Origin: Archivesica marissinica | Taxonomy: Eukaryota > Mollusca > Bivalvia > Venerida > Vesicomyidae | DNA length: 64,000 nt | Assembly (NCBI GenBank): GCA_014843695.1 | Contig: CM026401.1 | Span: 29,806,562-29,870,561 of the forward strand | Direction of reading: 5' to 3' | Shown here: one piece after another, positions 1 through 64,000 of the stretch | Position numbering within the stretch: position 1 is the stretch's first letter | How the letters are laid out: every line of letters begins with the position of its first letter | Position numbers and translations under genes: made by a program | The notes under the pieces: generated by a model | Database searches by the model: none | Seen by the model: the letters and a program-made list of their open reading frames with translations, nothing else | Told to the model about the DNA's origin: nothing

Positions 1-336
1 TAATATATGTTGTAAGAACTTGTTTCGCAATTGAGCTGAAATAAATAACTAAAACTAAAGACACAAGCAATATTGTTAAGAAACAGCTCGGTTGACGAAT
101 TGTGGATAGTGGGTGGGTGGGGTAAGGTAGTACCTCGAATAAGTAAATTCCACACTGTAATAGATTATTTCATAAATCACAGCCGTCGTCACAACGCCAT
201 AGTCAACATGTCCACAACACGTGTAATCCCCAAACAATGCATTAACTATCAATACTGTATAATAAATAATTCATAAATGTGTTTTCCAGCCCAAGCTCAG
301 TGCAACAGGAAAATCAACAAAGTATAGTATTCAATG

Positions 337-482
337 TCATGTGTACATATTGAAATGTTTCGTGACATCCGGCGGCAGGCAATTACTAGCCGCTTCTGTA
401 TATCTAACTACATACTCATATTGTTGCGCGATGATTAAATCTTCCGTGAAATCAATATAGAATAAATATCCGTAGCAGCTGT
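337..482 (-). CDS. possible terminal exon, unknown product
   Basis: Reading leftwards after gtatacgagacag, the frame CYGYLFYIDFTEDLIIAQQY then EYVVRYTEAASNCLPPDV runs to TGA at 337-339. The composition looks protein-like but I do not recognise it. The putative acceptor lies in the last unit of the 37-bp array at 485-1005. It could be a last exon of a gene further right, or chance. Confidence 0.2.
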
Positions 483-484
483 CT

Positions 485-1005
485 CGTATACTTACATGTA
501 GATCTACATATATATCTGTCACGTATACTTACATGTAGATATACATATATATCTGTCACGTATACTTACATGTAGATCTACATATATATCTGTCACGTAT
601 ACTTACATGTAGATCTACATATATATCTGTCACGTATACTTACATGTAGATCTACATATATATCTGTCACGTATACTTACATGTATATCTACATATATAT
701 CGGTCACGTATACTTACATGTAGATCTACATATATATCTGTCACGTATACTTACATGTAGATCTACATATATATCTGTCACGTATACTTACATGTAGATC
801 TACATATATATCTGTCACGTATACTTACATGTAGATCTACATATATATCTGTCACGTATACTTACATGTAGATCTACATATATATCTGTCACGTATACTT
901 ACATGTATATCTACATATATATCTGTCACGTATACTTACATGTATATCTACATATATATATATGTCACGTATACTTACATGTAGATCTACATATATATAT
1001 ATATA
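485..1005. repeat. 37-bp minisatellite, about 14 copies
   Basis: Unit of about 37 bp, TCTGTCACGTATACTTACAT followed by GTAGATCTACATATATA. It contains the perfect palindrome TGTAGATCTACA. On the minus strand each unit reads CAT|GTAAGTATAC, a near-ideal splice donor, then gtgacag. The last units degrade into (TA)n. Confidence 0.95.
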
Positions 1006-1157
1006 TACTTATTATTGTCTTTTCTGGATGTTCTGACTATTTGGAAGACTAGATAGATTAGCAGCTGCAGGGACAGTGCTCTATGGGACCGACGCCGCCC
1101 TTCCGAATATGCGCTAAATGAAATGCCCTACAAACAAAGCGACATATAATGCGTATA

Positions 1158-1225
1158 GTGGTTACGGTCATTGGCTTCAAATCACTTGCCCGGCATGAAT
1201 ACCACTTAGGATGCCAAATTCTGTC
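1158..1225 (+). repeat. SINE-E fragment
   Basis: Short stretch with tggttacggtcattggcttc and aaatcacttgcc matching the head region of the local SINE-E family (compare 25395-25440 and 37930-37960). Confidence 0.4.
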
Positions 1226-1386
1226 AGGATGAGAGAAGATAGTATACACACCGGCAATGTTGGAGCTGCCTCTATCTACTGCATATGCAGTCCAACACGT
1301 GAACGTTATTATCACGTCATTAACGTTCCTTATATCAGGGGAGATAACTAAAGCTACAGAGTGGGGCTGCTCCAGATGCTACACAG

Positions 1387-1675
1387 ATGGATCTGTAGTC
1401 CAGTGGTATCACGTTGGACTGGTAATCTAGGGTTCGCAGGTTCGATCCCACGTCTGACCCTAATAAAATTAACAGTCTTTCAGATGGGACGTTAAACCGA
1501 GGTCTCGTGTTGGTGCTTTACACCGTGCACGTACAAGAACCAGAGGAGACTCTGGAATTGGTCTCTGTCTGTATCATTGCACTATCCTCCAAAATCTAAA
1601 ATGACTAATATCTTCAGAGACGTCGCTCATATGGGCAACAGGTAGCGACGATAAATAAACGTAAAACACACACTT
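1387..1675 (+). repeat. SINE-C copy (tRNA-headed)
   Basis: A tRNA-like head with A- and B-box style motifs (tccagtggtatcacgttgga, ggttcgatccc), then a body with taaaattaacagtctttcag and gagactctggaa, ending gcgacgataaataaacgtaaaa. Other copies: 15604-15882 (-), 53808-54078 (+), 60627-60905 (-), and one split by an insertion at 32872-33530. Confidence 0.85.
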
Positions 1676-1700
1676 CAGATGCTACAACCTTTAATAAGCT

Positions 1701-1935
1701 TAAAGCGACAGTTTAATAGGTGAAATATTTTTAGTTAGTTTAGTTTTTAAGTTAGAAACTTGATCAACTATTATATAAACATCGTATACGCTTTGACACA
1801 ACACATGCATATATATATAAACGTTCCAAAATAGTGCGTATATCATGAATAAAGATATGCTATTAATGACCGCAACGAGTGTTCCGTACATAGTTACCAT
1901 TATATCTCATTCTTTGCCACTGCACATAAATCTTT
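1701..1935 (+). mobile_element. TTAA-type MITE, 5' part
   Basis: Begins ttaaagcgaca and shares interior landmarks with the complete element at 32945-33466 (tatacgc-ttgacataac, ttaccattatatctca). Its right end is lost where the 48-bp array begins. Confidence 0.55.
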
Positions 1936-1948
1936 CCAGAGCAATCTG

Positions 1949-2146
1949 AATTAACCTATATCTCAATGACAACGCGAGTACCCCACTGTATAGTAGAATT
2001 AACCTACATCTCAATGACAACGCGAGTACCCCACTGTATAGTAGAATTAACCTATATCTCAATGACAACGCGGGTACCCCCACTGTGTAGTAGAATTAAC
2101 CTACATCTCAATGACAACGCGAGTACCCCCACTGTATAGTAGAATT
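1949..2146. repeat. ~48-bp tandem repeat, 4 copies
   Basis: Unit GAATTAACCTAYATCTCAAT then GACAACGCGAGTACCCCACTG and TATAGTA, four nearly identical copies directly before the large 37-bp array. Confidence 0.9.
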
Positions 2147-5100
2147 AACATACTCGGGGCGACACCTCCAGAAGTATGCTACCTGGTTATTCGGGGCGAC
2201 GCCTCTAGAAGTATGTTTCCTGGTTACTCGGGGCGACGCTTCCAGAAGTATGTTCCCTGGTTACTCGGGGCGACGCCTCCAGAAGTATGGTTCCTGGTTA
2301 CTCGGGGCGACGCCTCCAGAGGTATGTTCCCTGGTTACTCGGGGCGACGCCTCCAGAAGTATGTTCCCTGGTTACTCGGGGCGACGCCTCCATAAGTATG
2401 TTCCCTGGTTACTCGGCGCGACACCTCCAGAAGTATGCTCCCTGGTTACTCGGGGCGACGCCTCCAGAAGTATGTCCCCTGGTTACTCGGGGCGACGCCT
2501 CCAGAAGTATGTTCCCGGGTTACTCGGGGCGACACGTCCAGAAGTATGTTCCCTGGTTACTCGGGACGACGCCTCCAGAAGTATGTTCCCTGGTTACTCG
2601 GGGCGACGCCTCCATAAGTATGTTCCCTGGTTACTCGGCGCGACACCTCCAGAAGTATGCTCCCTGGTTACTCGGGGCGACGCCTCCAGAAGTATGTCCC
2701 CTGGTTACTCGGGGCGACGCCTCCAGAAGTATGTTCCCGGGTTACTCGGGGCGACACGTCCAGAAGTATGTTCCCTGGTTACTCGGGACGACGCCTCCAG
2801 AAGTATGTTCCCTGGTTACTCGGGGCGACGCTTCCAGAAGTATATTCCCTGGTTACTCGGGGCGACGCCTCCAGAAGTATGTTCCCTGGTTACTCGGGGC
2901 GACACCTCCAGAAGTATGTTCCCTGGTTACTCGGGGCGACGCCTCCAGAAGTATGTTCCCGGGTTACCCGGGGCGACGCCTCCAGAAGTATGTTCCCGGG
3001 TTACCCGGGGCGACGCCTCCAGAAGTATGTTCCCGGGTTACTCGGGGCGACGCCTCCAGAAGTATGTTCCCTGGTTACTCGGGGCGACGCCTCCAGAAGT
3101 ATGTTCCCTTGTTACTCGGGGCAACGCCTCCAGAAGTATGTTCCCTGGTTACTCGGGGCGACGCTTCCAGAAGTATGTTCCCTGGTTACTCGGGGCGACG
3201 CCTCCAGAAGTATGTACCCTGGTTTACTCGGGGCGACGCCTCCAGAAGTATGTTCCCTGGTTACTCGGGGCGACGCCTCCAGAAGTATGTTCCCTGGTTA
3301 CTCGGGGCGACACCTCCAGAAGTATGTTCCCTGGTTACTCGGGGCGACGCCTCCAGAAGTATGTTCCCGGGTTACCGGGGCGACGCCTCCAGAAGTATGT
3401 TCCCTGGTTACTCGGGGCGACGCCTCCAGAAGTATGTTCCCTGGTTACTCGGGGCGACGCCTCCAGAAGTATGTTCCCTGGTTACTCGGGGCGACGCCTC
3501 CAGAAGTATGTTCCCTGGTTACTCGGGGCGACGCCTCCAGAAGTATGTTCCCTGGTTACTCGGGGCNNNNNNNNNNNNNNNNNNNNNNNNNNNNNNNNNN
3601 NNNNNNNNNNNNNNNNNNNNNNNNNNNNNNNNNNNNNNNNNNNNNNNNNNNNNNNNNNNNNNNNNNNNNNNNNNNNNNNNNNNNNNNNNNNNNNNNNNNN
3701 NNNNNNNNNNNNNNNNNNNNNNNNNNNNNNNNNNNNNNNNNNNNNNNNNNNNNNNNNNNNNNNNNNNNNNNNNNNNNNNNNNNNNNNNNNNNNNNNNNNN
3801 NNNNNNNNNNNNNNNNNNNNNNNNNNNNNNNNNNNNNNNNNNNNNNNNNNNNNNNNNNNNNNNNNNNNNNNNNNNNNNNNNNNNNNNNNNNNNNNNNNNN
3901 NNNNNNNNNNNNNNNNNNNNNNNNNNNNNNNNNNNNNNNNNNNNNNNNNNNNNNNNNNNNNNNNNNNNNNNNNNNNNNNNNNNNNNNNNNNNNNNNNNNN
4001 NNNNNNNNNNNNNNNNNNNNNNNNNNNNNNNNNNNNNNNNNNNNNNNNNNNNNNNNNNNNNNNNNNNNNNNNNNNNNNNNNNNNNNNNNNNNNNNNNNNN
4101 NNNNNNNNNNNNNNNNNNNNNNNNNNNNNNNNNNNNNNNNNNNNNNNNNNNNNNNNNNNNNNNNNNNNNNNNNNNNNNNNNNNNNNNNNNNNNNNNNNNN
4201 NNNNNNNNNNNNNNNNNNNNNNNNNNNNNNNNNNNNNNNNNNNNNNNNNNNNNNNNNNNNNNNNNNNNNNNNNNNNNNNNNNNNNNNNNNNNNNNNNNNN
4301 NNNNNNNNNNNNNNNNNNNNNNNNNNNNNNNNNNNNNNNNNNNNNNNNNNNNNNNNNNNNNNNNNNNNNNNNNNNNNNNNNNNNNNNNNNNNNNNNNNNN
4401 NNNNNNNNNNNNNNNNNNNNNNNNNNNNNNNNNNNNNNNNNNNNNNNNNNNNNNNNNNNNNNNNNNNNNNNNNNNNNNNNNNNNNNNNNNNNNNNNNNNN
4501 NNNNNNNNNNNNNNNNNNNNNNNNNNNNNNNNNNNNNNNNNNNNNNNNNNNNNNNNNNNNNNNNNNAGTATGTTCCCTGGTTACTCGGGGCGACGCCTCC
4601 AGAAGTATGTTCCCTGGTTACCCGGGGCGACGCCTCCAGAAGTATGTTCCCTGGTTACTCGGGGCGACACCTCCAGAAATATGTTCCCTGGTTACTCGGG
4701 GCGACACCTCCAGAAGTATGTTCCCTGGTTACTCGGGGCGACACCTCCAGAAGTATGTTCCCTGGTTACTCGGGGCGACGCTTCCAGAAGTATGTTCCCT
4801 GGTTACTCGGGGCGACGCCTCCAGAAGTATGTTCCCTGGTTACTCGGGGCGACGCCTCCAGAAGTATGTTCCCTGGTTACTCGGGGCGACGCCTCCAGAA
4901 GTATGTTCCCTGGTTACTCGGGGCGACACCTCCAGAAGTATGTTCCCTGGTTACTCGGGGCGACGCCTCCAGAAGTATGTTCCCTGGTTACTCGGGGCGA
5001 CGCCTCCAGAAGTATGTTCCCTGGTTACTCGGGGCGACGCTTCCAGAAGTATGTTCCCTGGTTACCCGGGGCGACACCTCCAGAAGTATGTTCCCTGGTT

Positions 5101-7272
5101 ACTCGGGGCGACGCCTCCAGAAGTATGTTCCCGGGTTACCCGGGGCGACGCCTCCAGAAGTATGTTCCCTGGTTACTCGGGGCGACACCTCCAGAAGTAT
5201 GTTCCCTGGTTACTCGGGGCGACGCCTCCAGAAGTATGTTCCCGGGTTACCCGGGACGACGCCTCCAGAAGTATGTTCCCTGGTTACTCGGGGCGACGCC
5301 TCCAGAAGTATGTTCCCTGGTTACTCGGGGCGACGCCTCCAGAAGTATGTTCCCTGGTTACTCGGGGCGATGCCTCCAGAAGTATGTTCCCTGGTTACTC
5401 GGGGCGACACCTCCAGAAATATGTTCCCTGGTTACTCGGGGCGACACCTCCAGAAGTATGTTCCCTGGTTACTCGGGGCGACACCTCCAGAAGTATGTTC
5501 CCTGGTTACTCGGGGCGACGCCTCCAGAAGTATGTTCCCTGGTTACTCGGGGCGACGCCTCCAGAAGTATGTTCCCTGGTTACTCGGGGCGACGCCTCCA
5601 GAAGTATGTTCCCGGGTTACTCGGGGCGACGCCTCCAGAAGTATGTTCCCTGGTTACTCGGGGCGACGCCTCCAGAAGTATGTTCCCTGGTTACTCGGGG
5701 CGACGCCTCCAGAAGTATGTTCCCTGGTTACTCGGCGCGACACCTCCAGAAGTATGCTCCCTGGTTACTCGGGGCGACGCCTCCAGAAGTATGTCCCCTG
5801 GTTACTCGGGGCGACGCCTCCAGAAGTATGTTCCCGGGTTACTCGGGGCGACACGTCCAGAAGTATGTTCCCTGGTTACTCGGGGCGACGCCTCCAGAAG
5901 TATGTTCCCTGGTTACTCGGGGCGACGCCTCCAGAAGTATGTTCCCTGGTTACTCGGGGCGACGCCTCCAGAAGTATGTTCCCTGGTTACTCGGGGCGAC
6001 GCCTCCAGAAGTATGTTCCCTGGTTACTCGGGGCGACACTCCAGAAGTATGTTCCCTGGTTACTCGGGGCGACACCTCCAGAAGTATGTTCCCTGGTTAC
6101 TCGGGGCGACACCTCCAGAAGTATGTTCCCTGGTTACTCGGGGCGACACCTCCAGAAGTATGTTCCCTGGTTACTCGGGGCGACGCCTCCAGAAGTATGT
6201 TCCCTGGTTACTCGGGGCGACGCCTCCAGAAGTATGTTCCCTGGTTACTCGGGGCGACACCTCCAGAAATATGTTCCCTGGTTACTCGGGGCGACGCCTC
6301 CAGAAGTATGTTCCCTGGTTACTCGGGGCGACGCCTCCAGAAGTATGTTCCCTGGTTACTCGGGGCGACGCCTCCAGAAGTATGTTCCCTGTTACTCGGG
6401 GCGACGCCTCCAGAAGTATGTTCCCTGGTTACTCGGGGCGACGCCTCCAGAAGTATGTTCCCTGGTTACTCGGGGCGACGCCTCCAGAAGTATGTTCCCT
6501 GGTTACTCGGGGCGACGCCTCCAGAAGTATGTTCCCTGGTTACTCGGGGCGACACCTCCAGAAATATGTTCCCTGGTTACTCGGGGCGACACCTCCAGAA
6601 GTATGTTCCCTGGTTACTCGGGGCGACACGTCCAGAAGTATGTTCCCTGGTTACTCGGAGCGACACCTCCAGAAGTATGTTCCCTGGTTACTCGGGGCGA
6701 CACCTCCAGAAGTATGTTCCCGGTTACCGGGGCGACACCTCCAGAAGTATGTTCCCGGGTTACCCGGGGCGACACGTCCAGAAGTATGTTCCCGGGTTAC
6801 TCGGGGCGACACCTCCAGAAATATGTTCCCTGGTTACTCGGGGCGACGCCTACAGAAGTATGTTCCCTGGTTACTCGGGGCGACACGTCCAGAAGTATGT
6901 TCCCTGGTTACTCGGAGCGACGCCTCCAGAAGTATGTTCCCTGGTTACTCGGGGCGACACCTCCAGAAATATGTTCCCTGGTTACTCGGGGCGACACGTC
7001 CAGAAGTATGTTCCCTGGTTACTCGGAGCGACACGTCCAGAAGTATGTTCCCTGGTTACTCGGGGCGACACCTCCAGAAGTATGTTCCCGGGTTACCCGG
7101 GGCGACACGTCCAGAAGTATGTTCCCGGGTTACTCGGGGCGACACCTCCAGAAATATGTTCCCTGGTTACTCGGGGCGACGCCTACAGAAGTATGTTCCC
7201 TGGTTACTCGGGGCGACACGTCCAGAAGTATGTTCCCTGGTTACTCGGGGCGACGCCTCCAGACGTATGTTA
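2147..7272. repeat. 37-bp minisatellite, >110 sequenced copies, with assembly gap
   Basis: Unit GGTTACTCGGGGCGACGCCT then CCAGAAGTATGTTCCCT. About 111 units are readable outside the 1,000-N gap at 3567-4566, with point variants (gcc/acc, cct/cgt, ctcgg/cccgg) and a few one-base losses. The unit has no stop codon in any plus-strand frame and 37 is not divisible by 3, so all three frames stay open through the array. These are not genes. Some variants recur in blocks (for example 2401-2560 and 2635-2790), showing higher-order amplification. Confidence 0.97.
3567..4566. other. assembly gap (1,000 N)
   Basis: Exactly 1,000 N, a conventional placeholder of unknown true length, inside the 37-bp array. 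Confidence 0.99.
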
Positions 7273-7555
7273 GTCACTTTACTTTTCCAAGGTTATGCAA
7301 GCAATATATGTAAGGTATTCAAATGTCAGAAGCATCCGTGGTTCTCTTACATGTCCGGATGTATAGCACCGACACAAGATACCATGGTATCCCATCCGAA
7401 AGATTGTAACGTTCTTATGACTAGACATGCGATCTCTGCATGCGCAGTCCACTAACTAGTATTTCTACATGATCGTTGGGGATAAAATATGTGTGTTATA
7501 TGACATTACTAATCCGGTGGTGATAAATTAAGTGTAATTCAAGTGAGAGAGGCCC
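7273..7555. other. unannotated spacer
   Basis: No gene, repeat or motif recognised between the 37-bp array and the nested SINE. Confidence 0.5.
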
Positions 7556-7948
7556 GGAGTTAGTTGTTACGATTGTGCTAGTAGGCAAGCCATTTAAATT
7601 ACACATGCCTCTGACTTGTTTACCACTGTAACCTATCATCACTGATGGTCACGGGTTCGAGCCCCGCTCAGGCCGTGTCTCACTTATATGAAAAGGTTGG
7701 CAGTTTCTTACGGAGGTTGGTGCACCCAAGTACTGGTTAACCGCTGGAGCCTGCCCAGGAAAGGTGTTGTTAAGTAAACTGCCCGCCGGTGATATAGCCC
7801 GAAATGGTGCTGATGCAGGCGTAAAACCCGAAATATAACATATTACACATGACTCTTCTCTCTCCCTCAGGTATGAGGTCTCGAGAGTGATTAATATCAG
7901 CTGTAAGAACTTGTTTCGCAATCGAGCTAAATACATTTGTATAACTAA
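7556..7948 (+). repeat. SINE-A copy interrupted by a nested SINE-D
   Basis: The SINE-A body (gttacgattgtgctagtagg, caagccatttaaatt) stops near 7610 and resumes near 7850 (cttctctctccctcaggtat), ending cgcaatcgagctaaatacat. Between them is a SINE-D head and body (ggttcgagccccgctcaggc, ggaggttggtgcaccc). Confidence 0.75.
7611..7845 (+). repeat. SINE-D copy nested in SINE-A
   Basis: SINE-D landmarks: actgatggtcacgggttcga, tatatgaaaaggttggcagt, actggttaaccgctggagcc. Its tail differs from other copies, ending gtgatatagcccgaaatggt and gcaggcgtaaaaccc instead of the usual gcgacgttaaataaacat. Confidence 0.7.
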
Positions 7949-8802
7949 TTAAGTAAGAACTGGTCCTCTGTGAGAAAGTAATTAGTCAAACTGTTCGGCA
8001 TAATAAGCCAATTCACGAGTTGTTCCTCCCTTCATAAGACAACATGTTATTCATCCTGTATCGACCACATCATTATACGGTTACCTGACTCATGGGTTGG
8101 CGACATATTGCTAGCGTAGTATATACTGACACACTTTAAAAACGTAACACCGTGGTCAATTTATTACACATTTTTGTAAAACAAACAGCACTTTTGAAAC
8201 TATACTTCATTCTGGGTTGTAACCACCACACCCAGTAAATTGAAATCACATCAATGCTAACTACTGGATTCGAAAGTACACAGATGTGAAAATATTACGG
8301 CAAAATGTGTATAAGCCAATAACTCGTATGGCCACCATTGGAAGCGAGGTCAGCCCGCACTCGTCTCGTCCTGGAGTTGATCAGGCTATTCACATGATCT
8401 ACTGGGATATTCTGCCGTTCTTCCAGCAAGGCCTGACGTAACTGTGGGATGGTTGATGTGGGATGGTTGATGGCGGATTTTGACGTTCCCTAAGGCGCTG
8501 GTCTAGCATGTCCACACATATGCTCAATAGGTGACAGATCGGGACTGTACGGTGGTCATCTCATCAACTCAATGTCATTCACGTTAAGGAAACCCATGCT
8601 GAGCCGTGCAACGTGGGGCCGGGCGTTGTCATGCTGCAGCGTGACGTTGTTTTGACGTACACGTGGAAGAACGACTGACTGTATCACGATATTGCTGGGC
8701 ATTCAGAGTACCCTCGATAACAATCGGAGGTTTTATGTCCATGGCAGATACCTCCCCAAACCATTACACCACCGCTTCCAAATCGGTCACGTTCTACGAC
8801 GC

Positions 8803-9075
8803 AGTTCGCTGTCCGATTACCGCAGTGGTTAGCGCGCTCGCTTCTCACCAATACAAGCCAGGTTCGATCCTCGGACCAGGTGGTATGCGAGATGGTACGG
8901 TGGTCGCCAGATCGGACAGGTGGGTTTTCTCCGGGTACTCCGGTTTCCTCCCACACGAACGACCATATATACGCTTTCATCCGCGCCAACGAGAGTGAGT
9001 AATATAAGTTGTTAAAACTTGCTTCGCAATTGTTGTATAATACATGTACATGTAAATAAAGTTTAAACAGTTGTC
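8803..9075 (+). repeat. SINE-B copy inserted in Tc1 pseudogene
   Basis: tRNA-like head (gtggttagcgcgctcgcttc, caggttcgatcctcgg), a body with ggtacggtggtcgccagatc and gtgggttttctccgggtact, ending aataaagtttaaa. Probable target duplication CAGTT on both sides; joining across it restores the transposase frame CC-GAC-AAC-TGC-GTC. Other copies: 25009-25243 (+), 31971-32189 (-), 60405-60558 (-). Confidence 0.85.
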
Positions 9076-9162
9076 GGCATAACCTTCATTTCTACGACGA
9101 AACACGTTTGCGGCCATCGGATCTGTACTATGTGAACCTGGATTCAACCCCAACCAAAAAAC

Positions 9163-9400
9163 ATTTGTCTGTGAATAGTATTTCTCTCCAACGGCGTAGA
9201 AGGAAGACATTTGTCTGTGAATAGTATTTCTCTCCAACGGCGTAGAAGGAAGACATTTGTCTGTGAATAGTATTTCTCTCCAACGGCGTAGAAGGAAGAC
9301 ATTTGTCTGTGAATAGTATTTCTCTCCAACGGCGTAGAAGGAAGACATTTGTCTGTGAATAGTATTTCTCTCCAACGGCGTAGAAGGAAGATATTTGTCT
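9163..9400. repeat. 46-bp minisatellite derived from transposase core, ~5 copies
   Basis: Unit of 46 bp, ATTTGTCTGTGAATAGTATT then TCTCTCCAACGGCGTAGAAG and GAAGAC. Minus strand translates RRWREILFTDK in one frame, the segment around the first catalytic Asp of the Tc1 transposase in which it sits. Confidence 0.9.
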
Positions 9401-9960
9401 GAGCTGATGGAGCCATTCGAGCCCAACATGACGTCTACGCGGCGTTAACAGCAACCCGACGTAGGTCCTGTACGGTTTCAACCCGTATCTACATATATAT
9501 ATGTCTATATAGTGACGAAGACATCGCAGAACAGTATCGCTACTGATCATTATTGTTAGGAGTTCCACGCCTGGAGGTTATAAAACTTTTCTCCAATCTC
9601 AAAACTCCGTCTCATGCGTCTGATTGGTTCAGCTGACAGTAACACTCAGAATCAACCAATCAGATCACTTGAGAAATGTTTTATAAGCTCGGGGCCAGGT
9701 GTTCTGTTGGCCGTTTCCGTGAGAAAGCAGGTGTGACAGACGTATACACAGGTCTTCGACGTATCGCGTGAACGTCCGTGCCTCAGGACGATCACCGACG
9801 GTTCCAGTCTGCCTGAGACGCCGGAATAGTCGTGATACGGTACTCCGATGAACATTGAAGTTCCTAGCAACGGCACTTTGACTGATTCCATTGAGCAGCA
9901 TGCGAATGGCGTCACGACATTGGTTTTCATTTAAATGTACCATGCCTTTGGCTGCTTTAT

Positions 9961-10350
9961 TTGTTAACTTCTTACCGGACTTTTGTTCGTCAAGGAATGG
10001 CGTACATGGATGTGTTCTTGACTGAGTTACCATCCACTTGTCATGGTATTCGTGCATATCGTTTTACTTTACGGCACTCTATTGAGTAACTACGCCTGGT
10101 GCGGGCGAGTGGACATCGTGATTGTGTAGGCATACTCGTTAGTAGGCATACTCATTGTACGATAGCACATTAGATCCAGATTAGATTGTATTTATGGTTT
10201 GAAAACAATGACAATTTGCTTGTTGCGTTTTTAAAGCGCGTCAGTATATATACGTTTATATATACTTATATATATTATGGAATTGTCCTACGTGTACGAT
10301 CAATAACCAGGTCACAGGATTGTAAACTAATCGCTCAGTACAGTACACAC
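9961..10350. other. unannotated spacer
   Basis: May include the 5' end of the Tc1 relic up to about 10060. A local direct repeat, gtaggcatactcgttagtag (10126-10150), is present. No gene seen. Confidence 0.4.
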
Positions 10351-10390
10351 ACACACCCACCCCCACCACACCACACCACACACGCACGCC

Positions 10391-10438
<48 letters not shown>

Positions 10439-10446
10439 CACACACA
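10350..10446. repeat. (CA)n / (GCAC)n microsatellite
   Basis: CA-rich tract followed by a run of GCAC tetranucleotides and a short CA tail. Confidence 0.97.
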
Positions 10447-10514
10447 ACGCTTACAATCTAATAGTATTGTGCACAAATTGTGTTTATTGTGAAAAGTGAA
10501 TACAACCGAACATT

Positions 10515-13500
10515 AAATATTGATTGAACATGGCAATTGATCGATACAACAGAACACGTCAATCGATCGATACAACCGAACATGGCAATTGATCGATACA
10601 ACAGAACACGTCAATAGATCGATACAACCGAACATGGCAATTGATCGATACAACAGAACATGGCAATTGATCGATACAACAGAACACGTCAATATATCGA
10701 TACAATCGAACATGGCAATTGATCGATACAACAGAACATGGCAATTGATCGATACAACAGAACACGTCAATAGATCGATATAACCGAACACGTCAATAGA
10801 TCGATATAACCGAAAACGTCAATAGATCGATACAACCGAACACGACAATTGATTGAACACGTCAATAGATCGATACAACCGAACACGTCAATAGATCGAT
10901 ACAACCGAACACGTCAATAGATCGATACAACCGAACAAGTCAATAGATCGATACAACCGAACACGTCAATAGGTCGATACAACCGAACATTAAATATTGA
11001 TTGAACATGGCAATTGATCGATACAACACAACACGTCAATCGATCGATACAACCGAACATGGCAATTGATCGATACAACAGAACATGGCAATTGATCGAT
11101 ACAACAGAACACGTCAATATATCGATACAACCGAACATGGCAATTGATCGATACAACAGAACATGGCAATTGATCGATACAACAGAACACGTCAATAGAT
11201 CGATATAACCGAACACGTCAATAGATCGATATAACCGAAAACGTCAATAGATCGATACAACCGAACACGACAATTGATTGAACACGTCAATAGATCGATA
11301 CAACCGAACACGTCAATAGATCGATACAACCGAACACGTCAATAGATCGATACAACCGAACAAGTCAATAGATCGATACAACCGAACACGTCAATAGATC
11401 GATACAACCGAACACGTCAATAGATCGATACAACAGAACACGTCAATAGATCGATACAACCGAACACGTCAATAGATCGATACAACAGAACACGACAATA
11501 GATCGATACAACCGAACACGTCAATAAATCGATACAACAGAACACGTCAATAGATCGATACAACAGAACACGACAATTGATTGAACACGTCAATATATTG
11601 ATACAACCGATAACGACACTTGATTGAAAACGTCAATAGATCGATACAACCGAACACGACAATTGATTGAACACGTCAATAGATCGATACAACCGAACAC
11701 GACAATTGATTGAACATGTCAATAGATCGATACAACAGAACACGTCAATAGATCGATACAACCGAACACGACAATTGATTGAACACGTCAATAGATTGAT
11801 ACAACCGAACACGACAATTGATTGAACATGTCAATAGATCGATACAACAGAACACGTCAATAGATCGATACAACCGAACACGTCAATAGATCGATATAAC
11901 CGAACACGTCAATAGATCGATACAACAGAACACGTCAATAGATCGATACAACCGAACACGTCAATAGATCGATATAACCGAACACGTCAATAGATCGATA
12001 CAACCGAACACGTCAATAGATCGATACAACAGAACACGTCAATAGATCGATACAACCGAACACGTCAATAGATCGATATAACCGAACACGTCAATAGATC
12101 GATACAACAGAACACGGCAATTGATTGAACACGTCAATAGATCGATACAACCGAACACGTCAATAGATCGATACAACCGAACACGTCAATAGATCGATAC
12201 AACCGAACACGTCAATAGATCGATACAACCAAACACGTCAATAGATCGATATAACCAAACACGTCAATAGATCGATACAACCGAACACGACAATTGATTG
12301 AACACGTCAATAGATCGATACAACAGAACACGTCAATAGATCGATACAACCGAACACGACAATTGATTGAATACGTCAATACAACAGAACACGACAATTG
12401 ATTGAATACGTCAATAGATCGATACAACAGAACACGTCAATAGATCGATAAAACCGAACACGACAATAGATTGAATACGTCAATAGATCGATACAACCGA
12501 ACACGTCAATAGATCGATATAACCAAACACGTCAATAGATCGATACAACAGAACACGACAATATATCGATACAACAGAACACGGCAATTGATTGAACACG
12601 TCAATAGATCGATACAACCGAACACGTCAATAGATCGATACAACAGAACACGTCAATAGATCGATACAACAGAACACGTCAATAGATCGATACAACCGAA
12701 CACGTCAATAGATCGATACAACAGAACACGTCAATAGATCGATACAACAGAACACGTCAATAGATCGATACAACCGAACACGTCAATAGATCGATACAAC
12801 AGAACACGTCAATAGATCAATACAACCGAACATGTCAATAGATCGATACAACCGAACACGTCAATAGATCGATACAACCGAACACGTCAATAGATCGATA
12901 CAACCGAACATGTCAATAGATCGATACAACAGAACACGTCAATAGATCGATACAACCGAACACGTCAATAGATCGATACAACAGAACACGACAATAGATC
13001 GATACAACAGAACACGTCAATAGATCGATACAACCGAACACGTCAATAGATCGATACAACCAAACACGACAATTGATTGAACACGTCACTAGATCGATAC
13101 AACCAAACACGACAATTGATTGAACACGTCAATAGATCCATACAACCGAACACGTCAATAGATCCATACAACCGAACACGTCAATAGATCGATACAACCG
13201 AACACGTCAATAGATCGATACAACAGAACACATCAATAGATTGATACAACCAAACACGACAATTGATTGAACTCGTCAATAGATCCATACAACCGAACAC
13301 GACAATTGATCGATACAACAGAACACGTCACTAGATCGATACAACAGAACACGTCAATAGATCGATACAACAGAACACGTCACTAGATCGATACAACAGA
13401 ACACGTCAATAGATCGATACAACAGAACACATCAATAGATCGATACAACAGAACATGTCAATAGATCGATACAACAGAACACGATAATTGATTGAACACG

Positions 13501-13625
13501 GCAATAGATCGATACAACCGAACACGTCAATAGATCGATACAACCGAACACGGCAATTGATTGAACACGTCACTAGATCGATACAACCAAACACGACAAT
13601 TAATTAATACAAACCGAACAGGTAA
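10515..13625. repeat. 26-bp minisatellite, roughly 115-120 units
   Basis: Unit AACACGTCAATAGATCGATA then CAACCG (26 bp), with variants catggcaattgatcg and a shortened gacaattgattg form. An ~480-bp block starting cattaaatattgattgaaca is present at 10511 and again at about 10988, so there is higher-order duplication. The unit is rich in the palindromes ATCGAT and CAATTG. Small ORFs on both strands are translations of the repeat. Confidence 0.96.
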
Positions 13626-13664
13626 ATTAATTGACACAACTGCACACAATTGATCAGTGTTTCG

Positions 13665-13815
13665 GGCAATTTGTGTGTTTCGACTCTCCAGCTAGTATTG
13701 AGTGAGGAAGACCCTGGACGCCCATCCGAGCAGTATTTCATTCACGGCCGAGTATCCGGGTGGAACCACCGAACTTCCACAAGTAAACTGGATAGCTTCA
13801 ATGACATTGAAGAAT
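13665..13815 (-). repeat. SINE-E copy
   Basis: Shares gtgaggaagaccctggacgc, cacggccgagtatccgggt and ctggatagcttcaatgac with the local SINE-E family (full copy 37893-38110), in reverse orientation. Confidence 0.65.
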
Positions 13816-14027
13816 TATGTGTAACAGTTTCTAAATTTGTTCACTATGTAATATAGAAATTTAAACACAATAGCTTTAATGAATAATCCCTTGTTATCCC
13901 TTAATGTGCAATTTTATTCTAATTTAAACATTTTCTGATAAGCGTCAATGAGTGTCCATGTAGCAATTATTTATTGCTTAGTGCGATTGACTGATGCAAT
14001 GGATCATACAGAATGTAGTGGCCACTT

Positions 14028-14466
14028 AGTCTGGGAACAGGCATTGATATATTTTTCCGGGTCAGTCAAATAAATATATTTTAACACCGAGACTATTAAT
14101 TGGGCCGTATTGAGTTTCTGATTATATCAACGCCTGGGGAAATTTGGGGGATTGTCCGTGTAATTATTGACTCGCATTAATCCTATTAATAGGCCTATTA
14201 GCACGTCACTTAATTAATAACGTATTTGAATCAAAAGCGAGGCAATCAATGTTGATAAAACGTTATAATTGTTTACGGGTCAACGGAACGATAAATAGTT
14301 TTAAAAAGTACAATGTGCATCTGATTTGACATATTTACTAAATATTTAAGTCGTCCTTAGTTCAACTACGCCGAATCGACCCATTACGAGTTTCAGTCTG
14401 TCGATTTTTCACTTTTTAACATCTGGCACAATATGATCAGAAACTCAATACGGCCCAATTAACCCA
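14028..14466. mobile_element. non-autonomous DNA element with TIRs
   Basis: Inverted ends TAATTGGGCCGTATTGAGTT (14098 on) and its reverse complement ending at 14461 (ACTCAATACGGCCCAATTA). The segment 14028-14390 matches a second copy at 46498-46868, sharing cagtcaaataaatatatttt, cctattaataggcctattag and catatttac...aagtcgtcctta. Confidence 0.75.
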
Positions 14467-14810
14467 TTTGATTCTGGATACCGTTCAAGCAGTTGAGTTG
14501 ACAGTTGCATCAGGCTACCGATATATGCAATGGAATGCTATTGAACCATGTTTCAACTCCGTCAGCGAAATTAGCCTAGAACTATATACATATTTTAAAT
14601 ACGGATGTAAATAGACAAATATGCTGAGCATAGGAATACGCTGAGCATAGGTTCCACCACTCTACATAGATTAGACGATGGAGTCCTAGGACATAGGTAC
14701 AAGACTTTGGATAACAATTTGGTTAAATATTTCCTATAATAAATCGTCTGTAGTGTGAAAAGTTCAATGAAACACAAAGTTATATATATTGAAACAGCAA
14801 CAATGTTATA

Positions 14811-15045
14811 GGAAGTCGTGATAGCGCAGTGGATGCGCGTTCGCTTCAGGTGCGAAAGGTCCGGAGTTCGAGCCCCACTGGAGCCGTTACGATTGTGCCC
14901 TTAGGCAAGGCATTTAAATTCCATGTTGCCTCTTCTCTCTCCCTAGTGGCGATGGATTCCATCAGGAATGAGGTCTCTTGAGTGATTTATATAAGTTGAA
15001 ATAACTTGTTTCGCAATCGAGCTAAAATAAATTTGTATAAACTAA
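14811..15045 (+). repeat. SINE-A copy (tRNA-headed), near full length
   Basis: Head gatagcgcagtggatgcgcg and gttcgagccccactggagcc; body cccttaggcaaggcatttaa, gatggattccatcaggaatg; tail cgcaatcgagctaaaataaa. Best reference copy in the window. Others: 19570-19806 (-), 21986-22165 (+), 22688-22745 (+), 23706-23911 (-), 24119-24195 (-), 45175-45394 (-), 51105-51289 (-), 62546-62783 (-). Confidence 0.88.
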
Positions 15046-15282
15046 CAACGCTCCACTTATTTCAGAAGCTTTTTGTTCCATTATATCATTAATGTTTACT
15101 ATAATTATGTTTATTTTCCCGTAGTCTATACAAATGCATGCATCTTGGGTATAGCGATTACCGGCAACATAAGCAATAACCTGTGTATTTGTGTTTCAAA
15201 AAGAGGCTGTGTAAATAATGTTCAATGATAAAATGATATTTAATAAATCATAACTGAATCAATAACAAAGTAAAAGCAACAG

Positions 15283-15598
15283 CAGGGATCATTCTACAGG
15301 GCGATGTGGGCGAAATTGTCGCCCTAGGGACCCTGACTTCGCCCTCTGGGGGCCCCACTTCTCCCTAATAAAATTTTTAAAAAAACATTATATTTTTGTT
15401 TTTACGATTTTCAAACAAGATTTTGTCTAGTAAGATACACTGGCCCATTATAAAGCACTCCTTCTATTCAAATGTTGTATTTAATGGTTGTACTGTGCAT
15501 TTTAACCCTATTTTGCAGAAGTATATTAAAGACTATTTAAGGAAGCGATCACGCGCTTTCTCACTTCTCCAAAAAATTCTGACCTAGAATGAACCCTG
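15283..15598 (+). mobile_element. short non-autonomous element, family F
   Basis: About 316 bp, starting cagggatcattctacagggc and ending gacctagaatgaaccctg, so the ends form a short imperfect inverted repeat. The reverse complement is at 22915-23231. A small ORF inside is shared by both copies and looks like chance. Confidence 0.8.
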
Positions 15599-15603
15599 AA
15601 CAG

Positions 15604-15882
15604 CGTGTGTGTTTTACGTTTATTTATCATCGCTACCAGTTGCCAATATGAGCAACGCATCCTGAAGAGATTAGTCATTTTAGATTTTTGGAGGATAGTG
15701 CAATGATACAGACAGAGACACATTCCAGAGTCTCCGCTGGTTCTTTAACGTGCACAGTGTAAAGCACCGACACGAGACCTCGGTTTAATGTGCCATCTGA
15801 AATACTGTTAATTTTATTAGGGTCAGACGGGGGATCGAACCTGAGATCCCTGGATTACGAAAGCAACAGCACTGGCCTCCAT
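15604..15882 (-). repeat. SINE-C copy
   Basis: Reverse of the SINE-C body (tttacgtttatttatcatcg, cagagtctccgctggttc, gttaattttattagggtcag) with the tRNA-like head at the right end. Confidence 0.85.
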
Positions 15883-16557
15883 CTTTTATCTACGCGGTGA
15901 TACCAATGATCGGTGATGATGTAAATTTCGCCTCATAAGTTTATACCAGTAACAATACATGCCATATAAAGCAATCATGTGACGTCACACGAGTAGCGGG
16001 CACCTTACAAATGCAGCCGATAGACATTGAAATTCACCTAAATATTGACTACATGGATGAAAACTTACGAGAGTTATGAAAAAAAAACAAGCTTTAAATA
16101 AATGAAGGTAAATTTATCTGTAGAATGGACATTTCAGCTTGTTTTTGTTATGGACAGTTGTGGAAATCCGACGGAAATTGTCAATAGTAAACACAAAATG
16201 ACCATGTGCGGTTTATTTGAATTTATTCTAATATCACCGCTCATTAGTATTCACCGATATTAGGGTCACTGGGGATAGTTGTTATTTTAGACTACCAAAA
16301 TATCTGGAACATCTTCTAACTGTTATAGAGTAGTGGTTTGGGGCAGGAATTTTGACTAGGGTGCTCCCCGAGGTAGAACAAAGCGAAATTGGTATATTCT
16401 TGTAGGTTAATGTTTCATAGTTCTTGGCCTATTCAAAACGGTGATTAAAGAAAATAATAGAGCATTTAATAAGATGATGTAGTGTTTTAAAATAAAAGGG
16501 GTTAGGGTAGTATTTTGAAAATAAAACAACTATCAAAGAAATGAAATCGTATATTTT
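15883..16557. other. unannotated spacer
   Basis: AT-rich single-copy looking sequence; no coding frame, RNA gene or clear repeat recognised. Confidence 0.5.
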
Positions 16558-16740
16558 ATATACCGTTGGAACGGGTATGAGTTGTACTTGATGGTGCACC
16601 AACCTCCATAAGAAACTGCCAACTTTTTCATATAAATGAGACACGGCCTGAGCGGGGCTCGAACACGTGACCATCAGTGATGATAGGTTACAGTGGTATA
16701 CAAGTCAGCGACCGTAATGACTCGACCACGGAGGCGGACC
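16558..16740 (-). repeat. SINE-D copy
   Basis: Reverse of SINE-D: gtgcaccaacctccataaga, gcggggctcgaacacgtgac, gactcgaccacggaggc. Confidence 0.8.
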
Positions 16741-16914
16741 CAGCTACATGTAGTTAAATAATGGTTACTGATTGCCTATCAGCCAAGCGCTTGGCCTTCA
16801 AGGATTGGATTCATAAAGTACTGATAAGGAATGTCAGAAATGTCTGGCGTCTTTCAATAATAAACGAACACACACATTTACATGTTCTACAGTAAAAATA
16901 TCAATTCTTCATAG

Positions 16915-17160
16915 TAAAAGAGGATTTGTTTGTTTGTTTGGGGTTTTGAACAAACAGCTTAGTTCATATAGCGACTGTTCATCTATTATTCGTGGATACT
17001 GGGTGCCTTTCCAAGCAGTATTTCAGACACGGACGGGCACCAACTAGATAGCTTCCTCACTTGAATGAATGAATTTGACACCCACAGTGAGATTTGAAAC
17101 TAAAGTGGTGAGGGGCAAGTGATTTGAAGTCACCAACCTAACGACTCGGAGGCGTCTAAA
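16915..17160 (-). repeat. SINE-E copy
   Basis: Reverse of SINE-E: gggtgcctttccaagcagta, agatagcttcctcacttg, gcaagtgatttgaagtcacc and the tRNA-like end aacctaacgactcggag. Confidence 0.65.
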
Positions 17161-17165
17161 GAGGA

Positions 17166-17171
17166 TTTATT
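17166..17171 (-). other. candidate poly(A) signal for PIGA
   Basis: AATAAA on the minus strand about 340 nt past the PIGA stop codon. It is a plausible 3' end signal, but a six-base AT-rich motif is weak evidence. Confidence 0.25.
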
Positions 17172-17224
17172 GTATCGGGTTACAAAAGGTGTTCATGCTC
17201 AGTGACAACCTCTTGTATGTATGT

Positions 17225-17410
17225 TCAATTAATGTCAAGCCCGTTGTGAGGACCTAGACAGGTTTCCTGGTTTGCAGGGACCTAGATATGTTTCCGGGGC
17301 AGGCTTAGCCGATATAAGCAGTTAACCAGTACTCAGCAATGTGTGTGAGGTACAATGGCACCTGGCCGAGTATCAAACCCGAGAACCTTCGATTCCAAAA
17401 CCAATGACGC
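17225..17410 (-). repeat. divergent tRNA-headed SINE-like repeat
   Basis: Reverse-oriented repeat with gcagttaaccagtactcagc and a tRNA-like end tatcaaacccgagaaccttc. Related in layout to the other SINEs, but no second copy is seen here. Confidence 0.4.
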
Positions 17411-17506
17411 TACTCTTGTGGGGCATTAAAGAAAACACTTTCAATCAGAACATGAATTACAATAGGAAAATATATAAATATATCTAAAATATTAATCAAA
17501 GACATG

Positions 17507-17626
17507 TTATTTTTTTAATCGTCCTCTTTGTGACGTGTGTTCTGTGGTTAGTTTGCGTTTGTTATCATTGCTACATGCTGCAGCTCTTCTGTATGTGGCT
17601 GCGAAATCTGGGCATTCTTCAATTGC
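17507..17626 (-). CDS. PIGA: PIGA exon 12 (terminal coding exon)
   Basis: 120 nt including [22 protein letters not shown], then a basic, polar tail ending RGRLKK. This matches in position and character the short hydrophilic lumenal tail of PIGA, which is poorly conserved. Acceptor cttattacag. Placement rests on phase 0 continuity with exon 11 and on order. Confidence 0.75.
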   Translation of the reverse strand, partial: AIEECPDFAATYRRAAACSNDNKRKLTTEHTSQRGRLKK

Positions 17627-20600
17627 CTGTAATAAGACATGAATGTTGTACATGTCAAGCCTATTATAGATTACAGTTTAGATGATATAAACAATAATTC
17701 TGCTTTGCACTACCGTACTTACTCGCCTATAAGACGGTATTTTTATCACCAGATTATTGCTCTAAGTGGCTTCCCGTCTTATAAGTGAGTGATAAATTTT
17801 TTTTAAATAAATTAAAAAACATTGTTATTAAATCATTTTGTTTCAACTCAATAAATGATATGATGCCTTTGAAATAACTGAAAGGGTGTAAGAAAAGCAT
17901 AGACTCTCACAGCTCTATCTCGAAACTTTTAGCAAATCAAATTAATTGTTGTGCATCAGTGCATTTCTTTATGATTTGACATAATTTACAGTACAATTTG
18001 TATGATCTTTACTTCTGAGTGGTTTCCATTTTCTCAACCCGTCTTATATGCGGGTCTATGCAAAATACCATTGATTTAAGAGCAAAGTTGGAGATCGTCT
18101 TATAGTCGAGATCTTCTTATAGGTGAGTAAATACGGAATATGAAGTCAACAAGCTAGATAGTCTTCTCTCGCAGCCCATATCAAACTAGAGGATAGTACT
18201 CAGAGAGAGGTAATCCCCCGCACGGGTATTTGTCTTCTCTCACAGCCCATTTCAAACAAGAGGATAGCACTCAGAGAGAGGTAATCCCCCGCACGGGTAT
18301 TAGTCTTCTCCCGCAGCCCATTTCAAACTAGAGGATAGCACACATAGAGAGGTAATCCCCCACACTGGTATTAGTCTTCTCCTCCCACAGCCCATTTCAA
18401 ACTAGAGGATAGCACCCAGAGAGAGGTAATCCCCCACACGGGTATTAGTCTTCTCCCGCATCCCATTTCAAACTAGAGGATAGCACTCGGAGAGAGGTAA
18501 TCCCCCACACTGGTATTAGTCCTCTCTCGCATCCCATTTCAAACTAGAGGATAGCACTCGGAGAGAGGTAATCCCCCACACTGGTATTAGTCCTCTCTCG
18601 CATCCCATTTCAAACTAGAGGATAGCACTCGGAGAGAGGTAATCCCCCACACTGGTATTAGTCCTCTCTCGCATCCCATTTCAAACTAGAGGATAGCACA
18701 CATAGCGAGGTAATCCCCCACACTGGTATTTGACATAAAAAACAAATGCTTGATTACATATAACAGAGAAAGATCAAGCCCAAGGTCACAGGATATGGTT
18801 GCTATTAAAAATCTATCTACCATTTTAGTTATCTTGTACACAGACATACACACAGTCAGTTTTAGTTATCTTGTACACAGACAGATGCACCCAAAAATAA
18901 AAACAATCACCCACTACATGTATATTTGAGAAATCACTAAACTGTCCAAAAACAAAACAAAAACAAAGAAAATTCATTGAATTTATGTCCCAGCGAAAAG
19001 TGGTTTCTGGTCGGATATAACATCAATATTTTCATCCACATTTGGTCCACATCCTTGGAAACTGCAGGACTAAGAATAACGGGTAAAACAATGGGTCACA
19101 GCTCCATCCATTAATCAACAAAAGTACAGTCAACCCTGTGTTAAGCAGCCAGCAACGGGAATCACAAAAAATGGCTGCTTAGCACAGGTGGCTGCTTAAT
19201 AGAGGTCAAAAATATAATAAACAACATATTGGGAATCTGGAAACTGGCTGCAGGTTGGCTGCTTAATAGAGGTGACCACTAACACAGGTTTGACTGTATG
19301 TAAACAATGCTTATTGTGCATGCGTGACACAACAACATATGTTAAAACAGCTGTCTTAGATGTTTGTTCTGATTACCAATAACAAGCGATGCTTTCTGAA
19401 TACATGCAGGGAGTGACGAACCGATTCAGGAATGTTATACTTTCACTTAGTGTTTTGTTCATACAAATTTATTTTAGCTTAATTGCAAAACAGAGTATGC
19501 TTAAATGGTGTCACTGGGGTCAGAAGCTAGGTCACTATGTTAGCAAGGAAAATGTACTATTAATATATTAGCTTAGTTTATACAAATTTATTTTAGCCTG
19601 ATTGTGAAACAAGTTCTTACAACTTATATTAATCATTATCGAGACCTCATTCCTGATGAAATCCATCGCCACGAGAGAGAGCGAAGAGGTATGTGGAATT
19701 TAAATGCCTTGCATAAGGGCACAATCATAACGGTTCCAGCGGGTCGCAAACTCCGGGCATTTCGCACCTGAAGCGAACGCGCATCCACTGCGCTATCACA
19801 ACTTTCACTTTCAGTTTGTAATATTGCAAAAAAAAAAACACGATTACTGAGTGAAAATAATTAATTCAAATTATAATGGAAGAATGTGTAGTACCATTAC
19901 TACTTGTACGTAAAATTTCAAATTTTATATTATTTTTATTTTCATACAAAATACATCACTTTCAGCAAAATATTGCAGTGTCTGTAATGTGACTAACCTG
20001 TTGCGGTTGAAGGAAGGTAAGCAGCCAGAGAAAGAAGAGATCTATCACCATCGCTATCACAAACAGCTTGCCAGCAAGGGGACCACACTGGTAGTATCTG
20101 AAATGCACCCAAATAATTATTTTTCCAGAGTAAATACAAATTATTTGTATCAGGTTTGTCTAAAGTGTATTCTATGAGACGCAAAAGACTATCACAAAAT
20201 AGTTCATGTTGTGACTAATAATGCTTCTAAGGGAGTTACCAACAGCCCCTGACTTGAGCACATGGTCAGCATATATATCGTAGTCTCTGTGGCCTAGGGG
20301 TCTAGTGCGCCGTCGTTCGAACTCACTGTTCACTGCCAATAACAGGGCTGTGGTTTCACTATGTACCAGGCGCTTCACGGAGGTTGGAGAGTAGGGTACT
20401 GGTTCTTACCGAAGAAATGCGTGTGTTTTACTATCTGCCACAACAGACTGATCTGACAATAATCTTCAATCTGTTGAACTTGGTCAGTAACTGGTAGAAG
20501 CAGAAACATTCGGGTAGTACAACCGACATTCTGCAAGACATCTGGATAGCTTCCTCACATGATGGCATTCAGAACCCTGATGGTATACTATCCTCCAGCA

Positions 20601-23600
20601 GTGAGGGACAAGTGACTAACCACTGGATAGCTTCCTCACATGATGGCATTCAGCACCCTGATGGTATACTATCCTCCAGCAGTGAGGGACAAGTGTCAAT
20701 GACTAACCACTGGATAGCTTCCTCACATGATGGCATTCAGCACCCTGATGGTATACTATCCTCCAGCAGTGAGGGACAAGTGTCACTGACTAACCACTGG
20801 ATAGCTTCCTCACATGATGGCATTCAGCACCCTGATGGTATACTATCCTCCAGCAGTGAGGGACAAGTGTCAATGACTAACCACTGGATAGCTTCCTCAC
20901 ATGATGGCATTCAGCACCCTGATGGTATACTATCCTCCAGCAGTGAGGGACAAGTGTCAATGACTAACCACTCGGCCCATGCAGGTTCCCTATTGTACTA
21001 ACTATACTGTACCTTCTAATTCTTGTGTCAAGGTGACTGTGAGGCAATTTATGCACCATATCATAGACGACCTCTGTTCTCCGGGCGACATTCGGCCATG
21101 TGTACATGTTTTTGATACGCTCGTGAGCGATGTATGGATCTATGACGCTACCAGCTCGCCGATCGGCTATAGCCTGTTCTAGCGCTGAGAGTAAGGCTGC
21201 AATGGTAAATGAGTGAACATTTCAGGTGTGACATTGGCCTTCAAGCTATATGACAAATGCGACAGTGACCTTCAAGCTATTGACAAGTTCAACATTGACC
21301 TTTCAAGCTATGTGACTAGTGTGACATTGACTGTAAGACTATCTAACAAGTGTGACATTGACCGTAACACTTTCTGACAGGTGTGACATTGACCGTAAAG
21401 CTACATGACAAGTGTGACAAGACTTTCAAGCTACGCGACTAGTGTGACATTGACCGCCAAGCTACATAACATGAGTGACATTGACCGTCAAGCTACATGA
21501 CATGAGTGACATTGACCTCCAAGCTACATGACTAGCAAACTTCTCCTTTGTATCCACACATTTGGCTGTGATGGACATTTATGAACAATTCAAGGAAAAT
21601 AACTCTGGAGTTACCGAGGGGATTGGAACAACAGTTGGCTGGACACAAACAAGTATTGGGAAACATATTTGTACAATAACAATTTACTCCACATAAATGC
21701 CATACAATCAATATCTATGGGAATATATAACGACGTGGAACAGCAGCTATAAGCACACTTATAGCTGCTGTTCCACGTCGTTATATATTCCCATAGATAT
21801 TGATTGTTGAGTATGTAGTACAGTGTACCTATTGCTTATCAGCATTATGGAGAAAAACGATTATTGTGGATTAAAGGGTTAAATTCCAGTCCATGTTCAA
21901 CATACTGCTAATACTGAATGGACAACTCAGCTACAGACCAAATTTGGCAAACATTTCTACTAATAGTAGATATATAATATATTTATAGGAAGTCGTGATA
22001 GCGCAGTGATAGCGTGTTCACTTCACGTGCGAAAGTTCCCGAGTTCGAGCCCCGCTGTAGCCGTTACAATTGTGCCCTTAGGCAAGGCATTTAAATTCCA
22101 CAATGCCTCTTCTTTCTCGTGGCGATGGATTCCATCAGGAATGAGTTATCGAGAGTGATTATTATAATATGGTGCGAGCCGTTGTCTAAGGTTGCTAAAA
22201 CTTGTGGCCCAAACCATTTGTATTGTCATGCTATGTATTGTATTTTTACGTGTATTACATAATTTTATGTATTATTTATTTGCAATAAAATATGGTTAAA
22301 TAAAAAAATATGTGATTCATTTTGCGTTTATGCGTAGTACCGTGGTTTATTAGAATGCGCCGTGCGGCCCAGTACTTCCGGCTTCAGCATTCGAGGTTTC
22401 TGTTGAGGTTACCTCACCCTTAGGATAGAACTTTTAAGGCGGCCATATATTCGCCTGATGCACACGTTGTGGGACACGTGGAGTATTTAATAGGAGTAGC
22501 TTTGCCATGTGCTATCCTGCCCCGTCCTGGTAGGTACACCGCCATATGGTCCGGGACTGCTTATTTAATTCACAGCTAACCCCCATATCTGAGGGCCGTT
22601 CCCCTATCCGCCACCCGAGGACTCGCTGGGTAGGGGATGGTCGCCCCACTACTGAATTGGAAGCAGCATGGTCCCAGAAAAAATTTAATATAAGTTGTAA
22701 GAACTTGTTTCACAATCGAGCTAAAATAAATTTGTACAAACTAAACTAATATATTAATAGTACATTTTCCTTGCTTGCTAACATAGTGAGCAAGCTTCTG
22801 ACCCCAGTGACCCCATTTAAACATACTCTATAGAGGGCTACAGGTCAATTATGTAAATATTCAGAGTATCGGTTCATTAGGAGATGTGAATTGAATCCAA
22901 TAGTTGATGTATACAGTGTTCATTCTAGGTCAGAATTTTTGGGAGAAGTGAGAAAGCGCGTGATCGCTTCCTTAAATGGTGTTCTTTAATATACTTCTGC
23001 AAAATAGGGTTAAAATGCACAGTACAACCATTAAATACAACATTTGAATAGAAGGAGTGCTTTATAATGGGCCAGTGTATCTTACTAGACAAAATTTGAA
23101 AATAGTAAAAACCAAACAAATATTTTATTTTTTTTAAAAATTTTTAAGGGAGAAGTGGGGCCCCCAGAGGGCAAAGTCAGGGTCCCTAGGGCGACAATTT
23201 TGCCCACATCGCCCTCTAAACTGATCCCTGTGTATAGCCACTTTAATACAGGACTAACTCACCTTTGACACTGGTGAATTGAATCCAATAGTTGATGTAT
23301 AGCCACTTTAATACAGGACTAACTCACCTTTGACACTGGGTTCTGCTAGTGTGATCATGTCTGGGGGAAGTACTTCGGGTACCCCACCCACCCTGGTACT
23401 CACTACCTGTAAACTAGGAACAAATATATACATCAAAATGGGTGTAATAATTATAACCACAGTCAAACCTGTGCTAAAGGCCACCTCCGAATAAAGGCCG
23501 CATATGAAAAACCTGTCTCCAAAGACCACCATCTTTCTCTCCCGTCGAGCCATTTTCAATGCATTTTAACCCTCTATTGAGAGGCCACCTGCCAACAAAG

Positions 23601-24631
23601 GCCACTTTTTTACTTTCCCGAGGGTGGCCTTTATAGACAGGTTTGACTGTACTTAACATTTATAAATCCAAACAATTTCTCTGTCACAGTTTTGTTACCA
23701 TACCTTAGTCTATACAAATTTATTTTACCTTGATTGCGAAACAAGTTCTTACACCTTATATTAATCACTCTCGAGACCCCATTTCTGATGGAATCCATCG
23801 CCACGATGGAGAGGGAAGAGTCAATGTGAATTTAAATGCCTTGCATAATGGCACAATCGTAATGGCTACAGCTGGGCGCGAACGCTACCACTGCGCTATC
23901 TCGACTTCCACTATACCATACCTTAATTGATAGATACAAGCGACTGATACTACTTGGTAGCATAAGGTGCAGTAGAGGCTCGTTTTTCTTGATTGTTTAT
24001 TAGAGTTTATTAGAGTTTGGCTTAGTGACCTAAGCTAGATTGTTCTAATTCACCAAATAGTCTTAGCCAGGATACTATTCTGTCCAAATTTCATCAAATT
24101 CTGAATGTTATTTTTTGGTTTTGTTTATACAATTATATTAATCACTCTGGAGACCTCATTCCTAATCCATCACCACGAGGGAGAGAGAAGAGGCAATGTG
24201 GAGAATATGTGAATGGAGATATTTTATGTGGAGAATATGTGAATGGAGATATTTTATGTGGAGAATATGTGAATGGAGATATTTTATGTGGAGAATATGT
24301 GAATGGAGATATTTTATGTGGAGAATATGTGAATGGAGATATTTTATGTGGAGAATATGTGAATGGAGATATTTTATGTGGAGAATATGTGAATGGAGAT
24401 ATTTTATGTGGAGAATATGTGAATGGAGATATTTTATGTGGAGAATATGTGAATGGAGATATTTTATGTGGAGAATATGTGAATGGAGATATTTTCCAGT
24501 TATTTTGACATTCTGACAAAATTTAATCAAATTCGGACTATTTGCTAAAGAGGAGTGGTTGTTAGAAAGTATTGAATGATATGCACATGTAGATCTTCGA
24601 TGGATGACTCCCATTTATACAAATTTGGTAG

Positions 24632-24670
<39 letters not shown>

Positions 24671-27600
24671 TCAATGTGGGGGCATTCTCCCTCCCCGGCC
24701 GTCTCCGTGGTCGAGTGGTTACTGTCGCTGACTTGTATACCACTGTAAGCTGTCATCACTGGTTCAAGCCCCGCTCAGACCGTGTCTCTTTATATGAAAA
24801 AGTTGGCAGTTTCTTAAGGAGGTTGGTGCACCAAATACTGGTTAACTGTTGGAGCCTGCCCAGGAAAGGTGTTATTAGGTAAATGCCCATCGCTCAAATG
24901 GGCAACCAGTAGCGACGTTAAATAAACATAAAAAAAGAAGAAGACAGTCCCTCCTAGATGGGATACATGTTTGCTTGTTTTATTTTTTGGGGGTTAACAT
25001 CGCACCAACAGGTTAGCGCAGTGGATAGCGCGCTCGCTTCTCACCAATGCAACCCGGGTTCGATCCTCGGACCGGGAAGTATGTGAGATGGTACGGTGGT
25101 CGCCAGATCGGACAGGTGGGTTTTCTCCGGGTACTCCGGTTTCCTTCAACACGAATGACCAAATATATGCTTTCATCCGCGCCAACGAGAGTGATTACCG
25201 TAATATAAGTTGTAAAATAAATAAAGTTTAAACTTTTAAACAGCTTAGGTGATATGGCGACTTCCAGCTATTATTGGTGCAGTATGTCATGCACTGACGG
25301 GCACCCAGGTAAAACCACTGACCTACAACAAGCCAGCTGGATAGCTTCCTCACATGAAAATATTCAACACCCCCGTGGGATTAGCACCTATAGTTGTGAT
25401 GGGCAAGTGATTTGAAGTCACCGTCCGTAACCACACAGCCACAGAGGTCCCTGGGGGATACATCATGTACATGATATGATAAAGTTATGGAACATCCTGA
25501 TAGTGGATTCTGTGTGTGAAGTTGCAATGCTATAGTAGTGAACAGAAATGAACACAATTCAAACATTGGTGGGGCCGAATTCAGGAAAGTGAGTCGGTCA
25601 AAAGCTATACATAGCTTATGTTGTTATGTTATATAATATATGCATACTCAGTACTAGTATTGAGGCTTATATAAAATATTTTTTAAAACAAATTTTAAAA
25701 ATGTATTATAAAGGCAAATTGGCGGGCTAAAGGGAAAAATGGGTAGGGCTAGGACACCCTGCAATTTCGCTCAAGGAAAAAACCATACATACTGACTCAA
25801 ATATAAAATGTGTCTGTATCTCAGTTGATGCACAGATAACGTCCTCACTTTGTATCAAATTATTAAATTGATTAGCTATACAATCATACAGTACATGTGG
25901 TCTATGCCAGGTAGTGAGTGTAGAGTTATTTGAGATAATAATTGGTGGACACAGCAGCATTGTGGGTAACTTATTGGGGGATTGGGGGTGGTCATGGTCA
26001 AACTGTCCCAATCAGTTTAATTGCGTATGGCGAGTGCAACTTGTGAAGACCTGGTCTTGTAGAATAGCCTGCTCATTATTTATAGAGACAATTGGTTTAG
26101 TGTAACTGTAGACTGTCGTAAAGTACAATTAGTCATCCAATACCTACACCCAGCTTCCACTATACAGGCCTGTACCCACACTGAGGAAACTGCTTCAGTT
26201 AAAATTTCAAAAGCAAAAATAAATTTTAAAAAATTAAAAATTAAATAAAATGCCAAAAATATCCCTTTGCTGTATAAAATGTTGATTGCTAGAGATCTGA
26301 ACGGTCAGTATATAATTATATGTCTAAAATCAGAAAACGCAGGAAATTGCTCAGATTGCCTCAGTTCAAATTTTCCTCTGGCTACGGTACTGCTACAGCT
26401 ATACAGAATGCCTCAATCAGTACATACCCACAGCCTCAACTATAGCTATACAGAATGCCTCAATCAGTACATACCCACAGCATGCAGCCTCAACTATAGC
26501 TATACAGAATGCCTCAATCAGTACATACCCACAGCCTCAACTATAGCTATACAGAATGCCTCAATCAGTACAAACCCGCAGCCTCAACTATAGCTATACA
26601 GAATGCCTCAATCAGTACATACCCGCAGCATGCATCCTCAACTATAGCTATACAGAATGCCTCAATCAGTACATACCCGCAGCATGCATCCTCAACTATA
26701 GCTATACAGAATGCCTCAATCAGTACATACCCACAGCCTCAACTATAGCTATACAGAATGCCTCAATCAGTACATACCCACAGCCTCAACTATAACTATA
26801 CAGAATGCCTCAATCAGTACATACCCACAGCCTCAACTATAGCTATACAGAATGCCTCAATCAGTACATACCCACAGCCTCAACTATAGCTATTCAGAAT
26901 GCCTCAATCAGTACATACCCGCAGCATGCAGCCTCAACTATAGCTATACAGAATGCCTCGGTCAGTGATGTGTTGATTAATATATCTCCCTGCACCAATA
27001 CCTGGGTATATAAAATGTTAAGTTCCAAAAGTAACAAAGGAAATGTGGTATATGTCATGTTACATGTATATACAAACAAACTTATTACAAATTCACAGAC
27101 AAACTTATTAGTTTAGATATACATGTATTTTGTTAACATCCAGCTATAGGAATGTATCCCATTGACACAAACATACAACTAAAATTCTTAAGGTGCAGGA
27201 ACTCTGCAAAAACACATTAAACCAGACAAGTACACTGACATGTACATCTACACTTCACACTGAACACAGGACACTGACATGTACATCTACACTCCCCACT
27301 GAACACAGGACAATGACATGTACATCTACACTCCCCACTGAACACAGTACAATGACATGTACATCTACACTGAACACAGGACACTGACATGTACATCTAC
27401 ACTCCACACTGAACACAGTACAATGACATGTACATCTACACTGAACACAGGACACTGACATGTACATCTACACTGAACACAGGACATTGACATGTACATC
27501 TACACTGAACACAGGACACTGACATGTACATCTACACTGAACACATGACAATGACATGTACATCTACACTTCACACTGAACACAGTACACTGACATGTAC

Positions 27601-30600
27601 ATCTACACTCCCCACTGAACACAGGACAATGACATGTACATCTACACTGAACACAGGACAATGACATGTACATCTACACTGAACACAGGACAATGACATG
27701 TACATCTACACTCCATACTGAACACAGGACAATGACATGTACATCTACACTCCCCACTGAACACAGTACAATGACATGTACATCTACACTACACACTGAA
27801 CACAGGACAATGACATGTACATCTACACTTCACACTGAACACAGGACAATGACATGTACATCTACACTCCACACTGAACACAGTACAATGACATGTACAT
27901 ATACACTACACACTGAACACAGTACAATGACATGTACATATACACTACACACTGAACACAGTACAATGACATGTACATCTACACTACACACTGAACACAG
28001 GACAATGACATGTACATCTACACTGAACACAGGACAATGACATGTACATCTACACTGAACACAGTACAATGACATGTACATCTACACTACACACTGAACA
28101 CAGTACAATGACATGTACATCTACACTCCACACTGAACACAGTACAATGACATGTACATCTACACTCCCCACTGAACACAGGACAATGACATGTACATCT
28201 ACACTGAACACAGGAAAAGGACATGTACATCTACACTGAACACAGTACAATGACATGTACATCTACACTACACACTGAACACAGTACAATGACATGTACA
28301 TCTACACTCCACACTGAACACAGTACAATGACATGTACATCTACACTCCCCACTGAACACAGGACAATGACATGTACATCTACACTGAACACAGGAAAAG
28401 GACATGTACATCTACACTGAACACAGTACAATGACATGTACATCTACACTACACACTGAACACAGTACAATGACATGTACATCTACACTCCACACTGAAC
28501 ACAGTACAATGACATGTACATCTACACTCCCCACTGAACACAGGACAATGACATGTACATCTACACTGAACACAGGAAAAGGACATGTACATCTACACTG
28601 AACACAGTACAATGACATGTACATCTACACTACACACTGAACACAGTACAATGACATGTACATCTACACTCCACACTGAACACAGTACAATGACATGTAC
28701 ATCTACACTCCACACTGAACACAGTACAATGACATGTACATCTACACTGAACACAGGACAATGACATGTACATCTACACTCCACACTGAACACAGTACAA
28801 TGACATGTACATCTACACTGAACACAGGACAATGACATGTACATCTACACTGAACACAGGACAATGACATGTACATCTACACTGAACACAGGACAATGAC
28901 ATGTACATCTACACTGAACACAGGACACTGACATGTACATCTACACTGAACACAGTACAATGACATGTACATCTACACTGAACACAGGACAATGACATGT
29001 ACATCTACACTGAACACAGGACAATGACATGTACATCTACACTCCACACTGAACACAGGACAATGACATGTACATCTACACTCCACACTGAACACAGGAC
29101 AATGACATGTACATCTACACTCCATACTGAACACAGGACAATGACATGTACATCTACACTCCACACTGAACACAGGACAATGACATGTACATCTACACTC
29201 CACACTGAACACAGGACAATGACATGTACATCTACACTCCACACTGAACACAGGACAATGACATGTACATCTACACTGAACACAGGACAATGACATGTAC
29301 ATCTACACTGAACACAGGACAATGACATGTACATCTACACTGAACACAGGACAATGACATGTACATCTACACTGAACACAGGACAATGACATGTACATCT
29401 ACACTGAACACAGGACAATGACATGTACATCTACACTCCACTGAACACAGGACAATGACATGTACATCTACACTGAACACAGGACAATGACATGTACATC
29501 TACACTGAACACAGGACAATGACATGTACATCTACACTGAACACAGGACACTGACATGTACATCTACACTGAACACAGTACAATGACATGTACATCTACA
29601 CTGAACACAGGACAATGACATGTACATCTACACTGAACACAGGACAATGACATGTACATCTACACTGAACACAGGACAATGACATGTACATCTACACTGA
29701 ACACAGGACACTGACATGTACATCTACACTCCACACTGAACACAGGACAATGACATGTACATCTACACTGAACACAGGACACTGACATGTACATCTACAC
29801 TGAACACAGGACAATGACATGTACATCTACACTGAACACAGGACACTGACATGTACATCTACACTGAACACAGTACAATGACATGTACATCTACACTCCA
29901 CACTGAACACAGTACAATGACATGTACATCTACACTCCACACTGAACACAGTACAATGACATGTACATCTACACTCTACACTGAACACAGGACACTGACA
30001 TGTACATCTACACTCCACACTGAACACAGGACAATGACATGTACATCTACACTCCACACTGAACACAGGACAATGACATGTACATCTACACTGAACACAG
30101 TACAATGACATGTACATCTACACTCCATACTGAACACAGGACAATGACATGTACATCTACACTCCACACTGAACACAGGACAATGACATGTACATCTACA
30201 CTCCACACTGAACACAGGACACTGACATGTACATCTACACTCCACACTGAACACAGGACAATGACATGTACATCTACACTGAACACAGGACAATGACATG
30301 TACATCTACACTCCACACTGAACACAGGACAATGACATGTACATCTACACTCCACACTGAACACAGGACAATGACATGTACATCTACACTCCCCACTGAA
30401 CACAGACATGTACATCTACACTGAACACAGGACAATGACATGTACATCTACACTCCACACTGAACACAGGACAATGACATGTACATCTACACTCCCCACT
30501 GAACACGGACATGTACATCTACACTGAACACAGGACAATGACATGTACATCTACACTCCACACTGAACACAGGACAATGACATGTACATCTATACTCAAC

Positions 30601-33600
30601 ACTGAACACAGGACAATGACATGTACATCTACACTCCCCACTGAACACAGGACACTGACATGTACATCTACACTCCACACTGAACACAGGACAATGACAT
30701 GTACATCTACACTCCATACTGAACACAGGACAATGACATGTACATCTACACTCCACACTGAACACAGGACAATGACATGTACATCTACACTGAACACAGG
30801 ACAATGACATGTACATCTACACTCCATACTGAACACAGGACAATGACATGTACATCTACACTCCACACTGAACACAGGACAATGACATGTACATCTACAC
30901 TCCATACTGAACACAGGACAATGACATGTACATCTACACTCCACACTGAACACAGGACAATGACATGTACATCTACACTCCACACTGAACACAGGACAAT
31001 GACATGTACATCTACACTGAACACAGGACAATGACATGTACATCTACACTCCATACTGAACACAGGACAATGACATGTACATCTACACTTCACTCTGAAC
31101 ACAGTACACTGACATGTACATCTACACTCCACACTGAACACAGGACAATGACATGTACATCTACACTGAACACAGGACAATGACATGTACATCTACACTC
31201 CATACTGAACACAGGACAATGACATGTACATCTACACTTCACTCTGAACACAGTACACTGACATGTACATCTACACTCCACACTGAACACAGGACAATGA
31301 CATGTACATCTACACTGAACACAGGACAATGACATGTACATCTACACTCCATACTGAACACAGGACAATGACATGTACATCTACACTTCACTCTGAACAC
31401 AGTACACTGACATGTACATCTACACTCCACACTGAACACAGGACAATGACATGTACATCTACACTACACACTGAACACAGTACACTGACATGTACATCTA
31501 CACTCCCCACTGAACACAGGACAATGACATGTACATATACACTACACACTGAACACAGTACAATGACATGTACATCTACACTACACACTGAACACAGGAC
31601 AATGACATGTACATCTACACTACACACTGAACACAGGACAATGACATGTACATCTACACTACACACTGAACACAGTACAATGACATGTACATCTACACTA
31701 CACACTGAACACAGTACACTGACATGTACATCTACACTCCCCACTGAACACAGGACAATGACATGTACATCTACACTCCCCACTGAACACAGTACAATGA
31801 CATGTACATCTACACTCCCCACTGAACACAGGACACTGACATGTACATCTACACTCCCCACTGAACACAGGACAATGACATGTACATCTACACTCCCCAC
31901 TGAACACAGTACACTGACATGTACATCTACACTCCATACTGAACACAGGACAATGACATGTACATTTTACACCAATTGCGAAACAAGTTTCAACAACTTA
32001 TATTAATCATTCTCGTTGGCATGTAAATGTGGTCATTCATGTGGGAGGAAACATGAATACCCGGAGAAAACCCACCTGTCCAGTCTGGCAACCACCGTAC
32101 CATCTCGCATACTTCCCGGTCCGAGGATCTAACTTGGGTTGCTTTGGTGAGAAGCGAGCGCGCTAACCACTGCACTAATCGGACAGCCCATAGTAACAGC
32201 AACAATATTACCATTGATTATGTATACTGAAGCAGAATAATATGAAATATTTACATTGCATTTCCTTCGACGAACGTATGTGCACAGATTGTATACATTT
32301 TCGTATGAGGGTTCCCAACTAATGATATGCAGCTGACATGCGCACTCGAAGCTATGGGCCTGCGCATTCGCAGTGTTAGATTGCATTCATCGCGAGAAAA
32401 GGCGTGTCTTACCGTTTATGCTGTTCCAAGGATGATCTATTTACCTGTTCTGACACACGGTATGTTGCAAATCTGGACTAAAAGCATTTTAAATGCAAAG
32501 TGAGCTATATTTATTTGTGTCATTGAAAAGAATAATTAATGTAAATATAAGGAATGAATCACGGGTTAATAGTTGCCATCGGGTATGAACTACATTGGCT
32601 GTGTTTAAAGTTGGCGTGTATACCTTCGGCCTCCACACACTTTAACCATGCCCAATGTAGTTCATACCCCAATGGAAACTATTAACCCGTGATTCATTCC
32701 TTAAAGAGAATATCCATACATTTCTGACTTGACTGTGCTTCAACGAACCAAGGAATGTAACTCTCTCCTGAAGCTGGTAATTCTCCCGTATTTCCTCTAA
32801 CAGTATTTGCTTCTCTCCATCACCACCTGTTTATAGATAGCATACACAGTAGTAAGTATACGATAATAGACGGGTCAGTGATCCAGTGCTTAACATGTTG
32901 GACTGAGAATCCAGGTTTGATCCCCCGTTTGACCCTAATAATATTAAAGCGACACTATATCGGTGAAAACGCAAAATTATACAGAATATAATTTCCTATT
33001 ATATGGTATAATTTGTTTTCCAAATATTTGCCTCAAAAACTGAGTATTTCAACTAATAAACAAGCGTCGTATACGCGGCTTGTTGACATAACAAAATAAT
33101 GTAAACAGAGTCAGCATACATGTGCAATACAACCTGTGTATCCCGAATATCGAGATTTATGGTACAGATTTACCGTTATATCTCACATTTGTGCCTATTC
33201 ATATTTATTTGTAGACTAATCTTAGTTAAATTATCTCTAAGCGACAGTATCACGTGTTTAGTATTGACTCCAATGACAAACAAATGTCATTTCAGGAGCG
33301 TGGATGACTGTTATATGAAATCCTGAAAGTTTGTAGACCTCAAACACACAGTTTATGGAGTTGATGTTAGTGTTCGAATGTATTCAGAAGAATTTGTAGT
33401 AGCAATGCATTCATACGTGAACAAATGCATTTTATTTGCTTTTTGCGATGTAATGTCGCTTTAACAGTTATTCAGATGGGACTATAAACCGAGGTCTTAT
33501 GTACCGATGCTATACACCTGGCATGTAAATAGTCGGCCTCCGTGGTCGCGTGGTTAAAGTATAACACTGTAACCTATCATACTGATGGTCACAGGTTCGA

Positions 33601-36600
33601 GCCCCGTTCAGACTGTGTCTCTTTATATGAAAATGTTGGTAGTTTCTTACGGAGGTTGGTGCACAATAGTTAAACTTTTTTTAAAAATGCATGTAAAACA
33701 ACCACGGGCTACATTTGGAGCATCTTCTGTATATGACTGGTATATTTGGGATATTTCGGTATATGACTACAGGACCTAGAAATGAATACTTCAAAAACAG
33801 AATTTATAATGTTTGGTAGCAGGCAACAGCTTTGTAAATGCGATACAAAAACAATTTGCATAACAGGAGATGAAATCAAACCAGGAAGTTGTATACGATA
33901 TATGGGGGTATTTCCCGGATGAAACATTAAATTTCAAAGAGTATGTGAAACGAAAATGTCGAACTGCAATGTTAAACTATTTCAGAATCAAAAGTATGCG
34001 AAAGTATCTCACTAAAGAAGCTGCAGAAACGCTCATGTTGTCACGGTTATTTCACATCTTGACTATTGTAATATAATACTCCATGGAATCGCACATAGCG
34101 AGATTAACAAATTGCAACGTATACAAAACATGTGAGCAAAACTAGTCCTTAATGGCAGGAAATATGACAGCTCTACGCAAGCTTTGTTTGACCTGCATTG
34201 GTTACCCATCAAAGCCAGAATTACATTCAAAATGTTAACTTTTATGTACAACTGCTCAGTTGGTAATTCTCCTGACTACCTTACCGAGATTCTAACAATA
34301 CATACCCCATCACGGAACTTACGATCGTCCCATTCTATTAGTGGGTGCTATGTTGTGCCATTTAATAAGAGAAAACATTTACATTTAGTGATAGAAGTTT
34401 TTGTACTGTGGGACCAAAAATGTGGAATGAGTTGCCTATCGGCATCAGCAACTCAAAGACTTTTAAAAAAACAATTTAAGAAGAAACTGAAAACGCATTA
34501 CTTTCGAGACTTTTACGCACTATTTGAGTGAATGCAGTGACTGAGATAGAAAGTAAATTGTATTAAATGAATAATGTTAATTTTACCTTGTAGATAATAA
34601 AAGTGCATCAGTTAGTCTTAAACATACTGTTTTATGTTCTTATTCATGAATGTAATATTTTAATATTTATTATTATGCCGAGTTTTATATTGGTTTTAGG
34701 AGATTGTATTTTATTCTAATTATCTCAGAGTTTAATTAATAACTGTTAAGACGTGTGATGTATATGTCTTTTATTAATTTGCTTTGCTATTTATTTTATT
34801 TATTGTACAAATATTGTACTGCCTTTGAATATGTTTTTATGTAAATATAGGCGTTTTATCAATTTTTCACAGGAGTTTACTGTAATAGTGAGCTCTAAAT
34901 GAGCTTTACGGAAGATGACCACGCTTCAGACGATGATCATATATAACAAATTGTTAAAGTAGAAATGCTGGTCAAAATGTCACAGTTTTTATTATTACCT
35001 GAAATAATCATAAAAGCTGTAAGTTGACATAGTACCAGTAAGTGGTTAGTTACCTATTATAAACTGTACGTCTGGTGTACCAGTAAGTGGTTAGTTACCT
35101 ATTATAAACTGTACGTCTGGTGTACCAGTAAGTGGTTAGTTACCTATTATAAACTGTACGTCTGGTGTACCAGTAAGTGGTTAGTTACCTATTATAAACT
35201 GTACGTCTGGTGTACCAGTAAGTGGTTAGTTACCTATTATAAACTGTACGTCTGGATGCTTAGCACATATCTCGGGTATTATACCTGCCAGGAGGTCCAT
35301 ACCCTTCCTGTAGACCAGTCTACTCACTATCACTATGGTAACTGGAAACAAGAGAGTAGAACAGTAAACACAGGAACCAGTCTACTCACTATCACTATGG
35401 TAACTGTAAACAAGAGAGTAGAACAGTAAATACAGGAACCAGTCTACTCACTATCACTATGGTAACTGGAAACCAGATAGTAGAACAGTAAATACAGGAA
35501 CCAGTCTACTCACTATCACTATGGTAACTGGAAACCAGATAGTAGAACAGTAAATACAGGAACCAGTCTACTCACTATCACTATGGTAACTGGAAACCAG
35601 ATAGTAGAACAGTAAATACAGGAACCAGTCTACTCACTATCACTATGGCAACTGTAAACAAGAGAGTAGAACAGTAAATACAAGAACCAGTCTACTCACT
35701 ATCACTATGGTAACTGGAAACCAGAGAGTAGAACAGTAAATACAAGAACCAGTCTAGTCACTATCACTATGGTAACTGTAAACAAGAGAGTAGAACAGTA
35801 AACACAGGAACCAGTCTACTCACTATCACTGTGGTAACTGTAAACAGAGAGTAGAACAGTAAACACAGGAACCAGTCTACTCACTATCACTATGGTAACT
35901 GGAAATCAGGTAGTCAAACAGTAAACACAGGAACCAGTCTACTCACTATCACTATGGTAACTGGAAATCAGGTAGTCAAACAGTAAACACAGGAACCAGT
36001 CTACTCACTATCACTGTGGTAACTGTAAACAAGAGAGTAGAACAGTAAACACAGGAACCAGTCTACTCACTATCACTGTGGTAACTGGAAACAAGAGAGT
36101 AGAACAGTAAACACAGGAACCAGTCTACTCACTATCACTATGGTAACTGGAAATCAGGTAGTCAAACAGTAAATACAGGAACAAATCTTGCAGATATATT
36201 GGGTATATACATACAGTTTACATACATCAGATATAAAAAGGTATGCACACTTTTATCTGGCTGTCTCTTGGACGGATCAGGATGGAACATGGTGGAATCA
36301 ACAGCATTCGGTATTACAGACACCAGGTCCGGTTTGATACATGCCCGTAACACTGTATTTTCTTTACTGAAATAATAAAACACATGTCCAACATTCAATA
36401 AAGATAATTATCCACGTGGATTGTGGAATCCAGGTGTAATAGGAAATATATTGTTACTACAAATGTTCAAAGTGGAAATAAATGTGCATAAACTAAACAA
36501 ATGTTCGAGAAGGTGTAATTAAGAGTGGTTAAGGTCATTCACTTCAAAACATTTTGTTTTGAAAATTTCTAATGCGGCGCAATTCGTGTTGAAACGAGCG

Positions 36601-39600
36601 TGTTAGATGGTTTTTTATATGAAGAATAATCATAATCCAATCAGAACGCTCGTTTCAACGCGAATTGCGCCGCTTTAGAAATGTTCAAAACAAATTGAAA
36701 ATGCTACGAAATCTCTTTTTGACGTACATTTTTGCTGAATAAACCTACACGTTAGTGGAAACACATTTTATTGATAATGTTATTCACAGTTAAAACTCTC
36801 CCGTTGAAGATTTTTTTTTGTTGCTGACAGAACCCGTGTCCTAGTATGGAAATGTGACCTGCTATGGCCAATGTATGTGGCAATTGTTTGCAAAGTATAC
36901 ATGCATGCAGCTTAAAGTTGTATTTTATTTGAAGAACAATATAAAGACTCGGGATAGGCGTTATATTTGGACAGCTTTGTACAAAATTGTTTCAGATAGG
37001 GCCATTTTACTGATCGATGCGAAAGAAATCTGACATCCAACAGAGTAGAATCCCTGTACTTAAATATATACTAGTACCCCCAAACGTGCTGAATCCCTGT
37101 GACACAGATAGTATGACTACAGTTAGGTAGGGAGTGGATATGTTACTGTGCATGTGATACACAGATAGCATGACTACAGTTAGGCAAGGAGTGGATACGT
37201 TACCTTGTATGTGATACACAGATAGCATGACTACAGTTAGGCAAGGAGTGGATATGTTACCTTGTATGTGATACACAGATAGCATGACTACAGTTAGGCA
37301 AGGAGTGGATACGTTACCTTGTATGTGATACACAGATAGCATGACTACAGTTAGGCAAGGAGTAGATACGTTACCTTGTATGTGATACACAGATAGCATG
37401 ACTACAGTTAGGCAAGGAGTGGATATGTTACCTTGTATGTGATACACAGATAGCATGACTACAGTTAGGCAAGGAGTGGATATGTTACCTTGTATGTGAT
37501 ACACAGATAGCATGACTACAGTTAGGCAAGGAGTAGATACGTTACCTTGTATGTGATACACAGATAGCATGACAACAGTCAGCTAAGGAGAACTTGAGCA
37601 ATTTGTTTGTGAGTATTGAACTGGCATCAGCAAATCCGAACAAAGAATGGTCAGTGAAAACTGTCTTTAAACCCATATTACGAGCATGGAACATTGCCTC
37701 ATGGGCCATCGTTGAAAATGCCTGAAAAAAAAGGTCGTAATAGATTACGTAAACCTACCTGTAACTAACACAACAAACAAAAAGTGCATGTAAACTGTAT
37801 GTAAACAGATCTTAAAACACTAACTCAATATAAATACATTATAGTACAATATGGCGGCAGTATCAGTAAAAATATGATCCATATAAAATTCAGGGGCCTT
37901 CATGGCCGAATGGTATAAATGTTGGTATCGAATCACTTGCCCCTCACATATGTAGGTTTGAATCCCACTCGGCCCTGAGGATGCTAGGAAGCTGGATGCT
38001 GTAGGTTGGTGGTTCTAACCTGGATGTCCGCTGGGCCTAAAACACGGCTCGGTTGTGCACCCGGGGTCTTCCTCCCCCAATAACAGCTGGAAGGACAATC
38101 TGCTTTCGTTAACCAACAATACAATCGTTATAATCTTAAATCAAAGTTTAGATGTTAAAACATGTACAGTCAAACCTGTCTTTAGCAGCCAGCCAAGGGA
38201 GTGGTAAAAATTGGCTGCTTAACACAGGTGGCTGCTTAATTGAGGTTAAGTGCTGAACCAATTGCCATAGTTGGAGTTTGGTTACTGGTTGCTTAATAGA
38301 GGTTGGCTGCTTCATAGAGGTGACCGCAAACACAGGTTTGATTGTACATAGCTGATTTCATCAAATTTTACCCACATGTGAAATTAATTAAAATAAATCT
38401 TTCAAACGTGAAGGGTACAACTAAGGACACATACGGTAGGACCATTTTGTCATGACATCCTTGGGACAGTGAGACATTCTGTCATGACATCCTTGGAGCA
38501 GTGGGACATTCTGTCATGACTTCCTTGGGACAGTGAGACATTCTGTCATGACATCCTTGGGACAGTGAGACATTCTGTCATGACATCCTTGGGACAGTGA
38601 GACATTCTGTCATGACATCCTTGGGACAGTGGGACATTCTGTCATGACATCCTTGGGACAGTGAGACATTCTGTCATGACATCCTTGGGACAGTGGGACA
38701 TTCTGTCATGACATCCTTGGAGCAGTGGGACATTCTGTCATGACTTCCTTGGGACAGTGAGACATTCTGTCATGACATCCTTGGGACAGTGAGACATTCT
38801 GTCATGACATCCTTGGGACAGTGGGACATTCTGTCATGACATCCTTGGGACAGTGAGACATTCTGTCATGACATCCTTGGGACAGTGAGACATTCTGTCA
38901 TGACATCCTTGGGACAGTGAGACATTCTGTCATGACATCCTTGGGACAGTGGGACATTCTGTCATGACATCCTTGGGACAGTGAGACATTCTGCATGACA
39001 TCCTTGGGACAGTGGGACATTCTGTCATGACATCCTTGGGACAGTGAGACATTCTGTCATGACATCCTTGGGACAGTGAGACATTCTGTCATGACATCCT
39101 TGGGACAGTGAGACATTCTGTCATGACATCCTTGGGACAGTGAGACATTCTGTCATGACATCCTTGGGACAGTGGGACATTCTGTCATGACATCCTTGGG
39201 ACAGTGGGACATTCTGTCATGACATCCTTGGGACAGTGGGACATTCTGTCATGACATCCTTGGGACAGTGAGACATTCTGTCATGACATCCTTGGGACAG
39301 TGAGACATTCTGTCATGACTTCCTTGGGACAGTGAGACATTCTGCCATGACTTCCTTGGGACAGTGGGACATTCTGTCATGACATCCTTGGGACAGTGAG
39401 ACATTCTGTCATGACATCCTTGGGACAGTGAGACATTCTGTCATGACATCCTTGGGACAGTGAGACATTCTGTCATGACATCCTTGGGACAGTGAGACAT
39501 TCTGTCATGACTTCCTTGGGACAGTGAGACATTCTGTCATGACTTCCTTGGGACAGTGAGACATTCTGTCATGACTTCCTTGTAGCAGTGAGACATTCTG

Positions 39601-42600
39601 TCATGACTTCCTTGGAACAGTGAGACATTCTGTCATGACATCCTTGGGACAGTGAGACATTCTGTCATGACATCCTTGGGACAGTGGGACATTATGTCAT
39701 GACATCCTTGGGACAGTGGGACATTCTGTCATGACATCCTTGGGACAGTGGGACATTCTGTCATGACATCCTTGGAACAGTGGGACATTCTGTCATGACA
39801 TCCTTGGGACAGTGGGACATTCTGTCATGACATCCTTGGGACAGTGGGACATTCTGTCATGACATCTTTGGAACAGTGGGACATTCTGTCATGACATCCT
39901 TGGGACAGTGGGACATTCTGTCATGACATCCTTGGGACAGTGGGACATTCTGTCATGACATCCTTGGGACAGTGGGACATTCTGTCATGACATCATTGGG
40001 ACAGTGGGACATTCTGTCATGACATCCTTGGGACAGTGGGACATTCTGTCATGACATCCTTGGGACAGTGGGACATTCTGTCATGACTTCCTTGGGACAG
40101 TGAGACATTCTGTCATGACATCCTTGGAACAGTGGGACATTCTGTCATGACATCCTTGGGACAGTGGGACATTCTGTCATGACATCCTTGGAACAGTGGG
40201 ACATTCTGTCATGACATCCTTGGGACAGTCTGTCATGACATCCTTGGGACAGTGGGACATTCTGTCATGACTTCCTTGTAGCAGTGGGACATTCTGTCAT
40301 GACATCCTTGGAACAGTGGGACATTCTGTCATGACATCCTTGGAACAGTGAGACATTCTGTCATGACATCCTTGGGACAGTGGGACATTCTGTCATGACA
40401 TCCTTGGAACAGTGGGACATTCTGTCATGACTTCCTTGGAACAGTGGGACATTCTGTCATGACATCCTTGGGACAGTGGGACATTCTGTCATGACATCCT
40501 TGGGACAGTGGGACATTCTGTCATGACTTCCTTGGAGCAGTGGGACATTCTGTCATGACTTCCTTGGGACAGTGGGACATGATGTCATGACATCCTTGGG
40601 ACAGTGGGACATTCTGTCATGACTTCCTTGGAACAGTGGGACATTCTGTCATGACATCCTTGGGACAGTGGGACATTCTGCCATGACATCCTTGGGACAG
40701 TGGGACATTATGTCATGACATCCTTGGGACAGTGGGTCATTCTGTCATGACATCCTTGGGACAGTGGGACATTCTGCCATGACATCCTTGGGACAGTGGG
40801 ACATTCTGCCATGACTTCCTTGGGACAGTGGGACATTCTGCCATGACTTCCTTGGAACAGTGGGACATTCTGCCATGACTTCCTTGGAACAATGGGACAT
40901 TCTGTCATGACTTCCTTGGGACATCAGTGGCACACTCTGTCATGAATCTAATTTGCAACAATGAGTAAGGTGCTAACTAACTTACCGAATGGCCATGAAC
41001 AATGGTTATTCTCTCTCGTATAAATATGTTCCTGAGTAGAGGAAATGTAGTGAGTATGGTGGGCAGAACACACTGGTTGTACATCGTCGGGAAGGGGAGA
41101 TAATATACCTAGAAGTACATAAAACATGGTTACAGATAATATACCTGGAAGTTCATAAAACATGGTTACAGACAATATACCTAGAAGTACATCAAACATG
41201 GTTACAGACAATATACCTAGAAGTAAATCAAACATGGTTACAGACAATATACCTAGAAGTACATAAAACATGGTTACAGACAATATACCTAGAAGTAAAT
41301 CAAACATGGTTACAGATAATATACCTAGAAGTACATAAAACATGGTTACAGACAATATACCTAGAAGTAAATTAATTTGATTTAAACATGGTTACAGACA
41401 ATATACCTTGAAGTAAATCAAACATGGTTACAGGCAGTATACCTAGAAGTACATAAAACATGGTTACAGACAATATACCTAGAAGTAAATCAAACATGGC
41501 TACAGACAATATACCTAGAAGTACATAAAACATGGTTACGGACAATATACCTAGAAGTAAATCAAACATGGTTACAGACAATATACCTAGAAGTAAATCA
41601 AACATGGTTACAGATAATATACCTAGAAGTACATAAAACATGGTTACAGACAATATACCTAGAAGTACATCAAACATGGTTACAGATAATATACATAGAA
41701 GTACATAAAGCATGGTTACAGACAATATACCTAGAAGTAAATCAAACATGGTTACAGATAATATACCTAGAAGTACATAAAACATGGTTACAGACAATAT
41801 ACCTAGAAGTAAATCAAACATGGTTACAGACAATATACCTAGAAGTACATCAAACATGGTTACAGACAATATACTCTAGAAGTAAATCAAACATGGTTAC
41901 AGACAATATACCTAGAAGTAAATCAAACATGGTTACAGACAATATACTCTAGAAGTAAATCAAACATGGTTACAGACAATATACAAAGAACTAAATCAAA
42001 CATGGTTTCAAACAATATACCTTGAAGTAAATCAAACATGGCTACAGACAAAATACAAGGAATTAAATCCAACATGCTTCCTCAGAATCATATAGAATGC
42101 ATATATATATACATAACACTTTCACTCAATATGTAACAGAAGGCTGTAGAGCGCAATCGGTTAAACGTTGAACTATCATGCTGGAGGTCAGGGTTCGATT
42201 CTACAAGAAACTGTTTCATATTGACATTAGATTTGTAATTATGATTGATATTTAATTAGATAAATCAATGCATGAACAATTGTTTCGGAGAGGATGCCCC
42301 TAGACAAGGCTTACACACTTGGTGCTCGATTCCATGCCCCCTCCCAAATACGGAATCCACACCCGCAATATCCCAAACAGAAATACTGACAAATTGAAAG
42401 TGATCTACAGTATGTTATTACCTTGAGTCCATTATCGAGGTAGCGCACACCTTTTCGGTTACCATAGAAATGCGTGACAACAATCACTTTGTGGCCTCTG
42501 TTGATGAGGCACTGTGACAGATGGTAGATATGACTCTCCACGCCACCCTGGTTCGGGTAGAAAAAGTCTGACACCATACTGCAAAACAATATATGACGTG

Positions 42601-45600
42601 TTTCGCAATAGAGCTAAAATAGATTTGTGTATTCAAGTATATGGGAGTATAGTATCCAATATAAGTAACAGAGAGAATATGCATCCATACACTATCACAT
42701 ACCGAGAGAATATGCATCCATACACTATCACATACCGAGAGAATATGCATCCATACACTCACATACCGAGAGAATATGCATCCATACACTATCACATACC
42801 GAGAGAATATGCATCCGTACACTATCACATACAGAGAGAATATGCATCCATACACTATCACATACAGAGAGAATATGCATCCGTACACTCACATACCGAG
42901 AGAATATGCATCTATACACTCACATACCGAGAGAATATGCATCCGTACACTATCACATACAGAGAGANNNNNNNNNNNNNNNNNNNNNNNNNNNNNNNNN
43001 NNNNNNNNNNNNNNNNNNNNNNNNNNNNNNNNNNNNNNNNNNNNNNNNNNNNNNNNNNNNNNNNNNNNNNNNNNNNNNNNNNNNNNNNNNNNNNNNNNNN
43101 NNNNNNNNNNNNNNNNNNNNNNNNNNNNNNNNNNNNNNNNNNNNNNNNNNNNNNNNNNNNNNNNNNNNNNNNNNNNNNNNNNNNNNNNNNNNNNNNNNNN
43201 NNNNNNNNNNNNNNNNNNNNNNNNNNNNNNNNNNNNNNNNNNNNNNNNNNNNNNNNNNNNNNNNNNNNNNNNNNNNNNNNNNNNNNNNNNNNNNNNNNNN
43301 NNNNNNNNNNNNNNNNNNNNNNNNNNNNNNNNNNNNNNNNNNNNNNNNNNNNNNNNNNNNNNNNNNNNNNNNNNNNNNNNNNNNNNNNNNNNNNNNNNNN
43401 NNNNNNNNNNNNNNNNNNNNNNNNNNNNNNNNNNNNNNNNNNNNNNNNNNNNNNNNNNNNNNNNNNNNNNNNNNNNNNNNNNNNNNNNNNNNNNNNNNNN
43501 NNNNNNNNNNNNNNNNNNNNNNNNNNNNNNNNNNNNNNNNNNNNNNNNNNNNNNNNNNNNNNNNNNNNNNNNNNNNNNNNNNNNNNNNNNNNNNNNNNNN
43601 NNNNNNNNNNNNNNNNNNNNNNNNNNNNNNNNNNNNNNNNNNNNNNNNNNNNNNNNNNNNNNNNNNNNNNNNNNNNNNNNNNNNNNNNNNNNNNNNNNNN
43701 NNNNNNNNNNNNNNNNNNNNNNNNNNNNNNNNNNNNNNNNNNNNNNNNNNNNNNNNNNNNNNNNNNNNNNNNNNNNNNNNNNNNNNNNNNNNNNNNNNNN
43801 NNNNNNNNNNNNNNNNNNNNNNNNNNNNNNNNNNNNNNNNNNNNNNNNNNNNNNNNNNNNNNNNNNNNNNNNNNNNNNNNNNNNNNNNNNNNNNNNNNNN
43901 NNNNNNNNNNNNNNNNNNNNNNNNNNNNNNNNNNNNNNNNNNNNNNNNNNNNNNNNNNNNNNNNNNNCACATACCGAGAGAATATGCATCTATACACTAT
44001 CACATACCGAGAGAATATGCATCCATACACTCACATACCGAGAGAATATGCATCTATACACTATCACATACCGAGAGAATATGCATCTATACACTATCAC
44101 ATACCGAGAGAATATGCATCCATACACTCACATACCGAGAGAATATGCATCCGTACACTATCACATACCGAGAGAATATGCAGCCATACACTATCACATA
44201 CAGAGAGAATATGCATCCGTACACTATCACATACAGAGAGAATATGCATCCGTACACTATCACATACAGAGAGAATATGCATCCGTACACTATCACATAC
44301 CGAGAGAATATGCATCCGTACACTATCACATACCGAGAGAATATGCATCCATACACTCACATACAGAGAGAATATGCATCCGTACACTATCACATACAGA
44401 GAGAATATGCATCCGTACACTATCACATACAGAGAGAATATGCATCCATACACTATCACATACAGAGAGAATATGCATCCGTACACTCACATACCGAGAG
44501 AATATGCATCTACACTATCACATACCGAGAGAATATGCATCCATACACTATCACATACAGAGAGAATATGCATCCATACACTATCACATACAGAGAGAAT
44601 ATGCATCCGTACACTATCACATACCGAGAGAATATGCATCCATACACTCACATACAGAGAGAATATGCATCCATACACTATCACATACCGAGAGAATATA
44701 CATCCATACACTATCACATACCGAGAGAATATGCATCCATACACTATCACATACCCAGAGAATATGCATCCATACACTCACATACCGAGAGAATATGCAT
44801 CCATACACTCACATACCGAGAGAATATGCATCTATACACTATCACATACAGAGAGAATATGCATCTATACACTATCACATACAGAGAGAATATGCATCTA
44901 TACACTATCACATACAGAGAGAATATGCATCTATACACTATCACATACCCAGAGAATATGCATCCATACACTATCACATACAGAGAGAATATGCATCTAT
45001 ACACTATCACATACCGAGAGAATATGCATCCATACACTCACATACCGAGAGAATATGCATCCATACACTATCACATACCGAGAGAATATGCATCCGTACA
45101 CTATCACATACCATCATAAGTGAGTGCTTAAAACATTTTAAAATATTAAAATATGTTACATGTAAATGGGTTAGTGTATACAAATTTATTTTAGCTTGAT
45201 TGCGAAACAAGTTCTTACAACTTATATTCTCGAGACCTCATTCCTGATGGAATCCATCGCCACGAGGGAGAGAGAAGAGGCAACGTGGAATTTAACTGCC
45301 TTGCCTAAGGGCACAATCGCAACGGCTCCAGCGGGGCTCGAACTCCGGACCTTTCACACCCGAAGCGACCGCCACTGTGCTATCACGACTTCCATCATGT
45401 AAATGGTAGTAGGCCCCTATCCATAATTACGTCTTAGAAAGGAAAGCACTCTGACACAGAAAATATCTTCAACTTGCACTGGCCGAACATGCAATTTATA
45501 CTTGCACTGGCCGAACATGCAATTTATACTTGCACTGGCCGAACATGCAATTTATACTTGCACTGGCCGAACATGCAATTTATACTTGCACTGGCCGAAC

Positions 45601-47565
45601 ATGCAATTTATACTTGCACTGGCCGAACATGCAATTTATACTTGCACTGGCCGAACATGCAATTTATACTTGCACTGGCCGAACATGCAATTTATACTTG
45701 CACTGGCCGAACATGCAATTTATACTTGCACTGGCCGAACATGCAATTTATACTTGCACTGGCCGAACATGCAATTTATACTTGCACTGGCCAAACATGC
45801 AATTTATACTTGCACTGGCCAAACATGCAATTTATACTTGCACTGGCCAACATGCAATTTATACTTGCACTGGCCGAACATGCAATTTATACTTGCACTG
45901 GCCGAACATGCAATTTATACTTGCACTGGCCGAACATGCAATTTATACTTGCACTGGCCGAACATGCAATTTATACTTGCACTGGCCGAACATGCAATTT
46001 ATACTTGCACTGGCCGAACATGCAATTTATACTTGCACTGGCCGAACATGCAATTTATACTTGCACTGGCCGAACATGCAATTTATACTTGCACTGGCCG
46101 AACATGCAATTTATACTTGCACTGGCCGAACATGCAATTTATACTTGCACTGGCCGAACATGCAATTTATACTTGTGCCTGGTGTCCATTTGATCAACAT
46201 ATCTTATATAACATAACAGATTTTATTGGCATTAAACATTTACATATTTGCACCACAGCTGTATATTGTAGATGTAAATATATATTTCGAAACAGCATCT
46301 ATTACTTTAGTCTTTACTTTATATGCGAGTGCATGTCATAACCCACAGATTTCAGGACCGTGAGATCACCTTATAGGTGAGCATGGACGGTACTCGGATA
46401 AACAGGCTCTGTATACTATATTGATGCATATTATCCGCAGTGCAGTTACAGATGTATGCCAATCCTATCATTGTACATTGTAAATTAGAGCGTCGTTCTT
46501 AGCCTGGGAACAGGCTTCGATATATTTTGCTTGGTCAGTCAAATAAATATATTTTAACACCAAGACTATTAATTGGGCCATATTGAATTTCTGAACATAT
46601 CAACGCCTGGGAAACTCGACGGGTTTTCCGTGAAATTATTGATTATCATTAATCCTATTAATAGGCCTATTAGCATGTGACTTAATTAATGACGTACTTG
46701 AATCGAAAGCGACGCACTGCAATGTTGATCAATCTTTATAATTGGCCGCCATTGTTTACAGATCAACGGAATGATAAATAGTTTAAAAAGTACAAAGTGC
46801 GTCCGATTTGACATATTTACTCAAGATTTAAGTCGTCCTTACTTCAATTAAGCCGAATCGACACATCACCACCTAAACGTAATAGTTAAAATCTGCCATC
46901 TCGTCGATATAACACAGAAACGGCAAATTATATGTTTAAAATGTAAATGAGGCTACGGGAGCATTTGTGTATATTCGGAAATGCTCGTGTATAAACGTGC
47001 CTGTTCGGTGATTTCCGGTAGAATTCCATTTCTATATTTAGCGATAGTATCTTGTACAGAAGAGTTGTCGTTCTTCAAATCTACACCCTTAATAATGAGG
47101 GTGTAAGTAGATGGCGCTACGATCGGAAATCAAGTTTCCCCAGGCTGTCATTTTGCCAGAAGTTAAAAAAGGAAAAATCGACAGACTGGAACCCAGGCTA
47201 CGTCGTTCTTTACACACATCTTCAGCCCTTGAGTGGGATTTCAATATTTGCAACTCTTGGAGGTATATTGGAGAATATTGCATGTATACTCTTGAGTGAG
47301 GTAATCGATGGAGAAGATGCACAATGTTTATCAATTTGAACTGGAAATATATCCACGATCAATGACCTGTGTCACCATTGTTCATGAATCTACAAGTAAG
47401 TATCTGACACTGGGACAAGTGATCAACAGTTCCACATGTTTTACGACATCCCGACTCACAGACATGATACTCTAGTGACAAAATCATTCATTCCAGTCAG
47501 ACAATTATTATGTTCCACAACTTATAGAAATCACATGACAGCACTTACCAGATATGGTGCCTCAT
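17507..47565 (-). CDS. PIGA: PIGA, GPI-GlcNAc transferase catalytic subunit (12 exons)
   Basis: PIGA transfers GlcNAc from UDP-GlcNAc to phosphatidylinositol on the cytoplasmic face of the ER, the first step of GPI-anchor synthesis; it works in a complex with PIGC, PIGH, PIGP, PIGQ and PIGY (family knowledge). Coding parts, high to low: 47549-47565, 42422-42578, 40986-41108, 37546-37721, 36251-36366, 35234-35341, 32720-32826, 26919-27001, 23328-23413, 21013-21196, 19998-20097, 17507-17626. They sum to 1,377 nt, give 458 residues and a stop, and keep phase across all eleven junctions; human PIGA is 484 residues. Visible features: [16 protein letters not shown] near residues 7-22 (donor-binding N-terminus), [13 protein letters not shown] in exon 4, SVIPNAVD in exon 5, VSRLVYRKG in exon 6, the GT4 EX7E pair at E283/E291 in exon 8, VVSTRVGG in exon 9, and a membrane segment at about 396-415 in exon 11. 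I see no disabling mutation. Introns total about 28.7 kb and are mostly repeats. Confidence 0.95.
17713..18136. mobile_element. MITE with ~23-bp TIRs in PIGA intron 11
   Basis: Left end ccgtacttactcgcctataa-gacg, right end cttataggtgagtaaatacgg; these are inverted copies. The interior is AT-rich with internal inverted copies of cccgtcttata. Superfamily uncertain (hAT-like ends are possible). Confidence 0.7.
18161..18730. repeat. ~71-bp tandem repeat, 8 copies, PIGA intron 11
   Basis: Unit GTCTTCTCTCGCAGCCCATT then TCAAACTAGAGGATAGCACT, CAGAGAGAGGTAATCCCCC and GCACGGGTATTA. Units begin at 18161, 18232, 18303 and so on. Confidence 0.93.
18731..19124. other. unannotated intron sequence
   Basis: A short direct repeat cagttttagttatcttgtac occurs once fully and once partially around 18820-18880. 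Nothing else recognised. Confidence 0.4.
19125..19298. mobile_element. MITE family G (TACAGTCAAACCTGT ends)
   Basis: Ends tacagtcaaccctgtg and cacaggtttgactgta are inverted copies; interior has ggctgcttaatagaggt in inverted arrangement. Related copies: 23459-23651, 38165-38346, and a partial one at about 62405-62545. Confidence 0.8.
19570..19806 (-). repeat. SINE-A copy
   Basis: Reverse SINE-A from tatacaaatttattttagcc to gcatccactgcgctatcac. Its left flank (19495-19570) reappears inverted at 22745-22830, so SINE tail plus flank are an inverted duplicate. Confidence 0.85.
19998..20097 (-). CDS. PIGA: PIGA exon 11 (membrane anchor)
   Basis: 100 nt, residues 386-419: YYQCGPLAG, then a hydrophobic stretch [20 protein letters not shown]. 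It corresponds to human SHCGPVTG followed by the C-terminal ER membrane helix. Acceptor gcatttcag, donor CAACAG|gttagt. Confidence 0.9.
20282..20400 (+). repeat. tRNA-headed SINE-like fragment
   Basis: Head tctgtggcctaggggtctag and gccgtcgttcgaactc looks tRNA-like; body ggttggagagtagggtactg recalls SINE-D. Single copy, tentative. Confidence 0.4.
20545..20975. repeat. ~87-bp tandem repeat, 5 copies, derived from SINE-E
   Basis: Unit CTGGATAGCTTCCTCACATG then ATGGCATTCAGCACCCTGAT, GGTATACTATCCTCCAGCAG and TGAGGGACAAGTGTCAATGA plus CTAACCA. It matches the SINE-E segment ctggatagcttcctcacatg at 25339 onwards, so a piece of a SINE was tandemly amplified in PIGA intron 10. The 129-codon ORF through it is a by-product (87 = 29 x 3). 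Confidence 0.9.
21013..21196 (-). CDS. PIGA: PIGA exon 10
   Basis: 184 nt, residues 325-385 plus two bases: [16 protein letters not shown], then [18 protein letters not shown], matching human EGLEKAISQLKSG...TFYTWRNVAERTEKVYD. Acceptor attgcag, donor AGAAG|gtacag. Arrays lie close to both sides but are not built from this exon. Confidence 0.93.
21205..21540. repeat. degenerate ~31-bp tandem repeat, PIGA intron 9
   Basis: About ten diverged units of the type GTGTGACATTGACCGTCAAG then CTACATGACAA, beginning about 10 nt from the exon 10 acceptor. Confidence 0.8.
21705..21806. repeat. perfect 49-bp inverted repeat with 4-nt loop
   Basis: Arm 21705-21753 (starting CAATCAATATCTATGGGAAT, ending GCAGCTATAAG) is exactly repeated in reverse complement at 21758-21806 with loop CACA. 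No mismatch in 49 positions. Lies in PIGA intron 9. Confidence 0.95.
21986..22165 (+). repeat. SINE-A copy, tail missing
   Basis: Head ggaagtcgtgatagcgcagt and gttcgagccccgctgtagcc, body caaggcatttaaattccaca. It lacks the usual cgcaatcgagctaaaat tail. Confidence 0.8.
22688..22830 (+). repeat. SINE-A tail plus inverted-duplicate flank
   Basis: SINE-A tail (gtaagaacttgtttcacaat) followed by a segment that is the reverse complement of 19495-19570 (taatatattaatagtacatt, ttccttgcttgctaacatag). Confidence 0.75.
22880..23340. repeat. exon 9 donor-side tandem duplication (~65 bp, 2-3 copies)
   Basis: A unit of about 65 bp (GAATTGAATCCAATAGTTGA then TGTATAGCCACTTTAATACA, GGACTAACTCAC and CTTTGACACTG) appears at 23280-23339 and at 22882-23275, the earlier copy split by the family F element. 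CTTTGACACTGG is the last 12 nt of PIGA exon 9, so exon end, donor and intron start were duplicated together. Confidence 0.85.
22915..23231 (-). mobile_element. family F element, inverted copy of 15283-15598
   Basis: Starts cagtgttcattctaggtc and ends ctgatccctg. The flanks gttgatgtata and tgtatagcc suggest a TGTATA target duplication. The interrupted sequence is a unit of the exon 9 donor duplication. Confidence 0.8.
23328..23413 (-). CDS. PIGA: PIGA exon 9
   Basis: 86 nt, residues 296-324 plus one base: [19 protein letters not shown] then ITLAEPSVK, a near-exact PIGA block. Acceptor is ttcctag|TTTACAG, not the tempting downstream cag, because only the first restores GGT TTA CAG in frame with exon 8. 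Donor GTCAAAG|gtgagt. Confidence 0.95.
23459..23651. mobile_element. MITE family G
   Basis: Ends acagtcaaacctgtgctaaa and tagacaggtttgactgta are inverted; interior carries repeated aaggccacct/aggccac motifs. Lies just upstream of PIGA exon 9. Confidence 0.8.
23706..23911 (-). repeat. SINE-A copy
   Basis: Reverse SINE-A from tatacaaatttattttacct to gcgctatctcgacttcc, with the head partly diverged. Confidence 0.8.
24119..24195 (-). repeat. SINE-A fragment running into a tandem array
   Basis: ttaatcactctggagacctc and accacgagggagagagaaga are SINE-A; the match ends at gaggcaatgtgga where the 30-bp array begins, so the array may have grown from the SINE. Confidence 0.65.
24196..24495. repeat. 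30-bp minisatellite, 10 near-perfect copies
   Basis: Unit ATGTGGAGAATATGTGAATG then GAGATATTTT. Copies are identical over ten units, implying recent expansion. Because 30 is a multiple of 3, frames on both strands are open; these are not genes. Confidence 0.97.
24634..24668. repeat. (TA)n microsatellite
   Basis: About 17 TA dinucleotides directly before the SINE-D copy. Confidence 0.95.
24698..24935 (+). repeat. SINE-D copy, near full length
   Basis: Head ggccgtctccgtggtcgagt, actggttcaagccccgctc; body cttaaggaggttggtgcacc; tail agtagcgacgttaaataaac. Reference copy for SINE-D. Confidence 0.85.
25009..25243 (+). repeat. SINE-B copy
   Basis: Head gtggatagcgcgctcgcttc, gggttcgatcctcggaccg; body ggtacggtggtcgccagatc; tail aataaataaagtttaaac. 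Confidence 0.85.
25244..25455 (-). repeat. SINE-E copy
   Basis: Reverse SINE-E abutting the SINE-B: ctattattggtgcagtatgt, ctggatagcttcctcacatg, gcaagtgatttgaagtcacc, ending at the tRNA-like head ccacagaggtcc. Confidence 0.75.
25456..26390. other. unannotated PIGA intron 8 sequence
   Basis: AT-rich with no recognisable exon, RNA gene or repeat family. Confidence 0.5.
26395..26965 (-). repeat. exon 8 donor array (47/54-bp units, ~12 copies)
   Basis: Units of 47 bp or a longer form with an extra gcatgca, all of type CTATAGCTATACAGAATGCC then TCAATCAGTACATACCCACAG and CCTCAA. Reverse complement, the unit is the last ~47 nt of PIGA exon 8 (GAGGCATTCTGTATAGCTAT to GCTGCGG) plus the donor GTATGTAC. 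The unit nearest the exon merges into it. Confidence 0.93.
26919..27001 (-). CDS. PIGA: PIGA exon 8 (EX7E motif)
   Basis: 83 nt, residues 269-295 plus two bases. Reads [18 protein letters not shown] then [11 protein letters not shown]283 and E291 form the EX7E motif of retaining GT4 glycosyltransferases. Acceptor tatacccag, donor TGCGG|gtatgt. The donor-side intron is an array whose unit contains roughly the last 47 nt of this exon. Confidence 0.95.
27229..31965. repeat. 32/39-bp minisatellite, 4.7 kb, PIGA intron 7
   Basis: Two interleaved unit lengths: TACACTGAACACAGGACAAT + GACATGTACATC (32 bp) and the same with an inserted CCACACT-type 7-mer (39 bp). A 181-bp higher-order block repeats at about 28056, 28237 and 28418. 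The many ORFs of both strands here are repeat translations. Confidence 0.97.
31971..32189 (-). repeat. SINE-B copy
   Basis: Reverse SINE-B from attgcgaaacaagtttcaac to gcgctaaccactgcactaat, abutting the end of the 4.7-kb array. Confidence 0.85.
32190..32545. other. unannotated PIGA intron 7 sequence
   Basis: No feature recognised. Confidence 0.4.
32549..32703. mobile_element. fold-back MITE next to PIGA exon 7 donor
   Basis: Arms of about 65 bp (aaggaatgaatcacgggtta, atagttgcc...gtatgaactacattgg) are repeated in reverse complement to aacccgtgattcattcctta with few mismatches. The right end is 16 nt from exon 7. Confidence 0.85.
32720..32826 (-). CDS. PIGA: PIGA exon 7
   Basis: 107 nt, residues 233-268. 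Reads [19 protein letters not shown] then [14 protein letters not shown], matching the human [31 protein letters not shown] segment in order. Acceptor ataaacag|GTGG, donor AGAAAT|gtatgg. A fold-back MITE starts 16 nt past the donor. Confidence 0.93.
32872..33530 (+). repeat. SINE-C copy split by a TTAA-type MITE
   Basis: SINE-C head (ggactgagaatccaggtttg, ccgtttgaccctaata) ends at 32946; the body resumes at 33463 (ttaacagttattcagatggg, accgaggtcttatg). The uninterrupted SINE reads aaaattaacagtctttcag at this point. Confidence 0.85.
32945..33466. mobile_element. TTAA-flanked MITE (piggyBac-like target)
   Basis: About 520 bp with inverted ends TTAAAGCGACACTA and (reverse) TTAAAGCGACATTA, inserted into the TTAA of SINE-C with that tetranucleotide duplicated. 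TTAA target duplication is typical of piggyBac elements (family knowledge); no transposase is present. A related 5' part is at 1701. Confidence 0.75.
33532..33690 (+). repeat. SINE-D copy, 3' truncated
   Basis: Head cggcctccgtggtcgcgtgg, cacaggttcgagccccgttc; body ttcttacggaggttggtgca; then lost in an A/T-rich junction. Confidence 0.8.
33770..34535 (+). pseudogene. CR1-like LINE reverse transcriptase, 3' fragment
   Basis: Degraded frames read [42 protein letters not shown], then after a stop [40 protein letters not shown] and [10 protein letters not shown]. The LQRIQN...DLHWLPI...R-LRSS order is typical of the C-terminal end of CR1/L2-type LINE ORF2. It contains stops and frameshifts and the 5' part is absent. 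It lies in PIGA intron 6. Confidence 0.75.
34536..35029. other. AT-rich sequence, possible LINE 3' UTR
   Basis: Follows the LINE fragment directly; gagctctaaatgagctttac may belong to its 3' UTR. No other feature seen. Confidence 0.3.
35030..35255 (-). repeat. exon 6 donor array (45 bp, 5 copies)
   Basis: Five units of 45 bp, the last running into exon 6 (starts 35041, 35086, 35131, 35176, 35221). Each has the last 22 nt of exon 6 (CCAGACGTACAGTTTATAAT-AG on the minus strand) plus the donor GTAACTAACC and 23 nt of intron. The four extra copies are identical. Each unit also has tacaccag| before ACGTAC, a possible acceptor. Confidence 0.95.
35234..35341 (-). CDS. PIGA: PIGA exon 6
   Basis: 108 nt, residues 197-232 plus one base. 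Reads [18 protein letters not shown] to [11 protein letters not shown], the hinge and start of the C-terminal Rossmann fold with the R and K that contact the donor sugar phosphate in GT4 enzymes. Acceptor tttccag|TTACC, donor ATAATAG|gtaact. Both edges of the exon are repeated in the flanking arrays. Confidence 0.95.
35312..36180 (-). repeat. exon 6 acceptor array (~62 bp, ~14 copies)
   Basis: Unit ACCAGTCTACTCACTATCAC then TATGGTAACTGTAAACAAGA, GAGTAGAACAGTAAACACAG and GA. In the minus sense it carries the acceptor tgtttccag and the first 28 nt of exon 6 (TTACCATAGTGATAGTGAGT-AGACTGGT). The leftmost unit is the true exon start; about 13 decoy copies follow in intron 5. Confidence 0.95.
36251..36366 (-). 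CDS. PIGA: PIGA exon 5
   Basis: 116 nt, residues 158-196 plus one base. Reads [24 protein letters not shown], matching the SKENTVLRA...VSVIPNAVD block of PIGA. Acceptor attatttcag, donor GATAAAA|gtgtgc, a weak donor beyond +2. No exon-derived array adjoins this exon. Confidence 0.93.
36551..36697. mobile_element. fold-back MITE, PIGA intron 4
   Basis: Arms tttgttttgaaaatttctaa, tgcggcgcaattcg...gaaacgagcgtgtt and their reverse complement ending cattt...gttcaaaacaaa, about 50 bp each, around a ~45-bp AT-rich centre. Confidence 0.85.
36698..37040. other. unannotated PIGA intron 4 sequence
   Basis: No feature recognised. Confidence 0.4.
37041..37104. mobile_element. half copy of the palindromic MITE at 49730
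   Basis: tacttaaatatatactagta then cccccaaacgtgctgaatcc matches the right arm of 49730-49813. Confidence 0.7.
37110..37573 (-). repeat. exon 4 donor array (57 bp, ~8 copies)
   Basis: Unit CTTGTATGTGATACACAGAT then AGCATGACTACAGTTAGGCA and AGGAGTGGATATGTTAC. On the minus strand the unit ends with the last 28 nt of exon 4 exactly (GTCATGCTATCTGTGTATCA-CATACAAG) and the donor GTAAC. Similarity with the exon continues with mismatches for about 20 nt more, so most of the unit is exon-derived. Confidence 0.93.
37546..37721 (-). CDS. PIGA: PIGA exon 4
   Basis: 176 nt, residues 100-157 plus two bases of Ser158. Contains [17 protein letters not shown] and [13 protein letters not shown], both strongly PIGA-specific. 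Acceptor ttttttttcag, donor CATACAAG|gtaacg. The donor-side intron is a 57-bp array made from the exon end. Confidence 0.95.
37893..38110 (+). repeat. SINE-E copy, near full length
   Basis: Head ggccttcatggccgaatggt, gtaggtttgaatcccactcg; body ggtggttctaacctggatgt; end ggggtcttcctcccccaata. Reference copy for SINE-E. Confidence 0.75.
38165..38346. mobile_element. MITE family G
   Basis: Ends tacagtcaaacctgtcttta and cacaggtttgattgta inverted; interior ggctgcttaatt/agaggttggctgctt. Confidence 0.8.
38440..40945. repeat. 32-bp minisatellite, ~78 copies, PIGA intron 3
   Basis: Unit GACATCCTTGGGACAGTGAG then ACATTCTGTCAT with few variants (gggac/ggaac, gagac/gggac). It ends about 40 nt from the exon 3 donor but shares nothing with exon 3. 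Confidence 0.97.
40986..41108 (-). CDS. PIGA: PIGA exon 3
   Basis: 123 nt, 41 codons in phase 0 (residues 59-99), [12 protein letters not shown] to ITIVHGHS. Acceptor acttctag|GTATATT, donor CATTCG|gtaag. It sits between a 32-bp array ending about 40 nt past its donor and a 36-bp array in its acceptor-side intron whose unit repeats the acceptor and first ~11 nt of this exon. Confidence 0.95.
41101..42062 (-). repeat. exon 3 acceptor array (36 bp, ~26 copies)
   Basis: Unit ACAGACAATATACCTAGAAG then TAAATCAAACATGGTT. On the minus strand every unit reads acttctag|GTATATT, the exon 3 acceptor with about the first 11 nt of the exon. The unit nearest exon 3 is the functional one; the others form a ladder of acceptors up intron 2. 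Confidence 0.93.
42141..42210 (+). repeat. tRNA-like SINE head
   Basis: agagcgcaatcggttaaacg and ggtcagggttcgattcta resemble tRNA A and B boxes. No anticodon arm pairing or full cloverleaf could be drawn, so I do not call a tRNA gene. Confidence 0.35.
42422..42578 (-). CDS. PIGA: PIGA exon 2
   Basis: 157 nt encoding residues 7-58, from [12 protein letters not shown] to RYLDNGLK. Acceptor gttttgcag, donor CTCAAG|gtaataac. The GG-V-E-S-H segment is the conserved N-terminal loop of GT4 glycosyltransferases. A SINE tail lies just upstream (42590-42632), followed by the 33-bp array. Confidence 0.95.
42590..42632 (+). repeat. SINE-A tail fragment
   Basis: gtgtttcgcaatagagctaa and aatagatttgt, the SINE-A 3' end, between PIGA exon 2 and the 33-bp array. 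Confidence 0.65.
42660..45115. repeat. 33-bp minisatellite with assembly gap, PIGA intron 1
   Basis: Unit TATCACATACCGAGAGAATA then TGCATCCATACAC (33 bp) with a 30-bp form lacking tat. Contains a 1,000-N gap. ORFs on both strands across it, including through the N run, are artefacts. Confidence 0.97.
42968..43967. other. assembly gap (1,000 N)
   Basis: Exactly 1,000 N inside the 33-bp array; the true array length is unknown. Confidence 0.99.
45175..45394 (-). repeat. SINE-A copy
   Basis: Reverse SINE-A: tatacaaatttattttagct to ctgtgctatcacgacttcca, with gcggggctcgaactccggac as the B-box side. Confidence 0.85.
45474..46172. repeat. 28-bp minisatellite, ~25 near-identical copies, PIGA intron 1
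   Basis: Unit TTGCACTGGCCGAACATGCA then ATTTATAC. Almost perfect copies; three variants lack or change one base near 45790-45850. Frames remain open because the unit has no plus-strand stop. Confidence 0.97.
46498..46868. mobile_element. second copy of the 14028-14466 DNA element, one end lost
   Basis: Shares ctgggaacaggcttcgatat, taattgggccatattgaatt and the interior with the copy at 14028, including both flanks of cctattaataggcctattag. The second TIR is not present. Confidence 0.75.
46869..47300. other. possible promoter/5' region of the plus-strand candidate
   Basis: Contains an ETS-like motif and two overlapping small plus-strand frames that end before the candidate exon. PIGA intron 1 on the other strand. 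No firm gene. Confidence 0.25.
47011..47019 (-). promoter_or_regulatory. candidate ETS-type site (ACCGGAAAT)
   Basis: The minus strand reads ACCGGAAAT, a match to the ETS/GABP core common in housekeeping promoters, about 290 nt upstream of the candidate plus-strand exon at 47308. Single-motif evidence only. Confidence 0.2.
47308..47395 (+). CDS. candidate first coding exon, TPRKB/Cgi121-like
   Basis: Starts ATGGAGAAGATG and reads [19 protein letters not shown] then [10 protein letters not shown] up to a strong donor ACAA|GTAAGTAT, 29 codons plus one base. The Q-x-x-L-x-x-x-P...VT pattern resembles the N-terminus of TPRKB/Cgi121, the KEOPS-complex subunit that helps make t6A on tRNA, but identity is low over a short stretch. 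No later exon was found downstream in the window. It would be transcribed rightwards from inside PIGA intron 1, antisense to PIGA. It may equally be a chance open segment. Confidence 0.25.
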
Positions 47566-47596
47566 GCTTGGATGATACACCAGTCCTGTCTTGCAT
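47549..47596 (-). CDS. PIGA: PIGA exon 1 (start codon exon)
   Basis: Bounded by a good acceptor (ggattacag) and donor (CTG|gtaagtgc). In the only frame that joins the next exon it reads ...MRHHIC, where the cysteine is split TG|T; human PIGA has THNIC before MVSDFF. I chose ATG at 47563-47565 (minus sense) as the start because it gives a short leader directly before the conserved block. The exon stays open in this frame back to its acceptor with no earlier in-frame ATG, so an upstream coding exon cannot be excluded. Another ATG at the exon's first base is out of frame. A Tc1 element begins 25 nt upstream of the exon. Confidence 0.8.
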
Positions 47597-47621
47597 CTGT
47601 AATCCAGAAAGTAATTATTAC

Positions 47622-48856
47622 ATATATACTAATGGATAAAAGAAACTGTGCACAACAGAAAATGTTACACACAAAAAGATATTTTAGAAGGTAAAAACAT
47701 AGCGGACAATAAACACTTGGGAAATCATTTTGCATCAAATTTTATCTCATGTTTCCCCGAGTGGCACGTGCACTTCGTTTACACACGTGATTTTGAAAAT
47801 TTAAGAACGGTTCATTATTCACTTGGCTCTAAATATTGTAAAAAACATGTTAATTTAAACCTGAATTATGCGTACGTCATGCCACGGCTTACAGAAATTC
47901 AACGTCTTCGCGCCGTGTGTATGCTTGAAACTGGAATGGCCCAAATTGAAGTTGCCAGACATTTTGGTGTCCATCGAAACACGATAATATCTCTATGGAG
48001 ACGTTTTCAACAGAATGGAAACACGAGGGACTTGTCTCGGACCGGCCGTCCACGCGTGACGTCACGTCAGCAAGACAACCGCATTTGACTGACTCATCTC
48101 AGAAATCGATTCCAGAGTTCCAGCTTGACCTCTCGGACCATTCCTGGCCTTCGTCCAATCAGTTCCAGGACTGTACGGAACCGACTGAGGGAGCGCATTA
48201 TCCGGCCCAGACGGCCTGCAGGCACGTCTTGCCTGGTGCAGACAGCATCTACGGTACAGGAGACAAGATTGGGACGGTGTTCTGTTCACTGACGAGTCGA
48301 GATTTCACCTGGACTGCTCAGATGGCAGGGCAATGGTGTACAGACGTCCAGGTGAACGGTATGCTGACGCGTGCGTAGTTCAACGTCGAGCGTTTGGTGG
48401 CGGCAGCGTTATGGTATGGGGAGGTATCACATCTCATGGGCGGACCCAACTTGTCATTGTGAATGGCAATCTAACAGGACTGCGATACAGGGAAGAAATC
48501 ATTCGGCCTCATGTGCAAACGTTTATTCAAGGACAAAGACGTAACGTCACGTTTCAGCAAGATAATGCCCGTCCACACGTGACTCATGTTGTGACAGACT
48601 TCTTGAGACAGCACAACATAGCGGTCCTTCCCTGGCCATCTGTTTCTCCAGACCTGTCTCCTATCGAGCACGCATGGGATGAAATGGGGCGATGTCTACG
48701 TCAGGCCCCGAATCAGTCATTGACGTTAGCTGCTTTGGGACAAATGTTGGTTGGGATATGGAACAACATTCCACAAGCATGTTCTTATGTTTTGTCATTA
48801 GAAAATACCATGCCTGCAGCTGATGCACAGTTCCTTTTTTATCCATTAGTATATAT
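47622..48856 (+). mobile_element. Tc1/mariner element with TIRs
   Basis: About 1.2 kb. The inverted ends read tatatactaatggataaaa at 47623 on and, reversed, at the right end (48825-48856). The TA-rich flanks fit a TA target site, expected for Tc1/mariner. It lies 25 nt upstream of the PIGA exon 1 acceptor, in opposite orientation to PIGA. Confidence 0.9.
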
Positions 48857-48872
48857 TCAACGTCACATATAA
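47879..48872 (+). pseudogene. Tc1-type DD34E transposase, inactivated
   Basis: Starts MPRLTEIQRLRAVCMLETGM; helix-turn-helix QIEVARHFGVHRNTI; GRPRVTSRQQDNRI then a TGA at 48086-48088 where family members have Arg. A frameshift follows near 48220-48235. Catalytic residues are intact: Asp in LFTDESRF (codon 48291), Asp in FQQDNARPH (codon 48561), Glu in LSPIEHAWDE (codon 48666), with 34 residues between the last two, so DD34E. C-terminus runs to TAA at 48870-48872. The protein would cut and paste the element; one stop and one shift make this copy non-autonomous. Confidence 0.9.
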
Positions 48873-49084
48873 CACTGGATAGTCAAGTCTTGTATGAGGG
48901 ACTGTGCTCAACATATTGAGTGCATGCCACCTAGGCAGAGAGGTGGGCAAGGCATGGCATCTTTCAATTTACTTTGGTGAGCAGAGAGAAAGAACTGAAG
49001 AGCAAAGGGCTAGTATGTACAGTGAGAGATGGTTGATTAAATGAAGACAATGGTCCAGCTAGACTTAAACAAAGAGGCACCTTG
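48873..49084. other. unannotated spacer
   Basis: No feature recognised; a PIGA 5' UTR exon or promoter could lie in or right of here. Confidence 0.3.
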
Positions 49085-49087
49085 GCC

Positions 49088-50392
49088 ATTCAGAGTTTAC
49101 GCTGACGTCCTGATTGGCCTACCTAGTGCTCCTGTCCCTCACAGCGTCCTGATTGGCCTACCTAGTGCTCCTGTCCCTCACAGCGTCCTGATTGGTCTAC
49201 GTAGTGCTTCTGTCCCTCACAGCGTCCTGATTGGCCTACCTAGTGCTCCTGTCCCTCACAGCATCCTGATTGGTTTACCTAATGCTCCTGTCCCTCACAG
49301 CGTCCTGATTGGCCTACCTAGTGCTCCTGTCCCTCAGTGTCCTGATTGGTCTATCTAGTGCTCCTGTCCCTCACAGCGTCCTGATTGGTCTATCTAGTGC
49401 TCCTGTCCCTCACAGCATCCTGATTGGCCTACCTAGTGCTCCTGTCCCTCACAGCATCCTGATTGGCCTACCTAGTGCTCCTGTCCTGTACCTTACAGTG
49501 TCCTGATTGGCCTACCTAGTGGTCCTGTACATTACAGCATCCTGATTGGTCTACCTAGTGCTCATGTCCCTCACAGCGTCCTGATTGGCCTACCTAGTGC
49601 TCATGTCCCTCACAGCGTCCTGATTGGCCTACCTAGTGCTCCTGTCCCTCACAGCATCCTGATTGGCCACCTAGTGCTCCTGTACCTTACAGTGTCCTGA
49701 TTGGCCTACCTAGTGGTCCTGTACATTAACACAGGGATTCGGCACGTTTGGGGGTACTAGTATATATACTTAAATATATATACTAGTACCCCAAACGTGC
49801 CGAATCTCTGTGTACATTACAGCATCCTGATTGGTCTACCTAGTTTCATGTCCCTCACAGCATCCTGATTGGTCTATCTAGTGCTCCTGTCCCCCACAGC
49901 GTCCTGATTGGCCTATATAGTGCTCCTGTCCCTCACAGCGTCCTGATTGGCCTACCTAGTGCTCCTGTCCCTCACAGCGTCCTGATTGGCCTACCTAGTG
50001 CTCCTGTCCCTCATAGCGTCCTGATTGGTCTACTTAGTACTAATGTCCCTCACAGCATCCTGATTGGCCTACCTAGTGATCCTGTCCCTCACAGCGTCCT
50101 GATTGGCCTACCTAGTGCTCCTGTCCCTCACAGCATCCTGATTGGCCTACCTAGTGCTCCTGTCTCTCACAGCGTCCTGATTGGCCTACCTAGTGCTCCT
50201 GTCTCTCACAGCGTCCTGATTGGCCTACCTAGTGCTCCTGTCTCTCACAGCGTCCTGATTGGCCTACCTAGTACTCCTGTCTATCACAGCATCCTGATTG
50301 GCCTACCTAGTGCTCCTGTCTCTCACAGCGTCCTGATTGGCCTACCTAGTGCTCCTGTCTCTCACAGCGTCCTGATTGGCCTTCCTAATTCC
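49088..50392. repeat. ~39-bp minisatellite, ~30 copies, interrupted by a MITE
   Basis: Unit CCTGATTGGCCTACCTAGTG then CTCCTGTCCCTCACAGCGT. The array is broken once by the palindromic MITE at 49730-49813, and units resume at the same phase of the repeat (cctgtacatta... / ...tacattacagcat). Confidence 0.95.
49730..49813. mobile_element. short palindromic MITE inside the 39-bp array
   Basis: Arms acacagggattcggcacgtt-tggg and tactagtatatata with the reverse complement on the right; few mismatches. TACATTA flanks both sides (cctgtacattaacacag...tgtgtacattacagcat), a likely target duplication. Half copy at 37041. Confidence 0.9.
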
Positions 50393-51104
50393 CAATATTC
50401 ATAATGTGTATTGTATCCTACTACTAAGTTGTCAATATTTCATTGCCAAACAACTGTGAATGTGTCCAATCAAACAGAGCTCTAGATAAGTTTTGGTGTA
50501 ACGGGTATTTTACCCCTTGACTTTTTTGGCAACGGGTAATTTACTCCTAAATATTAAACTTAAAGGGTATTCTGAAAAGTTAAATACAACCCATGTAAAC
50601 TTTCAAATGCCAAACGACATTTTTGTAAATGGCGCATTTGGTTGAGCGGAACAATGTTCCTCTAATCGATTATAAGTTCACATGGAACTAAACCATGCGA
50701 TTTATAAGCAAAGGTCTCTGAGCGGAACAATGTTCCTCTAATCGATTATAAGTTCACATGGAACTAAATCATGCGATTTATTACGCAAAGGTCTCAATCT
50801 TCAAAACGTATTTTACGCACGACGATATATTTTAATATGTTTTTTAGAAAAACCAATGCGTAATTAATCATATACGCACCTTATCTAGAGGTCTGATCAA
50901 GCCGCAAGGCATGTGTGTAGCACCATGGCATGAAATGTTGTATCTACCTGTCATTAATAAATGATACCCCAAAATACAGCCATAGTCAGCATGCTCCCGG
51001 AGTGGTAACTTACAATACACAGGAGCTGATCAATAGTTTAACCTGTCATGTACATGGGATCATGCTTACGATTGTTGCCATAGGCTGTATTGTTCTTAGT
51101 TGTT
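50393..51104. other. spacer with a ~77-bp direct duplication
   Basis: gagcggaacaatgttcctct followed by aatcgattataagttcacat, ggaactaaa and catgcgattta occurs at 50645 on and again at 50718 on. Otherwise nothing recognised. Confidence 0.7.
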
Positions 51105-51289
51105 AATACAAATTTATTTTAGCTCAATTGCGAAACAAGTTTTTACACCATTAGATTCATCGCTCTTGAGACCTCACTCCTGATAGAATCAGGGACAGAG
51201 AAGAGGCAATGTGGATTCTGACGGGGCTCAAACTCATAACCTCTCGATTACAGGGTGGATACCATATCCATTACACCATGGAGGCTCCA
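51105..51289 (-). repeat. SINE-A tail with a different tRNA-like head
   Basis: Tail aatttattttagctcaattg is SINE-A, but the right end (reverse: ggagcctccatggtgtaatg, gataccatatcc reversed) is a different tRNA-like head, so this is a chimeric or sister SINE. Confidence 0.7.
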
Positions 51290-51846
51290 CCGATCTTAGT
51301 GCAAGCATACAGACGGGGGGAAAACAGGTTTTGTTGACAATCTGCACAGCATTTCTCCAATTCTCACTTTCTTCTACATGAATTAATAATCTTTTTGGTT
51401 TCCTTAAAGCGCTGATTACATTTTGACATAAATATCAAATGGAATTATTCTAAACAATGATAGCTAGGACAATAATCCCCCCCATGATTTTTAATACAGG
51501 AGGACAAAATCCCCAATCTAGGGTTAGAGATCTACCTTGAATCTGAATGGTGGGGGGGCTGATATGTTACCGGTTTTATATATGTGTGGGATTATGTCCG
51601 CTTATGTAAAAAAAATGTAAAAATTGTATCCAACACTTGTAACCCTTGCAAACTGACAAAGTATGTGTCTATTAACACCTGTTATATGCCAGTGCTTTGA
51701 GTGAGTGGCTTTGACTTTCTCATTTAATGTTTTAATAGTCCATTAAAGAAAGGAGAATGAACAAATTACATGTATCACAATGTTGATTGTAATTGAAAAC
51801 AGTTATGTTTTTAATAAATACTAATGACCTTGCCACCATATTTATT
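51290..51846. other. unannotated spacer
   Basis: AT-rich; no feature recognised. Confidence 0.4.
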
Positions 51847-52090
51847 GTCTGTCTCCGTGATCGCTGACTTGTATACCATTATAACCTATCATCAGTGATG
51901 GGCATGGGTTTGAGCCCCACTCAGACCGTGTCTCTTTATATGAAAAAGTTGGCAGTTTTTTACAGAGGTTTTTGCACCAATTACTGGTTAACCACTGGAG
52001 CCTGCCCAGAAAAGAGGTTGTTAGGTAAACTGCCCATTGCTCAAATTGGCAACCGGTAGCAACGTTAAATAAACATAAATTAAAAATACA
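51847..52090 (+). repeat. SINE-D copy
   Basis: Head tctccgtgatcgctgacttg, gggtttgagccccactcaga; body actggttaaccactggagcc; tail agcaacgttaaataaacata. Confidence 0.85.
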
Positions 52091-53119
52091 AAACATTTAT
52101 TCACTGTGTGAGAAGCCTAGCTCAATGACATACGAGTCCGAGTATAGAATCTGGTGTCATATACCATTGGCGTACCGGTAATCGGCCGTCTAAGGCTTTT
52201 CGGTGAATGGCTTCTTGTTTTACAGCAGGTGAAATAATATTACTAAGTAAAGTGATCATGTTTACATTTAATGCAATTGTCTAAACTGAGATTGCATAAC
52301 AAATGTTCAAAAAAAAATACCTATTATCGGCCGACCCTGAAAATGAATGTAACAGAAAAGTTGATTACAGTTAAATTCCAAAAAGCTAATTAACATTGAG
52401 CATAGTAATAATTGTTACTCGAAACGGAGAAATTTAACACCCAACAAATTATTATTACTCTTCAATGTGAGGTAAGTTGTGACATGGAGAGAAATGTCAC
52501 TTAATGTGGAGAGTGGCACACCATACTGTCTTGCTGTCTTGCTGCCGATTTTACTAGCAAACCCATGTCTCCAACAACCTGATATGCATTTGCCAGTGCA
52601 CTTGGTGAATAGAGACGCAGATTGGATTTGAAAAAATCCCAGATAAAACTGAATCAGTCTAAATAGTAAATATCTTGGACAATAGTATTTTTGAAGAAAA
52701 ATTGTTAAAAAACTGTAAGAGAAACACTATATTTGAATTGACCTGTAAAATGCGCATTATGACATTGTCTCATAACTATCACATGACCTTCCTGAGCAGA
52801 CGATGAAATTTCTCATTTTACAAAAACAAACACATATTTCTTTATATTTACCTCTGTTTAAGGGAATTTCAAGCTACACATAAATGGGATTAATGAAAAC
52901 ATCAACAATTGCATACTTTCAATTAAAATCATAATGTGAATATTTATCTGCTTTACGCGCAGTTTGCTCTTTGATAAGTAATATGTGAATATCATAAGTA
53001 CAAAATATGTGGAATATCAGAAGAATTTGTTTTTAGAGCAATGATGTCATTCGCGTGCCGGAAGTAAACAAAAATCACGTGAATAAACAAAGGCTGAAAA
53101 CAGGTGAGGGCCGATATCA
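52091..53119. other. unannotated spacer
   Basis: AT-rich. A minus-strand stretch near 52440-52640 stays open without a start codon but matches nothing I recognise. Confidence 0.4.
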
Positions 53120-53235
53120 GGGATGTTGACGATACAATATTGACCCACCGTCGAAATAATCACAGGAACTTGAAATTTTGGTGGCTTATGGATAAAATTT
53201 CAAGTTCCTGTGAAATAATGAACCGCGGGTCAATA
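53120..53235. mobile_element. fold-back MITE
   Basis: Arms aatattgacccaccgtcgaa...cacaggaacttgaaatttt and aaaatttcaagttcctgtga...cgcgggtcaatatt, about 44 bp, around a 15-bp centre. Confidence 0.85.
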
Positions 53236-53807
53236 TTCGGCCATAGAACGGGACCATTGGGCGTTGACAAATGAGTGATGGCGGTTAATGATGTCAATGC
53301 TGGTGGCAGGTAAAATCTAAATCCATGGGTTAGGGGGGGGGTAAAACAAGGATGTTCTTATTTGAAAGTTGTAGAAATCAATGCAATGCTTTTTGTGTTT
53401 CAGTTTGGAATATCAGTTCAGTTGTCACAAAATAAGTTCATTTGGTAATGAGCGCCCACTGACCCGGATTGATTATTCGCAGTTAATCTTTGAAATTTGT
53501 AATATATCTACATTTATAGATGGGAATTACATACAACACACTATATTATTTGTTTACAATTCATTTCTAAGCGATATACTGATGCGATAGAGGTTCATCT
53601 CATATGAATAATTAAAAGGTTTGTTTACAAACATCGGCTACTACTGCGCCTGCTGATCCTGACTAAAATTTGGCGCATAATATTTACATGAACGTGCAAA
53701 TAAATTCAAAGGTTAAAGAACACTAATTTATTACAGAAACTTTTACTAGATACTTTGTGGTCGAATGGTCTAGCGCATAGCCATACCTGAATGCATACGA
53801 CAGAATG
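53236..53807. other. unannotated spacer
   Basis: A 69-codon frame at 53381-53590 follows a possible acceptor (gtgtttcag) but is not recognisable. Confidence 0.35.
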
Positions 53808-54078
53808 AAGATCTGTAGTCCAGTGGTAACACGCTGGATTAGTAATCCAGGGATCACAGGTTCGATTCCCCGCCTGACCCTAATAAAATTAACAGTCTTT
53901 CAGACAGAGGTCTCGTGGCGGTGTTGTATACCGTGCACGTAAAAGAACCAAATGAGACTCTGGAATGGGTCTCTGTCTGTATCTTTGCACTATCCTCCAA
54001 AACTCTAAAATGACTAGATTAGTCAGGAGACGTCGCTCACATGGTATACCGTTAGCGACGATAAATAAACATAAAAAA
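53808..54078 (+). repeat. SINE-C copy
   Basis: Head tccagtggtaacacgctgga, caggttcgattccccgcctg; body taaaattaacagtctttcag; tail agcgacgataaataaacata. Confidence 0.87.
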
Positions 54079-55742
54079 ACACAAGATCTTGAATAAAAGC
54101 GGCATTAACAGGTCGGAGAGATAATTATTTATAACAATATGGCTAAAACAGTTAACGTGAATCTCTTATAATTATTATTGAGTTGGCACACACTTCTATT
54201 TACAATTGTGTACCAGTTTATAGTAATGTGTTCCATGAACTGATGTCCATCACTAGTACAGTGTGTACCATGAACTGATGTCCAGCACTAGTACAGTGTG
54301 TACCATGAACTGATGTCCAGCACTAGTACAGTGTGTACCATGACCTGATGTCCACCACTAGTACAGTGTGTACCATGACCTGATGTCCATCACTAGTACA
54401 GTGTGTACCATGACCTGATGTCCATCACTAGTACAGTGTGTACCATGAACTGATTTCCATCACTGGTACAGTGTGTACCATGAACTGATGTACATCACTG
54501 TACAGTGTGTACCATGACCTGATGTCCACCACTAGTACAGTGTGTACCATGACCTGATGTCCATCATTAGTACAGTGTGCACCATGACCTGATGTCCATC
54601 ACTAGTACAGTGTGTACCATGACCTGATGTCCATCACTGGTACAGTAGTACCATGACCTGATATCCATCGCTAGTACAGTGTGTACCATGACCTGATATC
54701 CATCACTAGTACAGTGTGTACCATGAACTGATGTCCATCACTAGTACAGTGTGTACCATGACCTGATATATATCACTAGTACAGTGTGTACCATGAACTG
54801 ATGTCCATCACTAGTACAGTGTGTACCATGACCTGATATCCATCACTAGTACAGTGTGTACCATGAACTGATGTCCATCACTAGTACAGTGTGAACCATG
54901 AACAGATGTCCATCACTAGTACAGTGTGTACCATGAACTGATGTCCATCACTAGTACAGTGTGTACCATGACCAGATGTCCATCATTAGTACAGTGTGTA
55001 CCATGAACTGATGTCCATCACTAGTACAGTGTGTACCATGAACTGATGTCCATCACTGGTACAGTGTGTAACATGAACTGATGTCCATACTAGTACAGTG
55101 TGTACCATGACCTGATGTCCATCACTGGTACAGTGTGTACCATGTACTGATGTCCATCACTAGTACAGTGTGTACCATGACCTGATGTCCATCACTAGTA
55201 CAGTGTGTACCATGAACTGATGTCCATCACTAGTACAGTGTGTACCATGAACTGATGTCCATCACTAGTACAGTGTGTACCATGACCTGATGTCCATCAC
55301 TGGTACAGTGTGTACCATGTACTGATGTCCATCACTAGTACAGTGTGTACCATGACCTGATGTCCATCACTATTACAGTGTGTACCATGAACTGATGTCC
55401 ATCACTAGTACAGTGTGTACCATGAACTGATGTCCATTACTAGTACAGTGTGTACCATGACCTGATGTCCATCACTGGTACAGTGTGTACCATGTACTGA
55501 TGTCCATCACTAGTACAGTGTGTACCATGACCTGATGTCCATCACTAATACAGTGTGTACCATGAACTGATGTCCATCACTAGTACAGTGTGTACCATGA
55601 ACTGATGTCCATCACTAGTACAGTGTGTACCATGACCTGATGTCCATCACTAGTACAGTGTGTACCATGACCTGATGTCCATCACTAGTACAGTGTGTAC
55701 CATGACCTGATGTCCATCACTAGTACAGTGTGTACCATGACC

Positions 55743-56790
55743 GGATCCGTACTTGGACCCCTGCTTTTCCTAGCCTACATAAACGACCTCCCACAAAACA
55801 TCAGTTCCAAAGTCCGCATCTTTGCAGATAATACTGCAGTGTATCTATCACTGACATCTGCAAATGAATCGGTCACACTCCAACATGATCTTAAGAGATT
55901 AGAAGAGTGGGAGTTGGAGTGGAACATGGAATTTAACCCCTCCAAATGTCAAGTTATCCACGTCACCAGAAGGAAACATCCTATTCCCAGCAAATATAAA
56001 CTCCATTGAGTCCTACTTGAGTCGGTCACCTCAGCCAAATACCTTGGCGTGGATATCTCAAACAACCTGTCGTGGGACACCCACATAAAAAGGTCAACAA
56101 AGAAAGCAAACCAAACATTAGGATTTCTACGTAGAAACCTCCAGGTCAAATCTGAACCCCTTAAGACCATGGCTTACCAGATATTAGTGAGACCCCAGCT
56201 TGAATATGGCTCCGAGATCTGGTCGCCCCATACCCAAACATTGATAGACCAAATTGAAGGTGTACAGCGAAGAGCAGCCCATTGGATAAAGGCTGACTTC
56301 TATCGTACCTCTAGTGTTACAGACATGCTACATTCCCTAAATCTACGCAGACTAGATCAACGGCGTATTGACAATAGGTTATCCCTTATGTATACAATTC
56401 ATAATGATCTTGTTGCTATTCCCATTGAAAATTACCTAGTTCCCCTCTCCCGTCCTACTCGCCATTGCCATTCCTTAAGCTATAGGTTAATTACAGCAAC
56501 TACAGACTACTACAAGTTCTCCTTCTTTCCAAGAACAATCTATCATTGGAACCACCTCCCTCCTGACATTGTCCATCTCCCTAGCATAGAGCAATTCAAT
56601 ACGGCAGTTTGCCATATTGAACATGCCAGTCCCTAGTTGTTCTGCATAGCTGCTTTTAAACTTTTACCACAACTTATTTCCATACCTTTTTAAATTATAC
56701 TTTTAACTACTCATACTTTTAACTTCTTAGCGGTTTTTGACGCGCAACATGTCTACGTCCCCGCGAGGGGTTCGAAATTAAAGGAAGATA
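55743..56790 (+). pseudogene. 5'-truncated LINE reverse transcriptase, copy 1
   Basis: Non-LTR retrotransposon 3' part beginning inside the RT domain at GSVLGPLLFLAYINDLP. The catalytic box reads FADN instead of FADD, and TGA at 56007-56009 breaks the frame after PSKYKLH. The frame then continues VTSAKYLGVDISNNLSWDTH, RPQLEYGSEIWSPH, GVQRRAAHWI and FFPRTIYHWNHLPPDIV. 3' UTR ends aaattaaaggaagata. Jockey/CR1-type clade by motif style; exact clade unsure. Confidence 0.9.
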
Positions 56791-57664
56791 GATGTCCATC
56801 ACTGGTACAGTGTGTACCATGAACTGATGTCCATCACTAGTACAGTGTGTACCATGAACTGATGTCCATCACTAGTACATTGTGTACCATGAACTGATGT
56901 CCATCACTAGTACAGTGTGTACCATGACCTGATGTCCATCACTAGTACAGTGTGTACCATGAACTGATGTCCATCACTAGTACAATGTGTACCATGACCT
57001 GATGTCCATCACTAGTACAGTGTGTACCATGACCTGATGTCCATCACTGGTACAGTGTGTACCATGACCTGATGTCCACCACTAGTACAGTGTGTACCAT
57101 GAACTGATGTCCATCACTAGTACAGTGTGTACCATGACCTGATGTCCATCACTAGTACAGTGTGTACCATGACCTGATGTCCATCACTAGTACAGTGTGT
57201 ACTATGACCTGATGTCCATCACTAGTACAGTGTGTACCATGACCTGATGTCCATCACTAGTACAGTGTGTACCATGAACTGATGTCCATCACTGGTACAG
57301 TGTGTACCATGTACTGATGTCCATCACTAGTACAGTATGTACCATGACCTGATGTCCATCACTAGTACAGTGTGTACCATGAACTGATGTACATCACTAG
57401 TACAATGTGTACCATGAACTGATGTCCATCACTAGTACAGTGTGTACCATGAACTGATGTCCATCACTAGTACAGTGTGTACCATGACCTGATATTCATC
57501 ACTAGTACAGTGTGTACCATGAACTGATGTCCATCACTAGTACAGTGTGTACCATGAACTGATGTCCATCACTAGTACAGTGTGTACCATGACCTGATGT
57601 CCATCACTGGTACAGTGTGTACCATGACCTGATGTCCATCACTAGTACAGTGTGTACCATGACC

Positions 57665-58712
57665 GGATCCGTACTTGGACCCCTGCTTTTCCTAGCCTAC
57701 ATAAACGACCTCCCACAAAATATCAGTTCCAAAGTCCGCATCTTTGCAGATGATACTGCAGTATATCTATCACTGACATCTGCAAATGAATCGGTCACAC
57801 TCCAAAATGATCTTAAGAGATTAGAAGAGTGGGAGTTGGAGTGGGACATGGAATTTAACCCCTCCAAATGTCAAGTTATCCACGTCACCAGAAGGAAACA
57901 TCCTATTCCCAGCAAATATAAACTCCATGGAGTCCTACTTGAGTCGGTCACCTCAGCCAAATACCTTGGCGTGGATATCTCAAACAACCTGTCGTGGGAC
58001 ACCCACATAAAAAGGTCAACAAAGAAAGCAAACCAAACATTAGGATTTCTACGTAGAAACCTCCAGGTCAAATCTGAACCCCTTAAGACCATGGCTTACC
58101 AGATATTAGTGAGACCCCAGCTTGAATATGGCTCCGAGATCTGGTCGCCCCATACCCAAACATTGATAGACCAAATTGAAGGTGTCCAGCGAAGAGCAGC
58201 CCGTTGGATAAAGGCTGACTTCTATCGTACCTCTAGTGTTACAGACATGCTACATTCCCTAAATCTACGCAGACTAGATCAACGGCGTATTGACAATAGG
58301 TTATCCCTTATGTATAAAATTCATAATGATCTTGTTGCTATTCCCATTGAAAATTACCTAGTTCCCCTCTCCCGTCCTACTCGCCATTGCCATTCCTTAA
58401 GCTATAGGTTAATTACAGCAACTACAGACTACTACAAGTTCTCCTTCTTTCCAAGAACAATCTATCATTGGAACCACCTCCCTCCTGACATTGTCCATCT
58501 CTCTACCATAGAGCAATTCAATACGGCAGTTTGCCATATTGAACATGCCAGTCCCTAGTTGTTCTGCATAGCTGCTTTTAAACTTTTACCACAACTTATT
58601 TTCATACCTTTTTAAATTATACTTTTAACTACTCATACTTTTAACTTCTTAGCGGTTTTTGACGCGCAACCTGTCTACGTCCCCGCGAGGGGTTCGAAAT
58701 TAAAGGAAGATA
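57665..58712 (+). mobile_element. 5'-truncated LINE reverse transcriptase, copy 2 (open frame)
   Basis: Same 1,048-bp segment with identical borders, 1,922 bp to the right. The frame is open to TAG at 58556-58558 and keeps FADD. An ATG in the neighbouring minisatellite at 57617 is in frame, so the predicted 313-residue ORF starts with 16 residues of repeat. The endonuclease domain and the N-terminal RT motifs are missing, so it cannot retrotranspose on its own. Confidence 0.9.
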
Positions 58713-59985
58713 GATGTCCATCACTGGTACAGTGTGTACCATGAACTGATGTCCAGCACTAGTACAGTGTGTACCATGAACTGATGTCCAGCACTAGTAG
58801 AGTGTGTACCATGACCTGATGTCCATCACTAGTACAGTGTGTACCATGACCTGATGTCCATCACTAGTACAGTGTGTACCATGACCTGATGTCCATCACT
58901 AGTACAGTGTGTACCATGACCTGATGTCCATCACTGGTACAGTGTGTACCATGAACTGATGTCCATCACTAGTACAGTGTGTACTATGACCTGATGTCCA
59001 TCACTGGTACAGTGTGTACCATGAACTGATGTCCATCACTGGTACAGTGTGTACCATGAACTGATGTCCATCACTAGTACAGTGTGTACCATGACCTGAT
59101 GTCCATCACTAGTACAGTGTGTACCATGAACTGATGTCCATCACTAGTACAGTGTGTACCATGACCTGATGTCCATCACTAGTACAGTGTGTACCATGAA
59201 CTGATGTCCATCACTGGTACAGTGTGTACCATGAACTGATGTCCATCACTAGTACAGTGTGTACCATGACCTGATGTCCATCACTAGTACAGTGTGTACC
59301 ATGAACTGATGTCCATCACTAGTACAGTGTGTACCATGAACTGATGTCCATCACTAGTACAGTGTGTACCATGAACTGATGTCCATCACTAGTACAGTGT
59401 GTACCATGACCTGATGTCCATCACTAGTACAGTGTGTACCATGAACTGATGTCCATCATCTAGTACAGTGTGTACCATGAACTGATGTCCATCACTAGTA
59501 CAGTGTGTACCATGAACTGATGTCCATCACTAGTACAGTAGTCTGTACCATGAACTGATGTCCATCACTAGTACAGTGTGTACCATGAACTGATGTCCAT
59601 CACTAGTACAGTAGTACAGTGTGTACCATGAACTGAAGTAAGTAGTACAGGTGTAGATGTCCATCACTAGTACAGTAGTACAGTGTGTACCATGAACTGA
59701 TGTCCATCACTAATACAGTAGTACAGTGTGTACCATGACCTGATGTCCATCACTAGTACAGTAGTACAGTGTGTACCATGACCTGATGTCCATCACTAGT
59801 ACAGTAGTACAGTGTGTACCATGAACTGATGTCCATCACTAGTACAGTAGTACAGTGTGTACCATGAGCTGATGTCCATCACTAGTACAGTGTGTACCAT
59901 GACCTGATGTCCATCACTAGTACAGTGTGTACCATGACCTGATGTCCATCACTAGTACAATGTGTACCATGAACTGATATCAATC

Positions 59986-60404
59986 ACTTATTTCGATCAA
60001 AAGATTATACAAACCACGTACAATACAAACGGAATCATCTCTACAAGTGGGCTTTATATCGTCTCTTGTTGAAAAATGTTAATATAAAGTACATTCCATT
60101 CTACAAATAATCAATTATCTGTGGGTAAATTCAATTATCCTATCGAGAACTTCAAATTTATTGTATGCATTCTGAACACATATCATATGTCAGAAACCAC
60201 AACGGAGTAATGAAGGACCAGGGGTGTCTAGTAAGGACAACACAAAGGGCATTATCCTATCCATATATTAAAAAGAGCCATACACTCTGTAGCAGTTTGA
60301 GTTAATACAAAATCTACACTGTATAAGTGTAGACTATTAGATTTGATAAAGTGATTTAGTAAACACTAACACTAATTGACTATTAAATTTTATTTATTTT
60401 ACAA
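59986..60404. other. unannotated spacer
   Basis: AT-rich; no feature recognised. Confidence 0.4.
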
Positions 60405-60558
60405 TGATTGCGAAACAAGCTTAAACAATTTATATTAATCACTCTCGTTAGCGCGGATGAAAGCGTAAATGTGGTTATTTGTGTGCGAGGAAACCGGAGT
60501 ACTCGGAGAAAACCCACCTGTCCGATCTGGCGACCACCGTACCATCTCACATACTTCT
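60405..60558 (-). repeat. SINE-B copy, head missing
   Basis: Reverse SINE-B from attgcgaaacaagcttaaac to ccgtaccatctcacatactt, lacking the tRNA head. Confidence 0.8.
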
Positions 60559-60626
60559 CAATATTCTTCTAGAATATTTAATTTAAGTGATTAAAGTTAA
60601 CACTAACACTAATTGACTATTGACTG

Positions 60627-60905
60627 TGTTTACGTTTATTTATCGTCTCTACCGGTTGTCCATATGGGCGACGTCTCCTGAAGAGATTAGTCATTGTAGA
60701 ATTTTGGAGAATAGTGCAATGATACGGACAGAGACTCATTCCAGAGTCTCCTCTGGTTCGTTTACGTGCATTGTGTAAAGCACCGACACGAGACCTCGGT
60801 TTAAAGTACCATCTGAAAGACTGTTAATGTTATTATGGTCAAACAGGGGATCGGGGGAAAAAACTTGCGATCCCTGGATTATCATTGGATCACAGATCAG
60901 TCTGT
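60627..60905 (-). repeat. SINE-C copy
   Basis: Reverse SINE-C: tgtttacgtttatttatcgt, ccagagtctcctctggttcg, cgatccctggattatcattg. Confidence 0.85.
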
Positions 60906-62400
60906 GACTGTTGACTAGTGAAGAAGAAGCGTTATGGTCCGAAACAATTTAGCGGGAAGTGCACATAATTAGTTATGTTAGGAATTCACTCATTCGGCGC
61001 CTGACTTGACCATCACTCACTATCAGTACTGTATACACAACAGTAATGCAGTAATACAATAGAACCATATATGACCATACTACATACTCCATTTCATAGG
61101 CCATAACGAGACAACTATTGGGCTGTACGCTTGCAGCGGGGTTACATAATGTATAATCTGCCATCATTATTTACACGGCGTTATTGGTTTCCGGAGATGT
61201 AGTACATAACGGACTCCTGTAGATTTTGAATATTCATACACTGCAAGCAAATCAAGTTTAACCGAATAAACAACATTTTATCTTTCATTCATAAAAATCT
61301 CGAATAAACTCGATTGTTTATTTTTGGAGAAAAGTCGAAAAAACGGAGGCACCTCGCTCAGTAATCCGGAATGACATCACATGTTTTCACCTAACTGTGG
61401 AACTTGCTCACAGAGCGAGCAACAGTATGTAAACAACAGTTATTTTTAACAAAACAATATACATTTGTAAATAAGGAACAATAACTTTAATAGCAGGCTT
61501 AATGTATCATTTACACTAAAAATTCATTTGTTGGACAAAATGCTGTCTATATACTGTATCTAGGCTACAACACTAACATTTAGTTTGACTTGGGCAAACA
61601 CATGGGGCATACGAAGTCGTCATCCCTACTCTGACTGTGTGCAGAACCGTAACTAGACCCATCCATCGAACACATCACACGGTGCCTAACAGAGAATAAC
61701 TAGGTTTACACAACCATGTATATCAATTGGAGAGTCTCTGTGACAACGCATGGACCTGCAGGCGAACATCGGTGAACATTTATAATTTCAGTAAGGACCC
61801 CTTGTGTGTAATAACGGATGAAACTCACACACATGGAACAGTGAGACTGGTTGTGCGCTTTAAAAGTCGTTTGGTGTATTCTATAACTATTAATAATTTT
61901 ACAATTAGACAAAGATGTTGCTGTTCCCTCTGTGGTTCCCGTCATAGGAGATTGTTCTGAATGTGTCTAGAATAAATAACTTTATTGATAAGAGACCAAA
62001 CCACATCCACGACAGACTGGTACTCCCCCCGGGATAAATAAATTCCTCGCGCAGCAATCTACACATGTTTTATTATTTTGAATTAAAACAAAAATGCCCC
62101 CTGAAAGATCTGTAGTGAATGTAGATTGTTTTTAATAAAACTGATAAAACGTCAATCTGCTATGCAATAATGCAATGTACAACACAAGAAAGACATTCGC
62201 GTGTGGTTTGTTCAAGAGTCTAAATTGTGTGGTTTTGATTCATATTAAATGTATAAATTATAAACATGTGAACACTTTTTTCCTAAGTGGCTTGCAAATG
62301 TCTGGAATTCTGGGGAAATATGGGTTGCATAACCTCAGTGCATTTCAAAATTATTTCTAGGCAAACTGAAATGCTAGCGGACCTGTCTCTCGTTTATTAT
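60906..62400. other. unannotated region
   Basis: Small frames on both strands (for example 61727-61960 plus, followed by AATAAA near 61970) match nothing I recognise. Treat as intergenic or intronic. Confidence 0.4.
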
Positions 62401-62404
62401 TACT

Positions 62405-62545
62405 GTCAATACTGTCTTAAGCAGCAATCCAAGGGATTGACTGAACGTGTTTGCACAGGTGGCTACTTAATAGAAGTAAAATGTATAATAAAACAACATA
62501 TTTTGGAATCAATCTGGACGCTGGATGCTTAATACAGGTTGATAG
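62405..62545. mobile_element. partial MITE family G
   Basis: aatactgtcttaagcagcaa, acaggtggctacttaataga and gctggatgcttaatacaggt follow the interior of the 19125 element; the far end is lost at the SINE. Confidence 0.55.
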
Positions 62546-62783
62546 CTTAGTTTATACAAATTTATTTGAGCTCTATTGCGAAATAAGTTCTTACAACTTA
62601 TATTAATCACTCGAGACCTCATTCGGAAATCGAGAGAAGAGGCAACGTGGAATTTAAATGCCTTGCCTAACGGTCAATCGTAACGGCTCCAGCGGGGCTC
62701 GAACTCCGGACCTTTCGCACCTGAAGCAAACGCGCATCTACTGCGCTATCACGACTTCCACACTGCGCTATCACGACTTCCAC
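62546..62783 (-). repeat. SINE-A copy
   Basis: Reverse SINE-A from tagtttatacaaatttattt to gcgctatcacgacttccaca, with a 20-bp duplication of the head end (ctgcgctatcacgacttcca). Confidence 0.85.
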
Positions 62784-63044
62784 ACATGTACATCCAGAAA
62801 CCTGATGCATTTCAACAATGTTCAAGGTCATCAAATCTCTGGTTTCAGGTTAGCAAACACCAACTGTTAGAGTTACAAGCGTCATCTTCTTGTTTGTATC
62901 GATGGGCTGCGCATGCGCACTAGTAATTATCCATCGACAATTTTAGTTTTACGTGGTATATGTGAATTGTTTTCAGAAATATTAGATTTCAAATAGAAGT
63001 TCATCCGGTACTTTTATGCAACAACTCCAATACATCGTATACAC

Positions 63045-64000
63045 TATACGTATACTAACACTTTATCTGTACCTCGTATACCAACACTTGATCTGTACCT
63101 CGTTACCTGGCACTTGATCTGTACCTCGTTACATGACACTTGAGCTGTACATCGTTACATGACACTTGATCTGTACCTCGTTACATGACACTTGATCTGT
63201 ACCTCGTTACATGACACTTGAGCTGTACCTCGTTACATGACACTTGATCTGTACCTCGTTACATGACACTTGATCTGTACCTCGTTACATGACACTTGAT
63301 ATGTACCTCGTTACATGACACTTGATCTGCACCTCGTTACATGACACTTGATCTGTACCTCGTTACATGACACTTGATCTGTACCTCGTTACATGACACT
63401 TGATCTGTACCTCGTTACATGACACTTGATCTGTACCTCGTTACATGACACTTGATCTGTACCTCGTTACATGACACTTGATCTGCACCTCGTTACATGA
63501 CACTTGATCTGTACCTCGTTACATGACACTTGATCTGCACCTCGTTACATGACACTTGATCTGCACCTCGTTACATGACACTTGATCTGTACCTCGTTAC
63601 ATGACACTTGATATGTACCTCGTTACCTGGCACTTGATCTGTACCTCGTTACATGACACTTGATCTGCACCTCGTTACATGACACTTGATCTGCACCTCG
63701 TTACATGACACTTGATCTGTACCTCGTTACATGACACTTGATCTGTACCTCGTTACATGACACTTGAGCTGTACCTCGTTACATGACACTTGATCTGTAC
63801 CTCGTTACATGACACTTGATCTGTACCTCGTTACATGACACTTGATCTGTACCTCGTTACATGACACTTGATCTGCACCTCGTTACATGACACTTGATCT
63901 GTACCTCGTTACATGACACTTGATCTGTACCTCGTTACATGACACTTGAGCTGTACCTCGTTACATGACACTTGATCTGTACCTCGTTACATGACACTTG
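63045..64000. repeat. 26-bp minisatellite, ~36 copies, runs off the window
   Basis: Unit ACATGACACTTGATCTGTAC then CTCGTT, with few variants (agctg, atatg, ctgca). The array is still in progress at the last base. Confidence 0.97.

Follow-up and report, generated by a model that had tools for sequence, protein, structure and literature searches.

Minisatellite ladders across exon edges of a bivalve PIGA gene resemble the "mirages" of amphioxus

The PIGA gene of the clam Archivesica marissinica carries minisatellites whose repeat units span exon-intron boundaries and line up spare splice sites in the adjoining introns. We interpret these ladders as "mirages", and most likely, with a probability of roughly 0.7, they reflect a genome that is crowded with such repeats and tolerates them. 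Each minisatellite would originate where it now lies, when a short stretch that by chance includes an exon edge is duplicated in tandem, and the edge-including unit would then expand into the intron. The density of arrays in this genome is very high (about one array in each kb once repeats are collapsed), so founder units would at times overlap exon ends. Copies falling within an exon would disrupt the protein and hence be removed, and edge copies could survive because the exon-proximal site is presumably the one used, mis-spliced RNA being probably removed.

The window, i.e., the whole 64,000-nucleotide stretch of DNA that was analyzed, lies on contig C16 of a genome of 1.54 Gb and contains the following gene.

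17507..47565, minus strand: PIGA coding gene, 12 exons, 458 amino acids, from the Pfam search and the exon map

The PIGA domain was identified in the window by a Pfam search, and exact mapping of the 12 exons on the minus strand gave introns that are all GT-AG and an unbroken frame of 458 amino acids. The closest protein, PIGA of Mercenaria mercenaria (the hard clam), is 88% identical across 96% of the query, and the exon joins are consistent with it in an alignment read by eye. Thirteen minisatellites, counted with TRF after merging overlapping rows and excluding one TA microsatellite and one two-copy 18-bp TRF row, make up half of the gene's 30 kb (1000-N gap counted). The run of 1000 N (window 42968-43967) falls within a 33-bp array, whose copy number is thus uncertain. 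One PIGA intron has a perfect inverted repeat with 50-nt arms and a 4-nt spacer (21704-21807). Nested imperfect inverted repeats (32548-32703; 36-nt arms at 94% and 31-nt arms at 87%), found about 17 nt past the exon 7 donor, are perhaps a small transposon. Just upstream of PIGA exon 1, on the plus strand, ORF fragments resemble a broken Tc1-like transposase (47648-48872), a family to which we presume these pieces belong. One 35-bp unit is common to three separate arrays (54227-55740, 56791-57668, and 58713-59988) and one 37-bp unit to two (2151-3566 and 4567-7271). Scanning the window for Rfam families and tRNAs returned no matches.

Six repeats in PIGA carry an exon edge, affecting four donors (the exon 9 duplication counted) and two acceptors.

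41098..42076, minus strand: exon 3 acceptor array, 36-bp unit (exon 3 at 40986-41108)
37102..37590, minus strand: exon 4 donor array, 57-bp unit (exon 4 at 37546-37721)
35314..36182, minus strand: exon 6 acceptor array, 62-bp unit (exon 6 at 35234-35341)
35032..35255, minus strand: exon 6 donor array, 45-bp unit
26393..26966, minus strand: exon 8 donor array, 47/54-bp unit (exon 8 at 26919-27001)
23231..23339, minus strand: exon 9 donor duplication, period 65, 2 copies (exon 9 at 23328-23413)

The exon 3 acceptor unit joins the first ~11 nt of the exon to ~25 nt of intron 2; TRF reports ~27 copies, and pattern matching located 24 junction sites, 22 of them with AG. The exon 4 donor unit, made of the exon end and the intron start, has 8 junction copies, all with GT, and its array reaches 45 nt into the exon according to TRF. 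Most of the 909-nt intron 5 is occupied by the exon 6 acceptor array (14 copies, with AG in 14/14; each unit includes 28 exon nt by TRF). On the other side of exon 6, the donor array includes 22 exon nt per unit in 5 copies that are identical across their shared part (GT in 5/5). Eleven copies, all with GT, form the exon 8 donor array, and the exon 9 duplication, absent from the TRF rows, repeats ~12 exon nt. Overall, the splice dinucleotide is intact at 62 of the 64 junction sites matched in PIGA, the 6 real ones counted. These results bear out a first-pass annotation of this DNA, which described five arrays and one duplication carrying an exon edge: all six are present with the unit lengths it gave. 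It put the exon 9 donor repeat at ~65 bp in 2-3 copies, of which the period of 65 holds and the copies found are 2. It was also right that the distal copies, with their intact dinucleotides, form ladders of splice sites, and its claim that the arrays arose separately agrees with their different unit lengths and sequences. Finally, it considered the other PIGA arrays not to be exon-derived, and indeed the 8 remaining ones overlap no exon, with a near-match to an exon in 1 of 740 sampled 14-mers.

The copies in the exon 3 and exon 4 arrays have diverged, and at exon 4, shared positions distinguish the copy in the exon from copies 2-8. In the exon 6 donor array the copies are alike, and this array looks young. 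Units added by the assembler have, in our view, next to no chance of explaining the ladders. The 1000-N run in the neighboring array does make array copy numbers unreliable, and the five like copies at the exon 6 donor are the least secure, but copies differ among themselves in several arrays and arrays were found in every gene region sampled. We rejected a mobile unit spreading between genes: probes consisting of the first 20 nt of the five edge-array units and of seven other window units matched, in the ~362 kb of genome examined, only the window and L001, itself a stretch of the window.

To read the consequence of using a distal site, each one was joined in silico to its partner exon and the frame followed to the first stop. 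Each of the 58 distal sites tested (GT/AG is intact in 56) led to a stop far earlier than the normal one at codon 459. Stops via distal donors fall at codons 159 (exon 4), 235 (exon 6), 304 (exon 8), and 331 (exon 9), and those via distal acceptors at codons 63-68 (exon 3) and 212-224 (exon 6). This implies that, among the sites tested, only the exon-proximal ones would make the PIGA protein, and these are probably the sites actually used. The suggestion that such duplications are tolerated because only the exon-proximal site is used is thus supported, indirectly, by the early stops. The same stops, and the intact dinucleotides at 56 of these sites, would suit functional ladders in which the spare sites serve as a switch, lowering PIGA output by poison splicing. 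However, early stops are expected from most intron read-through, unrelated genes, of chaperonins and synthetases, have similar structures, and the amphioxus mirages are reported, in the available text of PMC3087553 and PMC3902484, to have no effect on mRNA. We therefore consider such a switch very improbable.

How often such arrays would arise by chance was assessed with a null model in which each array is collapsed to one unit and placed randomly outside exon interiors, a hit requiring at least 8 exon nt. Under random founder placement, 0.65 of the 13 PIGA arrays are expected to span an edge, compared with 5 observed (P ~3e-4), a value that carries selection, as PIGA was picked for its edge-array pattern. 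Since the gene was chosen in this way, an outside sample was needed. We took from the same genome 47 of the 57 exon matches to PF00118 (chaperonins) and 20 of the 23 to PF00133 (tRNA synthetases), subjected 134 edges to a 16-mer scan with inspection of the underlying sequence, and removed 4 edges of duplicated exons, leaving 130. The ten omitted PF00118 matches are four from the second copy of a gene on C11, one other match on C11, three on C10 and C19 that have long open frames, and two that lie at the ends of the fetched DNA or beyond them; a narrower scan covering 7 of the 10 gave no edge-array hit. The three omitted PF00133 matches comprise one duplicate and two of low rank. In the chaperonin scan, 12 edges had hits and 5 were counted, the other 7 having repeats outside the edge, far from it (2783 nt), or weak. 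One of these 7, the array at C18:41776124, begins ~35 nt inside the intron (donor read by eye). The donor array at C14:22786233, which begins 7 nt into the intron, also went uncounted. Extending the scan to the synthetases added 3 edges (the donors of L059 and L061 and the acceptor of L067); L058 (repeat beyond the exon, match with stops) was left uncounted, as were L061 on its acceptor side and L063 on its donor side. One chaperonin gene appears to have repeated exons (G000:C8:10271974 and 10282029; 10278406 and 10291982), ~10 and 13.6 kb apart, which may reflect either true duplication or a haplotype left unmerged. Likewise, myosin-head exon matches that score identically occur several times across ~170 kb (G000:C5:40016100-40185263), as gene copies or unmerged haplotypes.

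Edge arrays are present at 8 of the 130 sampled edges (65 exons), i.e., at 7/65 donors and 1/65 acceptors. Of the 196 kb surrounding the chaperonin exons, arrays account for 41%, at 1.10 arrays per collapsed kb, from which we expect, with at least 2 exon nt included, between 0.028 (arrays of at least 3 copies) and 0.046 (all arrays) edge-spanning units per edge. The total of 8/130 compares with 3.6-6.0 expected from this density (P 0.03-0.26), a difference that is not convincing, and the proposal that exon borders are duplication hotspots is not established. PIGA has arrays at 5 of its 22 edges, more than the 8/130 sampled elsewhere (Fisher P 0.024); its array density is striking, yet compatible with a minisatellite-crowded genome once the choice of the gene is allowed for.

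The split between donors and acceptors is less even. Donors reach 7/65 against 1.8-3.0 expected (P 0.003-0.03), whereas acceptors, at 1/65 against the same 1.8-3.0, have no excess. The two classes differ with a Fisher P of 0.06 in the sample and of 0.046 when PIGA is added with its exon 9 duplication. This donor bias is suggestive only: three of the seven donor arrays contain just 2, 4, and 7 exon nt (TRF), and the donor boundary of L059 was placed by hand after its array had been noticed. Tentatively, donor sites might be favored for the birth or survival of minisatellites, with about one donor in ten bearing a ladder and acceptor ladders being rare; if true, exon borders would steadily supply material from which splice sites and introns could change. 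It is rather unlikely that exon borders, donors above all, are true hotspots of minisatellite birth, owing for example to transcription-linked DNA damage or to an AGGTAAG-like motif. Such hotspots would account for the donor excess in the sample and for the 5 of 13 PIGA arrays that span an edge, and donor-like motifs (score of at least 5) are found in 24 of 75 non-edge array units, against a control rate of 0.17 in array-free DNA. However, the motifs are commoner than in array-free DNA on both strands, and against dinucleotide shuffles the excess is smaller, with similar values on each (24 vs 15.8 sense, 21 vs 14.2 antisense); a strong donor-specific motif as the cause of array birth is not shown. 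Nor do acceptors rise, or all edges together clearly exceed expectation, and the sample is small, with the one hand-set donor boundary among its counts.

The distance of arrays from exon edges was analyzed at the 107 edges whose splice call was good, after dropping the 4 edges of the duplicated C8 exons and 23 with a weak call, which the 130-edge count retains. An array begins within the exon or at its end in the case of 7/48 donors and 1/59 acceptors. Among the edges still array-free, a first array begins 10-200 nt out at 8/40 donors and 21/58 acceptors. Hence, acceptor flanks are not poor in arrays; it is the edge-crossing ones that are missing there. In these small numbers, the distances fit a poorer tolerance of acceptor ladders.

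A simpler test took 20 nt from the end or the start of each exon and looked for at least 2 further copies within 300 nt. It was positive at 3/65 and 1/65 edges (4/130), at 0/65 exon middles, and at 4/22 PIGA edges, compared with 177 of 480 positions drawn at random from between the chaperonin exons. The first-pass annotation had proposed tandem recurrence at exon edges as a check of its hotspot claim, and in the sampled exons the outcome goes against that claim. Edges recur less than random positions because expanded arrays fill the introns, and the raw comparison is unfair to the hotspot claim because every expanded array is counted many times; the comparison of collapsed units is better. With arrays filling ~40% of the sampled DNA, random positions look repeated, and we rejected the raw contrast as evidence.

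Taken together, the mirage interpretation is favored by the exon map and its frame, by PIGA units cut at the junction, by the early stops reached from distal sites, by unit probes that match only the window in the DNA examined, by the array density, by the unrepeated exon middles (0/65), by the edge arrays of other genes, and by the amphioxus precedents. Against it stand PIGA's excess over both random placement and the sampled edges, and the donors outside PIGA, which exceed expectation.

The structure itself is already known from amphioxus, and no mollusc mirage was recognized from titles and abstract beginnings in the literature searched (clam or mollusc, mirage, minisatellite, and boundary topics), a search that leaves most subscription papers uncovered. 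As far as these searches reach, the bivalve lineage, the six cases in one gene, and the rate estimate are new. They extend mirages from amphioxus to a bivalve lineage, where, at 8/130 sampled edges, they are not rare. The dozens of intact decoy sites beside real ones are a natural test of exon-proximal site choice, and the donor-acceptor asymmetry, if upheld genome-wide, would tell which decoys splicing tolerates.

In the available text of PMC3087553 and PMC3902484, amphioxus mirages are described in Adh3, the globins BflGb6 and BflGb9, troponin C, and PGBD5, the last two added by PMC3902484. They are called minisatellite-like, and many copies contain AG/GT signals; the units measure 10-160 bp in the globins and Adh3. 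As the authors' RT-PCR suggests, they leave splicing undisturbed. Further traits of mirages are a copy number that is unstable among alleles or cells and an exon-proximal copy that escapes the homogenization of internal ones; in PIGA, the exon 4 array has this second pattern, and the exon 6 donor copies are identical across their shared part. PIGA shares with the amphioxus mirages a repeat unit spanning the exon-intron boundary (five arrays and one duplication), the involvement of both donor and acceptor boundaries, and copies with potentially usable splice signals (62/64 intact). It differs in belonging to another phylum and in having all these repeats in one gene; moreover, the clam rate is estimated against array density, and the clam is known from the DNA of one assembly. 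A second relative is intron gain by tandem genomic duplication, the AGGT model, with the potato RdRp case (PMC4974935, available text). Both involve a tandem duplication carrying splice signals, but the spare sites of PIGA lie inside existing introns and would give an early stop if used. Edge ladders are also a natural test of a role for tandem duplication in supplying intron change.
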